Part shown: piece by piece, positions 1 to 64,000 of the stretch
Layout of the letters: each line of letters begins with the position of its first letter
How positions within the stretch are numbered: the stretch's first letter is position 1
Assembly: GCF_039566955.1 (NCBI RefSeq)
Contig: NZ_CP154796.1
Coordinates: forward strand, 5,828,001-5,892,000
Origin: Micromonospora sp. DSM 45708
GTDB taxonomy: Bacteria; Actinomycetota; Actinomycetes; Mycobacteriales; Micromonosporaceae
DNA length: 64,000 nucleotides
Direction: 5' to 3'
Notes under the pieces: model-generated
The model's database searches: none
What the model was told of the DNA's origin: nothing
The model's input: only the letters and a program-made list of their open reading frames with translations
Translations under genes and position numbers: made by a program

Positions 1-441
1 GTTGCAGTGCGTCTGCACCGCCACCTGGGGCCCCACGGTGTCGACCAACCAACGGGCGCCGCGCTCGCTGAGCTCCCGACAGCAGCGCACATCCTCCGCC
101 AACACGGCCAAGGCCTCGTCGAGGGCCGCCTCGACGCCCTCGGCATCGAGGCGGGCACGGACCCGGTCCACCCCCCAGGCGAGATTGACCGCGGTGGGAC
201 GGGCCGCCCGGATCGCGTCGACCGCGCGAGCCCGCTCGACCGGATCCGCGTGCCGGCGGGCAGCGAGCGCCACGCCGAGCGCCCCGGCGACACCGATCGC
301 GGGCGCGCCCCGGATCGCCAGGGACCGGATCGCCACGACCAGATCCTCCACCGTGTCGATCTCCAGGAACTCGACCTCGTGCGGCAACCGGGTCTGATCG
401 ATCGCGACGATCCGGTCGTTTCGCCAGTCGATGGTTCGCAT
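1..441 (-). CDS. mtnA: S-methyl-5-thioribose-1-phosphate isomerase, N-terminal part (cut by window edge)
   Basis: Reading leftward from an ATG at 441, the product begins MRTIDWRNDRIVAIDQTRLP and contains RGAPAIGVAGALGVAL, the conserved N-terminal signature of the MtnA/eIF2B-alpha-like family. MtnA isomerises methylthioribose-1-phosphate to methylthioribulose-1-phosphate in cytoplasmic methionine salvage. About 147 residues are visible; the catalytic Cys and Asp lie in the missing C-terminal half. A GAGGGG ribosome site sits 4 nt before the ATG. Its typical codon use suggests core chromosome. The family could in principle be a related sugar-phosphate isomerase, but the N-terminus matches MtnA best. 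Confidence 0.88.
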   Translation of the reverse strand, partial: MRTIDWRNDRIVAIDQTRLPHEVEFLEIDTVEDLVVAIRSLAIRGAPAIGVAGALGVALAARRHADPVERARAVDAIRAARPTAVNLAWGVDRVRARLDAEGVEAALDEALAVLAEDVRCCRELSERGARWLVDTVGPQVAVQTHCN

Positions 442-1237
442 CCGCACCCCTCACCGCCCGAGCTTTCGATCATAACGTCGAACGCAGCAGGAGAGTCCAC
501 CATTGATCGAGAGCTGTCAACCTCAGCACTCTCGGACCGGCCGGGACGATTATCAGGGCGATTCAAGCCCGAATCGGGAACATGCTGCATTTCGGATTTT
601 CGAAGCTTCACGCTGGTGACCGCGGCAGGAATCGAACCCGCGACACCCGGCCCTCGACCATCGCAACCTCGGACTTGCCATCGACTGTCAGAAATTGGCA
701 TTGAACCGGGAGACCCGTACGCGTCACAGCCGACCAACCGTCGACAGGGGGTTTTCGGGGGTGAATGGGGCAACCATAGGCCACATCCCTAACGAATGCC
801 GAACACCCAAATCATTCCGGACGGCCGGCACAGATCAGCGCCAACCCGGCGAAGCCCGAGTTCTGGGCGATCCGGCCCACCGAGCACTCGGATGGACGAG
901 CTGTCAGCCCAGCTCAACAGCGATGTCACGGTCAGCCCGCCGCCGCGCAGCGGGCACCCCGCAGACCGCCCGCCCACGGACGTCATCCGAACCACCGGGC
1001 CGGCCCGCGTCAACCCCGAACGTTTTGCCACCGCTTGGACGTCAATAGCCAGTTCGGAATGGCTTCCGCCGAGTTCGATCTCGGCAAATGATCTCGATGC
1101 TTTGTCGACGATCGCCTATCCCTTGACTCAACTTTAGGCGATGATAATATCGCCGAAGATATATGCGCCGGGCGGGATGGCGCGACACGTCCCGTCGAAT
1201 GTCGTCTTATCGGACTGCGACCAACCTGGACGGGAAC
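442..1237. other. gene-poor stretch with a tRNA-like remnant
   Basis: No ORF in this 0.8 kb has convincing codon bias, ribosome site or recognisable protein. It contains a tRNA-3'-end-like segment at 614-645, described separately, and a 6-bp AT-centred hairpin at 1137-1154 (GGCGAT/ATCGCC). The latter half could hold the promoter of the secreted-protein locus, but I see no clear -35/-10 pair. Confidence 0.5.
614..645 (-). other. tRNA 3'-end-like remnant (T arm + acceptor + CCA)
   Basis: On the minus strand the segment reads as a 5-bp T stem (GCGGG/CCTGC with one G-U), a TTCGATT loop, and CGCGGTC ending in ACCA. The matching 5' acceptor strand (GACCGCG) and D/anticodon arms are absent in the adjacent 150 bp. 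It is therefore not a functional tRNA; it may be a scar of integration or of tRNA decay. Confidence 0.35.
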
Positions 1238-1536
1238 ATGCACCCCACATTCGCCGCCGCCGGGATGGTCGGCGTCGGACAGGCCAGCTTCGACGCCGCA
1301 ACCTGATCATCGTGCCCGACGGCGTCCACCTGCCCGGGCAGACCACCTTCGACGTGCACGATCGCGGGATCGACTTCCTCCGCGGCTCCGATTCGACATA
1401 CCCCCGGTGCGGCCCGACGGGCACCGGGGTCCTGCACGCGCGCAACAGGGTGATCTCCCGTACCACCGCTGCCATCGCCGGCATTCCGGCCGGTCATGTG
1501 CATGCCATGACCACACTCACCGCCAACATGTCCTGA
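1238..1536 (+). pseudogene. small ORF upstream of the secreted protein, apparently frameshifted
   Basis: An ATG at 1238 opens a 22-codon frame ending at the TGA at 1304-1306. From about 1307 a different frame continues with strongly G/C-biased third positions to a TGA at 1534-1536, only 12 nt before the ATG at 1549. Both halves look coding (first half starts MHPTFAAAGMVG; second contains PGQTTFDVHDRGIDF and GHVHAM), so one ~100-residue protein with a single-base shift is the simplest reading. The second half has several His residues. No family recognised. It could instead be two short peptides or a sequencing error. Confidence 0.4.
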
Positions 1537-1548
1537 CAGGAGCAAGCC

Positions 1549-3309
1549 ATGTGGAGACAACGCGTGCCGAGACGGCGCGTCCCTCGGGCAGCCGGCATCA
1601 CGGCGGCCTTGGTCCTGGTCGTCGTGGCCAGCACGGGCCTGGTCGCGGCGCCCGGCAGCACGGCCTACGCCGTCACGCAGGAGTCCTCGAGCGTGCGGGG
1701 TTCGGACAACCGGACGTACACCGCCACCAACCACCTCACGGCGGCGGCGCTGCGCGGCGGTCCCCGTGAGTGGCTGCTGGCCTGGGCCGGCGCGGCGGAC
1801 GCGTCGAATCCGGCGGCCAAGGACTTCATCGCCGTCATCGACGCGACGCGGGGCTCGCGGACGTACGGGCAGGTGGTCAACACGGTGACGTTGAGCCCGC
1901 AACGTCAGAACGAGCCGCACCACATGCAGTACATCTGGCACAAGGGCCAACGGATCTTCGCCGCGAGCATTCTGAGCGACACCGCTTTCGTGTTCGACGC
2001 GCGAAGCCTGCCGGTGCTTCGCCTCACCGGCGTCAACCTCGCCGTCGACACGCCGTGCGGCTCCGCGCCGGACGCGTTCTGGTCCCTGCGCGACGGCACC
2101 GCCTACGCCACCTACCTCGGCGGTCCCGATGTCGCCGGGCCCTGCCGCTACACCAACGGTCAGGTCCGCGTCGGCAACGGCGCCAACGGCTCGCCCGGCG
2201 AAGTGGTCCGGATGTCGGCCGACGGGCGCACGCTTGCCGAGATCCCGATGGCGCTGCCGAACGGCGAGGACCCGGCGATCTGCCACAACAGGCCGAGCAT
2301 CACCCCGGCGACGTGCGCCAACCCGCACGGGCTCCAGGTCCGCGAGGACCTCAACGTACTGGTCGCGAGCGACTTCGCCGAGCTCAGAAGCTTCCTCGAA
2401 CCCTCCGATGTGGAAACCGACGCACTCCTGTTGCGCACCAGCATCCGCGTCTTGGACATCACCAACCGGAACAATCCGACGTTGCGCTCCGTGTCGTACC
2501 TGCCGGACGGACCGCGCGTGGACGAGTCGACCGCCGTCAACGAGAACCGCATGGTGATGGAGAACGCGGTCACCAACCAGCGGCGGCACCGGGGTGCCTT
2601 CGCCTCCACGATGGCGGGCGGCGCCATCTTCTACACCCCCGACATCACCAGTCGCTCGCCGAAGTGGCAGGAGGTCTTCGACGACACGGCGGCGTACCGC
2701 AGGTTCGACTCGAGCGGCGTGCTCACCGGGTCCAATGCCGGCGGTAGCTGGTTGCAGGTCACGCCCGACGACCGGTTCCTGATCCACACGGTCATGGGCA
2801 CCGACCCGCGGTTGCCACGCGACGTCACCAGCGGCATGGTCTTCGTGCTCGACATCCAGAAACTCCTCGCGGCCGGCGCCAACCCCTCGTGCAAGATCGA
2901 CACGATCGAGGAGGTCACCGCCGGCGGGGCGGAGTCCGACTGCCCCGCCCTGACCAGCGTCGTCCCGATCGCCGACAAGGTGACGCCGAACATCGGCGTC
3001 GGTCCCCACTGGGGCAGCCAGGACATGTTCACCCGCGACCGGAACGGCTTCTACCGGGAGGCCGACCACATCGAGCGGATCGCCACCTCGAACTACTTCG
3101 TCGCCAAGACCGGCCTCGACGGTGACCACCGCATCTGCATGTTCAACTTCGACCACGCCGGCGTCCTGTCCCCCGACACCGCGTTCCGGGACGAGCAGAC
3201 GCACCAGCCGTGCGTGAGCTTCAACCGCCAGGACTGGCCGCACGGCAGCGTCGGCGTGGCCCGCCCGCACGGCGTGCTCTTCGTGGTCAGCGACAGGGTC
3301 CTGCGCTGA
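1549..3309 (+). CDS. secreted beta-propeller-like protein, resembling selenium-binding/methanethiol oxidase type proteins
   Basis: 586 residues. An Arg-rich N-terminus, a hydrophobic segment at about 15-34 and AAPGSTAYAV give a Sec signal peptide, or a twin-arginine-like one since paired Arg precede it. The mature part has repeated short strand motifs and conserved-looking His positions: HH at 124-125 (NEPHHMQY), NPHGLQV, GPHWGSQDM and, near the end, WPHGSVGVARPHG. Paired His residues in a propeller recall the copper sites proposed for SBP56/methanethiol oxidase. That assignment is a resemblance seen by eye, not a search result. AGGAGC precedes the ATG. It converges with the membrane-protein gene on the other strand, with a strong terminator hairpin between them. 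Probably exported and possibly metal-dependent. Confidence 0.6.
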   Translation: MWRQRVPRRRVPRAAGITAALVLVVVASTGLVAAPGSTAYAVTQESSSVRGSDNRTYTATNHLTAAALRGGPREWLLAWAGAADASNPAAKDFIAVIDATRGSRTYGQVVNTVTLSPQRQNEPHHMQYIWHKGQRIFAASILSDTAFVFDARSLPVLRLTGVNLAVDTPCGSAPDAFWSLRDGTAYATYLGGPDVAGPCRYTNGQVRVGNGANGSPGEVVRMSADGRTLAEIPMALPNGEDPAICHNRPSITPATCANPHGLQVREDLNVLVASDFAELRSFLEPSDVETDALLLRTSIRVLDITNRNNPTLRSVSYLPDGPRVDESTAVNENRMVMENAVTNQRRHRGAFASTMAGGAIFYTPDITSRSPKWQEVFDDTAAYRRFDSSGVLTGSNAGGSWLQVTPDDRFLIHTVMGTDPRLPRDVTSGMVFVLDIQKLLAAGANPSCKIDTIEEVTAGGAESDCPALTSVVPIADKVTPNIGVGPHWGSQDMFTRDRNGFYREADHIERIATSNYFVAKTGLDGDHRICMFNFDHAGVLSPDTAFRDEQTHQPCVSFNRQDWPHGSVGVARPHGVLFVVSDRVLR

Positions 3310-3340
3310 ACCGGCAGTAACACCGAACAGCTGGGCACCC

Positions 3341-3372
3341 GGACGAGGCGCAGCGACCGCTGCGCCTCGTCC
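3341..3372. terminator. bidirectional terminator hairpin
   Basis: A perfect 15-bp inverted repeat (GGACGAGGCGCAGCG and its complement) with a 2-nt loop lies between the convergent genes ending at 3309 (+) and 3427 (-). There is no T-run, as is usual for actinobacterial terminators. Confidence 0.8.
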
Positions 3373-3388
3373 GCCGTCCGCGGTGCCG

Positions 3389-3453
3389 GTCAGGGCAACT
3401 GGCCGCTCACCACCGTCCGGGTGCCGTCAGGGCAACTGGCCGCTCACCGCCGT
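3389..3453. repeat. tandem near-identical 28-bp repeat at a gene end
   Basis: The units at 3389-3416 and 3426-3453 differ at one position and recur with a 37-bp period. The right unit includes the last codons and stop of the minus-strand membrane protein (ending VSGQLP). The left unit is a duplicate of that end lying beyond the stop. It probably arose by local duplication. Confidence 0.75.
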
Positions 3454-5139
3454 GACGGTGCCCTGGGGCACCCAGGCGGTGCTCTCGTGGTCGTGGCCGC
3501 CGGCGCCCGGAACGAACAGTTGGCCCGCCGCGTAGAGGCGCAGCGGCCCGGCGGACACGGCGCGCTGGCGCATCCACGTCGTGTACCCGACTCCGGTCGG
3601 CGGTTCGAGCGGGAACAGCTCGGAAAGCCCGGCCAGGTACGCCGTCGGCGCGTCGTCGCGCACGTCGAAACGCAGCGGCAGCAGCGGACCGCTCGGGATG
3701 GCCAGCAGCGGACCGGTCAGCAGCCACGGCGCCAGGTAGCTGCCCTGCGCGGGGAGACGGTCGGCCGCCACCTCACGGAGGGTCGTCTCGGCCGCCGCCC
3801 ATCCGGACACCACCAGCAGCGGGTGGTCGCCGGGGTCGGTGACCCGGAGTTTCTCGGCGGCGCCGGCGGCCTCGACGAGCCGCCGGGCCGCGACGCCGCG
3901 GGGCGAGTCGTCGGACCTGACGGAGATCGTGGTGACGCCACGCCCCGCGATGAAGGACACCATCGCCCGCAGCGCGTCGGCGTCCTCGGCGGTCAACTCC
4001 TGGGCCGGACAGGCCGCCAAGGGTCGCCTGGCGCCGGCGAGCACGGCCCCCAGGCTCGCGCTGGCGCACTCGGGGCCGTCCGGAGTGGTCACGTCCGGGC
4101 CGGGGCCGGCCTGACCCGCGTCGACGGCGAGCGAGGCGGTGGTGCCACCGTGGGTGAACCAGAGCCGGCTGCGGCCCGCCGGCAGCCGGACGAGCCCCCA
4201 CGAGCCGGTGGTGCCGGGCCGGGCGCCCGTCGCGGCCAGCCGGCCCGGATCGAGGCCGACCCGCACGTCGTCGGCGCCGATGTGGACGAGGTTCCAGCCC
4301 GGGCGCTGCGGGACGACGAGCACGGGCAGCCGCTGGCCGGCGGCGTCGACCTGCCGCACCATCGGGACCCCGGCGTCGGGCGGCAGCGGGACGCCGACCA
4401 GCACGACCCCCGCCACCAGCGCGGTCGCCGCCGTCACCGCCTGGAACCGGCGCGACGCGGGCCCGGCCGTCACCGCCACGGCAGCGAGCCCGAAGTACGC
4501 GATGCTGAGCCATTCGAACGTGAACCACAGCACCGTGGCGTCCAGCCGCACCTCGCCGCGCACGCAGTACGCCGTGGCGACGCCGGCGGTGACCATCGCT
4601 GCCCCGGTGGCCACCGGGCCCAACGCGACCGGACCGACGCCGCGGCGACCAACGAGCATCGCGGCGATCGCGCCCACACAGCACATCGCGGCCAGGAGCC
4701 CGGCGGCGGTGAGTGCCCGGGCCGGGGACCCGTCCGGCACGACCTGGAGGACGCGGCCCGCACCGATGACCGCGCCGAGCGCGAGCGCCGTCCGGGGGCG
4801 GGTCACCAGCCATGGCAGCGCCAACGTCCCGAGCGCGAGAAGGATCGAGGACACCACCTCGGTGCCGCACGCCTGGATCGCGCCGATGTCCGCGGCGGCG
4901 GCGATGACCGCGGCGACGGCTGTCCGCGACCGCCCCGCCCGGCCGCCGCCCCAGGCTGTCGCCACGGCGGCGGCGGTGGCCAGCAGGCTCAGACAGTGGA
5001 TGATGACCGCGATGTCGCCGAACGGGGCCACGCCGGTCGGGGCATCGTGATCGTGCGCCCAGGCCGGGGTGGTGCCGACACAGATCGGCACGGCGGCCAG
5101 GACGGCCACCGTCCCGGCACGGTGCAGACGGGTCCTCAT
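3427..5139 (-). CDS. polytopic membrane protein with His-rich mature N-terminus and large extracytoplasmic C-terminal domain
   Basis: 570 residues. A signal peptide ends near residue 28 (PAWA) and is followed at once by HDHD. About seven or eight hydrophobic segments follow to around residue 250, then a roughly 320-residue soluble region with few hydrophobic stretches, ending near GGHDHES. The layout (AHDHD after cleavage, membrane bundle, C-terminal domain) resembles copper-handling CopC/CopD-type architecture, but I do not recognise the family. It converges with the His-rich secreted protein at 1549-3309, so a joint extracytoplasmic metal or redox role is plausible (inference). The start at 5139 overlaps, in ATGA fashion, the stop of a possible 15-codon GTG-started leader (5136-5183) preceded by GGAG. 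The ribosome site directly before 5139 is otherwise weak. Confidence 0.7.
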   Translation of the reverse strand: MRTRLHRAGTVAVLAAVPICVGTTPAWAHDHDAPTGVAPFGDIAVIIHCLSLLATAAAVATAWGGGRAGRSRTAVAAVIAAAADIGAIQACGTEVVSSILLALGTLALPWLVTRPRTALALGAVIGAGRVLQVVPDGSPARALTAAGLLAAMCCVGAIAAMLVGRRGVGPVALGPVATGAAMVTAGVATAYCVRGEVRLDATVLWFTFEWLSIAYFGLAAVAVTAGPASRRFQAVTAATALVAGVVLVGVPLPPDAGVPMVRQVDAAGQRLPVLVVPQRPGWNLVHIGADDVRVGLDPGRLAATGARPGTTGSWGLVRLPAGRSRLWFTHGGTTASLAVDAGQAGPGPDVTTPDGPECASASLGAVLAGARRPLAACPAQELTAEDADALRAMVSFIAGRGVTTISVRSDDSPRGVAARRLVEAAGAAEKLRVTDPGDHPLLVVSGWAAAETTLREVAADRLPAQGSYLAPWLLTGPLLAIPSGPLLPLRFDVRDDAPTAYLAGLSELFPLEPPTGVGYTTWMRQRAVSAGPLRLYAAGQLFVPGAGGHDHESTAWVPQGTVTAVSGQLP

Positions 5140-5371
5140 CGGACGGAGCGATTGCTGACGACGCGGCGCAGGATGATCGACACCGGCGACTCCAGTCCCA
5201 GGTGATGATGACGATCAATTACCTACCGCACCATAGACAATGCGGGCGCCGAATTCTATATCGTCGTCCCACGATGCCAGTGGGGTGGCGGGCGTCAGGT
5301 GGTGAGCCCCCGACAGGTCCAGGTGGTGGCGCCGGCCCGTCACCGTCGGCCATGATCATCGGCGGCGCCTC

Positions 5372-5419
5372 GGGGAACGATTCCCCAGGCCCTGATCAGC
5401 TTCTTGCTGGTCAGGGCCT
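5372..5419 (-). terminator. two adjacent hairpins downstream of tRNA-Arg
   Basis: Immediately 3' of the minus-strand tRNA lies a 14-bp stem with one G-U pair (5387-5400 with 5406-5419, loop TTCTT). Directly beyond it is a 6-bp GGGGAA/TTCCCC stem (5372-5386). The position after the tRNA 3' end fits transcription termination. Confidence 0.65.
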
Positions 5420-5427
5420 TGATCCGG

Positions 5428-5500
5428 TGCCCCCGGCAGGATTCGAACCTGCGACACACGGTTTAGGAAACCGATGCTCTATCCCCTGAGCTACGAGGGC
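5428..5500 (-). tRNA. tRNA-Arg (anticodon CCT)
   Basis: The minus strand folds into a full cloverleaf: acceptor GCCCTCG/CGGGGGC with one T-G pair, D arm AGCTCAGGGGATAGAGC, anticodon loop TTCCTAA giving CCT, T loop TTCGAAT, discriminator A. The terminal CCA is not fully encoded. It is intact and followed by terminator hairpins. Confidence 0.95.
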
Positions 5501-5805
5501 GCGAGTGGTCAGTGTAACGACCTGCGGGTCTACCCGCGTTGGCAGGGAGTGACCCGCGTTGACCTGCGTTGACCCGCCGATCCGTCGCAGCCGACGACCA
5601 CACGCTGACCACACCAGGCGGGGCAGCGACCATGATCCTTGACCCCGGTTAACCTAGAGTGGCGCGGATTGACCCGGGGTGACCTCCGCTGGAGACCACA
5701 CGGCGACCACATCACCAAGATCAATCATGGAAAATCGCGCCACGTGCCGGGACAAGGACAAGGGCAAGACCCCGGCGTTTCCGCTGGTTACGGCCTTGAT
5801 CCTGA
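5501..5805. repeat. non-coding stretch with short GTTGACC-type repeats between tRNA-Arg and the tRNA remnant
   Basis: No gene seen. Near-repeats of the form gtTGACCcGcGTTGACC cluster at about 5550-5580 and a weaker set at about 5640-5690 (ggTTAACC, aTTGACCcggggTGACC). GTGTGGTC-type words occur on the minus strand. Such repeats beside a tRNA attachment scar could be integrase or excisionase binding sites, but this is inference. Confidence 0.4.
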
Positions 5806-5849
5806 GGTGCGCCCGGAGGGACTCGAACCCCTAACCTTCTGATCCGTAG
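5806..5849 (-). other. attachment-site scar: 3' half of tRNA-Arg(ACG)
   Basis: On the minus strand, CTACGGATCAGAAGGTTAGG leads into a T arm with TTCGAGT loop and a CGGGCGC-ACC acceptor end. This matches the canonical tRNA-Arg(ACG) from the anticodon loop to the 3' end. The 5' half is absent: the preceding bases do not form D or anticodon-5' arms. Tyrosine recombinases typically cross over in the anticodon loop of such tRNAs and leave a 3'-half duplicate, so this is probably one end of an integrated element extending to higher coordinates. I did not find an intact tRNA-Arg(ACG) elsewhere in the window. Confidence 0.75.
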
Positions 5850-5883
5850 GGTTGGGCCGTCGGCCAATCACGTCCGAAGCAGC

Positions 5884-7259
5884 CCTAATACTGCAACGGC
5901 AGTTGGTCAGGGGTAGCCGCGTTGTCGGTAGTGGCAGGTTCGGGCTTGGTGTTGGCGTCGCCTGCGCCATCGTGACCAGGCCCAGACCTGCTCTGGTGGG
6001 TGGATTGATCGCACTACGAGTGCGGTGAGTAGTCTTCGGATCTCCGGTACGGTGTAGCCGATCATCATGCCGTCGTCGGTGCTGGATCCCCTTTTGCGGT
6101 AAGGGACCGGGCGACGGAGAGCCAGGCGTGGGCGGCCATCGCGAGGGTGATGTGGGCGTACCAGGCTCGCCAGTCGCGGACCTGGTACTCGTCGAGGCCG
6201 GCTTCGTTCTTGGCCTGTTGGAAGCACTCCTCGATCGCCCACCGGGCTCCAGCGATGCGGGCGAGGTCGAGCAGGCGGGTGCGGCGGGGTCCGTAACAGA
6301 CGTAGTAGGCGATCTGGCCGGTGGTGATGCTGCGTCGGGCCAGGAGCCAGTGCCCCCGGCCGGGTTGCCATCCGATGCGCACCGGCACCCGCGCCCACCA
6401 GTACTCACGGGGGCCGTGGGCGCCGGCGCCGGCGGACAACCGGCACCACGCCTGGGCGGGGAGGGCTGCGATCAGGTCGTCCGCGCGGGCCCGACGCATC
6501 GTGGTGGTGATCATGTCGTCGTTGCGTCGGGTCGCGACCACATAACCCACATCCCGGTGTTCCAACCACAGCCGCAGTGACTTCGACTGGCCGTAGGCCT
6601 CGTCCATCGTCACCCACCCCACCGGCACATCGGCGTCCAACGCACGGGCCAGCATCTGTCGGGCCATCTGCACCTTCGTGGCGAACTCCACCTCGTCCGG
6701 GATCCCCGCCGTTCGACACCGGTCCCGGTCATCGGTCCACGACGCCGGAAGGTAGAGCTGCCGGTCGATCAACGCGTGACCCTTGCTGGAGCGGTAGGCC
6801 AGGAACACCCCAACCTGGCAATTCTCCGTCCGGCCAGCGGTGCCGGAGTACTGCCGTTGCACCCCGGCCGACCGCGTGCCCTTCTTCAGAAACCCGGTGT
6901 CGTCAACGATCAGCACACCGGCCGGGTCTCCGAGGTGCTCGACCACGTAGTCCCGCACATCGTCACGGACCGCGTCGACGTCCCAGTCCGCCCACCGCAA
7001 CAACCGCTGCATACCGTCCGGCGACACGTCCCCGGCCTGCTCGGCGAGGGTCCAGCCGTTCTTGCGGCCCAGGCCGGAGACCAGCCCGCACAGGTACTGT
7101 CGCGCACGCCGCCGCGGCTCCGAGCGACGAAACCGAGGCCCGATACGCCCGTGTAACTCGTCCAACTCGCTGCGCCAACGATCGACATCACCATCCGTCA
7201 CAGGCAGACCAACGAACACGAGTCGAACTCGATTCGCCTACTGCCGTTGCAGTATTAGG
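5884..7259 (-). mobile_element. IS701-family insertion sequence (first type)
   Basis: It is bounded by 20-bp perfect terminal inverted repeats (CCTAATACTGCAACGGCAGT at 5884-5903 and its complement at 7240-7259) and encloses one transposase. Length 1376 bp. No clear direct duplication of the 4 bp outside the repeats is visible. Its right end supplies the last codons and stop of the recombinase gene at 7238-8503, so it inserted at that gene's 3' end. Confidence 0.85.
6065..7219 (-). CDS. IS701-family transposase
   Basis: 384 residues. Family landmarks: GLVSGLGRKNGWTLAEQ, SPDGMQRLLRWADWD, the first catalytic Asp in VLIVDDTGFLKKG, GVQRQYSGTAGRTENCQ, a second acidic patch in VTMDEAYG, and IEECFQQAKNEAGLDEYQVR near the C-terminus with the third acidic residue. 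It is complete and lies within intact inverted repeats, so it is probably functional. It is related to, but clearly different from, the two 457-residue IS701 transposases further right. Confidence 0.9.
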   Translation of the reverse strand: MFVGLPVTDGDVDRWRSELDELHGRIGPRFRRSEPRRRARQYLCGLVSGLGRKNGWTLAEQAGDVSPDGMQRLLRWADWDVDAVRDDVRDYVVEHLGDPAGVLIVDDTGFLKKGTRSAGVQRQYSGTAGRTENCQVGVFLAYRSSKGHALIDRQLYLPASWTDDRDRCRTAGIPDEVEFATKVQMARQMLARALDADVPVGWVTMDEAYGQSKSLRLWLEHRDVGYVVATRRNDDMITTTMRRARADDLIAALPAQAWCRLSAGAGAHGPREYWWARVPVRIGWQPGRGHWLLARRSITTGQIAYYVCYGPRRTRLLDLARIAGARWAIEECFQQAKNEAGLDEYQVRDWRAWYAHITLAMAAHAWLSVARSLTAKGDPAPTTA

Positions 7260-8503
7260 TCAGGGTGTTCTACGGTGGCGGCGTAGCGGTTGCCGGCGGC
7301 GGTGCTCAGGCCGAACAGGTCGGCCAGCCGGCGAACGTCTCCATTAGTGGCCTGGGCTTCGTCGAGGATGCGGTCTTGGCGGATGTCGGTGGCGGACAAC
7401 CGGGGTCCGGTGGCCTTCCAGATCCAGGTTCGGCTGACGGGAGCGTCGGTGTTGGCGGTCCGGGTGGTCACGAATAGGTAGGCGTTGTTGGTGCGTGGCC
7501 ACCGGCTGCGGCGGTGGTCGAGCCAGGCGGCCAGCGCCTGCTGGACGGGCTCGGCCAGGGGCATCGCCCGATCGTCGACGTGCAGCACTCGGTCGCGGAC
7601 GTCGGTGAGCCGCAGCATCTGCAACTGGCTGGTGCGCAGTCCGTGGAAGGCGATGAGCGCGGCGACTGCGGCGTGCGCGGGGTTGTTCGAGGCGAGGGCC
7701 TGCCGTAGCGCGGGGAGGTCGACCGGGAGCGGCTGCCGGGTTTCGTGTCGGCCGGTGGCGATCCGGGCGGTCGGGTCGGTGAAGACCATTTTCCGGGCCT
7801 TGAGCAGCCGGAAGATCGACTTGAGTCCTTGGCCGACCTGCGACCGCGGGTTGCCCGATGGCGGCAGCGCGCGGACCACGTCGTCGCGGGTGATCTCGCG
7901 CAGGCTGTGGTGCCCCGCCGTCGCCCACTGCAGTAGCGTGGGCAGTGCCCAGCGTAGGTGCAGCTGGATGGTGGTCTCGCTGCGTGGCCGTCGCCGCGGC
8001 GGGGTGGGACTCCCGTGCTTCATGACCTCGAACCACAGGGTCAGTTCTGCCGCCATCGTGTCCGGGAGACGGCTGATCTGAGCGGTCGCCCATGCGTCGA
8101 AAGCGCGCACGCGGTCGTCGGCCAGCATGCCGGCGTCGTCGAGGACTCTCGTCACGGCTTCGACGGGCAGTCTGATCGTGCTGAGCAGTGTCACGTCGCT
8201 GGCCCGGACCGGATCTTCGCGGTGGTCCCTCAGCCCGATCACGATGCGCAGGCCGATGCATACCTCGCGCCGCAGCCGGTCGGTCCAGCCGAGTCGCGCC
8301 GCGATCGCCGCGGCATTCTCGTCGAGTTCAGCAGCCTGCCGAGGGTCGGCACGGCGTTGAAGGTCGCGGCCGGTCAGGATTCTCGGCATGGCCGGTAACA
8401 GGGTGAGTTGCTGCCAGGCGGGCCAGACGAGGTCGCCGTCGGGCAGCCCGGCCCGATGCTGTGGCGCGTCGCTCGGCGTGTGGGTAGCCCTGCGCCGGCG
8501 CAT
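7238..8503 (-). CDS. tyrosine-recombinase-like protein, C-terminus altered by an IS
   Basis: 421 residues. A box-I-like FHGLRTSQLQMLRLTDV carries the first catalytic Arg (around 285). Near the end IRQDRILDEAQ and RRLADLFGLSTAAGNRYAATV could supply the box-II region and a nucleophilic Tyr, although the usual HxxR is replaced by RQDR. The last residues (LILQRQ) and the stop come from the IS at 5884-7259, so only a few native C-terminal residues appear lost. Its 3' end faces the tRNA-Arg remnant, the usual orientation of an integrase to its attachment site. It may be the integrase of the left element or an inactive relative. Confidence 0.6.
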   Translation of the reverse strand: MRRRRATHTPSDAPQHRAGLPDGDLVWPAWQQLTLLPAMPRILTGRDLQRRADPRQAAELDENAAAIAARLGWTDRLRREVCIGLRIVIGLRDHREDPVRASDVTLLSTIRLPVEAVTRVLDDAGMLADDRVRAFDAWATAQISRLPDTMAAELTLWFEVMKHGSPTPPRRRPRSETTIQLHLRWALPTLLQWATAGHHSLREITRDDVVRALPPSGNPRSQVGQGLKSIFRLLKARKMVFTDPTARIATGRHETRQPLPVDLPALRQALASNNPAHAAVAALIAFHGLRTSQLQMLRLTDVRDRVLHVDDRAMPLAEPVQQALAAWLDHRRSRWPRTNNAYLFVTTRTANTDAPVSRTWIWKATGPRLSATDIRQDRILDEAQATNGDVRRLADLFGLSTAAGNRYAATVEHPDLILQRQ

Positions 8504-8557
8504 GCCGGCGGGTTGGGCGTCAGCTCGGGGGCGGACCTTCCGGTACCTTGGCGAGAG

Positions 8558-8821
8558 TCACCCGACGAGCCGTTTGAGCAGCCCTTGCCCGGTGTCGGTG
8601 AGCGCGATTGTCAGCGCCCGGTGGGGCACCGGCCGCAGGATGCTCTCTGCGAGAAATTGATTGATCGTGTCCCGCACCGCGCCTTCGGGAACGTCCGGCA
8701 CGGCTTCGGCCAGCTCACGGACTGTCCAGGACCGATTCGGATGGTGTAGGAGGGCGACGACGATACGGCGCCGGTTAACGGTCAACAGCCGGCGGGGCCT
8801 TCCGGTGAGACGTGTGGTCAT
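8558..8821 (-). CDS. small winged-helix DNA-binding protein
   Basis: 87 residues. RRRIVVALLHHPNRSWTVRELAEAVPDVPEGAVRDTINQFLAESIL is a winged-helix core (helix, turn, recognition helix, wing) of the type found in Lrp- or PadR-like small regulators. It lies 54 nt upstream of the recombinase-like gene on the same strand and is likely cotranscribed with it, so it could control excision or integration. No ligand-binding domain is present. Exact family not recognised. Confidence 0.65.
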   Translation of the reverse strand: MTTRLTGRPRRLLTVNRRRIVVALLHHPNRSWTVRELAEAVPDVPEGAVRDTINQFLAESILRPVPHRALTIALTDTGQGLLKRLVG

Positions 8822-9154
8822 GGCAGCCCTCTCTGAACGTGACTGTGGTGCTCGCCAGTCAGGGGCGTCGCACGGCGATCGACAACAGGGGCGCTGGTGT
8901 GGGTGACGCCGGCGGCATCACCGCGCCCGGTGCGAGCCGTGAGCGTGCGTGCGGGAGGAGCGGCCGACAGCAGGGGCTGTCGGTGTTACTGCCGCCGGGA
9001 TGATCGACCGGCCGGGACCCTCCTCCCGGCGTGGCCGTCCGCGGCGACGGTATCGGGTGGTTTGAGATCCGTCACTGTCTGCCGGTGACCACGTCGTTGG
9101 GGTCGTCGATGCGACGCTGGAGGTTGCCGGTCCCCCAGCGGCACATCTCGGCGG
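8822..9154. other. intergenic stretch with one palindrome
   Basis: There is no convincing gene. A 24-codon frame on the minus strand (beginning MCRWGTGNLQ) starts 9 nt after the methyltransferase stop but lacks a good ribosome site. A palindrome with 9-bp arms and one mismatch lies at 8902-8922. It belongs to the GATGCCGCCGGCATC-like family seen elsewhere in the window. Confidence 0.4.
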
Positions 9155-9928
9155 TCAGAGGGGTTTGTGGGCGTGCAGACCACGGCGTTCGACCGAGCGC
9201 AGCACGACGGTGGGGTCGTCCATGAGCGCCTGGAAGTGGTCGAGGTCGTTGGTGGTTAGCCCGAGGGCGCGCAGGGTGGTCTGGGCGTCGACGGCGATGG
9301 CTGCGAGGATGCCGCAGCCGGGGCCACCGCCGGTCCACGTCTCCGACGCGGCGGTCAGGCACACCCTGTCCATGCCTCTGTGGTGGAGTAGTCCCTCGAC
9401 GTCGGCTGGCCAGCGGCCGGTGCTGCCGGCGCCGAGAACCGTGTCGTAAAGGCGCCGCACCATCATGTTGATCAAGTCAGCGTGGTCCGTCCCGGCAGCG
9501 CCGTATACGCGCGGGAGGGTGTTGGTGACGTCGGCGCAGATCAGCCACCCGCCTGGGCGCAGCCGCGCGAGCATCTGATCGATCAACCCGGCCGGGTCGG
9601 ACAGTCGGCGGTGCGGCCAGCGGCCGATCACCAGATCGAAGGACTCGGCATCCCCGGGCAACTCCTGCGGGGGCGCGGCCACGTCGCGCTGGTACACGTC
9701 CACCACGGCGCTCGGGTTGAGGAACGTAGTGTTGTCGTCCACGGCGACGACACGGCCGAGTGGCCCGACGAGGCGGGCGAGGTAGGCGGTGACGTGACCG
9801 GTCCCGGCGCCGATTTCCAGCACCTTGGATCCGGCTGTGGTGTCGAGGCGGTTGATCTGCTGCGTGACGGTCGGGTCGAGCAGCTCCCGCAGGGCTGCGG
9901 ACATCCCGATGGCGCGTGTTGTTGTCAT
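9155..9928 (-). CDS. SAM-dependent methyltransferase (class I)
   Basis: 257 residues. KVLEIGAGTGHVTAYLARLVGPLGRVVAVDD is a textbook SAM-binding motif I plus acidic end of strand beta-2. SFDLVIGRWPHRRL and LRPGGWLICADV match motifs II and III. The substrate cannot be read from the sequence. Its ATG overlaps the preceding gene's stop (9925-9928), so it is the last gene of the minus-strand decarboxylase/deacetylase operon and probably methylates that pathway's product. Protein methylation similar to protein-L-isoaspartate methyltransferases is a less likely alternative. Confidence 0.8.
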   Translation of the reverse strand: MTTTRAIGMSAALRELLDPTVTQQINRLDTTAGSKVLEIGAGTGHVTAYLARLVGPLGRVVAVDDNTTFLNPSAVVDVYQRDVAAPPQELPGDAESFDLVIGRWPHRRLSDPAGLIDQMLARLRPGGWLICADVTNTLPRVYGAAGTDHADLINMMVRRLYDTVLGAGSTGRWPADVEGLLHHRGMDRVCLTAASETWTGGGPGCGILAAIAVDAQTTLRALGLTTNDLDHFQALMDDPTVVLRSVERRGLHAHKPL

Positions 9929-10890
9929 GATCTCGCTCCGTCGTCAGTGTGGCTGGCCAGGCAGGGCTGGTCTTGGTGGATCAGCCACACGGGTGAGTGG
10001 CGGGGGTGCAGGTACCGTCGCGGGGGCGCCGCCGGGTTGTTTGCGGTGGAGGGCTCCCACCAGCGTCGCGGAGTGTGGGTGCGGGTGAGCAGGAGCAGGT
10101 AGATCTGCGCACGCCAGCCGGTCGCGGTGAGCGTCGAGACCTCGTAGGCGAGGATCTGTCCGGTGTCGGAGTCCAGGATCAGCAGGTGTCGCGTGTGGCC
10201 CTGTTCGGTGAACGCAGTGATACCGACACCGCGCCTGCCAGCTCGGTCCGTTACGGCGGGGTGTGCGGTGAGGCCGCTGGTGTCGGCGAGTACCCGCGTC
10301 GCGAGGCGCCGCTGCCTCTGGCCGGGGTTGTGCCACGTCGCCAATGCGGCGAGGCCCTCCACGAGCGCCGCCGGGCCGTCTCCCCACCCCTGCATATGCG
10401 CCTGGGTGATCAACCACTCGCTGGTCAGGTAGGCGTTGGTGAGGTTCCGGACACGGAGTTCACCTGGTCGCCACCAGTCCTGTGTTATCTGCCGGTTCGG
10501 GGAGCGTCTGGCGAGCTCCGCGCCGGAGTCATCGGCGGCGTACCAGCGCACCACATCGGTTTCTCTCGTGCTGTTGGTGTCGTAGCGCCAGAGGCGGTGG
10601 TGCACGACGGCGAACCGGCCGGGCAATGTGTCGCAGCGGTCGGCGGTGAGTCGGCTCGCCAGGTTCAGTAGCACTGGGCGTGCTGGATCGCCGGGACGAA
10701 GCCGCACCCCCGTAGACCAAGGCGAATTGCCGGAAGGCGGTAGCGATACCGGCGTCGGTACCGCGCAGTCGACTGCGGCACGCAGGTCGGTGCCTTCGGA
10801 CGGCGCGGGTGGGGGCAGGGTGGCCACGACAGCTGCCGTGACGAGTAGGGTCGCGGCGGTCGTCGCCGCGATGCTTGGGCTTGGGAACAT
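9925..10890 (-). CDS. exported or membrane-anchored protein, CU044_5270-like
   Basis: 321 residues with a hydrophobic N-terminal segment (ATTAATLLVTAAVVATLPPP, about 9-28) acting as signal or anchor. The rest looks extracytoplasmic and includes GQILAYEVSTLTATGWRAQIYLLLL, which resembles the C-terminal region of CU044_5270-family actinobacterial proteins, usually partners of ECF sigma factors. No sigma factor is nearby. It sits between the deacetylase (7 nt upstream) and the methyltransferase (4-nt overlap). Function unknown. Confidence 0.6.
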   Translation of the reverse strand: MFPSPSIAATTAATLLVTAAVVATLPPPAPSEGTDLRAAVDCAVPTPVSLPPSGNSPWSTGVRLRPGDPARPVLLNLASRLTADRCDTLPGRFAVVHHRLWRYDTNSTRETDVVRWYAADDSGAELARRSPNRQITQDWWRPGELRVRNLTNAYLTSEWLITQAHMQGWGDGPAALVEGLAALATWHNPGQRQRRLATRVLADTSGLTAHPAVTDRAGRRGVGITAFTEQGHTRHLLILDSDTGQILAYEVSTLTATGWRAQIYLLLLTRTHTPRRWWEPSTANNPAAPPRRYLHPRHSPVWLIHQDQPCLASHTDDGARS

Positions 10891-10897
10891 GAGCGTG

Positions 10898-12028
10898 TCA
10901 GGTGGCCGGGACGGCTGTCGTGATAGAGGGCAGCAGGCGGGCGGCCTGGTCGATGACGTCCTGCTGGTGGGGCAGCATCGGCGCGGCGGCGTACCCGGCG
11001 GTGACGCCGGCCCATGGGTCGGTCAGGCTGCCGGTTTCACCGGTCAGACCTTCGATGAAGCCGACGAGGCACCACGGGGCCATCCCGGAGCTGTAGCCGC
11101 CCTCGCTGATCCCGACGATCCGGCCGTCGCACAACCGTTCGGCCGCGCGGCTGAGCAGTCGGGCCATCTGCCGGTACGAGTCCACGACCAGCGCTTGACG
11201 GGCCAACGGCTCGAAGCAGCCGCCGTCGAACCCTACCGGAACGATGATCAACTCAGGTTGGAACCGTTGCAGTGCCGGGAGCACGACCTGGTGCATGGCG
11301 TAGAGCCAGGCGGCGTGGCCGCTGCCCATGGGCAGCGGAATGTTGATGGTGTATCCCTCGCCGGCGTCGGCGCCGTTCTCGTCGATCCATCCGGAGTTGG
11401 GTGGGAAGGCGCCGGCCTCGTGGATGCTGATGTGCAGCACGCTCGGGTCGTTGTAGAACAGCTCCTGTCCTCCATTGCCGTGGTGCGTGTCCAGGTCGAC
11501 GATCGCGATCCGACGCAGGCCGAGCTGGGCCTGGGCGTGTCGGACGGCGAGGGCCGCGTTGTTGAACACGCAGAAACCCATGCCCATGCCGGCGACGGCG
11601 TGATGCCCGGGGGGACGTACCAGCGCGTAGCCGTTGGTGAGGTTTCCGGACGCGACGGCGGTGACGAGTTCCAGGACCCCGCCGGCGGCGAGGCGGGCGA
11701 TCTCCGCGCTACCCCTGCCCAGCGGGGTGAAGCCGTCCCCGGCGTCGCCTCCCCGCGATTGGGCGCTCGCGTCCGCGACCCGCTGCACATACGCGTCGGT
11801 GTGGACGCGCAGCAGCTCGCCGATCGTCGCGGGACGCGCCCGCACCCTCTGCATCGTGTCCAGCAGGCCGGTGACGTCGAGCAGCTCGACGCCTCTCCGC
11901 TTGGTCCGACCGCTCTCGACGTGCGCGTCGGGCTCGACGCCGGCGAGCGGGTCGGCCGGCAGCATGAGAGCGGCTGTGCCGGTGTCGTGCCAAAAGAACA
12001 GCGTGTCAGTCATGAAACCGGTCGCCAT
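10898..12028 (-). CDS. class II histone-deacetylase-type amidohydrolase (acetylpolyamine amidohydrolase superfamily)
   Basis: 376 residues from the ATG at 12028, chosen because AAGGAGG lies 5 nt before it; an upstream ATG at 12046 overlaps the decarboxylase stop. The zinc hydrolase residues are all visible: the HH dyad in RPPGHHA, Asp and His ligands in DLDTHHGNG, the third Asp in VPVGFDGG, and the catalytic Tyr in EGGYSSG. Such enzymes deacetylate acetyl-lysine or acetylated polyamines. Next to a PLP decarboxylase and an amino-acid permease, deacetylation of a small N-acetylated amine or amino acid is more likely than protein deacetylation (inference). Confidence 0.88.
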   Translation of the reverse strand: MATGFMTDTLFFWHDTGTAALMLPADPLAGVEPDAHVESGRTKRRGVELLDVTGLLDTMQRVRARPATIGELLRVHTDAYVQRVADASAQSRGGDAGDGFTPLGRGSAEIARLAAGGVLELVTAVASGNLTNGYALVRPPGHHAVAGMGMGFCVFNNAALAVRHAQAQLGLRRIAIVDLDTHHGNGGQELFYNDPSVLHISIHEAGAFPPNSGWIDENGADAGEGYTINIPLPMGSGHAAWLYAMHQVVLPALQRFQPELIIVPVGFDGGCFEPLARQALVVDSYRQMARLLSRAAERLCDGRIVGISEGGYSSGMAPWCLVGFIEGLTGETGSLTDPWAGVTAGYAAAPMLPHQQDVIDQAARLLPSITTAVPAT

Positions 12029-12042
12029 CGTGGCCTCCTTCA

Positions 12043-13257
12043 TCAATGGGTGGTGGTCGTCAGGTCGGCGTCGTCGGCTGGAGTTCGGGGCCGCAGCGCT
12101 GTCGGGCGTGATACGGCGGCGGCCAGGTCGGTGACGAACGCGTCAATCTGCTTCCGGGTGATGCCGGGCATGCAGATCAGGTGGCTCACGGAGCTCTCGG
12201 TGGCCAGCACCCACTTGTTCCGCACGTCGGCGGGCGGGGTTTGCACTACTACGGTGAAGGCGTGGTCGTGGCGCCAGGCGTGCCAGCCGATGGCATTGAT
12301 CTGCTCGACGGCGTAGGCGGCCAGGTGACGGGCACGGACGGCTCGCCACCGGTGTCCCTCCCGTCCCTGGACCGCGATGCTGTGCCACAGCAGCGCGGCG
12401 GCCAGGCCGCATCGGGACCCGCTGATCGTGGTGTCGACGGTGCCGGTGTAGGCGATCCGGCTGGCGAGGGAATGGGCGCTGCCGCGCACCAGGACCACAC
12501 CGCACGGCACGGGCGTGCCGAGAAATTTGTGACCGCTGACGGCGATGCTGCTGATGCCGGCGGCATCATCGAGCCGCAACCGCCCGTCCAACGCCAGGGG
12601 AATCCCGGACAGGGCGGCGTCAACGTGCAGGAGGCCGCCGCCGGCGTGCGCGGTCAGGAGGTCCCGCAGCCGGTCGGTGTCGTCGACGGCCTCGGTCAGG
12701 GTCGTCCCGGCGGTGCCGACGACGATCGCGGGCCACCGCTTGCGGCGGTGTAGCTGCGCGGCCAGGTCGTCGTAGTCCATCTCTCCGCGCTCGTCGGCCC
12801 GCACTGACACGCCCTGCGCACCGAGGATGCCGACGAGCTTGCGGATGGAGTAGTGCGAGGAGCCGGAATAGTAGATCCGGGCGGTGGGGTAGCGGCGACG
12901 GGCCGCGCACAGCGCGGCGAGGTTGCCCTCGGTGCCGCCGGTCGTGACGTAGCCCCACCGGTCGTCGTCGGGTACGGCGAGCTGGTCAGCCACCCAGGCG
13001 ACCACGGCCCGCTCCAAGACCCGAGTATGGGCGAATCCCCCATCATCCGAAATATCGCCGATGTTGTTCCACAGCCGGCGTGCCAGCCGGTCGACGACTT
13101 CACGGTGGTCCAGGTCGACCGCACCCGGGTAGCCGATCGTGGTTGCCGCCGACGCGTCCGCGTCGCTCACGAGCTGATCGAGGACGGCGGCGATGTCGAT
13201 GTGGTCCTGGCTGAGGTCTGCGGCGCCGGCCAGGTCCATCACCTCGGCCGCCGTCAT
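12043..13257 (-). CDS. PLP-dependent amino-acid decarboxylase (histidine-decarboxylase-like, group II)
   Basis: 404 residues. GYVTTGGTEGNLAAL, HVDAALSG (PLP-stacking and Asp region) and SGHKFLGTPVPCGVV with the Schiff-base Lys identify the aspartate-aminotransferase-fold decarboxylases closest to histidine decarboxylase. The reaction would give an amine and CO2; the true substrate (His, Trp, a modified amino acid) cannot be fixed by eye. The start overlaps the stop of the upstream gene in ATGA fashion, and the deacetylase follows. The pair suggests decarboxylation plus deacetylation of one metabolite supplied by the APC permease. Confidence 0.87.
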   Translation of the reverse strand: MTAAEVMDLAGAADLSQDHIDIAAVLDQLVSDADASAATTIGYPGAVDLDHREVVDRLARRLWNNIGDISDDGGFAHTRVLERAVVAWVADQLAVPDDDRWGYVTTGGTEGNLAALCAARRRYPTARIYYSGSSHYSIRKLVGILGAQGVSVRADERGEMDYDDLAAQLHRRKRWPAIVVGTAGTTLTEAVDDTDRLRDLLTAHAGGGLLHVDAALSGIPLALDGRLRLDDAAGISSIAVSGHKFLGTPVPCGVVLVRGSAHSLASRIAYTGTVDTTISGSRCGLAAALLWHSIAVQGREGHRWRAVRARHLAAYAVEQINAIGWHAWRHDHAFTVVVQTPPADVRNKWVLATESSVSHLICMPGITRKQIDAFVTDLAAAVSRPTALRPRTPADDADLTTTTH

Positions 13258-14345
13258 ACATCACGGCCGGGGTTGAGGTGGGCGGTCAGCAGGTCGTGCA
13301 GGGTGCTCAGGCGCTGCCAAATCTGCTGGTTGTCGTGATCCCCCCGCGTGGTCAGGTCCGCATGTAGCCGGTACGAGTCGTAGTGATCGATGTCTACCGG
13401 TCGGTTGCAACGTAATCCGTTGTCCCCGAGTCGTGCGTAGGGGTCGCGGTCGACCTGCATCGCGGTGTGGTCCACCAGGCGGGCGAAACAGCGGCCGGGG
13501 ATCTGCTGCGACGCGCCCAGGACTCCGGCCGACATGGTCTCGTGCAGGGACGTAGCGATGTCGGACCAGCGACCCTGGTCGGTGTCGAGCGTGCTCACCC
13601 CCACCCCGAGATAGCGCGCCCCGATCGGTAGGTGCACGTCCTCCCCGTTCACCATCGATCGGGAGCTGTCCAGCGGATGCCACTGTGCTCCGGCGGCGGC
13701 GATGTGCCCTCGGGCGGTGATGACCAGGTCATCGAGCAGGGTCGGCAGGTGATCGGCGTCCGGACCGGCTCGGAACAGTCGGCTCGCCGTGTGCAGCAGC
13801 CGACCACCCGGCTCGTTGGGCGCGTGACTGACGAAGAACAACAGGAGCGCGTGCGGGCCCCGGGCCTCCCGCGTGCCGAACTTCAGGCTCGCTGATGACA
13901 GGTGTCCGGTATTGGCGATCTTGAGGCGAGAGCCGACCTGCCATCGCAACGACGCCAGTGTCCGCGCGTCCACCGACTCGAACCCGAAGCTCGGCTCGGC
14001 GGGCTGCTGCTCGTCCGACATCGCCGGACCAGGCTTGCTATGCGGCTCGGACGCAGCGGCGCGCGCCGGGGACGGCTGCACTGTTGGATGGGCCGCAGGC
14101 GGCTGACCGTAGTGCTCCGGCCATCCCGCATCGGCCGGCCCGCCTACGGGTGCCGACGGTGGACCCGGCGGCGCGGGATGGCGGCGCGCCGGCGGATGCG
14201 GGGCCGCGTACGGCGAGCCGGGCTGTCGGTGCGCCGGTGGCTGCCGCTGCGGCGGCGGCCCGGACGACGCGGCCTCCCGGACGGGGTCGCCGTACTGGCC
14301 GGCCTGCCGGTGGTAGGCGTGGGCGGTGTCGGGGTTCGATCGCAT
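13254..14345 (-). CDS. unknown protein with Pro-rich N-terminus
   Basis: 363 residues. The first ~105 are Pro/Ala/His-rich and look disordered. A folded region follows from about MSDEQQPAEPSFGFESVDARTL, containing LKFGTREARGPHALLLFF, DDLVITARGHIAAAGAQWHPLD and a C-terminal helix-rich end. An internal Met at the start of the folded part could be an alternative start. It lies between the permease (9 nt) and the decarboxylase (4-nt overlap), so it belongs to the operon. No family recognised; it might be a scaffold or a divergent enzyme. Confidence 0.6.
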   Translation of the reverse strand: MRSNPDTAHAYHRQAGQYGDPVREAASSGPPPQRQPPAHRQPGSPYAAPHPPARRHPAPPGPPSAPVGGPADAGWPEHYGQPPAAHPTVQPSPARAAASEPHSKPGPAMSDEQQPAEPSFGFESVDARTLASLRWQVGSRLKIANTGHLSSASLKFGTREARGPHALLLFFVSHAPNEPGGRLLHTASRLFRAGPDADHLPTLLDDLVITARGHIAAAGAQWHPLDSSRSMVNGEDVHLPIGARYLGVGVSTLDTDQGRWSDIATSLHETMSAGVLGASQQIPGRCFARLVDHTAMQVDRDPYARLGDNGLRCNRPVDIDHYDSYRLHADLTTRGDHDNQQIWQRLSTLHDLLTAHLNPGRDV

Positions 14346-14354
14346 CGGCTGGCC

Positions 14355-15818
14355 TCAGATCGACTCAGAGATGTTGTCCGGCACCGCGTTCCGGCGGGGC
14401 TGGCCGTGGCCGATGCCCGCCGAAATCTCCGGCCGTGACTTCTGCAATCGGGCGCCCCACGCCACGCCCACCATCGCGGTGACCGCCAGGGCCGCCGGCA
14501 GCAGCAGCGGATACAGCGAGCCCGTGCCGGCGCCCAGCAGGGAGTCCGCGTTGACGACCATGACCGCCAGCACCACCAGGCCGCCGAGCACGCCGAGCGT
14601 CGGCGCGATCCGCCACTGCCACCAACTCCACCCCTCGCCACGGACTCGGGACGGAGCCCGGAGCGCGGCGACCGACGCGGCCAGCAGCAGACACAGCAGA
14701 CCCATCGCGCCCAACGCCGACAACCACGAGAACATCACCCGCAGCGGGTCCATCCCCGCCACGGCGAAGGCGGCGACCACCACGGCGGCGAGGGCCGACT
14801 GGACCAGTGACGCCTCCCGCGGTGCCGCGACCTGCCGGCCGGTGGAGGACTGCGCCAGCCACCCGGGCAGCACCTGCTCACGCGCCATCGCGAACACGTA
14901 CCGGGCCACCGTGTGGTGGAACACCAGCATCGAAGTCAGGACTGCCGCGATCAGCAGCACCTCCGCCAGCAGCACGCACCACTCGCCGAGCCGGCCGAGC
15001 ACCGAGAACGGCAAACCGCCGTTGGGGTCCGCCGCGACCGCGGCGACCGCCCGGGGTCCGACCGCCACGCCCATCGCCCACGACGCCACCGCGTACACCC
15101 CGCCGAGCAGGAGCACCCCGCCGACCGTGGCCCGGTAGATCGCGCCACGGTCGGTGGCCTCCTCACCCAGCGACCCCGGCACGTCGAAGCCCATCAGCGC
15201 CGCCACGCACAACGCGCACGCGCCACCGACACCGCCCACCGTCAGCTGCGAGACCGAGAACCCTGCCCACGGCGACCCTTCGCCGGCCGCCGGCGTACCG
15301 AGGCCAGCTACCACGAACAGCGCCACCACCAGCAACGACAGCAGCAGCACCGCTGCCACCACCCGGGTCGACGTCACGATCGTGTGGACCCCGAGCCACC
15401 CCACCACGACCAGCGCGACCAGCGCCCACACCCACCACACCCCGCCCAGGGAGGCAGCGGCCACCGACCCGAGCAGGCCGTACAGGCTGATCTGGATCGC
15501 GTTGTAGGCCAGCAGCGAGACCAGCCCGCCGGCCACACCCCACCGCCGACCCAACCCCACGGCCAGGATCCCGTAGTACGCCGCCGGATGCCCCACCCGC
15601 CCGGCCATCGCCGCGTACCCCACCGCCAGCAACCCGACAACGGCGGTCACCAGCACGAACACCAAGGGCAGAGCAACCACGCCCGTTGCCGCGTACGTGG
15701 TCACGATGCCGCCGACGAGCACCACCAGCGGCGCCGACGCCGTTGCACCTACCACCCGCAACCCCAACGGCGTCACCGTGCCGCGCTGCAACGCCACCGG
15801 CGCATGCGTCGACCTCAT
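14355..15818 (-). CDS. APC-family amino-acid/amine permease
   Basis: 487 residues from the ATG at 15818, which follows GGGGAGGGGCG and overlaps the upstream TGA; a further upstream ATG lacks such a site. It has about twelve hydrophobic segments, and the first contains GLRVVGATASAPLVVLVGGIV, the unwound-helix region of APC transporters. Helix 6-like GFDVPGSLGEEATDR is also typical (substrate-gating region). It probably imports the decarboxylase substrate or exchanges it for the amine product. Confidence 0.85.
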   Translation of the reverse strand: MRSTHAPVALQRGTVTPLGLRVVGATASAPLVVLVGGIVTTYAATGVVALPLVFVLVTAVVGLLAVGYAAMAGRVGHPAAYYGILAVGLGRRWGVAGGLVSLLAYNAIQISLYGLLGSVAAASLGGVWWVWALVALVVVGWLGVHTIVTSTRVVAAVLLLSLLVVALFVVAGLGTPAAGEGSPWAGFSVSQLTVGGVGGACALCVAALMGFDVPGSLGEEATDRGAIYRATVGGVLLLGGVYAVASWAMGVAVGPRAVAAVAADPNGGLPFSVLGRLGEWCVLLAEVLLIAAVLTSMLVFHHTVARYVFAMAREQVLPGWLAQSSTGRQVAAPREASLVQSALAAVVVAAFAVAGMDPLRVMFSWLSALGAMGLLCLLLAASVAALRAPSRVRGEGWSWWQWRIAPTLGVLGGLVVLAVMVVNADSLLGAGTGSLYPLLLPAALAVTAMVGVAWGARLQKSRPEISAGIGHGQPRRNAVPDNISESI

Positions 15819-16198
15819 CGCCCCTCCCCCACCAGATAGCCGGGGCACGACTTGGCGCGACACCCAGTCACCGGATGGCTCCTGACGACCTGCTCATCCG
15901 CCGCCACGAGATACGTCGCTGTCGGCCTGAGTGGGCTGCGCTGCCAGTAGCGGCGCTGACCCGTCAGCCCCCGCATGGCGGCTTCGACGTTGCGGGTGAA
16001 GCCGAAGAGGTCGTGTCGTCCGTCGGGCCACTCGCGGCGCACGGCAACGCCCAAGCCATCTCCGGCCGACGCCGCGCCTCCCGCGACCACGCCAGAAGAC
16101 CGGCGCCGAGTTGACAACCATCTCCGCGCACGATGACGCCGCGGCAACGCCATCATGTGTAGGCGGGGAATCGCGGACAGCATGAGGGATGCCTCCAT
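15815..16198 (-). CDS. small unknown protein preceding the permease
   Basis: Up to 127 residues; the stop overlaps the permease ATG (ATGA), a strong sign of coupling. The C-terminal half (REWPDGRHDLFGFTRNVEAAMR, QRRYWQRSPLRPTATYLVAADE, then Cys-containing CRAKSCP) has the look of small actinobacterial accessory proteins of unknown function. The N-terminal part is Arg-rich and doubtful, so the true start may be a GTG near 16045. Confidence 0.5.
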   Translation of the reverse strand: MEASLMLSAIPRLHMMALPRRHRARRWLSTRRRSSGVVAGGAASAGDGLGVAVRREWPDGRHDLFGFTRNVEAAMRGLTGQRRYWQRSPLRPTATYLVAADEQVVRSHPVTGCRAKSCPGYLVGEGR

Positions 16199-16288
16199 CT
16201 GGTTGAGGGTGTGAAGGGACGGCCCCGCGTGGTGATGCGATCCGCCGGCGGGGTGGAAGCTGCGGGCTACAAAAGGCTCACGCGTCAG

Positions 16289-17185
16289 TCATCGAGCCGC
16301 GTACCGCCCCCACTGAAGGGGTGTGACCTGATGAAGCCGGGCCCGATGGGGAAATAGTCCGTCCCGCTCCGACTGGGGGGAGCGCCACATCCGCCACAAC
16401 GTCGGGCCGGCACGTTCAAGCTGCATCGGGGACCGCGGCACATAGCCGAGCTGCGTGAACAAGCTCTCTCGGGGCTGGGCGGTGACAATCGTCGTATAGG
16501 CCGGCTGCCCCACGGTATCGAGCAGACGATGGCGGTGCTCCAGCAGCGCGACAGCCGCGTTCTCGTACCCAGGCCGGACCCCCAAAATCGAGAGATAAGC
16601 GTGCGGCTCCTGGGGGAGAATCGCATCGAGGCAGGTGTGCAGATAGACGAAACGGTCGGCGCGCCGTCCCAGCGCCGTGCGCAGCTCATCTGCGTTGGTC
16701 CCGGCCGCTTTCCGAGATACGCGCCGCTCGTACCACACTGATACCGCCGCTTCCCCGGCAGTGGCGTGGACCTGGCCAGACCGCATGCCTGCGTCCAGCA
16801 ACAGCCGAGCGTAGGCACGCAGCAGCCCTGCCCGCTCGCTCGCATCCGGCACAAGCCACGCCGCGAGGGCACTCACGCACAGAGCATCAGCAATCACCCC
16901 CGAGAGGGCATCGACCTGCGCCATCACCGCGGGACGGACTGTCAACACATCCACGCGGGACCGACGCACAGCGTCGGGACCAGGCGTCGACAAGGAGGCC
17001 GGCGCGGGACCCGGTGCGCTGGCTCGACCGACGCCCTCGATCCCGCTATCCGATCGGACCTCGGTAGAGCGTCGTCCATCGGCATTGTCCGGGCCACCAG
17101 GCGGCCCTACCGCTGCGGCGTGCGTAGGCGAGGCCGCAGGCCGACCGCGCCGGCGGCGCGTCACGATAGGTAGCACCTTCAGCAA
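16289..17185 (-). CDS. GNAT-type acetyltransferase-like protein, upstream region replaced by an IS
   Basis: About 298 residues from a TTG at 17185 preceded by GAGAGGGGAG; a GTG at 17176 is an alternative. The long basic, Pro-rich N-terminus (to about 90) looks poorly ordered. The C-terminal part has a GNAT pattern: HAYLSILGVRPGYENAAVALLEHR (acetyl-CoA pyrophosphate loop region) and FTQLGYV. An IS inserted at 17205-17208, only a few nt before the ribosome site, so the native promoter is separated by 1.4 kb. Expression is probably lost or now driven by the IS. Confidence 0.6.
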   Translation of the reverse strand: MLKVLPIVTRRRRGRPAASPTHAAAVGPPGGPDNADGRRSTEVRSDSGIEGVGRASAPGPAPASLSTPGPDAVRRSRVDVLTVRPAVMAQVDALSGVIADALCVSALAAWLVPDASERAGLLRAYARLLLDAGMRSGQVHATAGEAAVSVWYERRVSRKAAGTNADELRTALGRRADRFVYLHTCLDAILPQEPHAYLSILGVRPGYENAAVALLEHRHRLLDTVGQPAYTTIVTAQPRESLFTQLGYVPRSPMQLERAGPTLWRMWRSPQSERDGLFPHRARLHQVTPLQWGRYAAR

Positions 17186-17208
17186 GGCACGCTCCCCTCT
17201 CGGCCTAG

Positions 17209-18642
17209 TACTCCAGCCGGGGATGTTGACCTCGGCTGAGCTGCGGTTTGGTGCGGTGGGGGTACGAGGACAGCCACCGTCGATCATGGACGGTTGTGTG
17301 GACTGACCATGACGCAGCGGTGGCTGCCGGATACAGGGTAGACGCCCAGCGGTGGCGGGTGTTGTTCGACGAGCTGATGTTGACGGTCGGGCGGCGTTTC
17401 CGCAGGCCCGAGCCGCGCCGCCGGGTTCGTGACTTCGTCCGAGGGCTGTTGGCGCCGCTACCGCGGAAGAACTGCTGGAGCATCGCTGAGCACGCCGGGG
17501 ACGCCAGCCCGGACGGGATGCAGGACCTGCTGACCCGGGTGACGTGGGACGACGCTGAGGTTCGTGCCGATGTCCGCGAGTTCGTCGGTGAGCATCTCGG
17601 TGATGTCGAGGCCGTGCTGGTCATCGACGAGACGGGTGATCTGAAGAAGGGCCGGCACACCGTCGGGGTACAGCGGCAGTACTCGGGCACGGCCGGGAAG
17701 ATCGAGAACTGTCAGCTCGCCGTGCACCTGGTCTATGCCACCGAGGCTGGGCACGCGATGCTCGACACGGCCCTCTACCTGCCGAAGTCGTGGTGCGACG
17801 ACCCTGATCGCCGCGCCGAGGCCGGTGTCCCTGAGCAGGTGCGCTTCGCGACCAAACCGCAGTTGGCGTCCCGCATGATCGCCGCCGCGGTCACCGCTGG
17901 GCTGCCGTGCCGGTGGGCGACCGGCGACGAGGCCTACGGCAGCGATCCGCGGCTGGCCGCCCGGCTGCGTCAGCTACGACTGGGCTACGTCCTGGCCGTG
18001 GCCTGCTCACATCAGGTGATCACCGGCCTGGGCATCTACCGCGTCGACGGCCTCGCCGCCGAGCTTCCCGACACCGCCTGGCAACGGCTCTCCGCCGGTC
18101 GAGGCGCGAAGGGCCACCGCTACTACGACTGGTCCTTCGTCGCCCTGCCCCACGCCACCGACGCCCACGGCGGGCACCACTGGCTGCTGATCCGCCGCAG
18201 CCGCCGCACCGGTGAACTGGCCTTCTACCGCTGCTGGTCACCCGAGGTCGTCTCCCTCGGCACTCTCGTCGCGGTCGCCGGCCGGCGCTGGAAGATCGAG
18301 GAGTCGTTCCAGGCCGCGAAGACTGGCCTCGGCCTCGACCAGCACCAACACCGCCGCTGGACCTCCTGGCACCGCTGGAGCACCCTGGCGATCCTCGCCC
18401 ACGCGTTCCTCGCCGCCGCGACCACCGAGCACCGCCACCGCTACCAGCCGGTCGGGCTCATCCCCCTGACTGTCAACGAGCTACGCCACCTGTTCCACGT
18501 CCTGATCATCGAACCCACCCGCCGACTCTGCGACCCGCTGCTCTGGTCAATCCGCCGACGCCGCCACCAAGCCCGCGCCATGAACAGCCACTACGCCCGA
18601 CAAGCCCTCATCGAGCCGTGATCACGATCCCCGGCTGGAGTA
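17209..18642 (+). mobile_element. IS701-family insertion sequence, copy 1
   Basis: 1434 bp with terminal inverted repeats beginning TACTCCAGCCGGGGAT, flanked by a CTAG direct duplication (17205-17208 and 18643-18646). CTAG is a typical IS701-family target. An apparently identical copy lies at 23482-24915 in the opposite orientation, implying very recent transposition. Confidence 0.95.
17248..18621 (+). CDS. IS701-family transposase, copy 1
   Basis: 457 residues, complete. Landmarks: RKNCWSIAEHAGDASPDGMQ, VLVIDETGDLKKG with catalytic Asp, GVQRQYSGTAGKIENCQ, the acidic ATGDEAYG, and the C-terminal WKIEESFQAAKTGLGLDQHQ. Identical at protein level to the copy at 23503-24876. It moves the element by DDE chemistry at YTAR-type tetranucleotides. 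Confidence 0.95.
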   Translation: MVRWGYEDSHRRSWTVVWTDHDAAVAAGYRVDAQRWRVLFDELMLTVGRRFRRPEPRRRVRDFVRGLLAPLPRKNCWSIAEHAGDASPDGMQDLLTRVTWDDAEVRADVREFVGEHLGDVEAVLVIDETGDLKKGRHTVGVQRQYSGTAGKIENCQLAVHLVYATEAGHAMLDTALYLPKSWCDDPDRRAEAGVPEQVRFATKPQLASRMIAAAVTAGLPCRWATGDEAYGSDPRLAARLRQLRLGYVLAVACSHQVITGLGIYRVDGLAAELPDTAWQRLSAGRGAKGHRYYDWSFVALPHATDAHGGHHWLLIRRSRRTGELAFYRCWSPEVVSLGTLVAVAGRRWKIEESFQAAKTGLGLDQHQHRRWTSWHRWSTLAILAHAFLAAATTEHRHRYQPVGLIPLTVNELRHLFHVLIIEPTRRLCDPLLWSIRRRRHQARAMNSHYARQALIEP

Positions 18643-18646
18643 CTAG

Positions 18647-18885
18647 GCGTGACGACGGCGTATAGCTATCTGCTAATCCACAATCACGGACCTTGACGAT
18701 GCTGGGAATGCCGACTTCCGGTCCGACTTCGCGTACCGACTTGCGGTCCGACCGGCACCTGAGCAGCGCAAACGAGGTCACACGCCCGTTCGCACCCACC
18801 TCACAACCCGCGAAATTGGGGCTATCCTGACCCCAATCCGATCGGCTGCCGCCGGTCGGGCACCAGTGGTATCCGGAGGCTGCCG
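18647..18885 (+). other. spacer with a degraded remnant of a small gene
   Basis: A stop-bounded frame from about 18683 reads DDAGNADFRSDFAYRLAVRP without a start codon. It resembles RSDFASVFV of the small minus-strand gene at 28580-28804, and the two share a 19-bp identical DNA stretch. This looks like a truncated paralogue left beside the IS. The promoter of the regulator at 18886 should lie in its 3' half. Confidence 0.4.
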
Positions 18886-19773
18886 GTGAATCGCCCCAGT
18901 CCCTACGTCCGTCGGCAATGGCTCGCACGCGAGATCCGCCGCCTCCGCGAAGAGCACGGCCTGACCGCCGAAGCCCTCGCACGTGGAGTCGGATTCCCGC
19001 GCAAACATCTGAGCATTCTGGAAAACGGACACCTCGGCCCGGACATCGACCTCGTCAGCGGGATATGCGACTACCTCACGGTAGGAGAAAGGCGTCAGCA
19101 AGCGATCATGGACGCGGCCACCGACGGCTGGGCTCAAGGCTGGTGGGCGACCACCGCCAACCAGATGGGCGCCCGTCAGGCGATCTACGCCGACCTTGAA
19201 AGCGGCACCGAAACGATCACCGAATACGCCATAGCCCTGATTCCCGGCCTGCTCCAAACGCCCGCCTACGCCGACGCTCGGCTACGCAGCGACCCCGCTC
19301 GCCACCACCATGCATTCGACCCTGCCGTCGCGGTCGCCGCCCGCGCCCGGCGCCAAGACCAGATACTCGCCGCCGGCGGGCCGAGCTACACCGTCATCAT
19401 CGACGAGACCGCCATCCGACGCCGCGCCGCCGACCCGCCAATCATCGCCGAACAACTACGACACATCCTCGACGTCTGCGAAACACGATCGTCCGTCAGC
19501 GTTCTCGTACTGGCCAGCGACGCGGTGATCCGGTCGCACAGCGCCCCATGCTCCGCATACTCGATCTACCGCTACCGGGATCCCCAACGCTCATACGCCC
19601 TGGCAACCGCCACCCTCACCACAGACATCATCCACACCGATCCCCGCGCGATCGACCCCTACTTGAGCTTGCACAGCAGGCTCAAGGCCGCCGCCCTATC
19701 ACGTGAGGCGAGCACCGACCTCATTCGTGCCGCGGCAGACCAACTGGCACCCACCCAAGGAGTCCCAGCATGA
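18886..19773 (+). CDS. XRE-type regulator with DUF5753 domain
   Basis: 295 residues from a GTG with GGAGGC at suitable spacing. The N-terminal HTH spans about 12-70 (LAREIRRLREEHGLTAEALARGVGFPRKHLSILENG). The remainder is a DUF5753 domain, including ETITEYAIALIPGLLQTPAYA and YTVIIDETAIRRR. Such Scr1-like regulators are paired with small DUF397 proteins in actinobacteria, and a DUF397 gene overlaps its stop here. It acts as a cytoplasmic DNA-binding switch; targets unknown. Confidence 0.92.
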   Translation: MNRPSPYVRRQWLAREIRRLREEHGLTAEALARGVGFPRKHLSILENGHLGPDIDLVSGICDYLTVGERRQQAIMDAATDGWAQGWWATTANQMGARQAIYADLESGTETITEYAIALIPGLLQTPAYADARLRSDPARHHHAFDPAVAVAARARRQDQILAAGGPSYTVIIDETAIRRRAADPPIIAEQLRHILDVCETRSSVSVLVLASDAVIRSHSAPCSAYSIYRYRDPQRSYALATATLTTDIIHTDPRAIDPYLSLHSRLKAAALSREASTDLIRAAADQLAPTQGVPA

Positions 19774-19970
19774 CCACACCGACCCACACCTGGCGCAAAT
19801 CCAGCCGCAGCGACGACGGCAACTGCGTCGAAGTGGCCATCGCCGACGCAGTTCTCGTCCGAGACTCGAAAGACCCTCAAGGTCCAATCCTTCGGTTCGA
19901 TGCCCGGGCGTGGCACACGTTCGTGTCGACCCCGCCCATCGGCGGCCTCGGCCAACCGGCAACTCGCTAA
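19770..19970 (+). CDS. DUF397 protein, partner of the XRE regulator
   Basis: 66 residues with the hallmark WRKSSRSDDGNCVEVA at the N-terminus and VLVRDSKDPQGPILRF in the middle. The ATG overlaps the upstream TGA. DUF397 proteins modulate the adjacent DUF5753 regulator, as described for the Scr1/Scr2-type pairs. Size and motifs are normal. Confidence 0.93.
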   Translation: MTTPTHTWRKSSRSDDGNCVEVAIADAVLVRDSKDPQGPILRFDARAWHTFVSTPPIGGLGQPATR

Positions 19971-20565
19971 GAAGGCCGATCTAGAAGCGAGGTGCCGCGT
20001 CGCTCGCCGCGGTTTGATCGCCGACGAGGGCAAGCACGATACGTCGGCGAGACGCGGCACCTCGCCGCCCCACGTGGAGGAACTAACGCGCCTCGTCACT
20101 CAAAGACGATGCGCATACCCACAGCCCGGCCGTGGCGCCTGGCCCCACCCCTACCAGCACATGATCGGAGACACCCACCGCGCCCACAACATTAGGCAGG
20201 GCTACATCCCGATGTTCATCGCCGGCCTGTCGACCGCCAAGGTCGTCGGTATCTGCCAACGCCTCGACGACCCCGTCTGGACGCACGTCGACCTGACCAA
20301 TGTCGAAGCACTCTGCGGCACATCGCCTGGGACGACACCAATCAGAAGACACTTCCCCACATCCACCTCACGCCCGGACTCAAGGAACACAGCGCGACCG
20401 CTCACACCGGCCACCTGCTAAATGCAAGCGTCCCATTCCTCACCGAAATGCTCATCATCGAGATCAGCTCACCGGCAATGCGTCGGCTACCGAACACCGA
20501 CCTGTACGACGTACCACAACTGCGCATCGGCTAACGATCGCGACCCTGCCACGAGGGAGGTGTGG
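19971..20565 (+). pseudogene. decayed or frameshifted ORF region
   Basis: Two adjoining frames look coding but are out of register. The first, from a possible ATG at 20161, encodes IRQGYIPMFIAGLSTAKVV and WTHVDLTNVEAL. From about 20318 another frame encodes AWDDTNQKTLPHIHLTPGLK and ends LYDVPQLRIG with a TAA near 20535. A single frameshifted gene of roughly 120 residues or more is likely. No family recognised. The rest of the stretch shows nothing. Confidence 0.35.
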
Positions 20566-21828
20566 ATGCCGCGCCATCCCGACACCGTCATCACGCCCAA
20601 CCGGCTGCTCGTCCGGGCACGCCAGCGCCTGACGTCGCCGCAAAGGCCTGGGCAGTGCATGTCCAGAGCCGAACTGGCCGACGCCATCAACGCCGCTCTC
20701 GACCGTCTGTACCCCGCGCAAAGCCTTACCGCCCACTACGTTGACCATCGCTGGGTCGGCAAACTCGAACGAGGAGAACACCGCTGGCCCAGCCGCGAGC
20801 GCCGCACTGCCCTCCGTCACGTCATCGGCGCCACCACCGACACCGAACTCGGCCTCTACAGTCCGCGACGCACTCCGGACGCGATCCGATCTGGCCGCGT
20901 CCAGGACCAACCGCCCACACGCCGGCTACTCCACGTCTGCGTCAGTGACGAACTTCTCGACGGCGATCCGGAGGCATGGCTACATGAGCTCGACGATCTC
21001 ACTAACCAACCCATGCGAACATGGCCTCAACTCAGGTGCCAGGTGCAGGAGTACCTCGAAGTCCTCGACCATCTCCAGGGCCGCCACGCTCGACCGCACC
21101 TTGCACGGGTCGATGCTCGCTGGTCGGAGTTCATGAGTTGGATCGCCGACAACACCGCCTCACCCGAGGGTTGGACGTGGCTTGACCGATCGCACCGTCG
21201 CGCCACTGAGGCTGATGACACATCGCTTGCCGCCTACACGCTCATGCGGCAGAGTCAACGTGCTCTCGACAACGGCGACGTCCGCGCGGCGATTGCTCTC
21301 TCACGCCGCTCCCTGGCACCCGGTTCGGTACCCGCCCGCACTCGCACGCTGTGCCTTACTCGCATAGCCGAAGCACTGGCTGCCAGCGGTGATGACGAGG
21401 CACGTACCGCAATCATGGCAGCCCGACGCGGGCTGCTCGGTGCGGACGCCAATGCGGCCGATGAAGACGACTTCGCCCGACACTGCGACCCCCGTTACGT
21501 TGCCGCGGTTGACGCCCGCTGCCGGCACTTGCTCGGTGACCCGGCCTCCGCCACCTCGATCTTCCAGGAACTCCTCAGCGACCTAGCCGACATCGCACCG
21601 ATCGACGCGGGACTCTGGCACGCCCACCTCGCTGAGTGCTACCTGCACCACAACCCGGAACACGCCGCCGCCCACGGGATGAGCGCCCTGCGGCTCTCGG
21701 ACGAGACTGCCTCCTACCGTGTCATCCGCGCTACGCAGCCACTCGCGATAGCGCTGCGCCGGCACACAGCACTGCCCGCAGCCCAAGCCTTCATCGACAG
21801 GCACCGCACCGCAGTGACATCCCAGTGA
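20566..21828 (+). CDS. HTH + helical-repeat regulator, paralogue A
   Basis: 420 residues from the ATG at 20566 (GAGGGAGGTG upstream), the position at which all three paralogues begin MPRHPDT. The N-terminal ~100 residues form an XRE-like DNA-binding region (MSRAELADAINAALDRLYPA, YVDHRWVGKLERGEHRWPS). The remainder is all-helical with TPR-like pairs (ALDNGDVRAAIALSRRSL, LWHAHLAECYLHHNPEHAA). 130 bp of its HTH region (20684-20813) is identical to 22715-22844 in paralogue B. Only 12 nt separate it from the creatininase-family gene, which it probably regulates or serves with. Confidence 0.8.
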   Translation: MPRHPDTVITPNRLLVRARQRLTSPQRPGQCMSRAELADAINAALDRLYPAQSLTAHYVDHRWVGKLERGEHRWPSRERRTALRHVIGATTDTELGLYSPRRTPDAIRSGRVQDQPPTRRLLHVCVSDELLDGDPEAWLHELDDLTNQPMRTWPQLRCQVQEYLEVLDHLQGRHARPHLARVDARWSEFMSWIADNTASPEGWTWLDRSHRRATEADDTSLAAYTLMRQSQRALDNGDVRAAIALSRRSLAPGSVPARTRTLCLTRIAEALAASGDDEARTAIMAARRGLLGADANAADEDDFARHCDPRYVAAVDARCRHLLGDPASATSIFQELLSDLADIAPIDAGLWHAHLAECYLHHNPEHAAAHGMSALRLSDETASYRVIRATQPLAIALRRHTALPAAQAFIDRHRTAVTSQ

Positions 21829-21840
21829 CAGGATGACCGC

Positions 21841-22557
21841 ATGGACCTCTTGCCGCTTATCACCAGCACCGACATCGCCGCGAGCGCACCTGAGGTAGCC
21901 GTTCTGCCCGTCGGCAGCTTCGAGCAGCACGGTTCGTTTCTGCCGCTGACCACCGACACGATCGTCGCCACCGCGGTCGCTGAGGCCATCGCGCAACGGC
22001 ACAACGTCCTGGCCCTTCCGCCGATCACGCTGTCGTGCTCGCATGAGCACGCAGGGTGGGCCGGTACCGTCAGCATCAGCCACCAGACCCTATCGGCGAT
22101 CATCGAGGACATCCGGTCCTCTCTCGCCGGGAGCGGAATCACCCGGCTGGCCATCGTCAACGGCCACGGCGGCAACTACGTGCTGTCCAACGTCGTGCAG
22201 ACCGCCAACGCCGTGACGCCCGGTTCAATGACGCTGTTCCCGACCCGTACCGACTGGGCAAGGGCCCGGAAGGACGCGTGCTTGGACAGCGACGCTCACC
22301 AAGATATGCACGCCGGCGAGTTGGAAGTGTCCATCCTGCTGCACGTACAGCCCCACGCGGTCGGCGAGGACTTCACCGCTGGAGACCACTACGCAGATGA
22401 CCGACCGATGCTGCTACTCCGGGGGATGAGCGCGTACACAGAGACGGGCGTCATCGGACGGCCCTCAGCCGGCACCGCAGCCAAGGGCCAAGCCCTGCTG
22501 CTAAGCCTCGCGCAGTCGTTCGACGACCATCTCGCCGCTCTACTTAGCCAGGCGTGA
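21841..22557 (+). CDS. creatininase-family amidohydrolase
   Basis: 238 residues. The metal-binding pattern of the family is visible: LPVGSFEQHGSFLPLTTDT (Glu, His, Asp), SCSHEHAGWAGT, VNGHGGNY and DMHAGELEVS (Glu). Family members include creatininase, the MftE peptidase and archaeal ArfB, which deformylates a GTP-derived formamidopyrimidine. Given a RibD-like enzyme and a FolE/QueD/QueE pathway nearby, a pterin- or pyrimidine-type substrate is possible (inference). AGGATGACCGC precedes the ATG. Directly downstream of regulator A. Confidence 0.85.
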   Translation: MDLLPLITSTDIAASAPEVAVLPVGSFEQHGSFLPLTTDTIVATAVAEAIAQRHNVLALPPITLSCSHEHAGWAGTVSISHQTLSAIIEDIRSSLAGSGITRLAIVNGHGGNYVLSNVVQTANAVTPGSMTLFPTRTDWARARKDACLDSDAHQDMHAGELEVSILLHVQPHAVGEDFTAGDHYADDRPMLLLRGMSAYTETGVIGRPSAGTAAKGQALLLSLAQSFDDHLAALLSQA

Positions 22558-23481
22558 CGGAAGAGAACGGCCCGACCCGCATGCGAAACAGGTGCCATGC
22601 CTCGCCATCCTGACACCGTCATCACGCCCAACAGGCTGCTCGTCCAGGCCCGCCAGCGCCTGACGTCGCCGCTACGGCCCGGCCAGCGCATGTCCAGAGC
22701 CGAACTGGCTGACACCATCAACGCCGCTCTCGACCGTCTGTACCCCGCGCAAAGCCTTACCGCCCACTACGTTGACCATCGCTGGGTCGGCAAACTCGAA
22801 CGAGGAGAACACCGCTGGCCCAGCCGCGAGCGCCGCACTGCCCTGCGCCAGGTGCTCGGTGCCGCGGTAGACGCAGATCTCGGCCTTTACAGCCCTCGAC
22901 GCACCGAGGGCTGCGCGATCCCCGACCGCCGGCAAGTGACGGCTGCATGGTTCGGCAAGCTGCCAGGTGACCTTGCTGAGCTTCCGGGACCATGGACATC
23001 CGGACTCGGGTTGCAGGCACCGGCCAAAATCGAGTGGCCTCATGTCGAGGCCCTTCAACGCAGCATTGCCTTGTTCGAAGAGTGGGACCATCAGCACGGT
23101 GGCGGACTCGCCCGTGCAGCTATGGCGGGTCAGCTCGAATGGGCATGCCAGGTCGCCCGTCAGGCGTCGTCCACCGAGACGATACGCCGAGCCTGGTTGT
23201 CGACGGCGGCCCGACTTGCTGACCTTGCCGGATGGGCGTGCTTCGATTCAGGCGATGAGCCCGGCACAACACAGCAGTACCTCGTTTTGGCGATCCGATT
23301 GGCCGGCGAAGCCGAGGGCCTACAGCAAAGGGCACACACCGCCACCACCTTGAGCAGGCATCTCACCTACATCGGGCAGGTCGCGGACGCTCTTGATGTG
23401 ATTGGCCTTGTCCACTCGGATTGGCGGTTGATTCCTCCGTTGGGACGTGCTGCGGTTCGCATCGTGGAGGCTCGCGCCTAT

Positions 23482-24915
23482 TACTCCAGCCGGGGATCGT
23501 GATCACGGCTCGATGAGGGCTTGTCGGGCGTAGTGGCTGTTCATGGCGCGGGCTTGGTGGCGGCGTCGGCGGATTGACCAGAGCAGCGGGTCGCAGAGTC
23601 GGCGGGTGGGTTCGATGATCAGGACGTGGAACAGGTGGCGTAGCTCGTTGACAGTCAGGGGGATGAGCCCGACCGGCTGGTAGCGGTGGCGGTGCTCGGT
23701 GGTCGCGGCGGCGAGGAACGCGTGGGCGAGGATCGCCAGGGTGCTCCAGCGGTGCCAGGAGGTCCAGCGGCGGTGTTGGTGCTGGTCGAGGCCGAGGCCA
23801 GTCTTCGCGGCCTGGAACGACTCCTCGATCTTCCAGCGCCGGCCGGCGACCGCGACGAGAGTGCCGAGGGAGACGACCTCGGGTGACCAGCAGCGGTAGA
23901 AGGCCAGTTCACCGGTGCGGCGGCTGCGGCGGATCAGCAGCCAGTGGTGCCCGCCGTGGGCGTCGGTGGCGTGGGGCAGGGCGACGAAGGACCAGTCGTA
24001 GTAGCGGTGGCCCTTCGCGCCTCGACCGGCGGAGAGCCGTTGCCAGGCGGTGTCGGGAAGCTCGGCGGCGAGGCCGTCGACGCGGTAGATGCCCAGGCCG
24101 GTGATCACCTGATGTGAGCAGGCCACGGCCAGGACGTAGCCCAGTCGTAGCTGACGCAGCCGGGCGGCCAGCCGCGGATCGCTGCCGTAGGCCTCGTCGC
24201 CGGTCGCCCACCGGCACGGCAGCCCAGCGGTGACCGCGGCGGCGATCATGCGGGACGCCAACTGCGGTTTGGTCGCGAAGCGCACCTGCTCAGGGACACC
24301 GGCCTCGGCGCGGCGATCAGGGTCGTCGCACCACGACTTCGGCAGGTAGAGGGCCGTGTCGAGCATCGCGTGCCCAGCCTCGGTGGCATAGACCAGGTGC
24401 ACGGCGAGCTGACAGTTCTCGATCTTCCCGGCCGTGCCCGAGTACTGCCGCTGTACCCCGACGGTGTGCCGGCCCTTCTTCAGATCACCCGTCTCGTCGA
24501 TGACCAGCACGGCCTCGACATCACCGAGATGCTCACCGACGAACTCGCGGACATCGGCACGAACCTCAGCGTCGTCCCACGTCACCCGGGTCAGCAGGTC
24601 CTGCATCCCGTCCGGGCTGGCGTCCCCGGCGTGCTCAGCGATGCTCCAGCAGTTCTTCCGCGGTAGCGGCGCCAACAGCCCTCGGACGAAGTCACGAACC
24701 CGGCGGCGCGGCTCGGGCCTGCGGAAACGCCGCCCGACCGTCAACATCAGCTCGTCGAACAACACCCGCCACCGCTGGGCGTCTACCCTGTATCCGGCAG
24801 CCACCGCTGCGTCATGGTCAGTCCACACAACCGTCCATGATCGACGGTGGCTGTCCTCGTACCCCCACCGCACCAAACCGCAGCTCAGCCGAGGTCAACA
24901 TCCCCGGCTGGAGTA
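23482..24915 (-). mobile_element. IS701-family insertion sequence, copy 2
   Basis: 1434 bp, same length and ends as the copy at 17209-18642 but inverted. It is flanked by a CTAT direct duplication (23478-23481 and 24916-24919). It splits regulator paralogue B. The two copies could recombine, and inversion of the 18.6-23.5 kb segment would be the expected outcome. Confidence 0.95.
23503..24876 (-). CDS. IS701-family transposase, copy 2
   Basis: 457 residues, identical in sequence to the product of 17248-18621, with the same DDE landmarks (VLVIDETGDLKKG, ATGDEAYG, IEESFQAAKTG). Intact within its inverted repeats and therefore probably active. Confidence 0.95.
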   Translation of the reverse strand: MVRWGYEDSHRRSWTVVWTDHDAAVAAGYRVDAQRWRVLFDELMLTVGRRFRRPEPRRRVRDFVRGLLAPLPRKNCWSIAEHAGDASPDGMQDLLTRVTWDDAEVRADVREFVGEHLGDVEAVLVIDETGDLKKGRHTVGVQRQYSGTAGKIENCQLAVHLVYATEAGHAMLDTALYLPKSWCDDPDRRAEAGVPEQVRFATKPQLASRMIAAAVTAGLPCRWATGDEAYGSDPRLAARLRQLRLGYVLAVACSHQVITGLGIYRVDGLAAELPDTAWQRLSAGRGAKGHRYYDWSFVALPHATDAHGGHHWLLIRRSRRTGELAFYRCWSPEVVSLGTLVAVAGRRWKIEESFQAAKTGLGLDQHQHRRWTSWHRWSTLAILAHAFLAAATTEHRHRYQPVGLIPLTVNELRHLFHVLIIEPTRRLCDPLLWSIRRRRHQARAMNSHYARQALIEP

Positions 24916-25407
24916 CTATGCAAGGAGCCATGATAGGCGGGCATGCATTCGGGCGGTCGGCTTATGTGATGAGGAGTTCGCGGCGAGCGGTTCGGATGGG
25001 CCGGAAGATCCAGTTTGGGGCTACTACGCCGATGTCGGCCAGATTCTCGGTGACGCTGGCCATGCTCTGTTCGATATCGCCGTAGCGACCGATGACCGCC
25101 TTCAGGCGGACGCATTTATCAATCGATTGCAGTCCGCGTACTCCTACCACCCGAAGGAAGCTGCCAGATCGCGAGCTCTCACCATGATTCGGATCGCCTG
25201 CCTCCAGATATGCGGTGGCAATTTCGTCGGTGGGCTGAACTCGATCCGGGCTGGCTTGGCAGACGCACGGGGCGTCCACTCCAGCAGAGTGCGGGATGAC
25301 CTCCGCGCCCTTGGCTCCGTCCTCGCGAACACAGATCCGGAGCCGAACCTCGCAGGTGAATTGGAGGCTGCGCGGGCGCACGTAGCGGAGGCGATGCGTG
25401 CACAGAT

Positions 25408-26277
25408 CTAGTAACCCGTCCAACCGGCAGGAGCGGTTCCGTCTCGCAACGTGTTGATACGATGCCTCAGTTGACGCTGTCGTTGCAGGTCGTTGCCTGC
25501 TGACTGAGCCAGCCATAGAGTCATGCGCAGCATACGCGCCATTCGCAGCTCCGACCACGACGGACTCAGGCGGACATCGAATCCATACGTTTGAACGAAG
25601 TCAACGTACTCCTTATGGGGGAACCACCCACACTCGTAGTAGAGGGCCGTCAGGGTCAAATCCCATTCCGGTGGTCCGATACATACTGCCTCCAGATCCA
25701 CGAATGCTTCCCGGCCGCCTGCCGACACTAGGAGATTTTCCATATGCGCGTCGCCGTGCAGCACTGCCTCACCGAGCGTAAATTCCGCGGTGACCCACCG
25801 GGCCGAGAGTTGATCACGGAGTTCCCGCAGGAGCATGCGGTCGTTGATGTCGAGGCAGGCGCCCGCCTGTAACCGCTCTTCGAACCCATCAAACGGCGAC
25901 AAGCAGGGCAAAAGGTTTGCCGGGATGGCAAGCACGTGTAGCTGACGCAGGCACTTGGCGAGGGTGACCAAGTCGGCTGGCCGACTATCGGCCAGGTACT
26001 CCCACAAAGACACCACGTACTGTCCGACGATCATTGGCTCCGGCCGTGCGGGGTGAACAACAGGCACGTGGCGGGAGGCGAGCCAGGTAGCGACGTCGAT
26101 CTCCCGGCGGGGGGCACTCCCCTTGGCCGCCCTTGGTACCACCCGCGCCAGCACACCAGCGCTAGGCAGCAGGACCACACCGTTCTCGCCCACACGCACC
26201 ACGCTGGCATCGTGAGCCGGAAGGCCCGCCTGGGTGGCCGCCGACGTCACCGCGTCGATCGCTTCTTCCGCACGCAC
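25408..26277 (-). CDS. aminoglycoside-phosphotransferase-family kinase
   Basis: About 289 residues from the GTG at 26277 (AGGAG 4 nt before); an ATG at 26331 in the same frame is an alternative. The kinase-like catalytic loop is VLHGDAHMENLLV, and the metal-binding DLEAVCIGPPEWDLT follows, as in APH/choline-kinase folds. The N-terminal part has VLARVVPRAA as a likely ATP-lysine region. Such enzymes phosphorylate small hydroxylated molecules. It lies 130 nt downstream of the regulator-RibD fusion on the same strand and is probably cotranscribed. It could be a self-resistance or tailoring kinase. Confidence 0.85.
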   Translation of the reverse strand: MRAEEAIDAVTSAATQAGLPAHDASVVRVGENGVVLLPSAGVLARVVPRAAKGSAPRREIDVATWLASRHVPVVHPARPEPMIVGQYVVSLWEYLADSRPADLVTLAKCLRQLHVLAIPANLLPCLSPFDGFEERLQAGACLDINDRMLLRELRDQLSARWVTAEFTLGEAVLHGDAHMENLLVSAGGREAFVDLEAVCIGPPEWDLTLTALYYECGWFPHKEYVDFVQTYGFDVRLSPSWSELRMARMLRMTLWLAQSAGNDLQRQRQLRHRINTLRDGTAPAGWTGY

Positions 26278-26406
26278 CCGACTCCTCTCCCTTCCCGGCC
26301 AAACCCCCTCGATGACCTCCCCGGCCGGCATCGGCCTGCCTGTTCCGGCCTCACATGTTGTAGGTCTGGCAGGCGCAATCGTTCGACCCCGGCCGCGGGC
26401 AACGCA

Positions 26407-28566
26407 TCAGCGCATGCCGGGTTCTGCTATACCGGCTCGCGCTGACGAAATCCTCGGCCGGCGAATGCGAATGCGCACGCCCGTACCTCCGGGCCAGATG
26501 TCTGCCAACTCGAAACCCGCCGGCGCGAGGTCCGCGGTGGCTGCCGCGAACCCGCCCGCCAGTGGGGTCTTTTCGACAGCCACCACAACCTCATCGACGC
26601 AGTCGAGGTTGTCTCGTAGTACAGCGCGATGATGCCCGCCAGTGACGAGGGCTGTGCGTGAGCCGGTGGCGTAGCAGGCCGACAGCCACCGTTGGAGATC
26701 GTCGGCTGGCTCGCCGGGCAGGGTGAAGTGTTGAGGTGCGTGGCTGCCCGGCCTGCCTTCTTCGATTGTCTTCTCGCCGAGAACGAGATCCGCCGCGCTG
26801 CGCAGCTCCGCAGTTAGTTGCTCATGGGCGACGTGGCTGTCCTGGCCGTCGAGGGCGTAGGCCCAGGTCAGGTAGGGGCGGTGGCGACGGGTGGCGGTGA
26901 GCCAGGGGCCGAGGACGGTGAGTGTCTCGTCGGGAAGCACGTTGGTCTCGACGTCGATGCCGTGGGCGGTGAGTACTGCGGCGCCACCATCGCCTCGGGA
27001 GGTCGGGTCGACAACGCTGATGACGACTCGCGCGATGCCGGCGTCAATGAGTTCCTGCCGGCAGGCCGGAGTGACGCCGACATGGTTGCAGGGTTCGAGC
27101 GTGACGACAGCGGTACCGCCTCGTGCTGCAGAGCCTGCTGCCCTGAGCGCGTTGACCTCGGCGTGTGCCTCTCCTTTGCGCCGGTGATAGCCCGCGCCGA
27201 TGGTCGCGCCGTGGCGATCGAGGATGACGCAGCCGACGGGCGGGTTCGGGCTTGTGGTTCCTATCCCGATCGATGAGAGAATGATCGCTTGGCGCATCGC
27301 TGCGAGTTCGACGTCGGATGCCATCAGGTGACCTCCTGGGAGGTCGTGGAGGAAGTCGCGGACCGCTGGTAATTGCTGGTGCCCGCTGACCGTAGCGCCG
27401 AGCTGCGCGAGCTGATGCAAGACCCTTCGTGATCCTGCCCGGCGCGCGATAGGCAGCGCGTGGTGTGCCGCTGCCGCTGCCTGATCCGGTTGGCGCGCCG
27501 CGGCATGAGCCATCGCCTTGATCAACAGAGCCGACGCGAAGTCCTGGCGATGCCGGCGCGAAATCGCCGGAAGCGCTTGGTCGAGAACCTTGAACGCTTC
27601 CTGGGGCTTCTGTGCCAGCCGAAGACACGCCCCACGGTGTACTTCGATGTACGCGCTGGTGCAGTAAGAGCCGTGCTCGCCTTCCGGCTTACCCGGGTAA
27701 CGGTCCGCTGCCCAGCGGTGCGCGGCGTCCAGCAGCCGCATGGCCGATTGATGCTCACCCGTCGCAGCGAGGGCATGCGCGTGCTGCACGCGCAGCGCTG
27801 CATGCATCGGACGAGGGAGCTTCGTGTCGTGCAGCAGCGCGGCCTCCGCCTGTCCAATCGCTTGGGCGGCGTGCCCCGTGGACAACCATTGTTGGCTGCT
27901 GCGGTACGTGGCCCAGGCGGTCATCGTCGGGTCAGCGATCTCGTCTGCCCAGGCGAGTGCCTGTCGTGTTCGGCGGTGGCCGGCGGCGTGGTCGTTGAGA
28001 GATTGGTGAAGCCATGCCGCGGATTCGGCATACTGGGCGGCGAGTCGAATCACGGCGGGGCGAAGCGCTTCGGGCACCCCGTACAAGGTGTCCTCGATCG
28101 TGGCCAGCTGCCTCGTGACACCCATCAGTGCGTACTCGGGACCGAACATCTTGTCGTTCTGCACCAACAAATGCCACTGCTCGCGCAGGAGGTAAATAGC
28201 CTCGTCCCAACTACCTGGCTCAGGCACGACCACAGGCCCTTCAGCGTCTACGCCGTCGCTACGTCGAGGACTGTAAAGATCGAGATCCGCATCGGTGACA
28301 GCACCGAGCACCTGACGCAGAGCTGTCCGCCGCGCTTCGCTAGGCCAACGATGCTCGCCTCGTTCGAGTTTGCCGACCCAGCGGGAGTCGACGTATTGGG
28401 CGGTGACGTCGCGGCTGGGGTAGATCCGATCGAGCGCCGCGTTGACCGCATCAGCCAGCTCGCGACGGGACATGCACTGGCCGGGACGCACAGGTGAGGA
28501 CAGTCGATGCCGAGCTCTGCTGAGAACGCTATTCGGCCTGATCGTGGTGTCCGGATGACGAGGCAC
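26407..28566 (-). CDS. fusion of HTH/helical-repeat regulator (paralogue C) with RibD-type deaminase-reductase
   Basis: 719 residues. Residues 1-~410 match the regulator family of A and B (MPRHPDTTIRPNSVLS, YVDSRWVGKLERGEHRWPS, then TPR-like helices). From about 415 the protein is RibD-like: a cytidine-deaminase-fold zinc site HAEVNAL and PCNHVGVTPAC, substrate loop TSPNPPVGCVI, then a reductase domain (RPYLTWAYALDGQDSHV, LVLGEKTIEEGRPGS). RibD enzymes deaminate and reduce a GTP-derived pyrimidine in riboflavin synthesis. An internal ATG at 27324 has a perfect AGGAGG 7 nt upstream, so a free 305-residue enzyme may also be made. It could control and serve the pterin/deazapurine cluster whose first gene diverges from it. 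Confidence 0.87.
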   Translation of the reverse strand: MPRHPDTTIRPNSVLSRARHRLSSPVRPGQCMSRRELADAVNAALDRIYPSRDVTAQYVDSRWVGKLERGEHRWPSEARRTALRQVLGAVTDADLDLYSPRRSDGVDAEGPVVVPEPGSWDEAIYLLREQWHLLVQNDKMFGPEYALMGVTRQLATIEDTLYGVPEALRPAVIRLAAQYAESAAWLHQSLNDHAAGHRRTRQALAWADEIADPTMTAWATYRSSQQWLSTGHAAQAIGQAEAALLHDTKLPRPMHAALRVQHAHALAATGEHQSAMRLLDAAHRWAADRYPGKPEGEHGSYCTSAYIEVHRGACLRLAQKPQEAFKVLDQALPAISRRHRQDFASALLIKAMAHAAARQPDQAAAAAHHALPIARRAGSRRVLHQLAQLGATVSGHQQLPAVRDFLHDLPGGHLMASDVELAAMRQAIILSSIGIGTTSPNPPVGCVILDRHGATIGAGYHRRKGEAHAEVNALRAAGSAARGGTAVVTLEPCNHVGVTPACRQELIDAGIARVVISVVDPTSRGDGGAAVLTAHGIDVETNVLPDETLTVLGPWLTATRRHRPYLTWAYALDGQDSHVAHEQLTAELRSAADLVLGEKTIEEGRPGSHAPQHFTLPGEPADDLQRWLSACYATGSRTALVTGGHHRAVLRDNLDCVDEVVVAVEKTPLAGGFAAATADLAPAGFELADIWPGGTGVRIRIRRPRISSARAGIAEPGMR

Positions 28567-28579
28567 GACTTCCCCTTAC

Positions 28580-28804
28580 CTACATGCTAACTCCTTGCCG
28601 ACTATGCCACCGGTTGTCTAGATCATCCAGCTCTCTGCCGTCGGGACATGAGGCGACGAAGACTGACGCGAAGTCGGACCGCAAGTCGGTATTCCCCTGC
28701 TGCACCACATGCGACCACGCTAGGCGCACGGCCTCTGCGGTCGAACCAACGAGCAGCCGACACCGGTCGACCTGCTCCTCACTGTGGCCCTGGACGGCCT
28801 GCAC
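28580..28804 (-). CDS. small unknown protein upstream of the regulator-RibD fusion
   Basis: 74 residues, GTG start at 28804, ending 13 nt before the fusion gene on the same strand, so likely cotranscribed. Contains VDRCRLLVGSTAEAVRLAWSHV and DFASVFVASCPDGREL. A degraded look-alike lies at about 18690-18760. Ribosome-site spacing is short (GGGAGG with 1 nt), which lowers confidence. No known domain. Confidence 0.45.
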   Translation of the reverse strand: MQAVQGHSEEQVDRCRLLVGSTAEAVRLAWSHVVQQGNTDLRSDFASVFVASCPDGRELDDLDNRWHSRQGVSM

Positions 28805-28916
28805 GCCTCCCTATAGGTGGCAGCAAGGGCTGCGCCGTATCTGGGAGCCGCGCCTTTGCACAGCCTGCGATCAGCCAGGTCCCGACGGCCGCGCTCACCC
28901 CCCTCAAGGAGACTAG

Positions 28917-29540
28917 GTGACAACCACGCTCCCCGGCCTCAACGCTTCAGCGCAGACTGCGCCTTCCGGCGCCGACGCTTTCGATCAGCAGCAGGTCAGA
29001 CTGGCGGTGACACACCTGCTACAGGCCCTCGGCGTCCCTGGGGACTCCGAAGTCGCTCGCAACACCCCGCGGCGCGTGACCGATGCGCTAACGCAGTTGC
29101 TCACACCTGAGCCGTTGGCGTTCACGACGTTCTTGAACGACGATAGTCACCACGACCTGGTGCTGGTGCGGGAAATTCCGTTCACGTCGCTGTGCGCGCA
29201 TCACCTGTTGCCGTTCTATGGCCACGCGCATGTCGGCTTTTATCCAAAAGAGAGACTGCCTGGTCTATCGAAGATCGCCCGAGCGGTAGCGGCGTTCGCG
29301 GCTCGCTTGCAGATACAGGAGAGCCTAGGTCAGCAGGTCGCCACGTATCTGGAAACCCAGCTGGGCTGCGATGACGTCGGCGTGGTGCTCGTGGCCGAGC
29401 ACCTGTGCATGACACGCCGAGGAGCGCGTGCCGCGGGAACGAACGCAGTCACCATTGCCACCCGTGGTCGGTTGGCGCGCGACCAGGCGGTCCGAAGCGA
29501 GTTTCTCTGCCTCGCCATGCCGTCGGCTAGAGACTCATGA
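28917..29540 (+). CDS. folE: GTP cyclohydrolase I (FolE-type)
   Basis: 207 residues from a GTG with AAGGAG at good spacing. It converts GTP to 7,8-dihydroneopterin triphosphate, the first step to pterins and to 7-deazapurines. The zinc ligands are present: Cys and His in FTSLCAHHLLPFYGHAHVGF and the second Cys in AEHLCMTRRG. ERLPGLSKIARAVAAFAARLQIQE is also conserved. Length is normal. It is the first gene of a long plus-strand operon, and its stop overlaps the QueD ATG. As a second copy beside the housekeeping folE expected elsewhere, it is probably dedicated to this pathway. Confidence 0.95.
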   Translation: MTTTLPGLNASAQTAPSGADAFDQQQVRLAVTHLLQALGVPGDSEVARNTPRRVTDALTQLLTPEPLAFTTFLNDDSHHDLVLVREIPFTSLCAHHLLPFYGHAHVGFYPKERLPGLSKIARAVAAFAARLQIQESLGQQVATYLETQLGCDDVGVVLVAEHLCMTRRGARAAGTNAVTIATRGRLARDQAVRSEFLCLAMPSARDS

Positions 29541-29965
29541 CCCCGGCTCCGCCGGACTTCCCGGCACCGACCGCCCGTGGGCCAGGAATCCACCGGATCA
29601 CCAAATCGTTCAAGTTCGAGGCAGCGCATCTGCTCGGCGGCCTCCCCGAGGGGCACCAGTGCGCCCGCCTACACGGACACGGATACACGGTGGAGATCAC
29701 CCTCGCCGGCAGGCAGTTGACCGGTCCAGGCTTCGTGGTCGATTTCGCCGAGCTTCAGCCGCTGAAACGGCACCTCAATGACAACTTCGACCACCAGTTC
29801 CTGAACGAAATCCTGGGCGTGGAGCCAACCAGCGAGAACCTCGCCCGAGTGCTGTTCGAGTGGTGCGCGTCCCACCTTTCCCTGCCAGAAAGCGCGGACA
29901 TTGAGGCCGTGCGGGTGCACGAGACCACAACCAGTTGGGCGGAATACCGCGTCGACCTCTCCTGA
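29537..29965 (+). CDS. queD: 6-carboxy-5,6,7,8-tetrahydropterin synthase (QueD/PTPS family)
   Basis: 142 residues. It converts dihydroneopterin triphosphate to carboxytetrahydropterin in the preQ0 route. Visible: zinc His in FEAAHLLGG and LHGHGY, catalytic Cys in HQCARLHGHGYTVEITL, DFAELQPLKRHLNDNFDHQFLN with the catalytic His/Asp, PTSENLARVLFEW with Glu, and VRVHETTTSWAEY. The short Pro-rich N-terminus precedes the fold. Overlaps folE by 4 nt and lies 21 nt before queE. Confidence 0.94.
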   Translation: MTPAPPDFPAPTARGPGIHRITKSFKFEAAHLLGGLPEGHQCARLHGHGYTVEITLAGRQLTGPGFVVDFAELQPLKRHLNDNFDHQFLNEILGVEPTSENLARVLFEWCASHLSLPESADIEAVRVHETTTSWAEYRVDLS

Positions 29966-29986
29966 CTCCGGAGGGAACCACTCACC

Positions 29987-30820
29987 ATGTCTTCCGACAC
30001 CACGGCAACGGTCAACCAAACCGACGAGCGGGTCGCGGTCGCCGAGCTCTTCTACTCCTTCCAGGGAGAGGGAGTGAACCTCGGCCGACGCGCTCTGTTC
30101 GTCCGCCTCATGAGATGCAACTTGACCTGCGGATACCCGGTCCTTCCCCCAAAGGCGGACGCACCCACCGGCGGCGCGATGGTCTGCGACACCGAGTACA
30201 CCTGGAACGCCGCCAAGCACGACCTGCTGGCCGCGCCCACGATGAGTGCCGCCGAGATCTGGGACAAGCTGATCCGGCTGGATCCGGTCACCGGCTCACC
30301 ATGCCTCGGCGGTACCAACGGCATCACCGAGGCACCGGGCTTGACCCCGGTGGATCTGATCGTCGTCTCCGGCGGCGAACCGCTCCTGAACGCCGGCATC
30401 GTGACCGACCTCGCCCGACGCGCCGCAGCGACCGGCAGGGCTCTAGAGATCGAGACGAACGCAACCATCGCGCCGGGCGCCGATCTGATCGCCGCGGGAG
30501 CGCATTTCAACGCGGGCCTGAAGCTGGCAAGCTCCGCCGTGCCGTACAGCAAGCGGATCAAGCCCTCGGTCATCGAGCGGCTCCAGTCCAGCGGCCGGAC
30601 CCGGTGGAAGTTCGTGGTGACCGGTCCCGCCGACGTGCAAGAGATCGCTGATCTCCAGCGAAAGTTCGGCCTCACGGAGGTTTGGTTGTCCCCGGAAGGC
30701 ACCAGCACCGAGGTTGTCCTTGACCGGATGCGATGGCTGGCCGATGTCGCACTGACCCACGGGTGGAACCTCACCACGCGCCAGCACGTGCTGATCTGGG
30801 GTGACAAGCGTGGACGGTGA
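29987..30820 (+). CDS. queE: 7-carboxy-7-deazaguanine synthase (QueE), with an unusual cysteine-motif insertion
   Basis: 277 residues. A radical SAM enzyme that contracts carboxytetrahydropterin to 7-carboxy-7-deazaguanine. Family signs: LFYSFQGEGVNLGRRALFVRL, DTEYTWN and the SGGEPLLN glycine-rich SAM-binding motif. The cluster-binding cysteines are Cys44, Cys48 and Cys67: the usual C-x3-C-x2-C is stretched to C-x3-C-x18-C by a Pro-rich insertion between the second and third Cys. An insertion in this motif is known for some QueE proteins (Burkholderia, CX14CX2C), but at a different position. GGAGG precedes the ATG. Its end overlaps the phosphoribosyltransferase start. Confidence 0.9.
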   Translation: MSSDTTATVNQTDERVAVAELFYSFQGEGVNLGRRALFVRLMRCNLTCGYPVLPPKADAPTGGAMVCDTEYTWNAAKHDLLAAPTMSAAEIWDKLIRLDPVTGSPCLGGTNGITEAPGLTPVDLIVVSGGEPLLNAGIVTDLARRAAATGRALEIETNATIAPGADLIAAGAHFNAGLKLASSAVPYSKRIKPSVIERLQSSGRTRWKFVVTGPADVQEIADLQRKFGLTEVWLSPEGTSTEVVLDRMRWLADVALTHGWNLTTRQHVLIWGDKRGR

Positions 30821-31301
30821 CCGCGCCCTCACGACGCTCAGCTGGGATGGCGTCACCGCTACCGCTGCCCGCCTTGCGGACGCCGTCCGCACTGACCAGG
30901 TTCCCGATGTGCTGGTAGGCGTGCTGCGCGGTGGGGTCATCCCTGCCGTGCTACTCGCACACATCCTCGGCGTGCGGACGGTGCGGGCCGTAGAGGTGCT
31001 CCACACCACCGACGACAGCGTCAACGCGGCGAAGTCCGCCGCGCCCCTGGTCGACAACGCAGCGAGTTTGGGTGACCTGACCGGCGCGGATGTACTCGTC
31101 GTCGACGACATCGCCGGCAGCGGTGACACCGCGGCGCGCACCGTCGAGCTGGTGCGAAGTGCTGGTGCCGCCCGCGTTCGGACGGCGGTGCTCGTGGTCA
31201 ACCTCGGCAACTGGCGGCGGGCGCAGAGACCCGGGGAGTTGCTGACCTACATCGGAACCGTCGTCATCGGATGGGTGATCTTCCCATGGGAGAATTCGTG
31301 A
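30801..31301 (+). CDS. phosphoribosyltransferase (purine type)
   Basis: 166 residues; GTG at 30801 or 30810, both inside the end of queE. Type I PRTase core: LVGVLRGGVIPAVLLAHILGV, then the PRPP loop VLVVDDIAGSGDTAART. The C-terminal VIGWVIFPWE resembles xanthine/guanine PRTases (W.FPWE). It would attach ribose-5-phosphate to a base, here probably preQ0 or a deazaguanine, as proposed for ToyH in toyocamycin synthesis (analogy). It overlaps the radical SAM start in GTGA fashion. Confidence 0.88.
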   Translation: MTSVDGDRALTTLSWDGVTATAARLADAVRTDQVPDVLVGVLRGGVIPAVLLAHILGVRTVRAVEVLHTTDDSVNAAKSAAPLVDNAASLGDLTGADVLVVDDIAGSGDTAARTVELVRSAGAARVRTAVLVVNLGNWRRAQRPGELLTYIGTVVIGWVIFPWENS

Positions 31302-32431
31302 ACAGGGCGGCGCCCCCGGTCCCAGTGACACTCACACCGAGGACCACTCTGGGCGCCAGCGCTCCGGCCGTCGCGCAGCTCGGAGGGCAGACCGGGGCGA
31401 TGCACGGCGTGTCTCTGCTCTGGGCGCTGCGCTCACCATGCAACCTCGGATGCCGCTATTGCTACTTCGGCACCATCGAGGAGCACCGGCAGGCAATGCC
31501 GGCTCAGGCGGGGATGCTGTCGCACTTGGCGCGCACCGATCTGGAACTGGCGACCATAGCTGCTTTCGTGCAGACCCTGCCCGCATCGCGGGTCGAGCGG
31601 ATCTTCCTCGCCGGCGGTGAGCCGCTGATCTGGCCACCAATCATGGACGTGGTCGCCGGGATCAAGGCCGCGGGCGTCCAAGTGGTGCTGTGCACCAACG
31701 GCATCCCGCTCAACCGGCCTGAGGTCGTCGAAGCCATCCTCACCACCGGTGTCGACGCCGTATCCGTCTCGCTCGACTCCGCCGACCCCGACTACAACGA
31801 TCGTTGGCGCCCGGCCCGTAACGGCCAGCACGGCCACGGCGACGTCGTAGCCGGGATCCAAGCCCTGATCACCGCCCGCGGCGATGACCGGACTCCCCGC
31901 GTGGGCATTTACTCGGTGATCACGCGGCAGAACATCGACGCGGTCACCGAGACCGCGGCCTTGGCCGCTCGGCTGGGCTGCGACTACTTCGTGCCGCAGC
32001 CGATCGCCCTGGAGCCAGACCACGCGCTGCACCAGCAGCTGTCGCTCACGCCGACCGACGCCCACGATCTGGATGCGGCGTTCGCGCAGTTGTACGCCGC
32101 GCCGCCGGTGCAACTTCCCGCCCCCAGCTACCCGGGGCAAGTCGTCAAGGCGGTCACGGCTGAGCGTCCCGGCTTCGTGCGCTGCTGCTTCGGCGGTACC
32201 GATCTGTTCTTCATCGAGCCCGACGGCAGTGTCTGGGACTGCCCCTCGGGTTTGAAGATCCACGCCGATGCGGCGGGTAGCGCACGGCGTTCGATCCGCG
32301 GCGCGAGCGCCACCACGCTGTTCGGCCGCGGCGGCGGCTGCGCGGACTGCCATCTGTTCTCTGCCGATTGCGTCAACATGTGGCCGCTCATGGGCTTCGC
32401 CGAGTTCCTTCCCGAAGGTTCGCCGTCATGA
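31298..32431 (+). CDS. radical SAM protein with SPASM-like C-terminal cysteines
   Basis: 377 residues from the GTG at 31298, which overlaps the upstream TGA and has GGGAGA before it. Residues 48-55 hold the C-x3-C-x2-C cluster site (CNLGCRYCYF), with FLAGGEPL as the SAM glycine motif. The C-terminal part has further cysteines (RCCFGGTDLFFIEPDG, WDCPSG, CADCHLFSADC) as in SPASM/twitch auxiliary-cluster proteins. The next gene is a DegT aminotransferase; a radical SAM plus DegT pair also occurs in nucleoside antibiotic clusters such as blasticidin (BlsE/BlsH), where it edits the sugar. Substrate not known. Confidence 0.87.
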   Translation: MNRAAPPVPVTLTPRTTLGASAPAVAQLGGQTGAMHGVSLLWALRSPCNLGCRYCYFGTIEEHRQAMPAQAGMLSHLARTDLELATIAAFVQTLPASRVERIFLAGGEPLIWPPIMDVVAGIKAAGVQVVLCTNGIPLNRPEVVEAILTTGVDAVSVSLDSADPDYNDRWRPARNGQHGHGDVVAGIQALITARGDDRTPRVGIYSVITRQNIDAVTETAALAARLGCDYFVPQPIALEPDHALHQQLSLTPTDAHDLDAAFAQLYAAPPVQLPAPSYPGQVVKAVTAERPGFVRCCFGGTDLFFIEPDGSVWDCPSGLKIHADAAGSARRSIRGASATTLFGRGGGCADCHLFSADCVNMWPLMGFAEFLPEGSPS

Positions 32432-33573
32432 CGACCGATGGTCCGCAGCCCGCTGCGCCGCCCGGCACCGCCGGCATTGACCAAGCCATCGTCGCGGACC
32501 TCGCACGCCTGCTTGACCGGATGCCCGACTCGGCCGGGACCGTGCATGGCGCAGCCCTGGAACGGGAGCTGGCCGCAACAACCGGAGTGCGGCATGCGGT
32601 CGCAGTGTCCTCTGGTACCGCAGCCCTACACACCGCGCTGCGCGCGCTACGCATCGGCCCAGGCGACGACGTCCTCGTCCCAGCGCTGTCAGTGATCATG
32701 TCGGTCGCCTCGGTCATCCACGCCGGCGCCCGCCCGGTCTTCGTCGACTGTAACCGCGCCGGCACCGACCTCGACTACGACGACCTAGCCCGTAAGGTCA
32801 CGTCCTCCACCAAGGCGATCCTGCCCGTCTACCTCTGGGGCCGGCCCGCCGACCCGGCTCGGCTCGCCCGCGCAGGGCTTGAACACGGGGGCTTGGCCGT
32901 GGTGGAGGATGCCTGCCAAGCGCAGGGCAGCCGAGCCGGCGGTCGACTTGCCGGGACCGTGGGCGATGTCGGGTGCTTCAGCCTAAAAGACGGGAAGGTG
33001 CTCTGGGCGGGAGAGGGCGGCTACCTTCTCACCGACCGTGACGACGTTGCCTGGCGCGCGAGGTCTCTCCGCTCCCATATGCAGCCGCCACCACGTGAGG
33101 ACTGGCCGTCTGCTGAGGTCGGCTACAACTACCGGCTCGCCGAGCCGCTCGCGCTCATCGCCCGCGCCAACCTCGCCCGCTTCCACACGTCAGCCGCGCG
33201 CCGCCGCCACCAGGCCTGCCTGCTTGCCGACCTGCTGACCGGTACGCCCGGCATCAACGTGACTGACGTGCCGGCTCGACGGGGCTGGAATGGCTACAGC
33301 TTTCTGGCAACGGTGACCCTGGATCGACCTCGCGCGTTCTGCGAGCATCTTGCCCGCCGCGGAGTACCGAACAGCGTCGGCACGTTCGGTCTGATCCCCG
33401 CCGACCAACAGCCGTTATTCGCCGACTTCACCACCGCGCCCTGCCTCAATGCCGCCGCGGTCGTAGATCGAACTCTCGCCGTCGTCCTTACCGACCACGA
33501 CGATGAGGGGCGCATCGCGGCCTACGCAACGACGATCTCCCGAGAGGCTGCGCGGTGGCGGCACCACGCATGA
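32428..33573 (+). CDS. DegT/DnrJ/EryC1/StrS-type PLP aminotransferase
   Basis: 381 residues from the ATG overlapping the upstream stop. Family features: VAVSSGTAALHTALRAL (PLP phosphate), VPALSVIMSVASVIHAGARPVFVD, VEDACQAQGS (Asp contacting PLP), and the Schiff-base Lys190 in CFSLKDGKVLWAGEGG. GYNYRLAEPLALIARANL follows. It would aminate a keto-sugar, presumably made by the neighbouring sugar-phosphate enzymes. Length is normal. Confidence 0.92.
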   Translation: MTTDGPQPAAPPGTAGIDQAIVADLARLLDRMPDSAGTVHGAALERELAATTGVRHAVAVSSGTAALHTALRALRIGPGDDVLVPALSVIMSVASVIHAGARPVFVDCNRAGTDLDYDDLARKVTSSTKAILPVYLWGRPADPARLARAGLEHGGLAVVEDACQAQGSRAGGRLAGTVGDVGCFSLKDGKVLWAGEGGYLLTDRDDVAWRARSLRSHMQPPPREDWPSAEVGYNYRLAEPLALIARANLARFHTSAARRRHQACLLADLLTGTPGINVTDVPARRGWNGYSFLATVTLDRPRAFCEHLARRGVPNSVGTFGLIPADQQPLFADFTTAPCLNAAAVVDRTLAVVLTDHDDEGRIAAYATTISREAARWRHHA

Positions 33574-34733
33574 CCACAAGCGGGGTCCGGGACGGTGACA
33601 GGGTCGCAGTGGGGTGCGCCGAGGTTGCTGCCGCTCTCGACGGCTACCGCACCCGCAGTATCAGCGCAAGTCTGACGGCACAGGTCGGTGATCATCTCGA
33701 CGGCTGTCGCGCCTGCCGGCATGCTTGGAAGCGAGTCCGGTGGGATGCAGCCCGGGGCACCGACCTGTATGAGGAACTTGCTGCCTACCTCGGTGACGAC
33801 TTCGAGCCGTACTTCGACTCCTACCATGCCCTAGCGGTCGACTGGGAGAGGGCCAAGCCCGTCACCTCCGAGGACATCAGGCGGTTCTACCGCACGACGC
33901 CGGCGTACCTCTACAACCAAGTCATCTGGCATGCCAGCGGCGCCCGCCCGGACTACGTCATCGCAGCTCTGCCCATCCTGCGAGCGCACGGTGCGCCGGT
34001 CCTCAACTGGGGGTGCGGGATCGGCATCGACCTACTTCGGATACACCACGCCGGCCTCGACGTCTGGGGCTGCGACCTCCCTTCGTCACCCCAAGACTTC
34101 ATGCAATGGCGTGCCGCCCGAGGCGGGTATCCCCGCCCAATCCTGGATTCGGGCACCCAAGTCAGAGGCGCGAGTGTGCTTTGGACCATCGACACGCTCG
34201 ACAACCTTCGCGATCCCGAAGCCGAGCTCGGCAATCTGCTTGCATACGCCGACATTGTGATCAGCGAGCGGTACGAGGTGAATCAGCGGCGGAACCGCTG
34301 TGGTTTCCATTTCCGGCGCACCCCGAACGAAGTACAGCAACTCCTTGCCCGGCATGGCCTACATCCTCGCGAACAAACCGAAACGCCCGCGATCCTCTCG
34401 ACCTGGAACCGCGCAACGGCCAGCCGACCGCAGCCCTCACCACCTGAAACCGGCAGCGGTGCCGGCAATCCTCAGCCTCAGAAGACCCTCATCTCCGCGG
34501 CACGCCCTGGCCATCCGGCCGCACCGCGCCGCCCCCCACCAACGAGGAGTGACAGATGCGCAAGATTCTCCTCTTCTCCGCCGGCCTCGATTCCTTCCCA
34601 GCCTGGCACTACCTGGGCAAGCCCCCGGCCCTGTACTTCGATAGTGGGCATTACGGCCGGCAGCAAGAGATCGACACCGTGCGGGCGCTCGCCGCTACCC
34701 ATGGGATGGACCTGGAGGTCAGCAGCGAACTAG
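33570..34733 (+). CDS. methyltransferase-like protein with Cys-rich N-terminus, overrunning the next gene
   Basis: 388 residues from the ATG overlapping the upstream stop. The N-terminal part has DHLDGCRACRHAWKRV, resembling a zinc-binding anti-sigma-like segment. The middle has a SAM-type motif, VLNWGCGIGIDLLRIHHAGLDVWGCD, followed by SVLWTIDTLDNLRDPEAELGNLL. The C-terminal ~120 residues are Pro/Ser/Arg-rich and run 178 nt into queC, out of character for an operon with 4-nt overlaps. A different frame stops at 34550-34552, just before the queC ATG, so an indel may have extended this protein. Function as a methyltransferase is inferred from motif I only. Confidence 0.65.
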   Translation: MTTSGVRDGDRVAVGCAEVAAALDGYRTRSISASLTAQVGDHLDGCRACRHAWKRVRWDAARGTDLYEELAAYLGDDFEPYFDSYHALAVDWERAKPVTSEDIRRFYRTTPAYLYNQVIWHASGARPDYVIAALPILRAHGAPVLNWGCGIGIDLLRIHHAGLDVWGCDLPSSPQDFMQWRAARGGYPRPILDSGTQVRGASVLWTIDTLDNLRDPEAELGNLLAYADIVISERYEVNQRRNRCGFHFRRTPNEVQQLLARHGLHPREQTETPAILSTWNRATASRPQPSPPETGSGAGNPQPQKTLISAARPGHPAAPRRPPPTRSDRCARFSSSPPASIPSQPGTTWASPRPCTSIVGITAGSKRSTPCGRSPLPMGWTWRSAAN

Positions 34734-35332
34734 ACCTGTCCAGCCGGGCCACCCCGCAGGGGGATCTCATCCCGTTCCGAAACGTGCTGTTCGCGATGCT
34801 CGCAAGCTTCCGCGCCGAGGTGATCTGGTGTGTCGGTGTCAAAGGCGACCACACGGCCGACAAGAGCCCTGAGGCCTTCGCACGAATGAGCGAGATGCTC
34901 TCCGCTTTCGCGGACCGGCCGATCCGTGTCGACAGCCCCTTCTGGGACATGACGAAGACGGACGTCGTCGCCTGGTACCTCAGTTCCGGCCTGCCCGTCA
35001 ACGACTTGTTGCAGACGTTCTCCTGTGCGACACCCGGTGCCGCCTTGGTGCACTGCGGTCAATGTCCGAGCTGCCTGCGCCGGTGGATCGCCCTGACCAA
35101 CAACGGCGTCAACGGGCGCTTTGCCTCTTCACCGTGGACCTGGGAGCGCATTCGCACCCACTACCTGCCGGCGATGGCCAGCGGCCAGTACCCGCCACAC
35201 CGCGCCCAGGAGTTCCACCGCGCCATGGCCACCGTCGGACTGCTCCCCGAGCTGCCGTCGTCAGTGAACGCACCTCAACCGCCAGCTGATGCCGCCGGCA
35301 TCACCGACACCACGCACCGGGAGCAGCAATGA
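34556..35332 (+). CDS. QueC-like 7-cyano-7-deazaguanine synthase
   Basis: 258 residues. N-terminal PP-loop LLFSAGLDSF binds ATP; GVKGDHTADKSPEAFARM and TKTDVVAWYL follow. A zinc site CATPGAALVHCGQCPSCLRR matches QueC. QueC turns 7-carboxy-7-deazaguanine into preQ0 using ammonia and ATP. It is divergent from standard QueC (SAGLDS rather than SGGLDS), so it could act on a modified substrate. The C-terminal tail contains a perfect 17-bp DNA palindrome. GAGGAG lies 5 nt before the ATG; its stop overlaps the next gene. Confidence 0.83.
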   Translation: MRKILLFSAGLDSFPAWHYLGKPPALYFDSGHYGRQQEIDTVRALAATHGMDLEVSSELDLSSRATPQGDLIPFRNVLFAMLASFRAEVIWCVGVKGDHTADKSPEAFARMSEMLSAFADRPIRVDSPFWDMTKTDVVAWYLSSGLPVNDLLQTFSCATPGAALVHCGQCPSCLRRWIALTNNGVNGRFASSPWTWERIRTHYLPAMASGQYPPHRAQEFHRAMATVGLLPELPSSVNAPQPPADAAGITDTTHREQQ

Positions 35333-36156
35333 AAGTCCCCGCCATGCGGTACGCCGCGAACCTGTCGATCCTCTACGGTCACCTGCCCCTGCTGGCGCGG
35401 CCGGCTGCTGCGGCGGCCGACGGCTTCCACGCCGTCGAGTGCTGGTGGCCGTTTACCAGTCACATGCCCGGCGATCGGGAGGTCGACGCCTACGAGAACG
35501 CGCTCGACGACGCCGGAGTATGTCTGATCGCAATGAACCTCGTGGAAGGTGACATGCGGGGCGGCGACCGCGGGCTGCTGTCAAGCCCCCGTCACCAAGA
35601 GGTCTTCCGGGCGGGGCTCGACACCGCCATCGACTTCGCGGCCCGCACCGGCTGCCGGATCCTCAACGCGCTCTACGGCAACCGGGAACCAGGCGTCGAC
35701 CCCGCGCATCAGGACCAGCTCGCCCTCGACAGCCTCGCCGCCGCAGCCACGGCGGCAGACGCGATCGGCGCCACGATCGTGCTGGAGGCCATCAGCCGTA
35801 GGGAGGCTCCGAACTACCCCCTCGCCGATGCAGACGCCGCCGTGGCGACCGCCGATACGGTCAATGCCCTCACCGGCCTGACCAACACCGGCTTCCTGTG
35901 CGACCTCTACCACCACGGCCGCTCCGGTGAAGACGTACCCGCGCTGCTGCGTCGGCATGCGGCTCGCATCGTCCACGTGCAAGTGGCCGATGACCCGGGC
36001 CGCGGCCGCCCTGGATCTGGCGTCCTGCATTACCCGGGCTACCTCGCTGCTCTTCAGGAGATCGGCTACCAGGGCTGGATCGGGCTGGAGTACGAGCCGA
36101 CCCGAAACCCAGCCGTCGACTACGACTGGATACCGATGGGAGGGCCCACTCGATGA
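35329..36156 (+). CDS. hydroxypyruvate-isomerase-like TIM-barrel isomerase
   Basis: 275 residues, 4-nt overlaps on both sides. Xylose-isomerase-like fold: NLSILYGHLPLLARPAAAAADGFHAVECWWPF, a metal-binding Glu in TIVLEAISRREAPNYPL, GFLCDLYHHGRSGED (Asp, His), VHVQVADDPGRGRPGSGVLHY and the second Glu in WIGLEYEPTRNP. This order fits hydroxypyruvate isomerase (Hyi). In a sugar-nucleotide context it may isomerise a different aldose/ketose or 3-carbon unit. Confidence 0.88.
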   Translation: MKVPAMRYAANLSILYGHLPLLARPAAAAADGFHAVECWWPFTSHMPGDREVDAYENALDDAGVCLIAMNLVEGDMRGGDRGLLSSPRHQEVFRAGLDTAIDFAARTGCRILNALYGNREPGVDPAHQDQLALDSLAAAATAADAIGATIVLEAISRREAPNYPLADADAAVATADTVNALTGLTNTGFLCDLYHHGRSGEDVPALLRRHAARIVHVQVADDPGRGRPGSGVLHYPGYLAALQEIGYQGWIGLEYEPTRNPAVDYDWIPMGGPTR

Positions 36157-36932
36157 CGTCACCGGACACACCGGTCGTCGGCGGGCTGGCCAGTCCGTCG
36201 TGGCGACTGGCGCCGCCGAAAGGCCTCCTGGTCACGATCGAGGGGGTTTGGGGGGCGGGCAAGACGACTGCGGCCCAGCTCGTGGGCGCGCGGCTTCGGC
36301 GAGCCGGATTCGCTGTCCAAGTCGTCCACTACGGCGGAGAGACCGGCAGCATCGGCCGACTCTCTGCGTTTCTCGAACGGTCTCCACTGCGGGCGCGCAC
36401 CGGTCTAGGCGGATACACCCTCCCGCACCACAGCATCGTCGACGTCCTTCTACGTCTGTGCCGCGAGGCCCACCACCACGTTCACTGCTTCCAGCCCGCC
36501 TTGGCGGTCAACGACGTGGTGCTGGTCGACCACGGCATCTACTCCAAACTCGCATGGGCTCTGACGGTGCTGACCGAGACCGAGCCCGATGCCGACAGCC
36601 TTCGTACGCTGCAACGGCTACAGGCCGTCGTCGCGCCCTGGTTCTGCGAGCCCGACGTGCCGGTGTATCTCGACACGCCGTGGCCACTGGCTCGGGAACG
36701 CGCAATCGCCCGGGGACACGGCGGCGGCCACCCCGCCGCGATCGAACGGTTGCTGTTTCTCCCCCGCTACACCGCCGCCTACCGGCAGATCCTCGCTTAC
36801 CACGACGACCGAGTGATTCGGGTTCCAGTTGGACTGCGCGCCCCGGGAGAGATCGCTGAGGAGATCACCAACCGGCTCCTCGGCACCCTTCAGGCAGCGC
36901 CGCTGTCCCAGCGTGCAGAGAGAAGAGGATGA
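36153..36932 (+). CDS. thymidylate-kinase-like nucleoside/nucleotide kinase (1)
   Basis: 259 residues. Walker A is GVWGAGKTT at 31-39 in LLVTIEGVWGAGKTTAAQLVGARLRRAGF. VLVDHGIYSKLAW resembles the DR(Y/F) region with the usual Arg replaced by His. A lid-like GHGGGHPAAIERL follows. dNMP-kinase fold. One of two distinct thymidylate-kinase relatives in the operon, suggesting sequential phosphorylation of an unusual nucleoside, or sugar phosphorylation. Overlaps both neighbours by 4 nt. Confidence 0.78.
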   Translation: MTSPDTPVVGGLASPSWRLAPPKGLLVTIEGVWGAGKTTAAQLVGARLRRAGFAVQVVHYGGETGSIGRLSAFLERSPLRARTGLGGYTLPHHSIVDVLLRLCREAHHHVHCFQPALAVNDVVLVDHGIYSKLAWALTVLTETEPDADSLRTLQRLQAVVAPWFCEPDVPVYLDTPWPLARERAIARGHGGGHPAAIERLLFLPRYTAAYRQILAYHDDRVIRVPVGLRAPGEIAEEITNRLLGTLQAAPLSQRAERRG

Positions 36933-37651
36933 TCATGGCGTCCTGGCTCGATGCGCTCCCGCGCGACCGGCTGCTGCTGGATGTGTCCCTATGGTCGGCT
37001 AACCTGGCCGCGCTCGGCGCTGAGGCGGCCCGGATCAGCCCACACGCGGATCTGCTGCACATCGACGCCTCCGACACCCACTTCGTGCCGGAGCCGCTGT
37101 TCTTCCCCGATCTCGTGCGCGCGGTCCGTCCGCACACCGCCCGACCGCTGCACGTGCACCTGATGGCGCACCGACCGGCCCGACTCGCGTGCGCGTTCGC
37201 CGACGCTGGCGCGGACCTGATCACCGTGCACGCGGAAGCCACAGGCGCGGCCGACGCCGTACGAGCGATCCACGACGCTGGACGGCCTGCGGGCATCGCG
37301 CTGACGCTCGACACCGACCCTGCCGACGTTCGCGGGTTGCTCGCAGAGGCCGACGCGATCGTCCTGATCGGCACTCCCCTTGGCACCAAAGGCACCACCA
37401 TGCAGCCCACTGTCCTCGCCAAAATCACCGCGGCGCGGCGGCTGCTCGATGCTGAGCAGCGGATGGTTCCGATCATCGCCGACGGCGGCATCCGCCAGGA
37501 CACCGTCGCGTCGGTGGCCGCTGCCGGCGCCAACGGTGTCGTCCCCGGATCCCTGCTCTGGGCCAGCCATGACCTGCTCAGCACCGCCGCGTGGATCCGC
37601 ACCCACCGACCGATGACGCCGGCATCATCCGAAAGGCAGACCCCACGATGA
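36929..37651 (+). CDS. ribulose-phosphate 3-epimerase-like protein
   Basis: 240 residues. LLLDVSLWSANLAALGAEAARI (Ser of the active site), ADLLHIDASDTHFVPE (catalytic Asp, His), PLHVHLMAHRP (His ligand), DLITVHAEA, and IIADGGIRQDTV with the second Asp and phosphate-binding GGI give the RPE pattern. It would epimerise a ketopentose 5-phosphate. The pathway-specific copy suggests the pentose unit is built or remodelled here. The 3' end carries an imperfect DNA palindrome. Confidence 0.9.
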   Translation: MIMASWLDALPRDRLLLDVSLWSANLAALGAEAARISPHADLLHIDASDTHFVPEPLFFPDLVRAVRPHTARPLHVHLMAHRPARLACAFADAGADLITVHAEATGAADAVRAIHDAGRPAGIALTLDTDPADVRGLLAEADAIVLIGTPLGTKGTTMQPTVLAKITAARRLLDAEQRMVPIIADGGIRQDTVASVAAAGANGVVPGSLLWASHDLLSTAAWIRTHRPMTPASSERQTPR

Positions 37652-38412
37652 CCACCGGACAAGATCTCTCGGGATGGACGGTCAGCCTCGACTTGTGGGG
37701 CACTCTGATAGAGCACAGCGACCAGGCCGCCGTGACAGACTGGCGAGTGGCCGAGTTCGGCCAAGTTCTGGCCGCGTTCGACCAGGACAGACCCGCCTCC
37801 CAGATCCGCCAGGCAGTGACTTCCGTCGACCGCCTCGCTCTTCACCAACAGCGCCACGAAGGGACGCAGCCCACCACCACGAAGCTGCTCGCCGAGATCC
37901 TCAACTCGCTCGCCGTCCAAGAGACGCCGGAGATGCTGCAGGTCCTCGACGTCGTGCACACCCACGCGAGCCTGCGCGGATGCCCACGCCATATCGACGG
38001 CGCGCAGGACACGCTACGGGCGCTCGCCAGAACGGGTGCGCGACTCGTGCTGACCTCGAACACGCTGTCGACCTCGCCCCTGGTTCACCGACAGCTGCTC
38101 GATAGCCTTGAGCTGTCGCCGTTCTTCGCCGACATGATGTTCAGTGGTGATCTCGGTGTCGCGAAGCCCAGACGCGAGGTATTCCTCAGGGTCGCGGAAC
38201 GCGCGCACACCACGCCGGACCGGGTGATCCACGTCGGTGACGATTGGCTCACCGACGTCCGAGGCGCATTGGGCGCCGGCTGCCAGGCCGTCTACTACCG
38301 GCAGGCTGGTCGTCCAGCCCGACCCGGCGTCCTCAGCATTATCGCGCTCGACCAGATGGTGAACGCGGTGCTCGCCGCCCGCCACGCCGCCCTGGCCCCG
38401 GAATCCCGATGA
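37648..38412 (+). CDS. HAD-superfamily phosphatase
   Basis: 254 residues from the ATG overlapping the upstream stop. Motif I is SLDLWGTLIEH, with Asp and a Trp in place of the usual Phe/Tyr; motif II LVLTSNT; motif III Lys in GVAKPRREVF; motif IV HVGDDWLTDV. A helical cap separates motifs I and II. It probably removes phosphate from a sugar or nucleotide intermediate. Confidence 0.88.
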   Translation: MTTGQDLSGWTVSLDLWGTLIEHSDQAAVTDWRVAEFGQVLAAFDQDRPASQIRQAVTSVDRLALHQQRHEGTQPTTTKLLAEILNSLAVQETPEMLQVLDVVHTHASLRGCPRHIDGAQDTLRALARTGARLVLTSNTLSTSPLVHRQLLDSLELSPFFADMMFSGDLGVAKPRREVFLRVAERAHTTPDRVIHVGDDWLTDVRGALGAGCQAVYYRQAGRPARPGVLSIIALDQMVNAVLAARHAALAPESR

Positions 38413-39215
38413 CCACCACCGCAGCGGCTGCCACCTCGACCGCACCGCCCGCGCGCCGAGGTAGCGCGAGCTTCCGCCTGTCCGACCTGATTGCCCGCCA
38501 TCACCACGGTCGGAACACCGTCTTCGTCAGCGACGCCGTGCTTGGCCAACGGGGAACCGGGGACGATCCGGTGCTTTACACCGCCCACCGCGACTATCTG
38601 CCGTGCCGGCGTTTACTCGACACCGACTGGTTCGCCGACCTGGTCGAGTACCAGCCCGGCGTGCTTTCCGGCGGGGAGCTGCACCGCTCGACCGGGCACT
38701 GGAACACCCCGACCCAGCTGGAGGTCTTCCAGACCCTCACCGGCCGCACGCTGATGATCACCGCCTGGCGGACCGCCGACGGCCGGCAGACCCTGCGCTA
38801 TCAGGAGTGCCCCGCGGGGTCCCTAGCGGCGATCCCGTTCGGCGGTTGGCACCTCACCCTGGTGCTCGACGGCCCGGCGGCAGTTGTGAACTTCTACACC
38901 GACCTACCCACCACAAGGCACCCGGCCGTCAAACGGGAAGATGCCAACGCGGACAAGTACCGCCGCGCGCCGGCAGTAGAGGTCACCGCCATCCTCACTC
39001 AAGACGGCTACCAGCTCGCTGGGCCCGGACTCGCCGCTTGGGGGCCCGCCCAAAAGACCACGGAGCCAGCCTGGCTGCGTCGTGCCCTCCACGGCGCAAA
39101 TCTTGCGGACTTCTACCGCAAAGGAGACCGATCGAAGCTCGCCAGCCTCATCGGGCATGCGCGTCGCCGGCTGCCCGCGCACTCACCGCTTCACCTCGTC
39201 ACGGAGAACCGATGA
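38409..39215 (+). CDS. cupin-like protein (glucose-6-phosphate-isomerase-like)
   Basis: 268 residues, 4-nt overlaps on both sides. The centre has a beta-rich pattern with paired motifs: VLSGGELHRSTGHWNTPTQLEVFQTLTGR, then PFGGWHLTLVLDGPAAVVNFYTD. His and Glu spacing suggests a single-domain cupin metal site. Fold assignment is by eye. Such proteins epimerise or isomerise sugars or act as small oxygenases; which applies here is unknown. The C-terminal ~90 residues are helical and basic. Confidence 0.62.
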   Translation: MTTTAAAATSTAPPARRGSASFRLSDLIARHHHGRNTVFVSDAVLGQRGTGDDPVLYTAHRDYLPCRRLLDTDWFADLVEYQPGVLSGGELHRSTGHWNTPTQLEVFQTLTGRTLMITAWRTADGRQTLRYQECPAGSLAAIPFGGWHLTLVLDGPAAVVNFYTDLPTTRHPAVKREDANADKYRRAPAVEVTAILTQDGYQLAGPGLAAWGPAQKTTEPAWLRRALHGANLADFYRKGDRSKLASLIGHARRRLPAHSPLHLVTENR

Positions 39216-40333
39216 CCAGCCTCACGCCTGCCGGCCCGGTCACGCTCGACGCCAACAGCGTCGCCGCAACGTTCCGGTGCGGCGACGCTAGCGTCACGCT
39301 TCACTCCGACGCGCGTGCGCTGGCCGAGGCGCAGCGGGTGCTCTACTCCTACGAGGTCCAACCGGCCGGGCCCGCGACGTGGAACATCCACCTGAGCCTT
39401 GAGCGCGACGTCGAGTTCACCCCGGCAGCCAAGTCCGGAGGGATGGGCTTCGACATCGGCCCCCAGAGCTACGCCTACCAGCAGGGGGAATGGCCGGTAC
39501 GCGTCTTCTGGGTGCCCGACCGAGGCACGCTGCTGCGTACCAGTCAGGCGACAAGGATCATCAATGTCTGGTGCGCCACGGCGGAGGCGGCCGGCCTGTG
39601 GGCGCCGCGACTGGTGCGGCAGGCCATGACCGCGCAGCTGCTGACTGCGGGCGTGGTCTACGCCCACGCCGCGGCGTACATCGTGCGCGGTCGGGGCATC
39701 CTGGTCGCCGGGCACCGTGGACGCGGGAAGACGACCACCCTGCTGGCCGGGCTGCACTACCTCGGCGGCGACTACGTGACCAACGACCGGCTGATGTTGC
39801 ACGCCCAGGACAGCGGCCTGCACGGATACCCCTGGCCGATGCCGTTGCGCGCGGGGATCGGCACGCTAGCCGCCCTACCTCACCTGCGCCACCGGGTCCC
39901 CGCTGATCAGCGAGCGCTGACGACGGACGACAAGTGGGCCTTCCCGAACAAGGTCGCCATCGAGCCGGAAGAATTTTCCACCCTCCTGAACCACGGAGGG
40001 AAGGTCGCCCGTCAGATGACACCGTCACTGATGATCTGGCCACACCTTGACCCCCACCGCGCCGACGTCAGCGTCGAGCGTGTCGATGCCGGCGAGGTGC
40101 ACCAGACGCTGCTCGATACCCGCATGTTCATGCACGACCCCGAGCGCGGCACAAGCGCGCACATCAATCAATGGCTTGTGCCCGGCCCGACCGACGACGT
40201 TACCGAGGCTCACCTACGACGCACCGCCGCCGCATTGGCCCTGCTGCCCTGCTACCGCATCCACGCCGGCGCGGACCCGGCCGCCCTGGTCGCTGCTGTC
40301 GATGGCCTCCTCAACGCTGGAGAGCTCCGATGA
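39212..40333 (+). CDS. HprK-like P-loop kinase
   Basis: 373 residues. Walker A at 167-175 (GHRGRGKTT) within HAAAYIVRGRGILVAGHRGRGKTTTLLAGLHYLGGDYVTNDRLML, the layout of HPr-kinase/phosphorylase-like domains. A beta-rich N-terminal domain (about 1-140) precedes it. HprK-like kinases paired with NTP_transf_5 nucleotidyltransferases occur in some lasso-peptide clusters (ThcoK-type), where the kinase phosphorylates a terminal Ser. Here no lasso genes are visible, so the substrate is probably a small molecule or carrier. 4-nt overlap with the nucleotidyltransferase gene. Confidence 0.82.
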   Translation: MTSLTPAGPVTLDANSVAATFRCGDASVTLHSDARALAEAQRVLYSYEVQPAGPATWNIHLSLERDVEFTPAAKSGGMGFDIGPQSYAYQQGEWPVRVFWVPDRGTLLRTSQATRIINVWCATAEAAGLWAPRLVRQAMTAQLLTAGVVYAHAAAYIVRGRGILVAGHRGRGKTTTLLAGLHYLGGDYVTNDRLMLHAQDSGLHGYPWPMPLRAGIGTLAALPHLRHRVPADQRALTTDDKWAFPNKVAIEPEEFSTLLNHGGKVARQMTPSLMIWPHLDPHRADVSVERVDAGEVHQTLLDTRMFMHDPERGTSAHINQWLVPGPTDDVTEAHLRRTAAALALLPCYRIHAGADPAALVAAVDGLLNAGELR

Positions 40334-41253
40334 CCGACGCCCCCGCCAGCTTCTTCCCCGACACCACCGGCCACCCACGGGTATACCGGCTGCTGCGCGC
40401 CGCCTGCGAACCGACTGGTACCGCAACCAATGTCGATGCTAGGGACCTCCCACCATTCGGTGAGGTGTTGGAGCACGCCATCACCGCCAAGATGCTCTGC
40501 CTCTTGACCGACTGGCTCGACCGACACGGCCACACGGTAAGCCTGACGCGGCCGATGCAGCAGTTCCTACGCGGACAAAGGCGGCTCAACACCCACCGCT
40601 GGCGAACCCACCACCGCGAAGCGGCCCGCGTCATCACCATCCTGGCCGGCTGCGGCGTCAAGGCCGCCGCAATAAACGGGATCGCCCACGCGACCTTGCT
40701 CTACCGCGCTGATGGATCCCGCCAGTCCAGCGACGTCGACATCCTCATCCCCGCCGAGGCTGCCGACGTCGCCGTGAACGCCCTGACCAATTGCGGCTAC
40801 TACGCCACCGGGCGCCGACCCACCGCGCTGCACCGAGACTTCGACGACCCCTTGATCCCCGGCCTCACCCTCGACCTGAGCGCACGCCTCGCGCACACGG
40901 GCGACCCTGCCCACATAGCCTCCGTCCTCAACCGCCGCACACCTGCGCCGCAACACTATGCCCACCTTGAGCCGCTGCCGATCCTCAGCCACGACGACGG
41001 CTTCCTCCACACCCTGGCCCGCGTCGCCGCTCAGCGCCGCTGGCCAGCGCTGGCCGATGCGCTCCGCTACAGCGCCCACTCCCCCACGCCGCCGCCCCCC
41101 GTTGCCGTGGTACCCGACGCCGCCCTGACCGGATGGCACCTGCTGCGCTCGTGTTGGCCCCAGCTGCCCGAACGGCCGCCCCTGTCCAACGGCGGAGAGG
41201 GTGATGCCGCCAGCATCACCACCCGCCCGCCGGAGACCGGAGGTCGCCCGTGA
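40330..41253 (+). CDS. nucleotidyltransferase (NTP_transf_5-like)
   Basis: 307 residues. The catalytic motif is SRQSSDVDILIPAEAA (133-140 core) after AAAINGIAHATLLY. An upstream helical domain and a C-terminal helical domain (HDDGFLHTLARVAAQRRWPALADALRY) are typical. It probably transfers an NMP to the product, as partner of the HprK-like kinase. The extreme C-terminus carries another DNA palindrome (41200-41220) and looks appended. Confidence 0.83.
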   Translation: MTDAPASFFPDTTGHPRVYRLLRAACEPTGTATNVDARDLPPFGEVLEHAITAKMLCLLTDWLDRHGHTVSLTRPMQQFLRGQRRLNTHRWRTHHREAARVITILAGCGVKAAAINGIAHATLLYRADGSRQSSDVDILIPAEAADVAVNALTNCGYYATGRRPTALHRDFDDPLIPGLTLDLSARLAHTGDPAHIASVLNRRTPAPQHYAHLEPLPILSHDDGFLHTLARVAAQRRWPALADALRYSAHSPTPPPPVAVVPDAALTGWHLLRSCWPQLPERPPLSNGGEGDAASITTRPPETGGRP

Positions 41254-41810
41254 TCGTGCAGATGGCCGGTCTGCCCGGCACCGGCAAAAGCTCCCTGGCC
41301 GCTGCACTGCACACGCGCCTCGGCCAGGGCTGCTTGGTGCTCGACAAAGACCGCGTCCGGGCCGCGTTCTACGAAGCCAGCGGGCACGTCACCTACAGCC
41401 GGGACCAGGACGACTTCGTCATCTCACTGCTGCACCAGGCGGCCCGGGAGCACCTGACTCGGTACCCAGATGCGACGGTGATCCTTGAGCGCACCTGCAC
41501 TCGCAGCTACCAGATCGGCGATGTCGTTCGCCTCGCGGCTGGATTACAACAGCCTTTGGCGATCATCAGGTGCTGGTGCCCGGCTCCGATTGCGCGGGCC
41601 CGCCTCGCCGCCGACCGGCAGCACGACCGACACCCAGCTTCCGACCGCGACTTCGCCCTCTACCAACGGCTGCACGCCACCGCCGACCGGATCGACGCCC
41701 CAGCGCTGCATCTGCGCACCGATGCGCCACCGGCACGAATTCTCACTGCCGCCATCGCCTACCTCCACGACATATCCGCAGCGTCCACCCCCGTAGGAGC
41801 CACCCGATGA
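41250..41810 (+). CDS. small P-loop kinase (AAA_33/zeta-like)
   Basis: 186 residues from a GTG overlapping the upstream stop. Walker A GLPGTGKS at 7-14, then LVLDKDRVRAAFYEA, ATVILERTCTRSYQ and LAIIRCWCPAPIARARLAADRQHDRHPAS as a lid. The pattern fits sugar, nucleoside or antibiotic kinases of the chloramphenicol-phosphotransferase type. Substrate unknown; either tailoring or self-protection. Confidence 0.8.
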   Translation: MIVQMAGLPGTGKSSLAAALHTRLGQGCLVLDKDRVRAAFYEASGHVTYSRDQDDFVISLLHQAAREHLTRYPDATVILERTCTRSYQIGDVVRLAAGLQQPLAIIRCWCPAPIARARLAADRQHDRHPASDRDFALYQRLHATADRIDAPALHLRTDAPPARILTAAIAYLHDISAASTPVGATR

Positions 41811-42628
41811 CCGACATCGGTCCTCTGCTCGACATCGCGCTTGACGCCGTGCGCCGCAGTGCCCAACGCCTGACAACCCAGACCGTCCAAAAGGTCATCC
41901 CCAAGGGCAACCGCGACGTGGCCACCGACCTCGACCACACCATCGAACGCGAGATCCTCACATTCCTGGCCGACCGCACACCCCACATCGACCGCTTCGG
42001 CGAGGAATCCGGCGGCAAGCCCGCCACGCCGCACCGATGGGTCCTGGACCCGGTCGACGGCACTTTCAACCTCGTGCACGGCCTGCCGCTCTACGGCATC
42101 TCCCTGGCGCTGACCGACGGCATCCGACCCATGCTCGGCGTGATCGGCCTCCCCGCGCTCGGCCGCACTTACTGGGGAGCGCCCGGCCTCGGTGCCTGGC
42201 GCGACGGGACCCCGATCACCCCATCCAGCACGACCGACGTCGGCGAATCGATGATCGCGATCGGTGACTACGGCACAGGCGACGACGCCCCGGCACGCAA
42301 CGCCGTCGCTGTGGCCCTGCACGCCGCGCTCGCGCCGGTCGCAGGAAAGGTCCGCATGCTCGGCAGTGCGGCTGTCGACCTCACCCTCGTAGCGGACGGA
42401 ACCCTCGGCGCCAGCGTCACACTGGGCAACCGCGACTGGGACATGGCCGCTGGCGTTGCCATCGCCCGCGCGGCGGGCGCGGCTGTCACTGACACCGACG
42501 GCAGCCCTCACGACAGCAAGTCACTGACCACGATCGCCACGGCACCAGGGCTCACCGACTCAATGCTGACCATCCTGGCCACCGCAGCCACCGGAACTCG
42601 ATACGACAGGAGAGCGGCCGCGTGCTGA
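41807..42628 (+). CDS. inositol-monophosphatase-family phosphatase
   Basis: 273 residues from the ATG overlapping the upstream stop. Mg-binding Glu in FGEESGGKPATPHR, the signature WVLDPVDGTFNLVHGLPLYG, and WDMAAGVAIARAAGAAVTD at the C-terminal end. All catalytic acids are present. It hydrolyses a sugar or nucleotide monophosphate, Mg-dependent and Li-sensitive as a family trait. Overlaps the next gene by 7 nt. Confidence 0.92.
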   Translation: MTDIGPLLDIALDAVRRSAQRLTTQTVQKVIPKGNRDVATDLDHTIEREILTFLADRTPHIDRFGEESGGKPATPHRWVLDPVDGTFNLVHGLPLYGISLALTDGIRPMLGVIGLPALGRTYWGAPGLGAWRDGTPITPSSTTDVGESMIAIGDYGTGDDAPARNAVAVALHAALAPVAGKVRMLGSAAVDLTLVADGTLGASVTLGNRDWDMAAGVAIARAAGAAVTDTDGSPHDSKSLTTIATAPGLTDSMLTILATAATGTRYDRRAAAC

Positions 42629-43320
42629 TCGCCTTCGAGGGCCTGCCCGGCGCCGGCAAGACCACCCAATCCCGCGCCCTCGCCGCCCACCTGTCCGAGC
42701 GTGGAACCACCGTCACATACCTGCCCGACAACCTCACGCGCGCCGCCGAACCGCTCGGACAGGCCCTGCTGGCCCTGTTCGACTCCGGTGACCCATTCTC
42801 ACGGCACGACAGCGTGCTCACCGACACCTACCTCGCGGCCGCGATCCGGATCGACACCTACGCCACCCACATCGCCAGCGCGCTCGCCTCCGGCATCGTC
42901 ATCGAAGACCGGGGCCTGCACACCCTCTACTCCTACAGCCTCGCCTCGCTGGTGCAGAAACACCGAACCCCACCTGACGAGGCGATCGCCTGGATCCTGG
43001 AGGTCGGCACGTTCGCCGGCCCGGCCGCCACTAGATCGGTATGGCTGCGGCTTCCCCCCGACGAGGCCATCGCCCGCGCCGAGCGACGGCAGGGCCGTCC
43101 GTACACCGCCGAGCAACGGGCCTTCCTCCGCTGCGCCCACGACGCATACGCTGCCCTCGCCGAGAACAACCCTGACCTGCATGCAATCAATGTCAGCGGA
43201 CTCACCACGGACGAGACGCAGCGGGCGGTACTCGCCGCCGTCACCGACCTGATTTCGCCGCCCTCGGCCTGTCCGCCATCCGGCGACGATGCAAGCCGCG
43301 TCATGCGCCTCGGGGCATAG
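42622..43320 (+). CDS. thymidylate-kinase-like kinase (2)
   Basis: 232 residues from a GTG. Walker A in IAFEGLPGAGKTTQSRALAAHL (7-14), then IVIEDRGLHTLYSYSL as the DR motif and RAERRQGRPYTAEQRAFL as the lid. Closer to genuine dTMP kinases than the protein at 36153-36932. It is the last gene in the tightly overlapping series; a 62-nt gap follows. Confidence 0.85.
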   Translation: MLIAFEGLPGAGKTTQSRALAAHLSERGTTVTYLPDNLTRAAEPLGQALLALFDSGDPFSRHDSVLTDTYLAAAIRIDTYATHIASALASGIVIEDRGLHTLYSYSLASLVQKHRTPPDEAIAWILEVGTFAGPAATRSVWLRLPPDEAIARAERRQGRPYTAEQRAFLRCAHDAYAALAENNPDLHAINVSGLTTDETQRAVLAAVTDLISPPSACPPSGDDASRVMRLGA

Positions 43321-43382
43321 CCCCAGCACTACCGTCGATCTCTATAGTCCGATCCGTTCCATCGAGCTGGAGTCCGTACGCC

Positions 43383-44333
43383 ATGACTGTGCCGCTCATC
43401 GACGTTCCCCCCGCCGCTTTGCTCGCCGAGCTCCGTCGCGTGCGCGCCAGCGCCGGGGACCGAGACGCAGCCCTGTCGGCGCTGGGTCTGCGCCCCCTCA
43501 CCGGCGGGATGCAGAACGACATCTATCTGTGGACATCTCCGCACGACGACGGCGAGGCGGTCATCAAGCTATACGTCAAGACCGACCGGCATCGCGTCGA
43601 GCGAGAGTGGGCAGCCCTGACCCTGCTCGCCCCCCACCACCTCCATACCGTGCCCGCTCCGCTGTGGCGTGATGCCAAGCCGATCGAGCCCGCGATCGGC
43701 ATGACCCGCCTTCATGGACGGCCGATGATCAAAGCGGCAGACCAGCTGGCCGCCCTGCGCGCCCTCGCGGGCACCACCAGAAGACTCCAGGCGGTGCCCC
43801 TGACCGGTCTGCTTGCCGAATTGCCACGAGTCGACTCCGGCGAGCACTACATGATCCGCCTGACTCAGACTTGGCCCGACCTGCTGGCCAACCAGCCCAA
43901 CGACCCGCTGACCCCCGCTATGCAGCACTTGCTGGAGGTCTGGCGGCGCAGTGGCGACGCCGACCTGGTCACCGCTCAGGCCGCACCGGTGCTGTCCCGC
44001 GGCGACTCGAACTTACTCAACTGGATGGTGACCGACGACTGTGCCGCGTGCGTTGACTTCGAGTACGCCGGCTACAGCAACGTCGACTTCGACGCCGCCG
44101 ACCTCATCGAGCACATCTCCGGCCGCGCCGTCCCGGACTGCATCTGGGTGCAACTCCTGCCAGACCTCGGGATCACCGGCGTCAACCGTCGCCGCTTCGC
44201 CGCGAATCAGCGAACTTGCGCTCTACGGTGGCTGGCGGTGCTGTGGAAGCAGCGCGACCGTCGCCGTGAGGAGTTCACCGCTCAACACGAGCGGGTCGAG
44301 ATGCTTCACAGCAGCGACAACCCCTACGCCTGA
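43383..44333 (+). CDS. APH-like phosphotransferase (2)
   Basis: 316 residues. ATP-binding Lys in EAVIKLYVKTDRHRVEREW, catalytic SRGDSNLLNWMV and metal-binding CVDFEYAGYSNVDFDAADL identify the kinase-like APH fold. It may be a self-resistance kinase or phosphorylate an intermediate. Converges with the glycosyltransferase gene (23-nt gap). Confidence 0.86.
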   Translation: MTVPLIDVPPAALLAELRRVRASAGDRDAALSALGLRPLTGGMQNDIYLWTSPHDDGEAVIKLYVKTDRHRVEREWAALTLLAPHHLHTVPAPLWRDAKPIEPAIGMTRLHGRPMIKAADQLAALRALAGTTRRLQAVPLTGLLAELPRVDSGEHYMIRLTQTWPDLLANQPNDPLTPAMQHLLEVWRRSGDADLVTAQAAPVLSRGDSNLLNWMVTDDCAACVDFEYAGYSNVDFDAADLIEHISGRAVPDCIWVQLLPDLGITGVNRRRFAANQRTCALRWLAVLWKQRDRRREEFTAQHERVEMLHSSDNPYA

Positions 44334-44356
44334 CCTCCCCGCCAGACCACGGCCGG

Positions 44357-45433
44357 TCACGCTCGTGCGGACCTCGCAGCCCGCGCGAACGCCTCCTCCC
44401 AGATGGGCAGCACATGTGCGTAGTCATGAGTCGCGGCAAGGTCACGAGCCGCCTGCGCCATCCGCCTCAGGCGCGAAGGATCCTGCCGCAGCAGCGCGAC
44501 CCGCTCAGCGAAGAGCTGTGCCACCGCAGGAGCCCCCGGATCCCCATCCACAAGAAAGCCGGTTACGCCGTCCACTACTCGGTCGGGCAGTGCGCCGGCC
44601 GGCGAACACACGATCACCTGGCCCGCGGCCGCGGCCTCCAGCGCGGCGATGCAGCACGTCTCCGGGTACGAGGTCGGATAGAGGTAGAATTCTGCGGTCA
44701 GCTGCAACTTGATCAGGTCCGGCTTCGCGACCCTTCCCAGGAACCGCACGCCGTCGCCCGACATCGCTGCCGCCCGCCGGTACAGATCTCCCGCGCGCCG
44801 CTCATCCTCATCCGGAGAGATCCCCCGCAGCAGGTGGCTCGACGCGATGAACAACTCGGCACCCGGATACGCCCGACGGATGGCCGGCCACATGCCTAGG
44901 AGCGGCTCCAGCCCTCGCTTCGGATTGGCGGCGTGCAAGAACCTGCCCGGTACCTTCGGCAACCTCCGCGCATAATGCGATACATCCAGCCCGTCAGCGG
45001 TGACCACCCAATGCGCAGACTCGGGGTAACCGAAGTTATCCAGGTAAAGTCTCCGCTGGAAATCAGAGAAGGCGATCAAGACATTAACGTCACCCCTCAG
45101 GGCCTGACCCAGCAGACTTTCATTAGGTGTCTTGAGGCCCAGCTTCGCCACCCTAACCGGCGCCTTGAACCTTGCAGGATCGACTCTCTTCGTACGTACC
45201 CAGAAAATCACTACATCTCGCCGCTCATCTTCGCGCAACGAACGTAGCGGCTCCCAACGTACGCCCTGATCCTCGACGGTGGGACAATCGGCGAAGACTC
45301 TCACCTGATGCCCCCGATCCGCCAGCCCACGAGCAGCGAGAACCAGTGCGGTCTCGTTGCCGCCCAGCCCTTTATCTTGTAGGTCAGAGGGCCGCACCGG
45401 AAGGTACCCGGGATGCACTATGTCGATCTGCAC
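44357..45433 (-). CDS. glycosyltransferase (GT-B, group 1/GT4-like)
   Basis: 358 residues from the GTG at 45433, chosen because GGAGG lies 4 nt upstream and the protein begins at the first strand (VQIDIVHPGYLPVRPSDLQ). N-terminal donor-site loop DKGLGGNETALVLAARGLADRGHQVRVF; C-terminal nucleotide-sugar region EFYLYPTSYPETCCIAALEAAAAGQVIVCSPAGALPDRVVDG. Retaining GT4 pattern. It could glycosylate the product of the adjacent cluster, although it is on the opposite strand. Confidence 0.88.
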   Translation of the reverse strand: MQIDIVHPGYLPVRPSDLQDKGLGGNETALVLAARGLADRGHQVRVFADCPTVEDQGVRWEPLRSLREDERRDVVIFWVRTKRVDPARFKAPVRVAKLGLKTPNESLLGQALRGDVNVLIAFSDFQRRLYLDNFGYPESAHWVVTADGLDVSHYARRLPKVPGRFLHAANPKRGLEPLLGMWPAIRRAYPGAELFIASSHLLRGISPDEDERRAGDLYRRAAAMSGDGVRFLGRVAKPDLIKLQLTAEFYLYPTSYPETCCIAALEAAAAGQVIVCSPAGALPDRVVDGVTGFLVDGDPGAPAVAQLFAERVALLRQDPSRLRRMAQAARDLAATHDYAHVLPIWEEAFARAARSARA

Positions 45434-45578
45434 GTATCCTCCGTCGGAGCACAACCGCCCTCTCGGCGTATGGAGTAAATGCCGGGGCAAGTGGCTCTGT
45501 GATTGATTGACAAAGACTACGACACGAACCCTATGAGACACAACCAAGAACGTCGCGCGGATTGCACGGAGGTCAGTC
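45434..45578. promoter_or_regulatory. divergent promoter region
   Basis: 145 bp between the divergent glycosyltransferase and HAD genes, noticeably richer in A/T than its neighbours. It must carry promoters for both, but I cannot assign boxes with confidence. Confidence 0.4.
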
Positions 45579-46373
45579 ATCAACGTCCTCGTACTCGACC
45601 TTGACGACACGCTTGTCGACGACACCCTCGCGACGCGAGAGTCAGTGACTGCAGCGCTCACGTCAGCACACATAGCTACAGATCCGACGGTGATCGATAA
45701 TGCCTTCACGCATATCCGCAAGATGTGGTCACGCCATCCTCACCGCCGCACGGGCCCGCTTGCCGCCGTAAGCGGGTGGGAGGCCTTGTGGCTGCCGCAT
45801 GAGGGCAGTGGACTGCCGGCGGCAGTAGATGGCTCACTGCGCGTGTACGAGACTCAGGTCTGGACGACGATTATCGAGTCGATGCATGGTGACCCGACTC
45901 AGGCACCTGCCGCCGCCCGCGCCTTTCGCGCCTACCGTCGAGGAGCCCTCCGGCTACTGCCGGGCGTCGAGGACGGCCTCGAATCGCTCCGGAAGGACCA
46001 TGCACTGTGGGTGGCCACCAACGGCCTGCCCGCCCAACAGCGCATGAAGCTCGCAGCTACTCGGCTGACCCCTATCTTCGATCGCGTCTGGATCTCTGGT
46101 GAGGTCGGAGCGGCCAAGGCGGACCCAGCGTTCGCCGCCGCACTTCAACGAGCAGTGAGGCAGAACGGGCAGAAAATCTGCTTCGTCATCGGCGACAGCG
46201 CAACGCAGGACCTGGCGCTCGCAGGCAACGGTAGCTGGCCAGCAGCTCACATCTGCCGTAACCAAACATGCAGCGTCGAGGTACCAGCTGAGGCGGCAGT
46301 CGCCCATGCAGCGGCGCTAGATCAGGTCGACCTGGTCTGTGGCTGCGCGAGAACCACATCCCCGTCGGCCTGA
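45579..46373 (+). CDS. HAD-superfamily hydrolase with an apparent non-ATG/GTG start
   Basis: 264 residues if translation begins at ATC 45579, 6 nt after GGAGG. Motif I (VLVLDLDDTLVDDT) starts four codons later, and no ATG, GTG or TTG lies in frame before it. The first ATG, at 45645, would delete motif I and inactivate the enzyme. Other motifs: ALWVATNG, GAAKADPAF (Lys), CFVIGDSATQDLALAG. Phosphatase activity likely; the partner pathway may be the adjacent cluster. A sequencing error near 45579 is an alternative. Confidence 0.75.
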   Translation: MNVLVLDLDDTLVDDTLATRESVTAALTSAHIATDPTVIDNAFTHIRKMWSRHPHRRTGPLAAVSGWEALWLPHEGSGLPAAVDGSLRVYETQVWTTIIESMHGDPTQAPAAARAFRAYRRGALRLLPGVEDGLESLRKDHALWVATNGLPAQQRMKLAATRLTPIFDRVWISGEVGAAKADPAFAAALQRAVRQNGQKICFVIGDSATQDLALAGNGSWPAAHICRNQTCSVEVPAEAAVAHAAALDQVDLVCGCARTTSPSA

Positions 46374-46536
46374 TGCGCCGGCAGCACCAGCGCCCACGGC
46401 GACGACCTCTGCGGAGTACCTGTAGTGAATCGCTACAGCGATTCGCCTTCGCTGTAATGAGGGCTCCGCTTCGACCGCAGGGGCACAACGGCGCGCGAGC
46501 CACACTCGAGATCCCGCCACCAATGAGGAGACGATC
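46374..46536. other. intergenic region before the excisionase-like gene
   Basis: Contains an inverted repeat around GAATCGCTACAGCGATTC (about 46427-46444), a plausible operator for the downstream HTH protein, and a GAGGAG ribosome site before 46537. Nothing else is seen. Confidence 0.4.
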
Positions 46537-46857
46537 ATGCGACCCCATGAACACAAGAATTCGGTATTACAAGAGCAGTTTCCCAGCCGCACGCCGGCCA
46601 GCTCGGAGATCGTTTGGACAGCCGAGAGTATCCGCGCCTTGGGTGCCAGCACCGACTTGGCTACCGCTGCGTCGGTGCTTGGCATGTCCCGCTCCACGGC
46701 CTACAAGTTGATCCGGCGTGACGCGTTCCCTGTGGCGCACTTCCGCGTCGGCAGCCACTACCGGATCCCCACCGCGTCGCTACTGACTGCCCTGCACCTG
46801 CTCGACGCCCCCGCATCTCGAGGGGAACCCAGGGCCACAACGGACACCTTCCCATAA
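46537..46857 (+). CDS. excisionase-like helix-turn-helix protein
   Basis: 106 residues. TDLATAASVLGMSRSTAYKLIRRDAFPVAHFRVGSHYRIPTASLL is a MerR/excisionase-type winged HTH in the middle of the protein. It lies 195 nt upstream of an integrase on the same strand, the usual xis-int order of actinobacterial integrative elements. It probably directs excision and may bind the palindrome upstream. Confidence 0.85.
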   Translation: MRPHEHKNSVLQEQFPSRTPASSEIVWTAESIRALGASTDLATAASVLGMSRSTAYKLIRRDAFPVAHFRVGSHYRIPTASLLTALHLLDAPASRGEPRATTDTFP

Positions 46858-47051
46858 CCGCCTGGCGCGGGCCCTATAGCCACTCCGGATACTGGCCCGC
46901 GCCCCTCCATCTGAATTCCGGATTCCGCAACCATATCGGCCGGGCCCGTCCAATGGACGAGCCCGGCCGACTTGATTATGCCCGCATGTCACGCGTCGAT
47001 GTGGATCACCGAAACCGATGCACCACATCTGGACAAGGAGCACTACCAGCC

Positions 47052-48515
47052 ATGCCTGCAGGAAGCATCTTCAAACGCTGCGGCTGCCGCCACCCCGACA
47101 CCGGCAAGCCCTACGGAAACGACTGCCCGAAACTACGCCGGCCCAACCGCGCCTGGAGCTCCGAGCACGGAAGCTGGGCCTACCAACTCGAACTCCCTCC
47201 CAGCACCGACGGGCGCCGACGCCCTATGCGACGCGCCGGCCTACCCACCCGACGAGCTGCCGCCGACGAACTCGACCACGTCCGTGAGCTCCTCGCCCTC
47301 GCGCCTGCCGCCGACACCCGACGCCGCAGCGAGATCGCCGACCTCATCCAAAGCGCCGTACGTGCCAAACGACCCCTGCCCGACGTCGACCGCATCCGCC
47401 AACGACTGCGCGGCGACGGGGTCCTCGCGGACATGCCCACCGTCGCCGACTACCTCACCAGCTGGCTAGCCCACATCGACGTCGATGCGAACACCCTGCG
47501 CGGGTACGAGTCAATCGTGCGTGTACACCTCATCCCACACCTCGCTGACATCCCGCTCGACAAGTTACGCACCAGCCACATCCGCGCCATGTTCGTCGCG
47601 ATCGAAGGCCGAAACGCCGACATCGTCGCCGCGAAAGCCAGTCCCGACCCCGCCGTCCGCAAGACCGTCGCCGGTGTACGTACCACCGGCCCCAACACCC
47701 GCCAACGCATCCGCGCCTGCCTACGCAAAGCCATCAACGACGCCCTCGCCGAGGAACTCATCGTCGGCGCCAACCCCGCCGCGCTGGTCAAGGTCCCCGG
47801 CGAACCCGCCCGCCCAATCATGTGGGAAGACGAACGCGTCCAACAGTGGAAGAAGACCGGTAAGGTCCCCGGACCGGTCATGGTCTGGACCGACGACCAG
47901 ATCGTGGAATTCCTCGACTACGCCGCCAACCACGCACCCGATCTGTTTCCGATGTGGCACTACATGGCCTACCGCGGACCCCGCCGCGGCGAAGCCTGCG
48001 GGCTACGCGACAGCGAAGTCCGACTTCACCGGCACGAAACCACCATCAACAACCAGATCGCCACCCACGGATACAGCCCAGTCCAGAAAGCCCCCAAGAG
48101 CCAGGCCGGCAACCGCGATGTCGCCCTCGACGCCGACACCGTCAGGGTCCTCACCGCCTACAAGGCCCTCCGCGCCAAGTGGTGTCTCGCAGCCGGCGAG
48201 GCATGGCCCAGCACCGGGCTGTTTTTTGTCCGTCCGGACGGCCACCCCTGGCATCCCAACGCCGTCACCCAACGATTCCGCCGACTCGTCCGCAAGGCCG
48301 GACTGCCACCAATCCGCCTACACGACCTCCGACACAGCGCCGCCACCCTGGCCCTCGACGCCGGCGTCGACATCAAAGTCGTCTCCGAACAACTCGGCCA
48401 CACCACTACCACTCTCACCCGCGACACTTACCAAAGCGTCAGCAAGCAACTCCACCGCGAAGCCGCCGACGCCGTCGCGAACAAGATCAGAAAGAGGCGT
48501 TCCAAGGCAGCCTGA
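47052..48515 (+). CDS. tyrosine-type site-specific integrase
   Basis: 487 residues from the ATG at 47052 (AAGGAG upstream); the longer frame to 46953 lacks a ribosome site. A short Cys-rich N-terminus (SIFKRCGCRHP) and arm-binding domain precede an SAM-like core-binding domain (TVADYLTSWLAHIDVDANTLRGYESIV). The catalytic domain has Arg in YRGPRRGEACGLR, HDLRHSAATLAL (HxxR), LGHTTTTLTRDTYQSVS (His and nucleophilic Tyr). Complete and presumably active. Its attachment site should lie close downstream, but I found no tRNA there. Confidence 0.95.
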   Translation: MPAGSIFKRCGCRHPDTGKPYGNDCPKLRRPNRAWSSEHGSWAYQLELPPSTDGRRRPMRRAGLPTRRAAADELDHVRELLALAPAADTRRRSEIADLIQSAVRAKRPLPDVDRIRQRLRGDGVLADMPTVADYLTSWLAHIDVDANTLRGYESIVRVHLIPHLADIPLDKLRTSHIRAMFVAIEGRNADIVAAKASPDPAVRKTVAGVRTTGPNTRQRIRACLRKAINDALAEELIVGANPAALVKVPGEPARPIMWEDERVQQWKKTGKVPGPVMVWTDDQIVEFLDYAANHAPDLFPMWHYMAYRGPRRGEACGLRDSEVRLHRHETTINNQIATHGYSPVQKAPKSQAGNRDVALDADTVRVLTAYKALRAKWCLAAGEAWPSTGLFFVRPDGHPWHPNAVTQRFRRLVRKAGLPPIRLHDLRHSAATLALDAGVDIKVVSEQLGHTTTTLTRDTYQSVSKQLHREAADAVANKIRKRRSKAA

Positions 48516-48778
48516 GATGCCCGTCCCGAGCAGTTGCCAACGGCCGGTGGTGCCGCACGCACCAACATCCAGCCGCTCGGGACGGGGCGTCGGTCCAGAT
48601 CCGAGATCAGCTACGACTGGATCTCTGGCGGAAATGACCGGCCAACACGCAGTAAAGCGGACTCGCCCAGTTGAGGGGAATCGATCGGGGCGAGCGTTCG
48701 TCTCACACCAAAAAGATCGCCGTTCGCGAAGAGTCTGATTCGCGGCTCCGCAGGTGGCCGCCGAAGGAGGGCTGACCC
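48516..48778. other. integrase downstream region with a long hairpin
   Basis: A 12-bp perfect inverted repeat (CCCGTCCCGAGC at 48521-48532 and its complement at 48575-48586) with a 42-nt loop begins 5 nt after the integrase stop. It could be the integrase terminator or part of the attachment region. The remainder shows no gene. Confidence 0.5.
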
Positions 48779-49085
48779 ATGCCCCGACGCCCGACCGCCC
48801 TACTGCTGGCACTACCGCTGCTGGCGCTCGCCGCGTGCAGCGCCGTTACCGCCGCGTCGACGCGCCTCCGCAGCGCCGCCACCCGCGACCGCGATACCCG
48901 ATCCAGGCTGGACCGAATGGTCGGGCCAGCAGGAGGTGATGGACGCCACCAACGCGGTCGGCGAGGCAGCCACAACGCGCTGGCCCAGGGCGTATGCCGG
49001 ACGCCGTCGACTTGCCCGCCCAACTCCTGCTGGTCCAGCTGCCGACGGGCACGGGGAGCTTGTTCTTGATTGGGCCTACAGAATA
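48779..49085 (+). pseudogene. decayed lipoprotein gene
   Basis: Begins with a clear lipoprotein signal (TALLLALPLLALAACSAV, lipobox LAAC), GGAGG upstream. Shortly after the lipobox the frame breaks. The middle (WSGQQEVMDATNAVGEAATTRW) and end (QLPTGTGSLFLIGPTE then TAG at 49083-49085) lie in other frames. At least two frameshifts separate the pieces. It probably was a ~100-residue exported lipoprotein. Confidence 0.6.
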
Positions 49086-49391
49086 GTGAGCTCCACCGAA
49101 TCGCTGCATGATCAGCATTCAAGCAGCGAACTCGAATTTCGTTGAGCTGCAACTCACCGTTGCGGCTCAACTCCGCGCCGCCCCGCCGCCGCGACCACCT
49201 CGAAGACCATCAGACCCGACGGCCCGGCCGGGCCCTCGCCTCGTCCGCCCGGCGTCGACCTCGTCCACGCGATCTTCCACTGATCAGGCCGTGGCCACCG
49301 CCGGGCATTCCTTCTCGCAAATATTAGCCCCCACCGGCTTTTCCATCCTCCACGATGCGAGAATGACGCACATTCAGGGCCGGCGCGGGCG
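49086..49391. other. intergenic stretch
   Basis: No gene or repeat that I can support. Presumably carries the promoter of the DNA ligase gene. Confidence 0.4.
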
Positions 49392-50462
49392 GTGAGCCCG
49401 GCCTGGCGCCGCGGGAGCGCAGCCGCAGACCCGGCGCTGCGCCGGCCGGTCGCGCCGATGCTCGCCAAGCCGGTCGACGCCGTGCCCGAGGGCCCCGGCC
49501 TCGTACATCAACCCAAGTGGGACGGCTGGAGGTGCATCGCCTTCCGCGAGGCCGACGGTGTGTACCTGCAGTCGCGGGTCGGCCGTAACCTGACCACCTA
49601 CTTTCCGGACATCAGCCGGGCGCTTCGGACACTCCCGCACGGAGTGGTGCTGGACGGCGAGCTGATCGTGTGGGAGCGAGGCAGGACAAACTTCGCGCTG
49701 CTTCAGCGGAGGATCACCGCCGGTCGCGGGCTGCTGCGCCTGGCCCGTGATTGCCCCGCCCACTACGTTCTGTTCGATCTGCTGGCCGACGCTGGCGGCG
49801 AGTTGGTCTTGGAGCTGCCGCTGTCGGAGCGACGAGCCCGGCTCGAGCAGCTGCTCATCGACGCGCCGACCGAGCTGACCCAGACTCCGCAGACCACCGA
49901 CATGCAGCAGGTGGCGGACTGGCTGCTGAACTGGACCGTCGCTGCAGGCATTGAGGGCGTGGTGAGCAAGCGCCTGGCCGGCCGATATGAACCGGGCCGG
50001 CGGGGCTGGTGGAAGTTCAGGACGAGGCTCGTGACCGAGGCGATCGTCGGCGGGGTCACCGGCAGCATGCGCAGCCCCGTCACCGCGCTGCTCGGCCGGT
50101 TCGATCGACGGGGCCGACTCCGTTACACCGGCCGCACCCACCCGCTGACCAGAGTCCAGCGGGAGCAACTCGGCGCGATGCTCTCGCCGCTGCACCCTGT
50201 GCAGCACTATCGGGCCGTGTCGGCCCACCCGTGGCCGGAGCCGCTGCCGGCGTCATGGTCTGGGCAACTGGAACGGCCGGAGCCGTTGCAGTACGTGCAG
50301 GTGGAGCCGACCGTAGTCGCAGAGATTGACGCGGATGTGGCCTTCGAACACGGCCGCTGGCGGCACGGAGTGCGGTACGCGAGGCCGCGGCCGGACATGT
50401 CGGTGTACGACGTACCGCTATTGCTCGGCGAGGAAGAGGGCTACTTCGGCGACCTGGGGTGA
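49392..50462 (+). CDS. ATP-dependent DNA ligase (LigC/LigD-ligase type)
   Basis: 356 residues from a GTG. The adenylation Lys is in HQPKWDGWRCIAF (motif I, KWDGWR). VLDGELIVWE (motif III), YVLFDLL (IIIa), GIEGVVSKRLAGRYEPGRRGWWKF (IV-V) and a C-terminal OB-fold follow (VGGVTGSMRSPVTALLGRFD). Size fits stand-alone LigC-type ligases of actinobacteria. Role: joining nicks in repair, possibly with a separate NHEJ set. It flanks the defence island. Confidence 0.93.
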   Translation: MSPAWRRGSAAADPALRRPVAPMLAKPVDAVPEGPGLVHQPKWDGWRCIAFREADGVYLQSRVGRNLTTYFPDISRALRTLPHGVVLDGELIVWERGRTNFALLQRRITAGRGLLRLARDCPAHYVLFDLLADAGGELVLELPLSERRARLEQLLIDAPTELTQTPQTTDMQQVADWLLNWTVAAGIEGVVSKRLAGRYEPGRRGWWKFRTRLVTEAIVGGVTGSMRSPVTALLGRFDRRGRLRYTGRTHPLTRVQREQLGAMLSPLHPVQHYRAVSAHPWPEPLPASWSGQLERPEPLQYVQVEPTVVAEIDADVAFEHGRWRHGVRYARPRPDMSVYDVPLLLGEEEGYFGDLG

Positions 50463-50697
50463 GTGCCCGTGGGTCTGCTGATGAGCCGCGAACGCTGCCA
50501 GACCCGCTATAGCACCCCCGCAAACAGCCGTCTGAGACCGAGCCGCTCGCATCCGCTTCTGCCGAGGTGCAGATGGTTGATCACGCCGTCTGTCGGACGC
50601 AGTGGCGGATCCGCTTCATGTTCGCGCCAGACGGTGCCTCGTCAATGCCCTGTTTGTCGGCTAGACATGATCGTCAGCAGGGGTAGAAACTCACACA
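50463..50697. other. intergenic region before the ABC-3C genes
   Basis: 235 bp without a credible gene. It should contain the promoter of the three-gene operon; an AGGGGTAG-type ribosome site lies near 50682. Confidence 0.35.
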
Positions 50698-51885
50698 ATG
50701 GCTCCGGGTTCGCACAGTGCAGCGCCTAACGCGGTCGGGTATCAGCATCAGACCTGGTGGGCATTGGTGGAGCTTCTAGGCTCCGGGGTTGACAGACCGG
50801 ACGCGTCCATCAGTCTTGAGCTGCATGACGACGTCGCCTGGGAGGCGGACAACAACCCGACTCATCTGCTCCAAGTCAAGCATCACCAGCTGACACACCG
50901 GGCACTGACCGATACCTCGCCGGACGTTTGGCGAACGCTGAAAGTATGGATGGATACCGCGACGCCGGGTGACACGTCCGGGCCGCAGCTGCTCCTGATC
51001 ACGACCCAGACAGCAGCTGATGGAACAGCGATCGCCGCCCTGCGGCCGGAGACCCTCGACGAGAAGACCGCCCTCATCGGGCTGGAAGCTGTGGCTAGAG
51101 AAACGACCTCACAACAAACCAAGACGGCACGGGAGCAGTTCCTCGAGCTGAGTCCGGCAGACCGCCGAGCCTTCCTCACGAGGATCCGCGTGATCGATGG
51201 ATCGCCGCACATCCATGACGTGCCCGCGCTGGTTCGCACGCACCTTCACTGGGCGCTGCCGACGGGGCACGAGGAGCTGTTCTTAGCGATGATCTGGCGC
51301 TGGTGGGACGAGCAGGCACTGGCCATGTTGCAGGGCAGGCTTTCGAGCCTCGATGTCGGCGTGGCGCGTTCGGCGATCGCCGACATCCGCGACCAGTTCA
51401 CCAGCGAGAGCCTACCGACCATGGTCGAGTTGCTGGACGTCGATGGCGAGACGGTCGCCGCAGAGTACCGGACCCATACGTTCGTGCAGCAGATGCAGTG
51501 GGTTGCCTATCCGCCGCGGAACCTGCAGAAGGCAATCGTCGACTACTACCGCGCTTACGTCCAGACGGTCCGGTGGCTCGACGAGGACCTCATCGGTGTG
51601 GCCGAGCTAAACAGATTCGAGGCCGAGCTGGTCGACGAGTGGGATCGTGAGTTCGACTGGATGCTCGACACGCTCGACGACGACGCGGACGAGGCCGCCA
51701 AGCAAGAGGCTGGCAAACAGATGCTGCGGCAACTCCTCGCGCAGACCGGCATCAGCGTCCGTGCGCGTTACAACGAGCCGTTCTTCGTTCGCGGCAAGCG
51801 CCACGTCCTAGCTGATGCCGGCCGGATCGGCTGGCACCCCGACTTCGAGAGCCGTATCGAGAGGCTGCTGCAGGTCGCCGCATGA
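50698..51885 (+). CDS. ABC-3C effector: nuclease-like N-terminus with ABC-three-component C-terminal domain
   Basis: 395 residues. The N-terminal ~140 residues show the pattern of Cap4/DUF4297-like dsDNA nucleases: GYQHQTWWALVELL (14-18 core), acidic SISLELHDDVAWE (Glu41, Asp44/45), and LLQVKHH (Gln59, Lys61), matching the E...D...QxK of PD-(D/E)XK folds. The helical remainder (YPPRNLQKAIVDYYRAYVQTVRWL, FEAELVDEWDREFDW, DAGRIGWHPDFESRIERL) matches the C-terminal domain of ABC-three-component systems. It probably cuts nucleic acid when the ATPase partner senses invasion. 4-nt overlap with the next gene. Confidence 0.82.
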   Translation: MAPGSHSAAPNAVGYQHQTWWALVELLGSGVDRPDASISLELHDDVAWEADNNPTHLLQVKHHQLTHRALTDTSPDVWRTLKVWMDTATPGDTSGPQLLLITTQTAADGTAIAALRPETLDEKTALIGLEAVARETTSQQTKTAREQFLELSPADRRAFLTRIRVIDGSPHIHDVPALVRTHLHWALPTGHEELFLAMIWRWWDEQALAMLQGRLSSLDVGVARSAIADIRDQFTSESLPTMVELLDVDGETVAAEYRTHTFVQQMQWVAYPPRNLQKAIVDYYRAYVQTVRWLDEDLIGVAELNRFEAELVDEWDREFDWMLDTLDDDADEAAKQEAGKQMLRQLLAQTGISVRARYNEPFFVRGKRHVLADAGRIGWHPDFESRIERLLQVAA

Positions 51886-52415
51886 GCGGGCACATCACCG
51901 TCTTCAAGCACAGCGACGCCCTGGGGGGATCTGTGACGGCGTGGAATGAACGGCCGCCAATCACGGCGGCGATGCTGAACCCCGCGCTGGTCGCGGCGAT
52001 CCTCGCCACCGCCGCTGATGGGTACCGCAAGGAGTCCAACCGGGCGATGCCGTGGCCGATGGCCTTTATCATCGTCCCGTTAGTCCTGCACCGCGGCACC
52101 CGCCAAGCTCTCCCGACCTCGGTCAGAACTCACCTCGCAACGTGGACCTCCCGCAACCCAGCGTTGCGCGCCGGGTTCCCGCCCCGTGCGCAGGGTCTTG
52201 TCGAGCCGGTGAAGGAGGGGGTGCGGTTCGGTCTCACTCACGGCGCGCTCACCCTCGAGGGGACCGCGCTACGAGGTAGGACGCGTCGGCCGAAGGGGTT
52301 TCAGATGCCCGATGAACTTGCGGACATCCTCCGCAGGGCGAGCTTTGTTGGCCGTTGGTTGGCGAAGATTGACAACACCGCGACAGTGTTTGCGGTACTC
52401 GGCGTGACACCCTGA
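51882..52415 (+). CDS. ABC-3C middle component
   Basis: 177 residues, between nuclease and ATPase. Contains [46 protein letters not shown], and [23 protein letters not shown], the short alpha/beta pattern of ABC-3C middle components, which link effector and ATPase. ATG overlaps the upstream stop; only 5 nt separate it from the ATPase gene. Confidence 0.8.
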
Positions 52416-52420
52416 CCACT

Positions 52421-54400
52421 GTGCAGCTGCTCGCGATCATCCTCTACAGCACCCACGGACGTCGGCGCGTCCTCAACTTCACCACCGGCGCGCTCAACAT
52501 CGTCACCGGGGAGTCGAAGACGGGGAAGAGTGCTCTGCTCGACATCGTCGAGTACTGCCTGGGTCGCGACACGTTGCAGATGCCGATTGGCCCGATCACC
52601 AGCACCGTGTCCTGGTACGCGGCGTTGTTCGAGCTCGACGGCGGTCGAGCGTTCGTCGCGCGACCTGCACCTGATGTAGGCAAGGCATCTACCCAGCGCG
52701 CGATGTTGGAGTTCGGTAGCGACCTGGCCCCACTAGAGTTCGATGACCTCGTCGTGAACGCCGATTCGGATGCTGTCCGGGAGCAACTCGGGCGCCGCAT
52801 TGGCATCGAGGAAAATCTGCACGAACCGCCGATAGGGTCTTCCCGGTACCCACTTGAAGCGCACATCGGTCACGCCGCGTTGCTGTGCCTGCAGCGGCAA
52901 GGCGAAATCGCCGCCCGCGACTTGCTGTTCCACCGCCAGGGCGACCAGGGCATGGCGCAAACCCTCAAAGACACCGTCCCGTACTTCATCGGCGCCGTAC
53001 CGCGCGACCAGGCACTCAAGCGTGCCCAGCTCGCTGCCGCCCGTCGCGAGCTGCGGCGCGCGGAAACAACCTACCGGCAAACACTTCGAGCAAGTGAGGC
53101 TGCCGATGCGGGCCTAGCGACACTCTGGCGCGAGGCATACGCCCTCGGAATGGTCGACACCCCACAACCGGCGGACCGATCCACCACAGTCGGCCTCCTG
53201 CACACCGCCGTCACCGCAGCGGTCAGCGCCCCGGCAACACTCGACTCCGATACCGCCAGCCGCATAGCCGGGCTACAGCGGGAGCGCGACCAACTCCGTG
53301 ACCAGCTACGCGCCCTCCACGCGGAACGCGACGTGCTCCTGCAGCAGAACGACACAGAGACCGACTTCGCTGGCGCTGTCCGCCTCCAGTCCGCGAGGCT
53401 GGCAAGCCTCAACCTCCTCGGGCTGCCCGCCAACAGCAACCCAGCAACTGCCACCGACACCATCGATGAAACACTGCCCTGCCCGCTCTGCGGCTCGCAG
53501 CTCACTGAACCAGACCCCTCACCAGAGCAGCTGCGGCAAAGTCTGGTGCAGCTCACCAGCCAGCTCAACGGCGTAGACGCGGCGCGGCCCGCCCGGCGCG
53601 CCGCCCTGCAGGCGCTCGACGAGCGGGCCACCTCACTGCGCAACGAACTCAGAGCGGCCGAGGGCGTCATCCAGGCACTCACAGCAAGCCAGACGATCAC
53701 CGAACAACTTCCCGACACCGCACGCAGGGACTTCACCCGCGGCCGTATCCACGCGACGCTCGCCGCGCTGCCTGGCAGTTCGGACGCCGAGCTGGCGCGG
53801 CTCCGCCGTCAATACGAGACTACCCTCGGGCAGGTGCAAGCGCTCGAAGCGGAGCTTGACCCAGCCGAGGAACGCGAGCAACTCACCTCACGCCTGGTGT
53901 CTATCAGCCAAGACATGACCCGGTGGGCTGACCGGCTCCAGTTGGAGCACCGCGGTGGGAGCGTCCGTCTCGACCTGAACCGCCTCACCGTCGTCACCGA
54001 CACCGAGCAAGGCCCGGCACCCCTATTCCGAATCGGTAGCGGGGAGAACTGGGTCGGCTACCACCTCATCACCCACCTCGCGCTGCACCGATACTTCGTA
54101 CGGCAGCACCGACCAGTCCCCCGCCTGCTCATGCTCGACCAGCCCACCCAGGTGTGGTATCGATCCGAGGTTGACCAGCAATCGGGCACACCCGGCCAGG
54201 ACACCGACCGGGAAGCAGTCGGTCGCCTCTTCCGACTGATCTACGACGTGATAGTCGAGCTGACACCCAACATGCAAGTCATCGTCTGCGACCACGCAAA
54301 CCTGCCTGAGGCATGGTTCCAGGACTCCGTGGAGCACAACTGGCGAGGCGGAGAAAAGCTCATCCCCCAAGAATGGCTCGACGAGACGGCGATCGGTTGA
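52421..54400 (+). CDS. DUF3732 SMC-like ATPase (ABC-3C)
   Basis: 659 residues from a GTG. Walker A GESKTGKS at 30-37 in [25 protein letters not shown]. Long coiled coil on both sides of a Rad50-like zinc-hook CPLCGSQL (354-357). The ABC signature region is [22 protein letters not shown], and Walker B is [16 protein letters not shown]3732 ATPases are the sensor/motor of ABC-three-component defence systems. The C-terminus ends EEWLDE-like as usual. Third gene of the operon. Confidence 0.9.
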
Positions 54401-54748
54401 GTTCATACGACGCCAGCACGGCCCTCCAAGGTATGTCGCCTTCGCTGCTACAGCTTGCACGTGCCGCCATCGCCGTGGATGCGCGAGAGCTAGGTGGCGT
54501 TCCGCAGCCTCGGCGGCCTTGGCAGGAAGTGGACGCATCGCATAATAGTATGCTGCCCGACTTGCTCCGCTAGATCCTTGTCCTGACTGTTAGAGAGGAC
54601 TTGTGGGGCAGCCAAGAAGCTGCTCTTATGGACTGCTCGGCCGTGTCGATCCTTCAGATCGAAGTCCGTCGGCCGGGTTCGAGGGCTTCATCGCATCGGA
54701 AGTGAGCAGGCTTGCGGTCCTACGGGCTAGCTCGGAATGTGGGGGTAG
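54401..54748. other. intergenic region between defence systems
   Basis: 348 bp, more A/T-rich toward its right end. No gene supported. Likely contains the promoter of the PARIS-like pair (GGGGGTAG before 54749). Confidence 0.4.
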
Positions 54749-56125
54749 ATGAGGAATCTTACAAGTGTGCGTGTAGGAAAGCTCCTCGGTGCATTCGATC
54801 ACCGCTTTGATTTCCCGGAAAACTGGGAGTTTGTGATTCTGCACGGACCGAATGGTATCGGCAAGACCAAACTGCTGGAGCTAACGCATGCCATCCTACG
54901 GGGGGAATTGGCTAGGGTTCACACCATCCCGTTCATAACGATGGTCATGAACTTCAGCGGAGGTTCAACGCTACACGTTCAGCGAACCAAGCGCTCTCAG
55001 GGTCCGCACAGAAAAAGCCCGAAGCGTAGCAACGTCTCCTACAAGGACGATTTGCACGGCACTCATTTGGTCTTCCGATACAGCGAGGGCGAGGGTGAGG
55101 TCAAGCGCTGGACCGAGCCCATTCTCAGGGATCCGGCCCACGATGCTCCATTCGCGAGCCATCGAGAGATGCTCATGCTCGAAAACTGGATGCTCCAACA
55201 GCAGCGAGACTCGAGCTCGATTGAGCCTTGGCTGATGAGGGAATTCCTCAGGCTTAGTCACGGCCGGTACCGCGATGAGGATCGCCATCCGGTTTACAAG
55301 AGACTGATTGAGGACGTCAACATCCACCTCATTGAGACTCAACGGCTACTGGATTTGACGCCCTTTCCTAGTAAACCCGATGGCGAGAAGATCGGATCCC
55401 GCAGCAAGTCCAGGGCGGAGTCGTACTCCGCAGATATCGCCCGCCGCATCAAGGAAGTATTGGCACAAAGCTCCCCAGTCTCGCAGGAGCTAGACCGGAC
55501 CTTTCCTGCGCGAGTCCTAACCGGGGATGATCAGCCAGAGCCACCTGACGATGCGGAGATCCGAGAGGAGTACTTCCGCCAAGCGCGCCTACGGGAGCGG
55601 TTGGCTCAGATCGATCTGCTAGAAGAGGCTCCTGAGCCTCCAATTCCCGAAGTCCTCCTGCCGTGGCAGCGTCGCGTCCTTTGGACTTACCTGCTGGACT
55701 CCAGCCTTAAGCTCGATCAGTTCGAGGATTTTCTAGCGAAGCTTGAACTGCTTATCGAGATTGTGAACTCTCGATTCCTGCACAAATATCTGCGTATCGA
55801 TCGAGAGAAAGGCTTCGTCTTTGAGACTGCTCAGGGCGAAGAGGTTCGTCCCGAGCAGCTCTCTTCGGGGGAGCAGCACGAACTGGTTCTTGTATACGAC
55901 CTGCTCTTTCGGGTCCAAGCGGGCAGCTTGGTGCTAATCGACGAGCCCGAGATCTCACTACACGTGAGTTGGCAGCGAGAATTCTTGAACGACATTGTCC
56001 GGGTGGCGCGGCTGACGTCTCTTCGATTCGTAGTAGCGACGCACTCTCCACAGATCGCGCACAAGTGGATAGAGAGAACAGTTCCCCTCTTGCCGAGCGC
56101 TAATGATAGCGAGGTCGAGGGATGA
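54749..56125 (+). CDS. PARIS-like AriA ATPase (AAA_15/OLD-like)
   Basis: 458 residues. Walker A GPNGIGKT (33-40) in WEFVILHGPNGIGKTKLLELTH. An ABC-type signature LSSGEQHELVLVYDLLF and Walker B SLVLIDEPEISLHVSWQREFL follow, with the switch His in VVATHSPQIAHKW. A helical insertion separates Walker A and signature. This is the AAA_15-type ATPase of the AriA-AriB pair (phage anti-restriction-induced system), which holds the toxin inactive until triggered. Codon use is less G/C-biased than in neighbours, consistent with recent transfer. 4-nt overlap with AriB. Confidence 0.82.
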   Translation: MRNLTSVRVGKLLGAFDHRFDFPENWEFVILHGPNGIGKTKLLELTHAILRGELARVHTIPFITMVMNFSGGSTLHVQRTKRSQGPHRKSPKRSNVSYKDDLHGTHLVFRYSEGEGEVKRWTEPILRDPAHDAPFASHREMLMLENWMLQQQRDSSSIEPWLMREFLRLSHGRYRDEDRHPVYKRLIEDVNIHLIETQRLLDLTPFPSKPDGEKIGSRSKSRAESYSADIARRIKEVLAQSSPVSQELDRTFPARVLTGDDQPEPPDDAEIREEYFRQARLRERLAQIDLLEEAPEPPIPEVLLPWQRRVLWTYLLDSSLKLDQFEDFLAKLELLIEIVNSRFLHKYLRIDREKGFVFETAQGEEVRPEQLSSGEQHELVLVYDLLFRVQAGSLVLIDEPEISLHVSWQREFLNDIVRVARLTSLRFVVATHSPQIAHKWIERTVPLLPSANDSEVEG

Positions 56126-56991
56126 GCCAGGCAAACGACCTGGTTGAGTCCCTGACCCCAGACGTCCTGCTGATGGAAATAGAGATGCTGCGCACGAAAG
56201 ACCAGCGGACGATCCTTCTGGTAGAAGGACCGAACGACATGGCAATACTGGAGCCGCATCTGGATGACGTCGAATGCCGCTCGCTGCCCACTGGCGGCAA
56301 AGTTAATCTCTTAGCCACCATTCGGTTAGTCAACCAGAGGAAGCTCAAGCGAGTCCTCGGGATAGCTGACCGAGATTGGGAGGGTCTCCTCGCCGCCGCT
56401 GTTCGGATCCCGAACGTGATCTACACTGACTTCTATGACATTGATGCGACCGCACTTTTTTCGGGCAACGTGTGTCAGCGCGTTGTGTCAGTTCACTGTG
56501 ATGGTCCAACCGTGCGCGCGCATCTGACCAAATCTGGGCAGGCGGACCCGCTCTCGGTTCTTGTCGAAGTTGCCTCAGAGGTGGGCGTCCTTAGGATGCT
56601 CAACATTCGGAACGGGTGGGGGGTAAAGGTTCGCGACTTTCCTGTTCATGAAGTCATCGATACAGCTACTCTGCAGGTTTCGCAGCCCAGACTAGCCGCC
56701 ATCGCGGCGGGTAGAAGCAAGGGTGCTGTGCGCGCGGAGGATGTCGCGACCGCGATGAGCGCGTGGTCCTGGGGAACGTATAGCCGCCGGGACTTCTGCT
56801 CTGGGCATGACCTGATTTCCGCTCTGGCATTCGTACTAAAGAGTGCGTGGGGCGGGAAACACGTGGGAGTCGAGGCTGCGGGAAGAGCTATTCGCGCCGC
56901 GCTTTCGTGTACGGAACTGAAGGCAACCCAGTTCTATGCGGAGGTAAAGAAGTGGGGGGCGACCAGAGGTGCCGCTATCTGGTGCTGCTGA
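56122..56991 (+). CDS. PARIS-like AriB effector (DUF4435, TOPRIM-like nuclease)
   Basis: 289 residues. TOPRIM-like acidic residues: Glu35 in RTILLVEGPNDMAILEPHL and Asp83/Asp85 in LGIADRDWEGLL. YTDFYDIDATALFSGN is typical of DUF4435. In PARIS the released AriB cleaves host tRNA and aborts infection; whether this one does the same is inferred from family and pairing with AriA. It lacks a recognisable C-terminal addition. Lower GC than flanks. Confidence 0.82.
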   Translation: MSQANDLVESLTPDVLLMEIEMLRTKDQRTILLVEGPNDMAILEPHLDDVECRSLPTGGKVNLLATIRLVNQRKLKRVLGIADRDWEGLLAAAVRIPNVIYTDFYDIDATALFSGNVCQRVVSVHCDGPTVRAHLTKSGQADPLSVLVEVASEVGVLRMLNIRNGWGVKVRDFPVHEVIDTATLQVSQPRLAAIAAGRSKGAVRAEDVATAMSAWSWGTYSRRDFCSGHDLISALAFVLKSAWGGKHVGVEAAGRAIRAALSCTELKATQFYAEVKKWGATRGAAIWCC

Positions 56992-57251
56992 CACGCTGTC
57001 TCTATGCCTGCTCTCGCATGATGGTTGACGAAACGGCATCGCAGGATGCTTGACGCGAGGTCCTGATCGATAGTTCTGGTGCCTGGGTCGATGGTGGGGC
57101 GAGGCTGCCCCGGAGAGGACGGCTCGCGTCTCGGGTTTCCGGCCGTCGGATGGAACGATGCGAACTGTGAGAGCGCGTTTGGGATGTGTGCTGGCCGGGT
57201 GTGTCGCACAGTGGGTGCGATCGATGGGCCGGGCTCGGTCGGTAGACGGGC
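56992..57251. other. intergenic region after the PARIS-like pair
   Basis: 260 bp with no supported gene. The left end of the IS5-type remnant should lie here, but I could not identify its inverted repeat. Confidence 0.35.
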
Positions 57252-57600
57252 ATGGATCGAGCGCGGCGGTACCCGTCTGACCTGACCGATGCCGAGTGGG
57301 AGATCGTCGAGCCGATGCTGCCGTCGCCGCAGTGGATGGGCAGACCGGAGAAGCACCCGCGTCGGGCGATCGTCGACGGCATCCTGTACGTGGTGCGTAC
57401 CGGGTGCGCGTGGCGGTACCTGCCGGTGGACTTCCCGCCCTGGCAGACCGTGTACTCCCACTTCCAACGCCTGAACCGGCGGGGTGTGACCGAGCGGATC
57501 CTCACCGAGCTGCGGGAGCAGGTCCGCTTGGCCCACGACCGGCAGCCCGAGCCGACAGCGGGGATTATCGACTCCCAGTCGGTCAGGGCTGCGGACACCG
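57252..57600 (+). pseudogene. IS5-family transposase, 5' fragment
   Basis: The frame from ATG 57252 encodes RRYPSDLTDAEWEIVEPML, RAIVDGILYVVRTGCAWRYLP and GIIDSQSVRAADT, the N-terminal DUF4096-type domain and the first catalytic Asp of IS5 transposases. At about 57600 the similarity stops and the frame runs on as unrelated sequence, so the C-terminal two thirds are missing. Confidence 0.88.
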
Positions 57601-57729
57601 CTCAATGCCTGGCTCGACGCCGACCTCCTCCGGCGATTCTGGCCCACCCTCTGGCTGCCACCCCAACTCCGCCAGCGCTGGGAGGAAGCCTTCCCCGAAC
57701 TCGCCGCCACCCGTAGCGACGCGGCGTAG
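57597..57729 (+). pseudogene. 3' remnant of an unrelated gene
   Basis: In another frame directly after the transposase fragment: LNAWLDADLLRRFWPTLWLP and WEEAFPELAATRSDAA ending at TAG 57727-57729. This looks like the C-terminus of a gene destroyed by the IS or a deletion. Family not recognised. Confidence 0.45.
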
Positions 57730-57829
57730 CGGTGGACCCTTCTACGAACCACCTCGCCCGCGTGGCCCGCAGATCGAACATCAAATGACCGCGAACCGAA
57801 CGCACCTGGTGCCGCAGATCGAAAGCCAA

Positions 57830-57848
57830 GGTCCTCGCGGATCGAAAG
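57830..57848 (+). repeat. short repeat upstream of the DUF4143 ATPase gene
   Basis: GGTCCTCGCGGATCGAAAG, 22 nt before the GTG start. A weaker version (CGCAGATCGAAAG) lies at about 57814-57825. Related motifs occur twice downstream of the same gene at 59171-59215. Confidence 0.5.
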
Positions 57849-57869
57849 TGCGGTCGTTATGATGAGGCC

Positions 57870-59132
57870 GTGCCCACACCGCACCTAATCCCCCGCCGCG
57901 CTGCCGCGCAGGTCAATGCGGCTCTGGCGGACACCCGCGTCGTCTTGATCAGCGGAGCACGCCAAGCAGGGAAGAGCACCCTGGTTCGCCTCGTTGCCGG
58001 CGATCGTCTAGCCGAGCGCCGCGATCTTGATCGGGCTCAGGACCGGGCGGCGGCGATCGCCGATCCCGTCGGGTTCGTGGACTCCTCCGAACTCTTGGTC
58101 ATCGACGAGATTCAGCGCGCTCCGGAACTCCTGTTGGCCATCAAGGCTGCGGTCGACGAGGACCCTCGTCCGGGCCGGTATCTGCTCACCGGCTCGTCAC
58201 GATTGTTCGGCATGGTTGCCGCCCCGGACGCGTTGCCCGGCCGGATGGAGACTGTGGAACTCTGGCCGTTCTCCCAAGGGGAACTCGACGCTGAGCCGGA
58301 CGGATTCATCGACGCCGTCTTCACGCTCGGTGCGGACCTGCGACACGAGTCGGAGGTGACCCGCGCCGACTACGCGGCCAGAATAGTGCGCGGTGGCCTA
58401 CCCGAGGCCACCACCCGTACTGACCCGCGCCGCCGCCAACGGTTCCTCGACGCCTACGTCCAGGCGCTCATCGACCGCGATGTCCGGCAGTTGTCCGACA
58501 TCCAGCACAAGGGCGAGCTACGCAAACTGGTACGCCTGCTTGCGGCCAGGTCCGCGACCCTCATCGCCGCAAACTCCCTCGAATCCGCCCTCGGACTGAG
58601 CCGGCCGACGATCGCCCGCTACCTCCAGGCACTGGAGGAGATCTTTCTGGTCAAGCGGATCCCGGGCTGGTCCCGCAACCTGGGCACCCGGGCCACCGCC
58701 GCGTCGAAACTGATCTTCGTCGACTCGGGTATCGCCGCAAACGAGATCGCGACCGACGTCCGGGCACTGCTCCGGCCGGGCGCACCGTTCGGTCCGCTGC
58801 TCGAATCATTCGTCCTGTCCGAGCTGTCCCGGCAGCTCACCTGGTCCGAGCAGCTCGTCGACCTGTCCCACTACCGCGACCAGAGCAGGTACGAAGTCGA
58901 CGCGGTGCTCGAGAACCGAGCTGGTCAGGTGGTCGGGATCGAAGTCAAAGCAGCCACCACCGTCGGACCCGACGACTTCCGCGGGCTACGCCGGCTCGCC
59001 GAGCGCCTCGGCAATGACTTCGTCGCCGGCATCGTCCTCTACACCGGAGCCTCCACGCTGCCGTTCGGCGACAGACTCCGCGCCATGCCGGTCAGTACCC
59101 TGTGGCAGGCTCCCGCCCCGACAGCAGGCTGA
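57870..59132 (+). CDS. AAA_14/DUF4143 ATPase
   Basis: 420 residues from a GTG. Walker A in VLISGARQAGKSTLVRL; Walker B LLVIDEIQRAPELLLAIKAAVDEDP; sensor LLTGSSRLFG. The C-terminal DUF4143 region has ALIDRDVRQLSDI, a winged-helix-like LSRPTIARYLQALEEIFLVKRIPGW and a PD-(D/E)XK-like end with YEVDAVLENRAGQVVGIEVKA. This widespread family has no settled biochemical role; links to mobile DNA and stress have been proposed. Flanked by related short repeats on both sides. Confidence 0.92.
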   Translation: MPTPHLIPRRAAAQVNAALADTRVVLISGARQAGKSTLVRLVAGDRLAERRDLDRAQDRAAAIADPVGFVDSSELLVIDEIQRAPELLLAIKAAVDEDPRPGRYLLTGSSRLFGMVAAPDALPGRMETVELWPFSQGELDAEPDGFIDAVFTLGADLRHESEVTRADYAARIVRGGLPEATTRTDPRRRQRFLDAYVQALIDRDVRQLSDIQHKGELRKLVRLLAARSATLIAANSLESALGLSRPTIARYLQALEEIFLVKRIPGWSRNLGTRATAASKLIFVDSGIAANEIATDVRALLRPGAPFGPLLESFVLSELSRQLTWSEQLVDLSHYRDQSRYEVDAVLENRAGQVVGIEVKAATTVGPDDFRGLRRLAERLGNDFVAGIVLYTGASTLPFGDRLRAMPVSTLWQAPAPTAG

Positions 59133-59439
59133 CCTCGCCCGCAGGTCGCTCCTCAGCCGGTCAGGGCCGCCGAGGACCGAAAGGGCGTGGTCTCGAGGAC
59201 CGAAAGGGCCTGGTCCGCTGATCTTCAGCAAGCGATCGCAACTGGACCGCGCAGCGACCGGCACACGAGGCCAAGAAGCAAAGAGCCGCAGGTCATCGGC
59301 CCACGGACAGCGGCGGAGCGTCGGGAACACACAGAGGCCATCCCCACCCCCGACCCAGCGAGCACGGCGACCCCAGCCCTGCCGCACCCGCCGCCGGCAA
59401 TCTCGGACGCGCGGTGCGAGGTCCGGGAGCATCAGCACC
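59133..59439. repeat. repeat-containing stretch downstream of the DUF4143 ATPase
   Basis: Two tandem 22-bp units beginning CGAGGACCGAAAGGGC lie at 59171-59192 and 59194-59215, with one mismatch. The core GAGGACCGAAAG resembles the motif upstream of the gene. The remaining sequence shows no supported gene. Confidence 0.6.
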
Positions 59440-59704
59440 TACATCGAGCGGGGAAGAGCTCGGTGTGGAGCAAGCCCTCACCTGGCGCACCGAAGGTCAC
59501 ATACGCCACCCCCACGGAGCGCTACCCGACCTGTTCTTCCCCGCCGACCGATCATGGCTGGTCTCCGCACTCTGGGACGACACCTGGACCTGCGTCGGTG
59601 GCCCGGAACCACTGATCCACACCCTCGAACGAGATCCCCCTGGCCAACGCCCGCCGGGTTCGACCCGACGAAGACGCGCTGCCACCGGGCCTGACCCGCG
59701 AGTG
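59440..59704 (+). pseudogene. gene remnant with frameshift
   Basis: One frame encodes EEL-GVEQALTWRTEGHIRHPHGAL, LPDLFFPADRSWLVSALWDD and WTCVGGPEPLIHTLERDP. Near 59636, at a run of five C, coding character moves to another frame (LANARRVRPDEDALPPGLTRE, stop at about 59702). It appears to be the C-terminal part of a gene of unknown function carrying one indel. Confidence 0.4.
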
Positions 59705-59965
59705 ACACCCGAGGGCTGGCGACGGTCGAGTCAACCGGAACCACGGGGTCATTTTTCAGGCGGAGCCGACAGAGCCAGGTGCGCGCACTCTCTTGGGAAG
59801 GAACGATTGTTCGCTGCACGCACCCTCGTAACGCACCCGGGACGCCCAGTCAGTGGCTAGAGAGTTGACGGTTCCTGGCAGAGTCTTCCGATCAACACGG
59901 TCCTACCCTCGTCGCTGCGTCAGAGCAGATTGACCGCGTCGCGGCGGCGATGTAGCGGCGTACGA
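59705..59965. other. intergenic stretch
   Basis: No gene, repeat or hairpin that I can support. Confidence 0.35.
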
Positions 59966-60256
59966 TCAGAATGGTGCGGGTCCACGGCCTGCCAACGACA
60001 TCAATACCTGCGTGGCGAGTAGCTTGCGTATGCCGGTGACGGCGACTGTCCCCACGCGATCGTAGGGCAGCTCCAATTGCAGCCCTTGGACTGCGTTGCG
60101 AAGGTCTGTCGTGATCTCGTCCGGACGGAACGTGCCGCCCCAGCCGTTGAGTCCTCCGCGCTGGTTGGTACTGAGGGAAGCCATGCCGGAGATGCAGGCG
60201 CCGTCGACCAGGATCAGCCTCGCAGGACCGGAGTAGGTCGTCGTCATAGTCATCAA
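59966..60256 (-). CDS. small unknown protein
   Basis: Up to 96 residues; starts at 60256 or at an in-frame ATG a few codons later. Contains ARLILVDGACISGMASLSTNQ, NGWGGTFRPDEITTDLRNAV, LQLELPYDRVGTVAVTGIRK, a small beta-rich fold with a Gly/Trp-rich centre. Similar small proteins occur singly in actinobacteria. Stand-alone between decayed DNA and the cold-shock gene. Confidence 0.6.
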   Translation of the reverse strand: MMTMTTTYSGPARLILVDGACISGMASLSTNQRGGLNGWGGTFRPDEITTDLRNAVQGLQLELPYDRVGTVAVTGIRKLLATQVLMSLAGRGPAPF

Positions 60257-60561
60257 CCCTTCAGGATGTAGCGCCGTGCACCCCGGGTCCCAACTGTCTG
60301 ACAGTCATCAGGAGGTAAGGCGTCGAGTCCGACCATGGTGTATTCCACCCGACCGCGACCGTACAAGCCTCGACCCTCAGGGCGGCGAGGCGGAATCCGG
60401 CTCATTATAGATAATGGTCGATGCTTGGCAGACTGGCGCCCGAGGTCCGAATCGATCCAGGGAGGAGAACGGGGGCAATTTGACCTGGCTCCACGCCGAG
60501 CTGACCGGCCTTCTGCCGATCAGACGGTTTCGCGATGCCCTGGTGAGCGCATGAAACGCCG
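60257..60561. other. intergenic stretch
   Basis: About 300 bp, no gene supported; one A/T-rich patch near 60405-60420 could be a promoter. Confidence 0.35.
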
Positions 60562-60595
60562 AACGGCGGCCCGCTGAACCAGTCGGGCCGCCGTT
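60562..60595 (-). terminator. terminator hairpin of the cold-shock gene
   Basis: Perfect 12-bp stem (AACGGCGGCCCG and complement) with a 10-nt loop, starting 14 nt after the stop of the minus-strand csp gene. Confidence 0.85.
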
Positions 60596-60608
60596 GGCAG
60601 AGTGTGGA

Positions 60609-60812
60609 TCAAAGCGGGCGGATGTTCTCCGCCTGCGGGCCCTTCTGGCCCTGGGTGATGTCGAACTCCACCTTCTGATTCTCGTCGAGGCTGCGGAAGC
60701 CGCTCGCCGAGATCGCGGAGAAGTGGGCGAAGACGTCAGCGCCGCCGTCGTCCGGGCTGATGAAGCCGAAGCCCTTGTCGGCGTTGAACCACTTCACGGT
60801 GCCTGTAGTCAT
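60609..60812 (-). CDS. cold-shock protein (CspA family)
   Basis: 67 residues from the ATG at 60812 (AAGGAG upstream); a longer frame to 60845 lacks support. RNP1 [11 protein letters not shown] and RNP2 DVFAHFSAI are present, with [12 protein letters not shown] at the N-terminus. Binds single-stranded nucleic acid as an RNA chaperone. Typical length. Confidence 0.95.
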
Positions 60813-61018
60813 GTCTGCTCCTTCGCAGGCTGTGAGAGACCGCATTGTGCGGGCCCTTACGCCGCCGCGTTGATCACCCGCGTCGAAACGACACGAAAAA
60901 CGAAAAGCGCCTGGATGGGTTTCAGATGCCCCATCAGGCGCCGGAAAACGTCTACGGAAATCAAAACTGCAACTCGGCTACCGTAGCACATGATCCGTGG
61001 TTGATCCGATGGCGGTGA
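60813..61018 (-). promoter_or_regulatory. csp upstream region with hairpin
   Basis: A 12-bp stem with one bulge (about 60908-60943, GCGCCTGgATGGG against CCCATCAGGCGC) lies ~100 nt before the csp start, in the position of a 5' leader. Cold-shock genes often have structured leaders; a terminator of another transcript is the alternative. Confidence 0.45.
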
Positions 61019-61504
61019 GTGGACCTGGCCACTGAGCTTGCTTCCCTGCGGAGGCGCGCCCGGATCCACGCCGCGCTCGGCGAACCCGGCGCGCCTGGCG
61101 ATCGTGGACGCGCTCACCCTGGTGACGCCGCTCCCCTCGACGAGATGCGCGACCTCCTCACCGTCCTCGACGCCCTCCATACCCGCCACCGGCACCGACC
61201 GCGCCGACCTGCTCGACAGGCTTGCCACGTTCCACACCCGCCTCCACAGCCCGCGTCACTGCCCTACGCGACCGACTCGCCACGGCCGAGGGCTTCGCCA
61301 ACACCCTCCGCGCCGAACTCGAGGATCACGGCCCTGGCGGCCCCACTACCTGAGTACCGCCGCCGCCTGGCCAGCGACGGCCTGCTCGGTCCGGTCGGCG
61401 GCGACTGGCACCGCGTCCCCCTCGCGCGACCCGGCGCGGCGTGCGCCGGGCGAGGCCACCGTGTCGTACTGGTGCGGGATGGGTGGATCACCCGCGTACT
61501 CTGA
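61019..61504 (+). pseudogene. decayed regulator region (ArsR-like pieces)
   Basis: Pieces in different frames resemble an ArsR-type HTH start (RRRARIHAALGEP, ARLAIVDALTL) followed by VTALRDRLATAEGFANTLRAEL, a MerR/ArsR-like helix, and by YRRRLASDGLLGPVGGDWHR ending at 61504. At least two frameshifts separate them. No intact gene. Confidence 0.4.
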
Positions 61505-61539
61505 CCGGTCGGGCGGCCCCGAGAGGGCAGGGGTGAAGG

Positions 61540-62742
61540 TTGGTGGGCATGGGCGAGCGGGACGCACTGCGAGGTCTGCTGCGGCGTTCGCGCCACGCCC
61601 TGCCTGAGGACCTGCCGGGGATGGCACGGTGGGCCGCCCGGCAGCTCAGCGCCGACGACATGGTCCTCTACCTGGTCGATCACGAGCAGCGTCAGCTCCT
61701 GCCCCTGCCCGGCCCGGACGCGCCGCGCCGGGAAGCGCTGACCATCGAGGGAACCCTGGCCGGCCGGGCGTTCAGCATGCTGCGCCCCGTCCGCAGCCCG
61801 GTGGACGACGGTGCGCGGTTGTGGTTGCCGCTGCTCAACGGTCCGGAGCGCATGGGCGTCGCGGAGGTGGTCGCGGCGGCTGCCGTGCCCGACTCCGCGG
61901 TAGCGGCGTTCGAGGCGGTCGCCTCCCTGCTCACCGAAATGGTGATCACACGGTCGTACTACAGCGACACGATCGAGCAGGTCCGCCGCCGCGAGCCGAT
62001 GCGCCTGCCAGCCGAGATGCTGCGCGCCCAACTCCCACCGCTCACCTTCTCCACCGGCAACCTGATCATCAGCGGGATCCTGGAGCCCTGCTACGAAGTG
62101 GGTGGTGACGCCTTCGACTACGCGGTCAACGGCGACATCGCCCACCTCGCCCTGCTCGACGCCGTCGGGCACGGCTCCGGCGGCGGAATGCGTGCCGTGA
62201 TCCTCGCCAGCCTGGCCCTGGCCGCGTATCGCAACGCTCGCCGGGGCGGGTTCGACCTGGTCGAGACGTACCACCACATCGACAGCGCGGTGCGTGAGCA
62301 CGACCGGCGCGGGCTGATCACCGGCGTGTTGGCCGAACTCGACCAACGCACCGGCCGGCTGCGCGTCATCTCCGCCGGACACCCGGGCGGGCTGGTGCTC
62401 CGCAACGGCAGGGTCGCCACCGTCCTGCCCACCCCCACCGCCCTGCCCGTGGCCCTGGGCGACCGGCGTCCTCCGGTGGTAGTGGAGGAATCCCTCGAAC
62501 CCGGCGACGACGTGCTCTTCTACACCGACGGCATCATCGAGGCCCGGTCGGCCGACGGAACGCGGTTCGGCACCGAGCGGCTGGTCGACTTCACCGTCCG
62601 GGCCCTGGCCGACGGACTTCCGCTACCAGAGACCGCCCGGCGTCTCGTCCACGCGATCCTCGCCTACCAGGACGACCAACTCCAGGACGACGCCACCGTA
62701 CTCATGGTCCGCTTCCTTGAGCCCACGACAGGCCGCGGCTGA
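61540..62742 (+). CDS. PP2C-type serine phosphatase (RsbU/SpoIIE family) with GAF-like sensor
   Basis: 400 residues; GTG at 61540 or ATG at 61549. The N-terminal ~160 residues are GAF-like (ADDMVLYLVDHEQRQLLPLPG, VRSPVDDGARLWLPLL). A SpoIIE domain follows: EVGGDAFDYAV (metal Asp), LLDAVGHGSGGGMRAV (Asp), YTDGIIEARS and DDATVLMVRF. It probably dephosphorylates an STAS anti-anti-sigma factor; one is encoded just downstream on the opposite strand. Confidence 0.93.
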   Translation: MVGMGERDALRGLLRRSRHALPEDLPGMARWAARQLSADDMVLYLVDHEQRQLLPLPGPDAPRREALTIEGTLAGRAFSMLRPVRSPVDDGARLWLPLLNGPERMGVAEVVAAAAVPDSAVAAFEAVASLLTEMVITRSYYSDTIEQVRRREPMRLPAEMLRAQLPPLTFSTGNLIISGILEPCYEVGGDAFDYAVNGDIAHLALLDAVGHGSGGGMRAVILASLALAAYRNARRGGFDLVETYHHIDSAVREHDRRGLITGVLAELDQRTGRLRVISAGHPGGLVLRNGRVATVLPTPTALPVALGDRRPPVVVEESLEPGDDVLFYTDGIIEARSADGTRFGTERLVDFTVRALADGLPLPETARRLVHAILAYQDDQLQDDATVLMVRFLEPTTGRG

Positions 62743-62769
62743 CCATCCCACGGCCCCAGCGTCACCCGT

Positions 62770-63117
62770 TCAGAACGCGGCGGGCGGCGGATCTGCCACC
62801 CGGCCGAACAGCCGCGTGAGGCCGGTCATGTCGAGGACCCGGCCAACCTGCCCGGCGGCGTTGACCAGGGAGAGATCCACTCCCCGGTCAGCCGCGTGGT
62901 GGTACGCGCCGACCAGGATGCTCAGCACGGTCGAGTCGATGAAGGCCACCCCCGCCAGGTCCACCTCCACCGTCGCGGCCTGGGCGATCGTCTCGTGCAA
63001 CAGGTCGTCGAGACGGTCGGCGCCCGACATGTCGATCTCACCCGACAGCACCACGACACGGCGAGCGGCACCGACGTCGACACGCCATTGCCAGGTCTGC
63101 TCCGAGGCCACGGTCAC
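62770..63117 (-). CDS. STAS-domain anti-sigma factor antagonist
   Basis: 115 residues from the GTG at 63117, which overlaps the kinase stop. RRVVVLSGEIDMSGADRLDDLL and VEVDLAGVAFIDSTVLSILVGAYHHA hold the STAS fold with the phospho-acceptor Ser in FIDST. LFGRVADPP ends it. Partner of the HATPase kinase; its phosphorylation state controls a sigma factor. Confidence 0.93.
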   Translation of the reverse strand: MTVASEQTWQWRVDVGAARRVVVLSGEIDMSGADRLDDLLHETIAQAATVEVDLAGVAFIDSTVLSILVGAYHHAADRGVDLSLVNAAGQVGRVLDMTGLTRLFGRVADPPPAAF

Positions 63118-63578
63118 CGTCCCTCGTTCACGATCGATCGGGTCGGCAGCCGCGCCGTCACCGAGGCGGTCGTACCCTGACCGGAGTTGTCGACCATCAG
63201 TCCATCGGTGAGCTGCTGCGCCAGCCACAGTCCCCGGTGGCCGACCTCCCCCGGCGACGGCAGCGCGACCTCTACCTCACCCAACCCGGGCCCGTCGTCG
63301 CTGACCTGGCAGATCAGCAGGTCAGCGTGCCGCCGCAGACGCACCTCGCCGCTACCCCCGCCATGACGCACCACGTTGGTGACCAACTCGTGCACCGCCA
63401 ACACGAAGTCCTCCAGCCCATGGCCCACCAAACCCGCCGAATGGGCTGCCGCGGCGACCGCGTGTCGCAGCGCGGTCACCCGCGCAGCGCTGATCTCTTC
63501 CGACAACAGCACCGCTTCGTCGGCGCCACGAGCGGTGCGCCACCCGGCACCCACGTCGTCCGTCCCGCCGCTGCCCAT
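63114..63578 (-). CDS. anti-sigma factor / serine kinase (HATPase_c, RsbW-like)
   Basis: 154 residues. FVLAVHELVTNVVRHGGGSGEV is the N-box (Glu, Asn) and VSDDGPGLGEVEVALP plus GEVGHRGLWLAQQLTDG the G1/G2 boxes of GHKL ATPases. Small size fits RsbW-type kinases. 4-nt overlap with the STAS gene. Confidence 0.92.
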   Translation of the reverse strand: MGSGGTDDVGAGWRTARGADEAVLLSEEISAARVTALRHAVAAAAHSAGLVGHGLEDFVLAVHELVTNVVRHGGGSGEVRLRRHADLLICQVSDDGPGLGEVEVALPSPGEVGHRGLWLAQQLTDGLMVDNSGQGTTASVTARLPTRSIVNEGR

Positions 63579-63824
63579 GGTCGGACGCTACACGCCGCCG
63601 ACCCGCCCCGCGCGGGCACCGGCGGCCGACGGCCGCCTCGGACCGCCGGTCACGAACAGCAACATCCCGGCCGACGGCCGGGATGCGAAGAGGTGTGACA
63701 AGCAGGAGTAGGGGCTACCAGGACCGAGCCGGCAACGGGGGACTCTCGCTCTGGCGGGCGGCCGGCTCATCGCCCGGCGACCTCAGCCGAGAGCGGGCCG
63801 GCCGGTCTGCTGCCGCGGCCCACG
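63579..63824. other. intergenic region
   Basis: Carries the terminator hairpin at 63663-63685 and presumably the promoter of the anti-sigma gene. No gene supported. Confidence 0.4.
63663..63685 (-). terminator. terminator hairpin after the MerR-family gene
   Basis: Perfect 10-bp stem CATCCCGGCC/GGCCGGGATG with a GAC loop, between the minus-strand merR-type gene end and the anti-sigma gene. Confidence 0.75.
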
Positions 63825-64000
63825 CTACTGCTTCTCGTTCTGCCGCAGGGCTTCCTCGAGCTGGTCTTCCAAGATGATGATCCGGCATGCGGCTTCCAGG
63901 GCGATGCCCTGATCCACCATCTCGCGGGCCCGGGCGGCCAGACGCAACTGGTAGCGGGAGTAGCGGCGGTGCCCGCCGGCCGAGCGGTGCGGGTTGATCA
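63825..64000 (-). CDS. MerR-family regulator, C-terminal part (cut by window edge)
   Basis: The visible end reads NPHRSAGGHRRYSRYQLRLAARAREMVDQG and ends EEALRQNEKQ. GGHRRYSRYQLR is the wing and helix of BldC/MerR-type DNA-binding domains. About 58 residues are present; the HTH start lies outside the window. Likely a short, DNA-binding-only regulator. Confidence 0.88.
   Translation of the reverse strand, partial: INPHRSAGGHRRYSRYQLRLAARAREMVDQGIALEAACRIIILEDQLEEALRQNEKQ

Follow-up and report, generated by a model that had tools for sequence, protein, structure and literature searches.

A probable two-module gene cluster for a 7-deazaguanine natural product in Micromonospora sp. DSM 45708

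The 64,000-nucleotide window of the Micromonospora sp. DSM 45708 genome analysed here carries 19 co-directional, nearly gapless ORFs on the plus strand between positions 28917 and 44333. The almost gapless single-strand operon with mostly 4-nt overlaps proposed in the initial annotation is borne out: adjacent ORFs overlap by exactly 4 nt at 11 of the 18 junctions and the gap is at most 21 nt at 17, the sole wider one (+62) lying before aph. Some starts were chosen by us, e.g. that of degT at 32428, and the 178-nt overlap of mtase with queC depends in size on the true end of mtase. Pfam and NCBIfam searches recovered the enzyme families named in that annotation, several with scores below the NCBIfam cut-offs: FolE, QueD, QueE, a phosphoribosyltransferase (PRTase), radical SAM, DegT, QueC, Hyi-like, two thymidylate-kinase-like, RPE-like, HAD, HprK-like, NTP_transf_5, AAA_33, IMPase and APH proteins. 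The Pfam search gave no match for the mtase ORF, the cupin ORF or an over-long HprK frame. The ORFs of the original span are real, but the conserved locus continues to about 46373, adding a GT4 glycosyltransferase and a third HAD phosphatase; these, along with a cupin isomerase, an NsdA-type gene and the two-module make-up, had been overlooked. None of the 21 genes matched a transporter.

The operon opens with folE, encoding a GTP cyclohydrolase I (28917..29540; PF01227, 170.4 bits; NF006826, 175.5 against a cut-off of 162), with two further FolE proteins encoded elsewhere in the genome. It is followed by queD for 6-carboxytetrahydropterin synthase (29537..29965; TIGR03367, 96.9 against 89.25) and queE for 7-carboxy-7-deazaguanine (CDG) synthase (29987..30820), whose homology is clear (PDB 4njg, 4e-8), with both curated scores below cut-off (TIGR03963, 58 bits; TIGR03365, 50 bits over residues 15-276). 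With all three enzymes present, the gene content makes a strong case for CDG synthesis. Only this part of the complete preQ0 pathway that had been claimed stands, as the QueC homologue (34556..35332; PF06508, 50.3 bits) is divergent: it scores 30 bits with TIGR00364 against a cut-off of 150.3, and its single PDB sequence match is Cap9 (9nto), a CDG-protein ligase. A motif check for the signatures of canonical preQ0-forming QueC found no YxQxHxxE, no YPDC and no Tyr after the first Zn cysteine, and the P-loop reads SAG, SGGxDS not being kept; RN of VPxRN, the Asp of YPDC, PF(x)4K and CxxCxxC are retained. Four residues of E. coli QueC are reported, from its mutants, to be essential for preQ0 formation (PMC13329287); the homologue lacks three, the equivalents of Y35 and Y131 being missing in the alignment and that of Y189 by eye. 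It is probably an ATP-dependent enzyme acting on CDG.

The product of prt (30801..31301; PF00156, 68.8 bits) is a purine-type PRTase. Its relatives in clusters that hold only the first module of the locus match at 53-55% (L012, L015, L016) or 34% (L014), and a QueC search that found matches in 8 records gave none on the plasmids L014, L015 and L016, the plasmids alone being covered. Since the plasmids of these relatives lack a QueC match, and TubE of the tubercidin cluster (tub) of Streptomyces tubercidicus is a CDG-specific PRTase that makes the CDG ribonucleotide (PMC6112128), CDG is by analogy a more likely substrate than preQ0. Next comes a radical SAM enzyme (31271..32431; PF04055, 75.4 bits) with SPASM-like C-terminal cysteines in an alignment of 10 relatives. 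The neighboring degT (32428..33573; PF01041, 227.1 bits) encodes a DegT/DnrJ/EryC1/StrS aminotransferase whose PDB relatives are mostly sugar or cyclitol aminotransferases, and 11 of 12 relatives have an SLKDGK-type motif. The two families are conserved as an adjacent pair, which may resemble the BtrN/BtrS type, in which alcohol oxidation is followed by transamination. A probable SAM methyltransferase, mtase (33555..34733), was recognized by eye from a WGCGIG motif.

Genes with a predicted role in sugar formation lie beyond queC. These include hyi (35329..36156; TIGR03234, 252 against 353.45), for a hydroxypyruvate/2-oxo-tetronate isomerase-like TIM barrel confined to loci combining both modules, rpe (36929..37651; PF00834, 133.6 bits), for a ketose-phosphate 3-epimerase-like protein, and had (37648..38412; PF00702, 52.1 bits), for a HAD phosphatase. 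The protein encoded at 38409..39215, left unnamed earlier, has the cPGI fold, which predicts a cupin-type phosphoglucose isomerase, with H97, N99, E105 and H148 invariant in 40 sequences; the metal ligands of cPGIs are presumably H, H, E and H, with N here at the expected second His. Because this isomerase-like protein stands with an RPE-like epimerase, the pair suggests a rare hexose. Counting against that reading, besides this N, a pentose model outscores the hexose model for the epimerase (TIGR01163, 132.7; AlsE model NF007266, 92.4; both below cut-off).

The remaining operon genes are largely kinase-like: tmk1 (36153..36932; PF02223, 34.6 bits) and tmk2 (42622..43320; PF02223, 50 bits), both thymidylate-kinase-like, the small P-loop protein gene aaa33 (41250..41810; PF13671, 59.9 bits), the aminoglycoside-phosphotransferase-like aph (43383..44333; PF01636, 59.3 bits) and hprK (39212..40333; TIGR04355, 41.7 bits). 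The AlphaFold2 model of the last (pLDDT 92.9) matches PEPCK and HprK/P chains and has an HprK/PEPCK fold. Its P-loop reads GHRGRGKTT, and the P-loop pattern recurs in 12 of 13 relatives. They are accompanied by ntp5 (40330..41253; PF14907, 60.7 bits), an NTP_transf_5 nucleotidyltransferase, and impase (41807..42628; PF00459, 156.8 bits), an inositol-monophosphatase-type phosphatase. The GT4 gene (44357..45721, minus strand; PF00534, 53.8 bits) adjoins aph in all six further Micromonospora loci that reach that far (L035-L040) and in Streptosporangium L043. The third HAD phosphatase (45579..46373, plus strand), recognized by YjjG-type HAD models, has ATC at 45579 and no ATG, GTG or TTG at the conserved start; its DNA is conserved up to 46256-46257 in L036, L037, L039 and L040.

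On the other side of the operon, on the minus strand at 26407..28566, lies the gene of the putative divergent regulator, in which an NsdA-family TPR protein (NF053720, 143.5 against a cut-off of 75) is joined to a RibD-type deaminase domain (TIGR00326, 163.2 against 156.35). NsdA-family genes occupy the same divergent site in four of five plasmid loci examined (L012, L015, L045, L046); by blastp, the 26407..28566 protein had no match to these four regulators. Downstream of the operon are an integrase and the LmuA/LmuB defence genes.

All five other Micromonospora loci that span the operon (L035, L036, L038, L039, L040) keep the same 18 genes in the same order, and this is therefore no chance arrangement. 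Of the 19-gene unit first described, mtase is thus no conserved part, being found in one of the five, L038, where it is spread over two frames. The matches to hyi in L035 and to the radical SAM gene in L039 are likewise split over two frames. In comparison with L038, 21 genes including mtase (0.31) have pairwise dN/dS values of 0.12-0.42; with L036, where mtase is missing, the range for 20 genes is 0.15-0.35. These estimates (at most 0.42) indicate purifying selection on the cluster. The operon is sporadic in Micromonospora: at E <= 1e-40, seven of the 160 genomes of the genus, this one counted, have the radical SAM enzyme, nearly full-length hprK matches occur in the same seven, and 15 further genomes have weak and partial hprK-like matches only.

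Comparison with relatives shows the locus to be a hybrid that combines two modules, each of which is also found without the other: module A comprises QueD-QueE-FolE-PRTase-radical SAM-DegT and module B runs from the QueC-like protein to APH. Within the stretches compared, L012, L014, L015 and L016 have A only, and L006, L008, L010, L043 and L044 have B only; further hybrids lie on Streptomyces plasmids (L013/L046, L017, L045). On the L014 plasmid, cas7c lies upstream of the A module, and B-only clusters carry a nucleoside deoxyribosyltransferase. Unrooted trees separate hybrids from A-only loci for the radical SAM enzyme (100/100, with a long-branch warning) and DegT (100/99), and from B-only loci for QueC (100/99). 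A single A+B fusion event is not proven by these trees, as branching is unsettled for hprK and prt, the A-only row SFR1 groups with Streptomyces hybrids in the prt tree (82/90), support in the rpe tree is 86/90 and the radical SAM tree carries that warning.

We consider the locus to be, probably, a biosynthetic cluster for a 7-deazaguanine natural product of the amino-nucleoside/rare-sugar type. The 7-deazaguanine-derived, sugar-modified and phosphorylated product suggested previously is still the best reading of the gene content; the families are recognizable as such, and from CDG onward we infer each substrate, product and the order of steps. FolE, QueD and QueE would yield CDG, which the PRTase may join to PRPP. 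The radical SAM enzyme could then oxidize a sugar hydroxyl and DegT aminate the ketone, and the QueC-like enzyme might activate the 7-carboxylate with ATP and convert it to an amide or nitrile. A rare aldose phosphate, for example allose-6-P made from fructose-6-P via allulose-6-P, may come from the cupin isomerase, the RPE-like epimerase and the Hyi-like enzyme; it would be activated by kinases and NTP_transf_5 and attached by the GT4 enzyme. HAD and IMPase phosphatases would remove phosphates, and the HprK-like, AAA_33, TMK-like and APH-like proteins may phosphorylate intermediates or hold the product inactive in the cell. In favour of this reading are the enzyme families, the conserved order, the hybrid and single-module clusters with their tree splits, purifying selection, the cPGI and HprK/PEPCK folds, the TubE and angustmycin precedents, the NsdA-family genes beside plasmid loci and the want of a TGT or QueA match in the genome. 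Against it count the want of a transporter match among the 21 genes, the unproven single fusion, the split radical SAM frame in L039 and hyi frame in L035, and a regulator that blastp does not match to those of relatives. It is conceivable, if quite doubtful, that the QueC-like enzyme performs the small-molecule equivalent of deazaguanylation, joining the CDG carboxylate to the amine of a pathway intermediate. The product would then be a deazaguanine amino-sugar conjugate held by an amide link, for which we know of no natural-product precedent. That the amine in hybrids is the one made by radical SAM and DegT is similarly doubtful; B-only clusters have the QueC-like enzyme and yet no aminotransferase within the stretch, so the DegT amine would not be its general partner.

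A classical route, in which QueC makes preQ0, the PRTase a toyocamycin-type preQ0 nucleotide and the remaining enzymes decorate it, would explain the presence of all four gene families and the motifs that the QueC homologue retains. The loss of three of the four residues reported as essential in the E. coli study (one by eye), the PRTase relatives on plasmids without a QueC match and the want of a GMP-reductase-like match among the 19 genes make it unlikely. Ordinary queuosine precursor synthesis, which the initial annotation had itself raised, could draw on the same FolE, QueD, QueE and QueC homologue; it is unlikely because searches of the genome for TGT and QueA, positive in 14 of 14 and 9 of 14 control genomes respectively, gave no match, and with the cluster in just 7 of 160 genus genomes we give this route almost no credence.

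A role in defence or in modification of nucleic acids or nucleotide pools, with TMK-made deazaguanine nucleotides protecting or marking DNA, or with Cap9-like protein modification, would fit the matches of the QueC-like protein to PADLOC QueC (60 bits) and Cap9, the partial pVip matches of the radical SAM enzyme (PADLOC, 71 bits, residues 50-223), and the nearby integrase and LmuA/LmuB, the cas7c of L014 and the deoxyribosyltransferase of B-only clusters. We hold it improbable: sugar enzymes are numerous, hprK, ntp5, queE and aaa33 have no PADLOC match at E <= 1e-3, no CD-NTase Pfam match occurs among the 19 genes, and the genome has no TGT-family match, though a divergent DpdA could escape that search.

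If the natural-product reading is true, a family of 7-deazaguanine pathways, carried on genomes and plasmids, extends across Micromonospora, Streptomyces, Streptosporangium and Pseudonocardiaceae, bringing with it a QueC branch, a cupin isomerase family and a radical SAM/DegT pair that likely installs an amine. These enzymes and the module map offer a concrete way to test how amino and rare-hexose groups are added to deazaguanine nucleosides, and the two-module make-up hints at how such clusters recombine.

Lasso-peptide clusters also contain HprK-related kinase and nucleotidyltransferase genes, which the adjacent hprK and ntp5 recall, but none of the 19 genes here matched a lasso-peptide family. 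Cap9 of type IV CBASS (PDB 9nto) is likewise a QueC-family protein acting on CDG (PMC13329287; PMC13279940); here, in contrast, the YxDC motif is lost, no CD-NTase was matched among the 19 and the operon is rich in sugar enzymes. In angustmycin synthesis an AlsE-like epimerase acts together with a PRTase-family transferase, and the pathway resembles this locus in placing a ketose-phosphate 3-epimerase, such a transferase and a HAD phosphatase in one nucleoside pathway (PMC8599513). The base there is adenine and here deazaguanine, and no AgmC-type ribose-phosphate-pyrophosphokinase-like gene was matched above cut-off among the 19, the PRTase having weak partial matches only to such models. With the tubercidin cluster the locus shares FolE, QueD, QueE and a PRTase (PMC6112128), but neither a UbiD decarboxylase nor a GMP-reductase-like gene was matched in the 19-gene span, and radical SAM, DegT, QueC-like, rare-sugar and kinase genes are extra. 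The claimed absence of GMP-reductase-like and nitrile hydratase genes agrees with our Pfam/NCBIfam searches, in which none of the 19 scored above cut-off (mtase, cupin and the over-long HprK frame being without Pfam match) and the RPE-like protein reached 23.2 bits with IMPDH against 25.6. The toyocamycin/sangivamycin and huimycin clusters similarly combine preQ0/CDG genes with a PRTase (toyocamycin) or glycosyltransferase (huimycin) and list a 7-cyano-7-deazaguanine synthase (ToyM, HuiB; PMC7439116; PMC12648386), whereas QueC here is divergent, as judged from models and motifs, and amino-sugar and hexose-phosphate genes are additional. The operon looks like a so far uncharacterised form of a known type of nucleoside-antibiotic cluster.

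The tract at 28917-44333 of the window, in a 7.0-Mb host genome assembled as one contig, is packed with 19 ORFs, all on the plus strand; genes overlap by 4 nt at 11 of the 18 junctions and gaps do not exceed 21 nt at 17 of them, which confirms the almost gapless nineteen-gene operon recognized in the initial annotation. Pfam and NCBIfam profiles identify FolE, QueD, QueE, a PRTase, a radical SAM enzyme, a DegT aminotransferase, QueC, a Hyi-like TIM barrel, two thymidylate-kinase-like kinases, an RPE-like epimerase, a HAD phosphatase and an HprK-like kinase, and in the 3' part NTP_transf_5, AAA_33, IMPase and APH proteins; the scores of the RPE-like protein and QueE fall under the curated cut-offs. 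Neither collection assigned a family to the methyltransferase ORF or to the ORF at 38409-39215 (plus strand). The latter is predicted to encode a cupin-type phosphoglucose isomerase-like protein. Pfam searches of 40 homologs gave weak matches only, to Cupin_2 in five and Cupin_1 in four, besides four chance families in one or two proteins each. The window protein has an N at one of what we take to be the expected metal positions. As the PDB relatives of the DegT protein are aminotransferases of several kinds, they do not fix its substrate. Expected motif patterns are missing in some relatives (present in 11 of 17 hits for the second thymidylate-kinase-like protein and 4 of 15 for QueD), partly because the hits are partial or paralogous. 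With Rfam gathering thresholds the sole match in the window was a tRNA at 5428-5500, with no riboswitch of the preQ1 type, nor any further RNA, near the operon.

At the DNA level, the locus is conserved in other Micromonospora from 28879-28881 onward in L035, L036 and L038, and from 29025-29060 in the more distant L039 and L040. Conservation ends at 46256-46257 in L036, L037, L039 and L040, at 46060 in L035 (near a contig end) and at 45784 in L038. Since conservation runs past 44333, a GT4 glycosyltransferase (44357-45721) and a third HAD phosphatase (45579-46373, plus strand) join the locus. The former lies opposite the operon strand in the window and four other loci, and on the operon strand in L039 and L040. 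The conserved start position of the phosphatase gene, behind a GGAGG-like site, is ATG in L036 and ATC in the window, where no ATG, GTG or TTG precedes the catalytic motif. Upstream of the operon lies a divergent gene whose product is an NsdA-family protein with a fused RibD-type deaminase (26407-28566, minus strand). Genes in the same divergent place passed the NsdA-family cut-off in four of the five plasmid loci examined (L012, L015, L045 and L046); that of the fifth, L016, matches peptide deformylase rather than NsdA. At E <= 1e-4 in blastp the window protein matched neither these plasmid genes nor the ORFs found upstream in the Micromonospora relatives; its sole match was to another NsdA-family gene of the window. 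That gene, together with a helix-turn-helix gene and a creatininase gene, is found between two inverted DDE_5 transposase genes (17248-18621, plus; 23503-24876, minus) whose profile scores are identical. A 43-bp stretch at 5807-5849, about 300 bp from a tRNA-Arg, matches L039:19879-19921, which lies downstream of the L039 cluster, at 98% identity and is possibly a recombination remnant. Directly downstream of the cluster in the window are a phage-type integrase (46953-48515, plus) and an ATP-dependent DNA ligase (49392-50462, plus), and beyond these an LmuA/ABC-three-component middle component/LmuB (DUF3732) defense operon (50698-54400, plus) and an AAA_21 gene with PtuA/AriA-like matches (54749-56125).

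A tblastn map of 23 loci, judged within the sequence stretches compared, reveals three architectures. In this map L004 and L035 represent one genome, L012 and L043 one plasmid, and L013 and L046 another, while L007 and L037 (contig ends), L042 (short) and L009 were not counted as a type; the last, from Pseudonocardia, shows only the part from the TIM-barrel gene onward of the QueC-to-APH module (module B). The loci with only the other module (module A) are all on plasmids, namely L012 from Streptosporangium, L014 from M. zamorensis, L015 from S. alboflavus and L016 from Streptomyces FR1. Their order is queD, queE, folE, prt (the PRTase), a TMK-like gene, radical SAM, degT and a further TMK-like gene, with a SAICAR-synthetase-like ligase, an exonuclease and a DsbA-like protein as extras. 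No QueC occurs in these stretches, and the plasmids of L014, L015 and L016 are outside the eight records matched by QueC in a search that covered plasmids. The loci with only module B (L006, L008, L010, L043 and L044) run queD, queE, tmk1, queC, a nucleoside deoxyribosyltransferase, the TIM barrel, rpe, had, cupin, hprK, ntp5, aaa33, impase, tmk2 and aph, with neither radical SAM nor DegT in the stretches. On a proteobacterial plasmid a nucleoside-deoxyribosyltransferase gene likewise adjoins a distant QueC homolog (L047:10673-12621). Hybrids with both modules comprise the window, five complete Micromonospora relatives and the Streptomyces plasmid loci L013/L046, L017 and L045; the plasmid hybrids, which also encode an adenylation-carrier protein (gene families were tested on L045), have radical SAM and degT after aph. 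A single Streptosporangium plasmid has the two modules at separate places, 59.4-71.4 and 84.6-95 kb (module B, L043:7420-19394; module A, L012:11918-22249). The map also ruled out the methyltransferase as a conserved part of the operon.

Unrooted trees strongly split hybrids from loci with only module A in radical SAM (with a long-branch warning) and degT, and from those with only module B in queC. Support in the rpe tree is 86/90, and the hprK and prt trees lack resolution; in the latter SFR1, a row with only module A, joins the Streptomyces hybrids at 82/90. A single fusion of the two modules is the simplest reading, though not a proven one.

By Nei-Gojobori counts, in which synonymous differences per site reach 0.67, dN/dS is 0.12-0.42 over 21 genes against L038, methyltransferase included, and 0.15-0.35 over 20 genes against L036, without it. 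Frames split in two are seen for radical SAM in L039 (5585-6602), the methyltransferase in L038 (6826-7703) and hyi in L035 (9919-10736), reflecting either sequencing error or decay. Among 160 genomes of the genus, radical SAM was found in seven at E <= 1e-40 and hprK in 22 at E <= 1e-3; 15 of these hprK matches are partial and weak, and the other seven, nearly full-length with at least 58% identity, are from the same seven genomes that have radical SAM. QueC was found in two of 394 genomes of a class-wide sample at E <= 1e-20, the host genome included. On plasmids, radical SAM relatives occurred in 40 records (12 covering at least 80% of the query), hprK in 17 (seven covering) and QueC in eight (seven covering); annotation was examined for part of these records. 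Gain or loss as a whole unit in few species looks like that of a putative horizontally spread cluster.

The QueC-like protein scores 30 bits with TIGR00364, where 150.3 are needed, and is the only PF06508 match in the host genome. E. coli QueC is reported to be inactivated by Y35A, R99A, Y131A and Y189A (Libby et al., PMC13329287). In a MAFFT alignment with E. coli QueC at about 30% identity, where single columns are uncertain, the window protein and six cluster relatives retain R99 (as the invariant R75) and, at D102, the YPDC Asp; Y35 is replaced by S, I or L, and Y131 falls in a gap. The Y189 position holds A, S or F when anchored by eye on the first Zn cysteines, which MAFFT leaves unaligned. 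Of eight cluster proteins, six have the loop SAGLDS, L010 has SGG there and L006 GGG. Among PDB sequences, Cap9 alone matched at E <= 0.01 (4e-7), an enzyme described as joining CDG (7-carboxy-7-deazaguanine) to a protein N-terminus (PMC13279940). The motif losses, the TIGR00364 score and the Cap9 match together point to a divergent member of the QueC family. The initial interpretation is partly supported: of the complete preQ0 pathway proposed there, the steps to CDG by FolE, QueD and QueE are supported, and formation of preQ0 by the QueC-like protein is less likely. Going by sequence, a nitrile, a primary amide or a larger amide are all possible products.

Synthesis of queuosine precursors was rejected as a role, the genome having no match to TGT or QueA. 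The missing TGT match also speaks against a role in defense, which the integrase and LmuA/LmuB genes 0.6-8 kb downstream and cas7c upstream of module A on the L014 plasmid would favor; we regard such a role as improbable. These defense neighbors and the prt tree nevertheless led us to rate it slightly higher, and biosynthesis slightly lower. The locus is probably an uncharacterized cluster making a predicted 7-deazaguanine amino-nucleoside or rare-sugar natural product. Searches of open literature gave no account of it, which does not show that it is unpublished.

In the proposed biosynthesis, GTP would be converted to CDG by FolE, QueD and QueE, a segment that is supported. CDG and PRPP may then yield a nucleotide, as suggested by the clusters with only module A and by TubE, the analogous PRTase of the tubercidin pathway (PMC6112128). 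Radical SAM and DegT would turn a hydroxyl via a ketone into an amine, a sequence of the BtrN/BtrS type. The QueC-like enzyme would convert the carboxylate to an amide or nitrile, and the RPE-like and cupin enzymes would supply a rare hexose phosphate, to be activated by NTP_transf_5 and attached by GT4. Phosphatases and kinases may provide last steps or protection. The locus is akin to known 7-deazapurine nucleoside clusters and has unusual parts.
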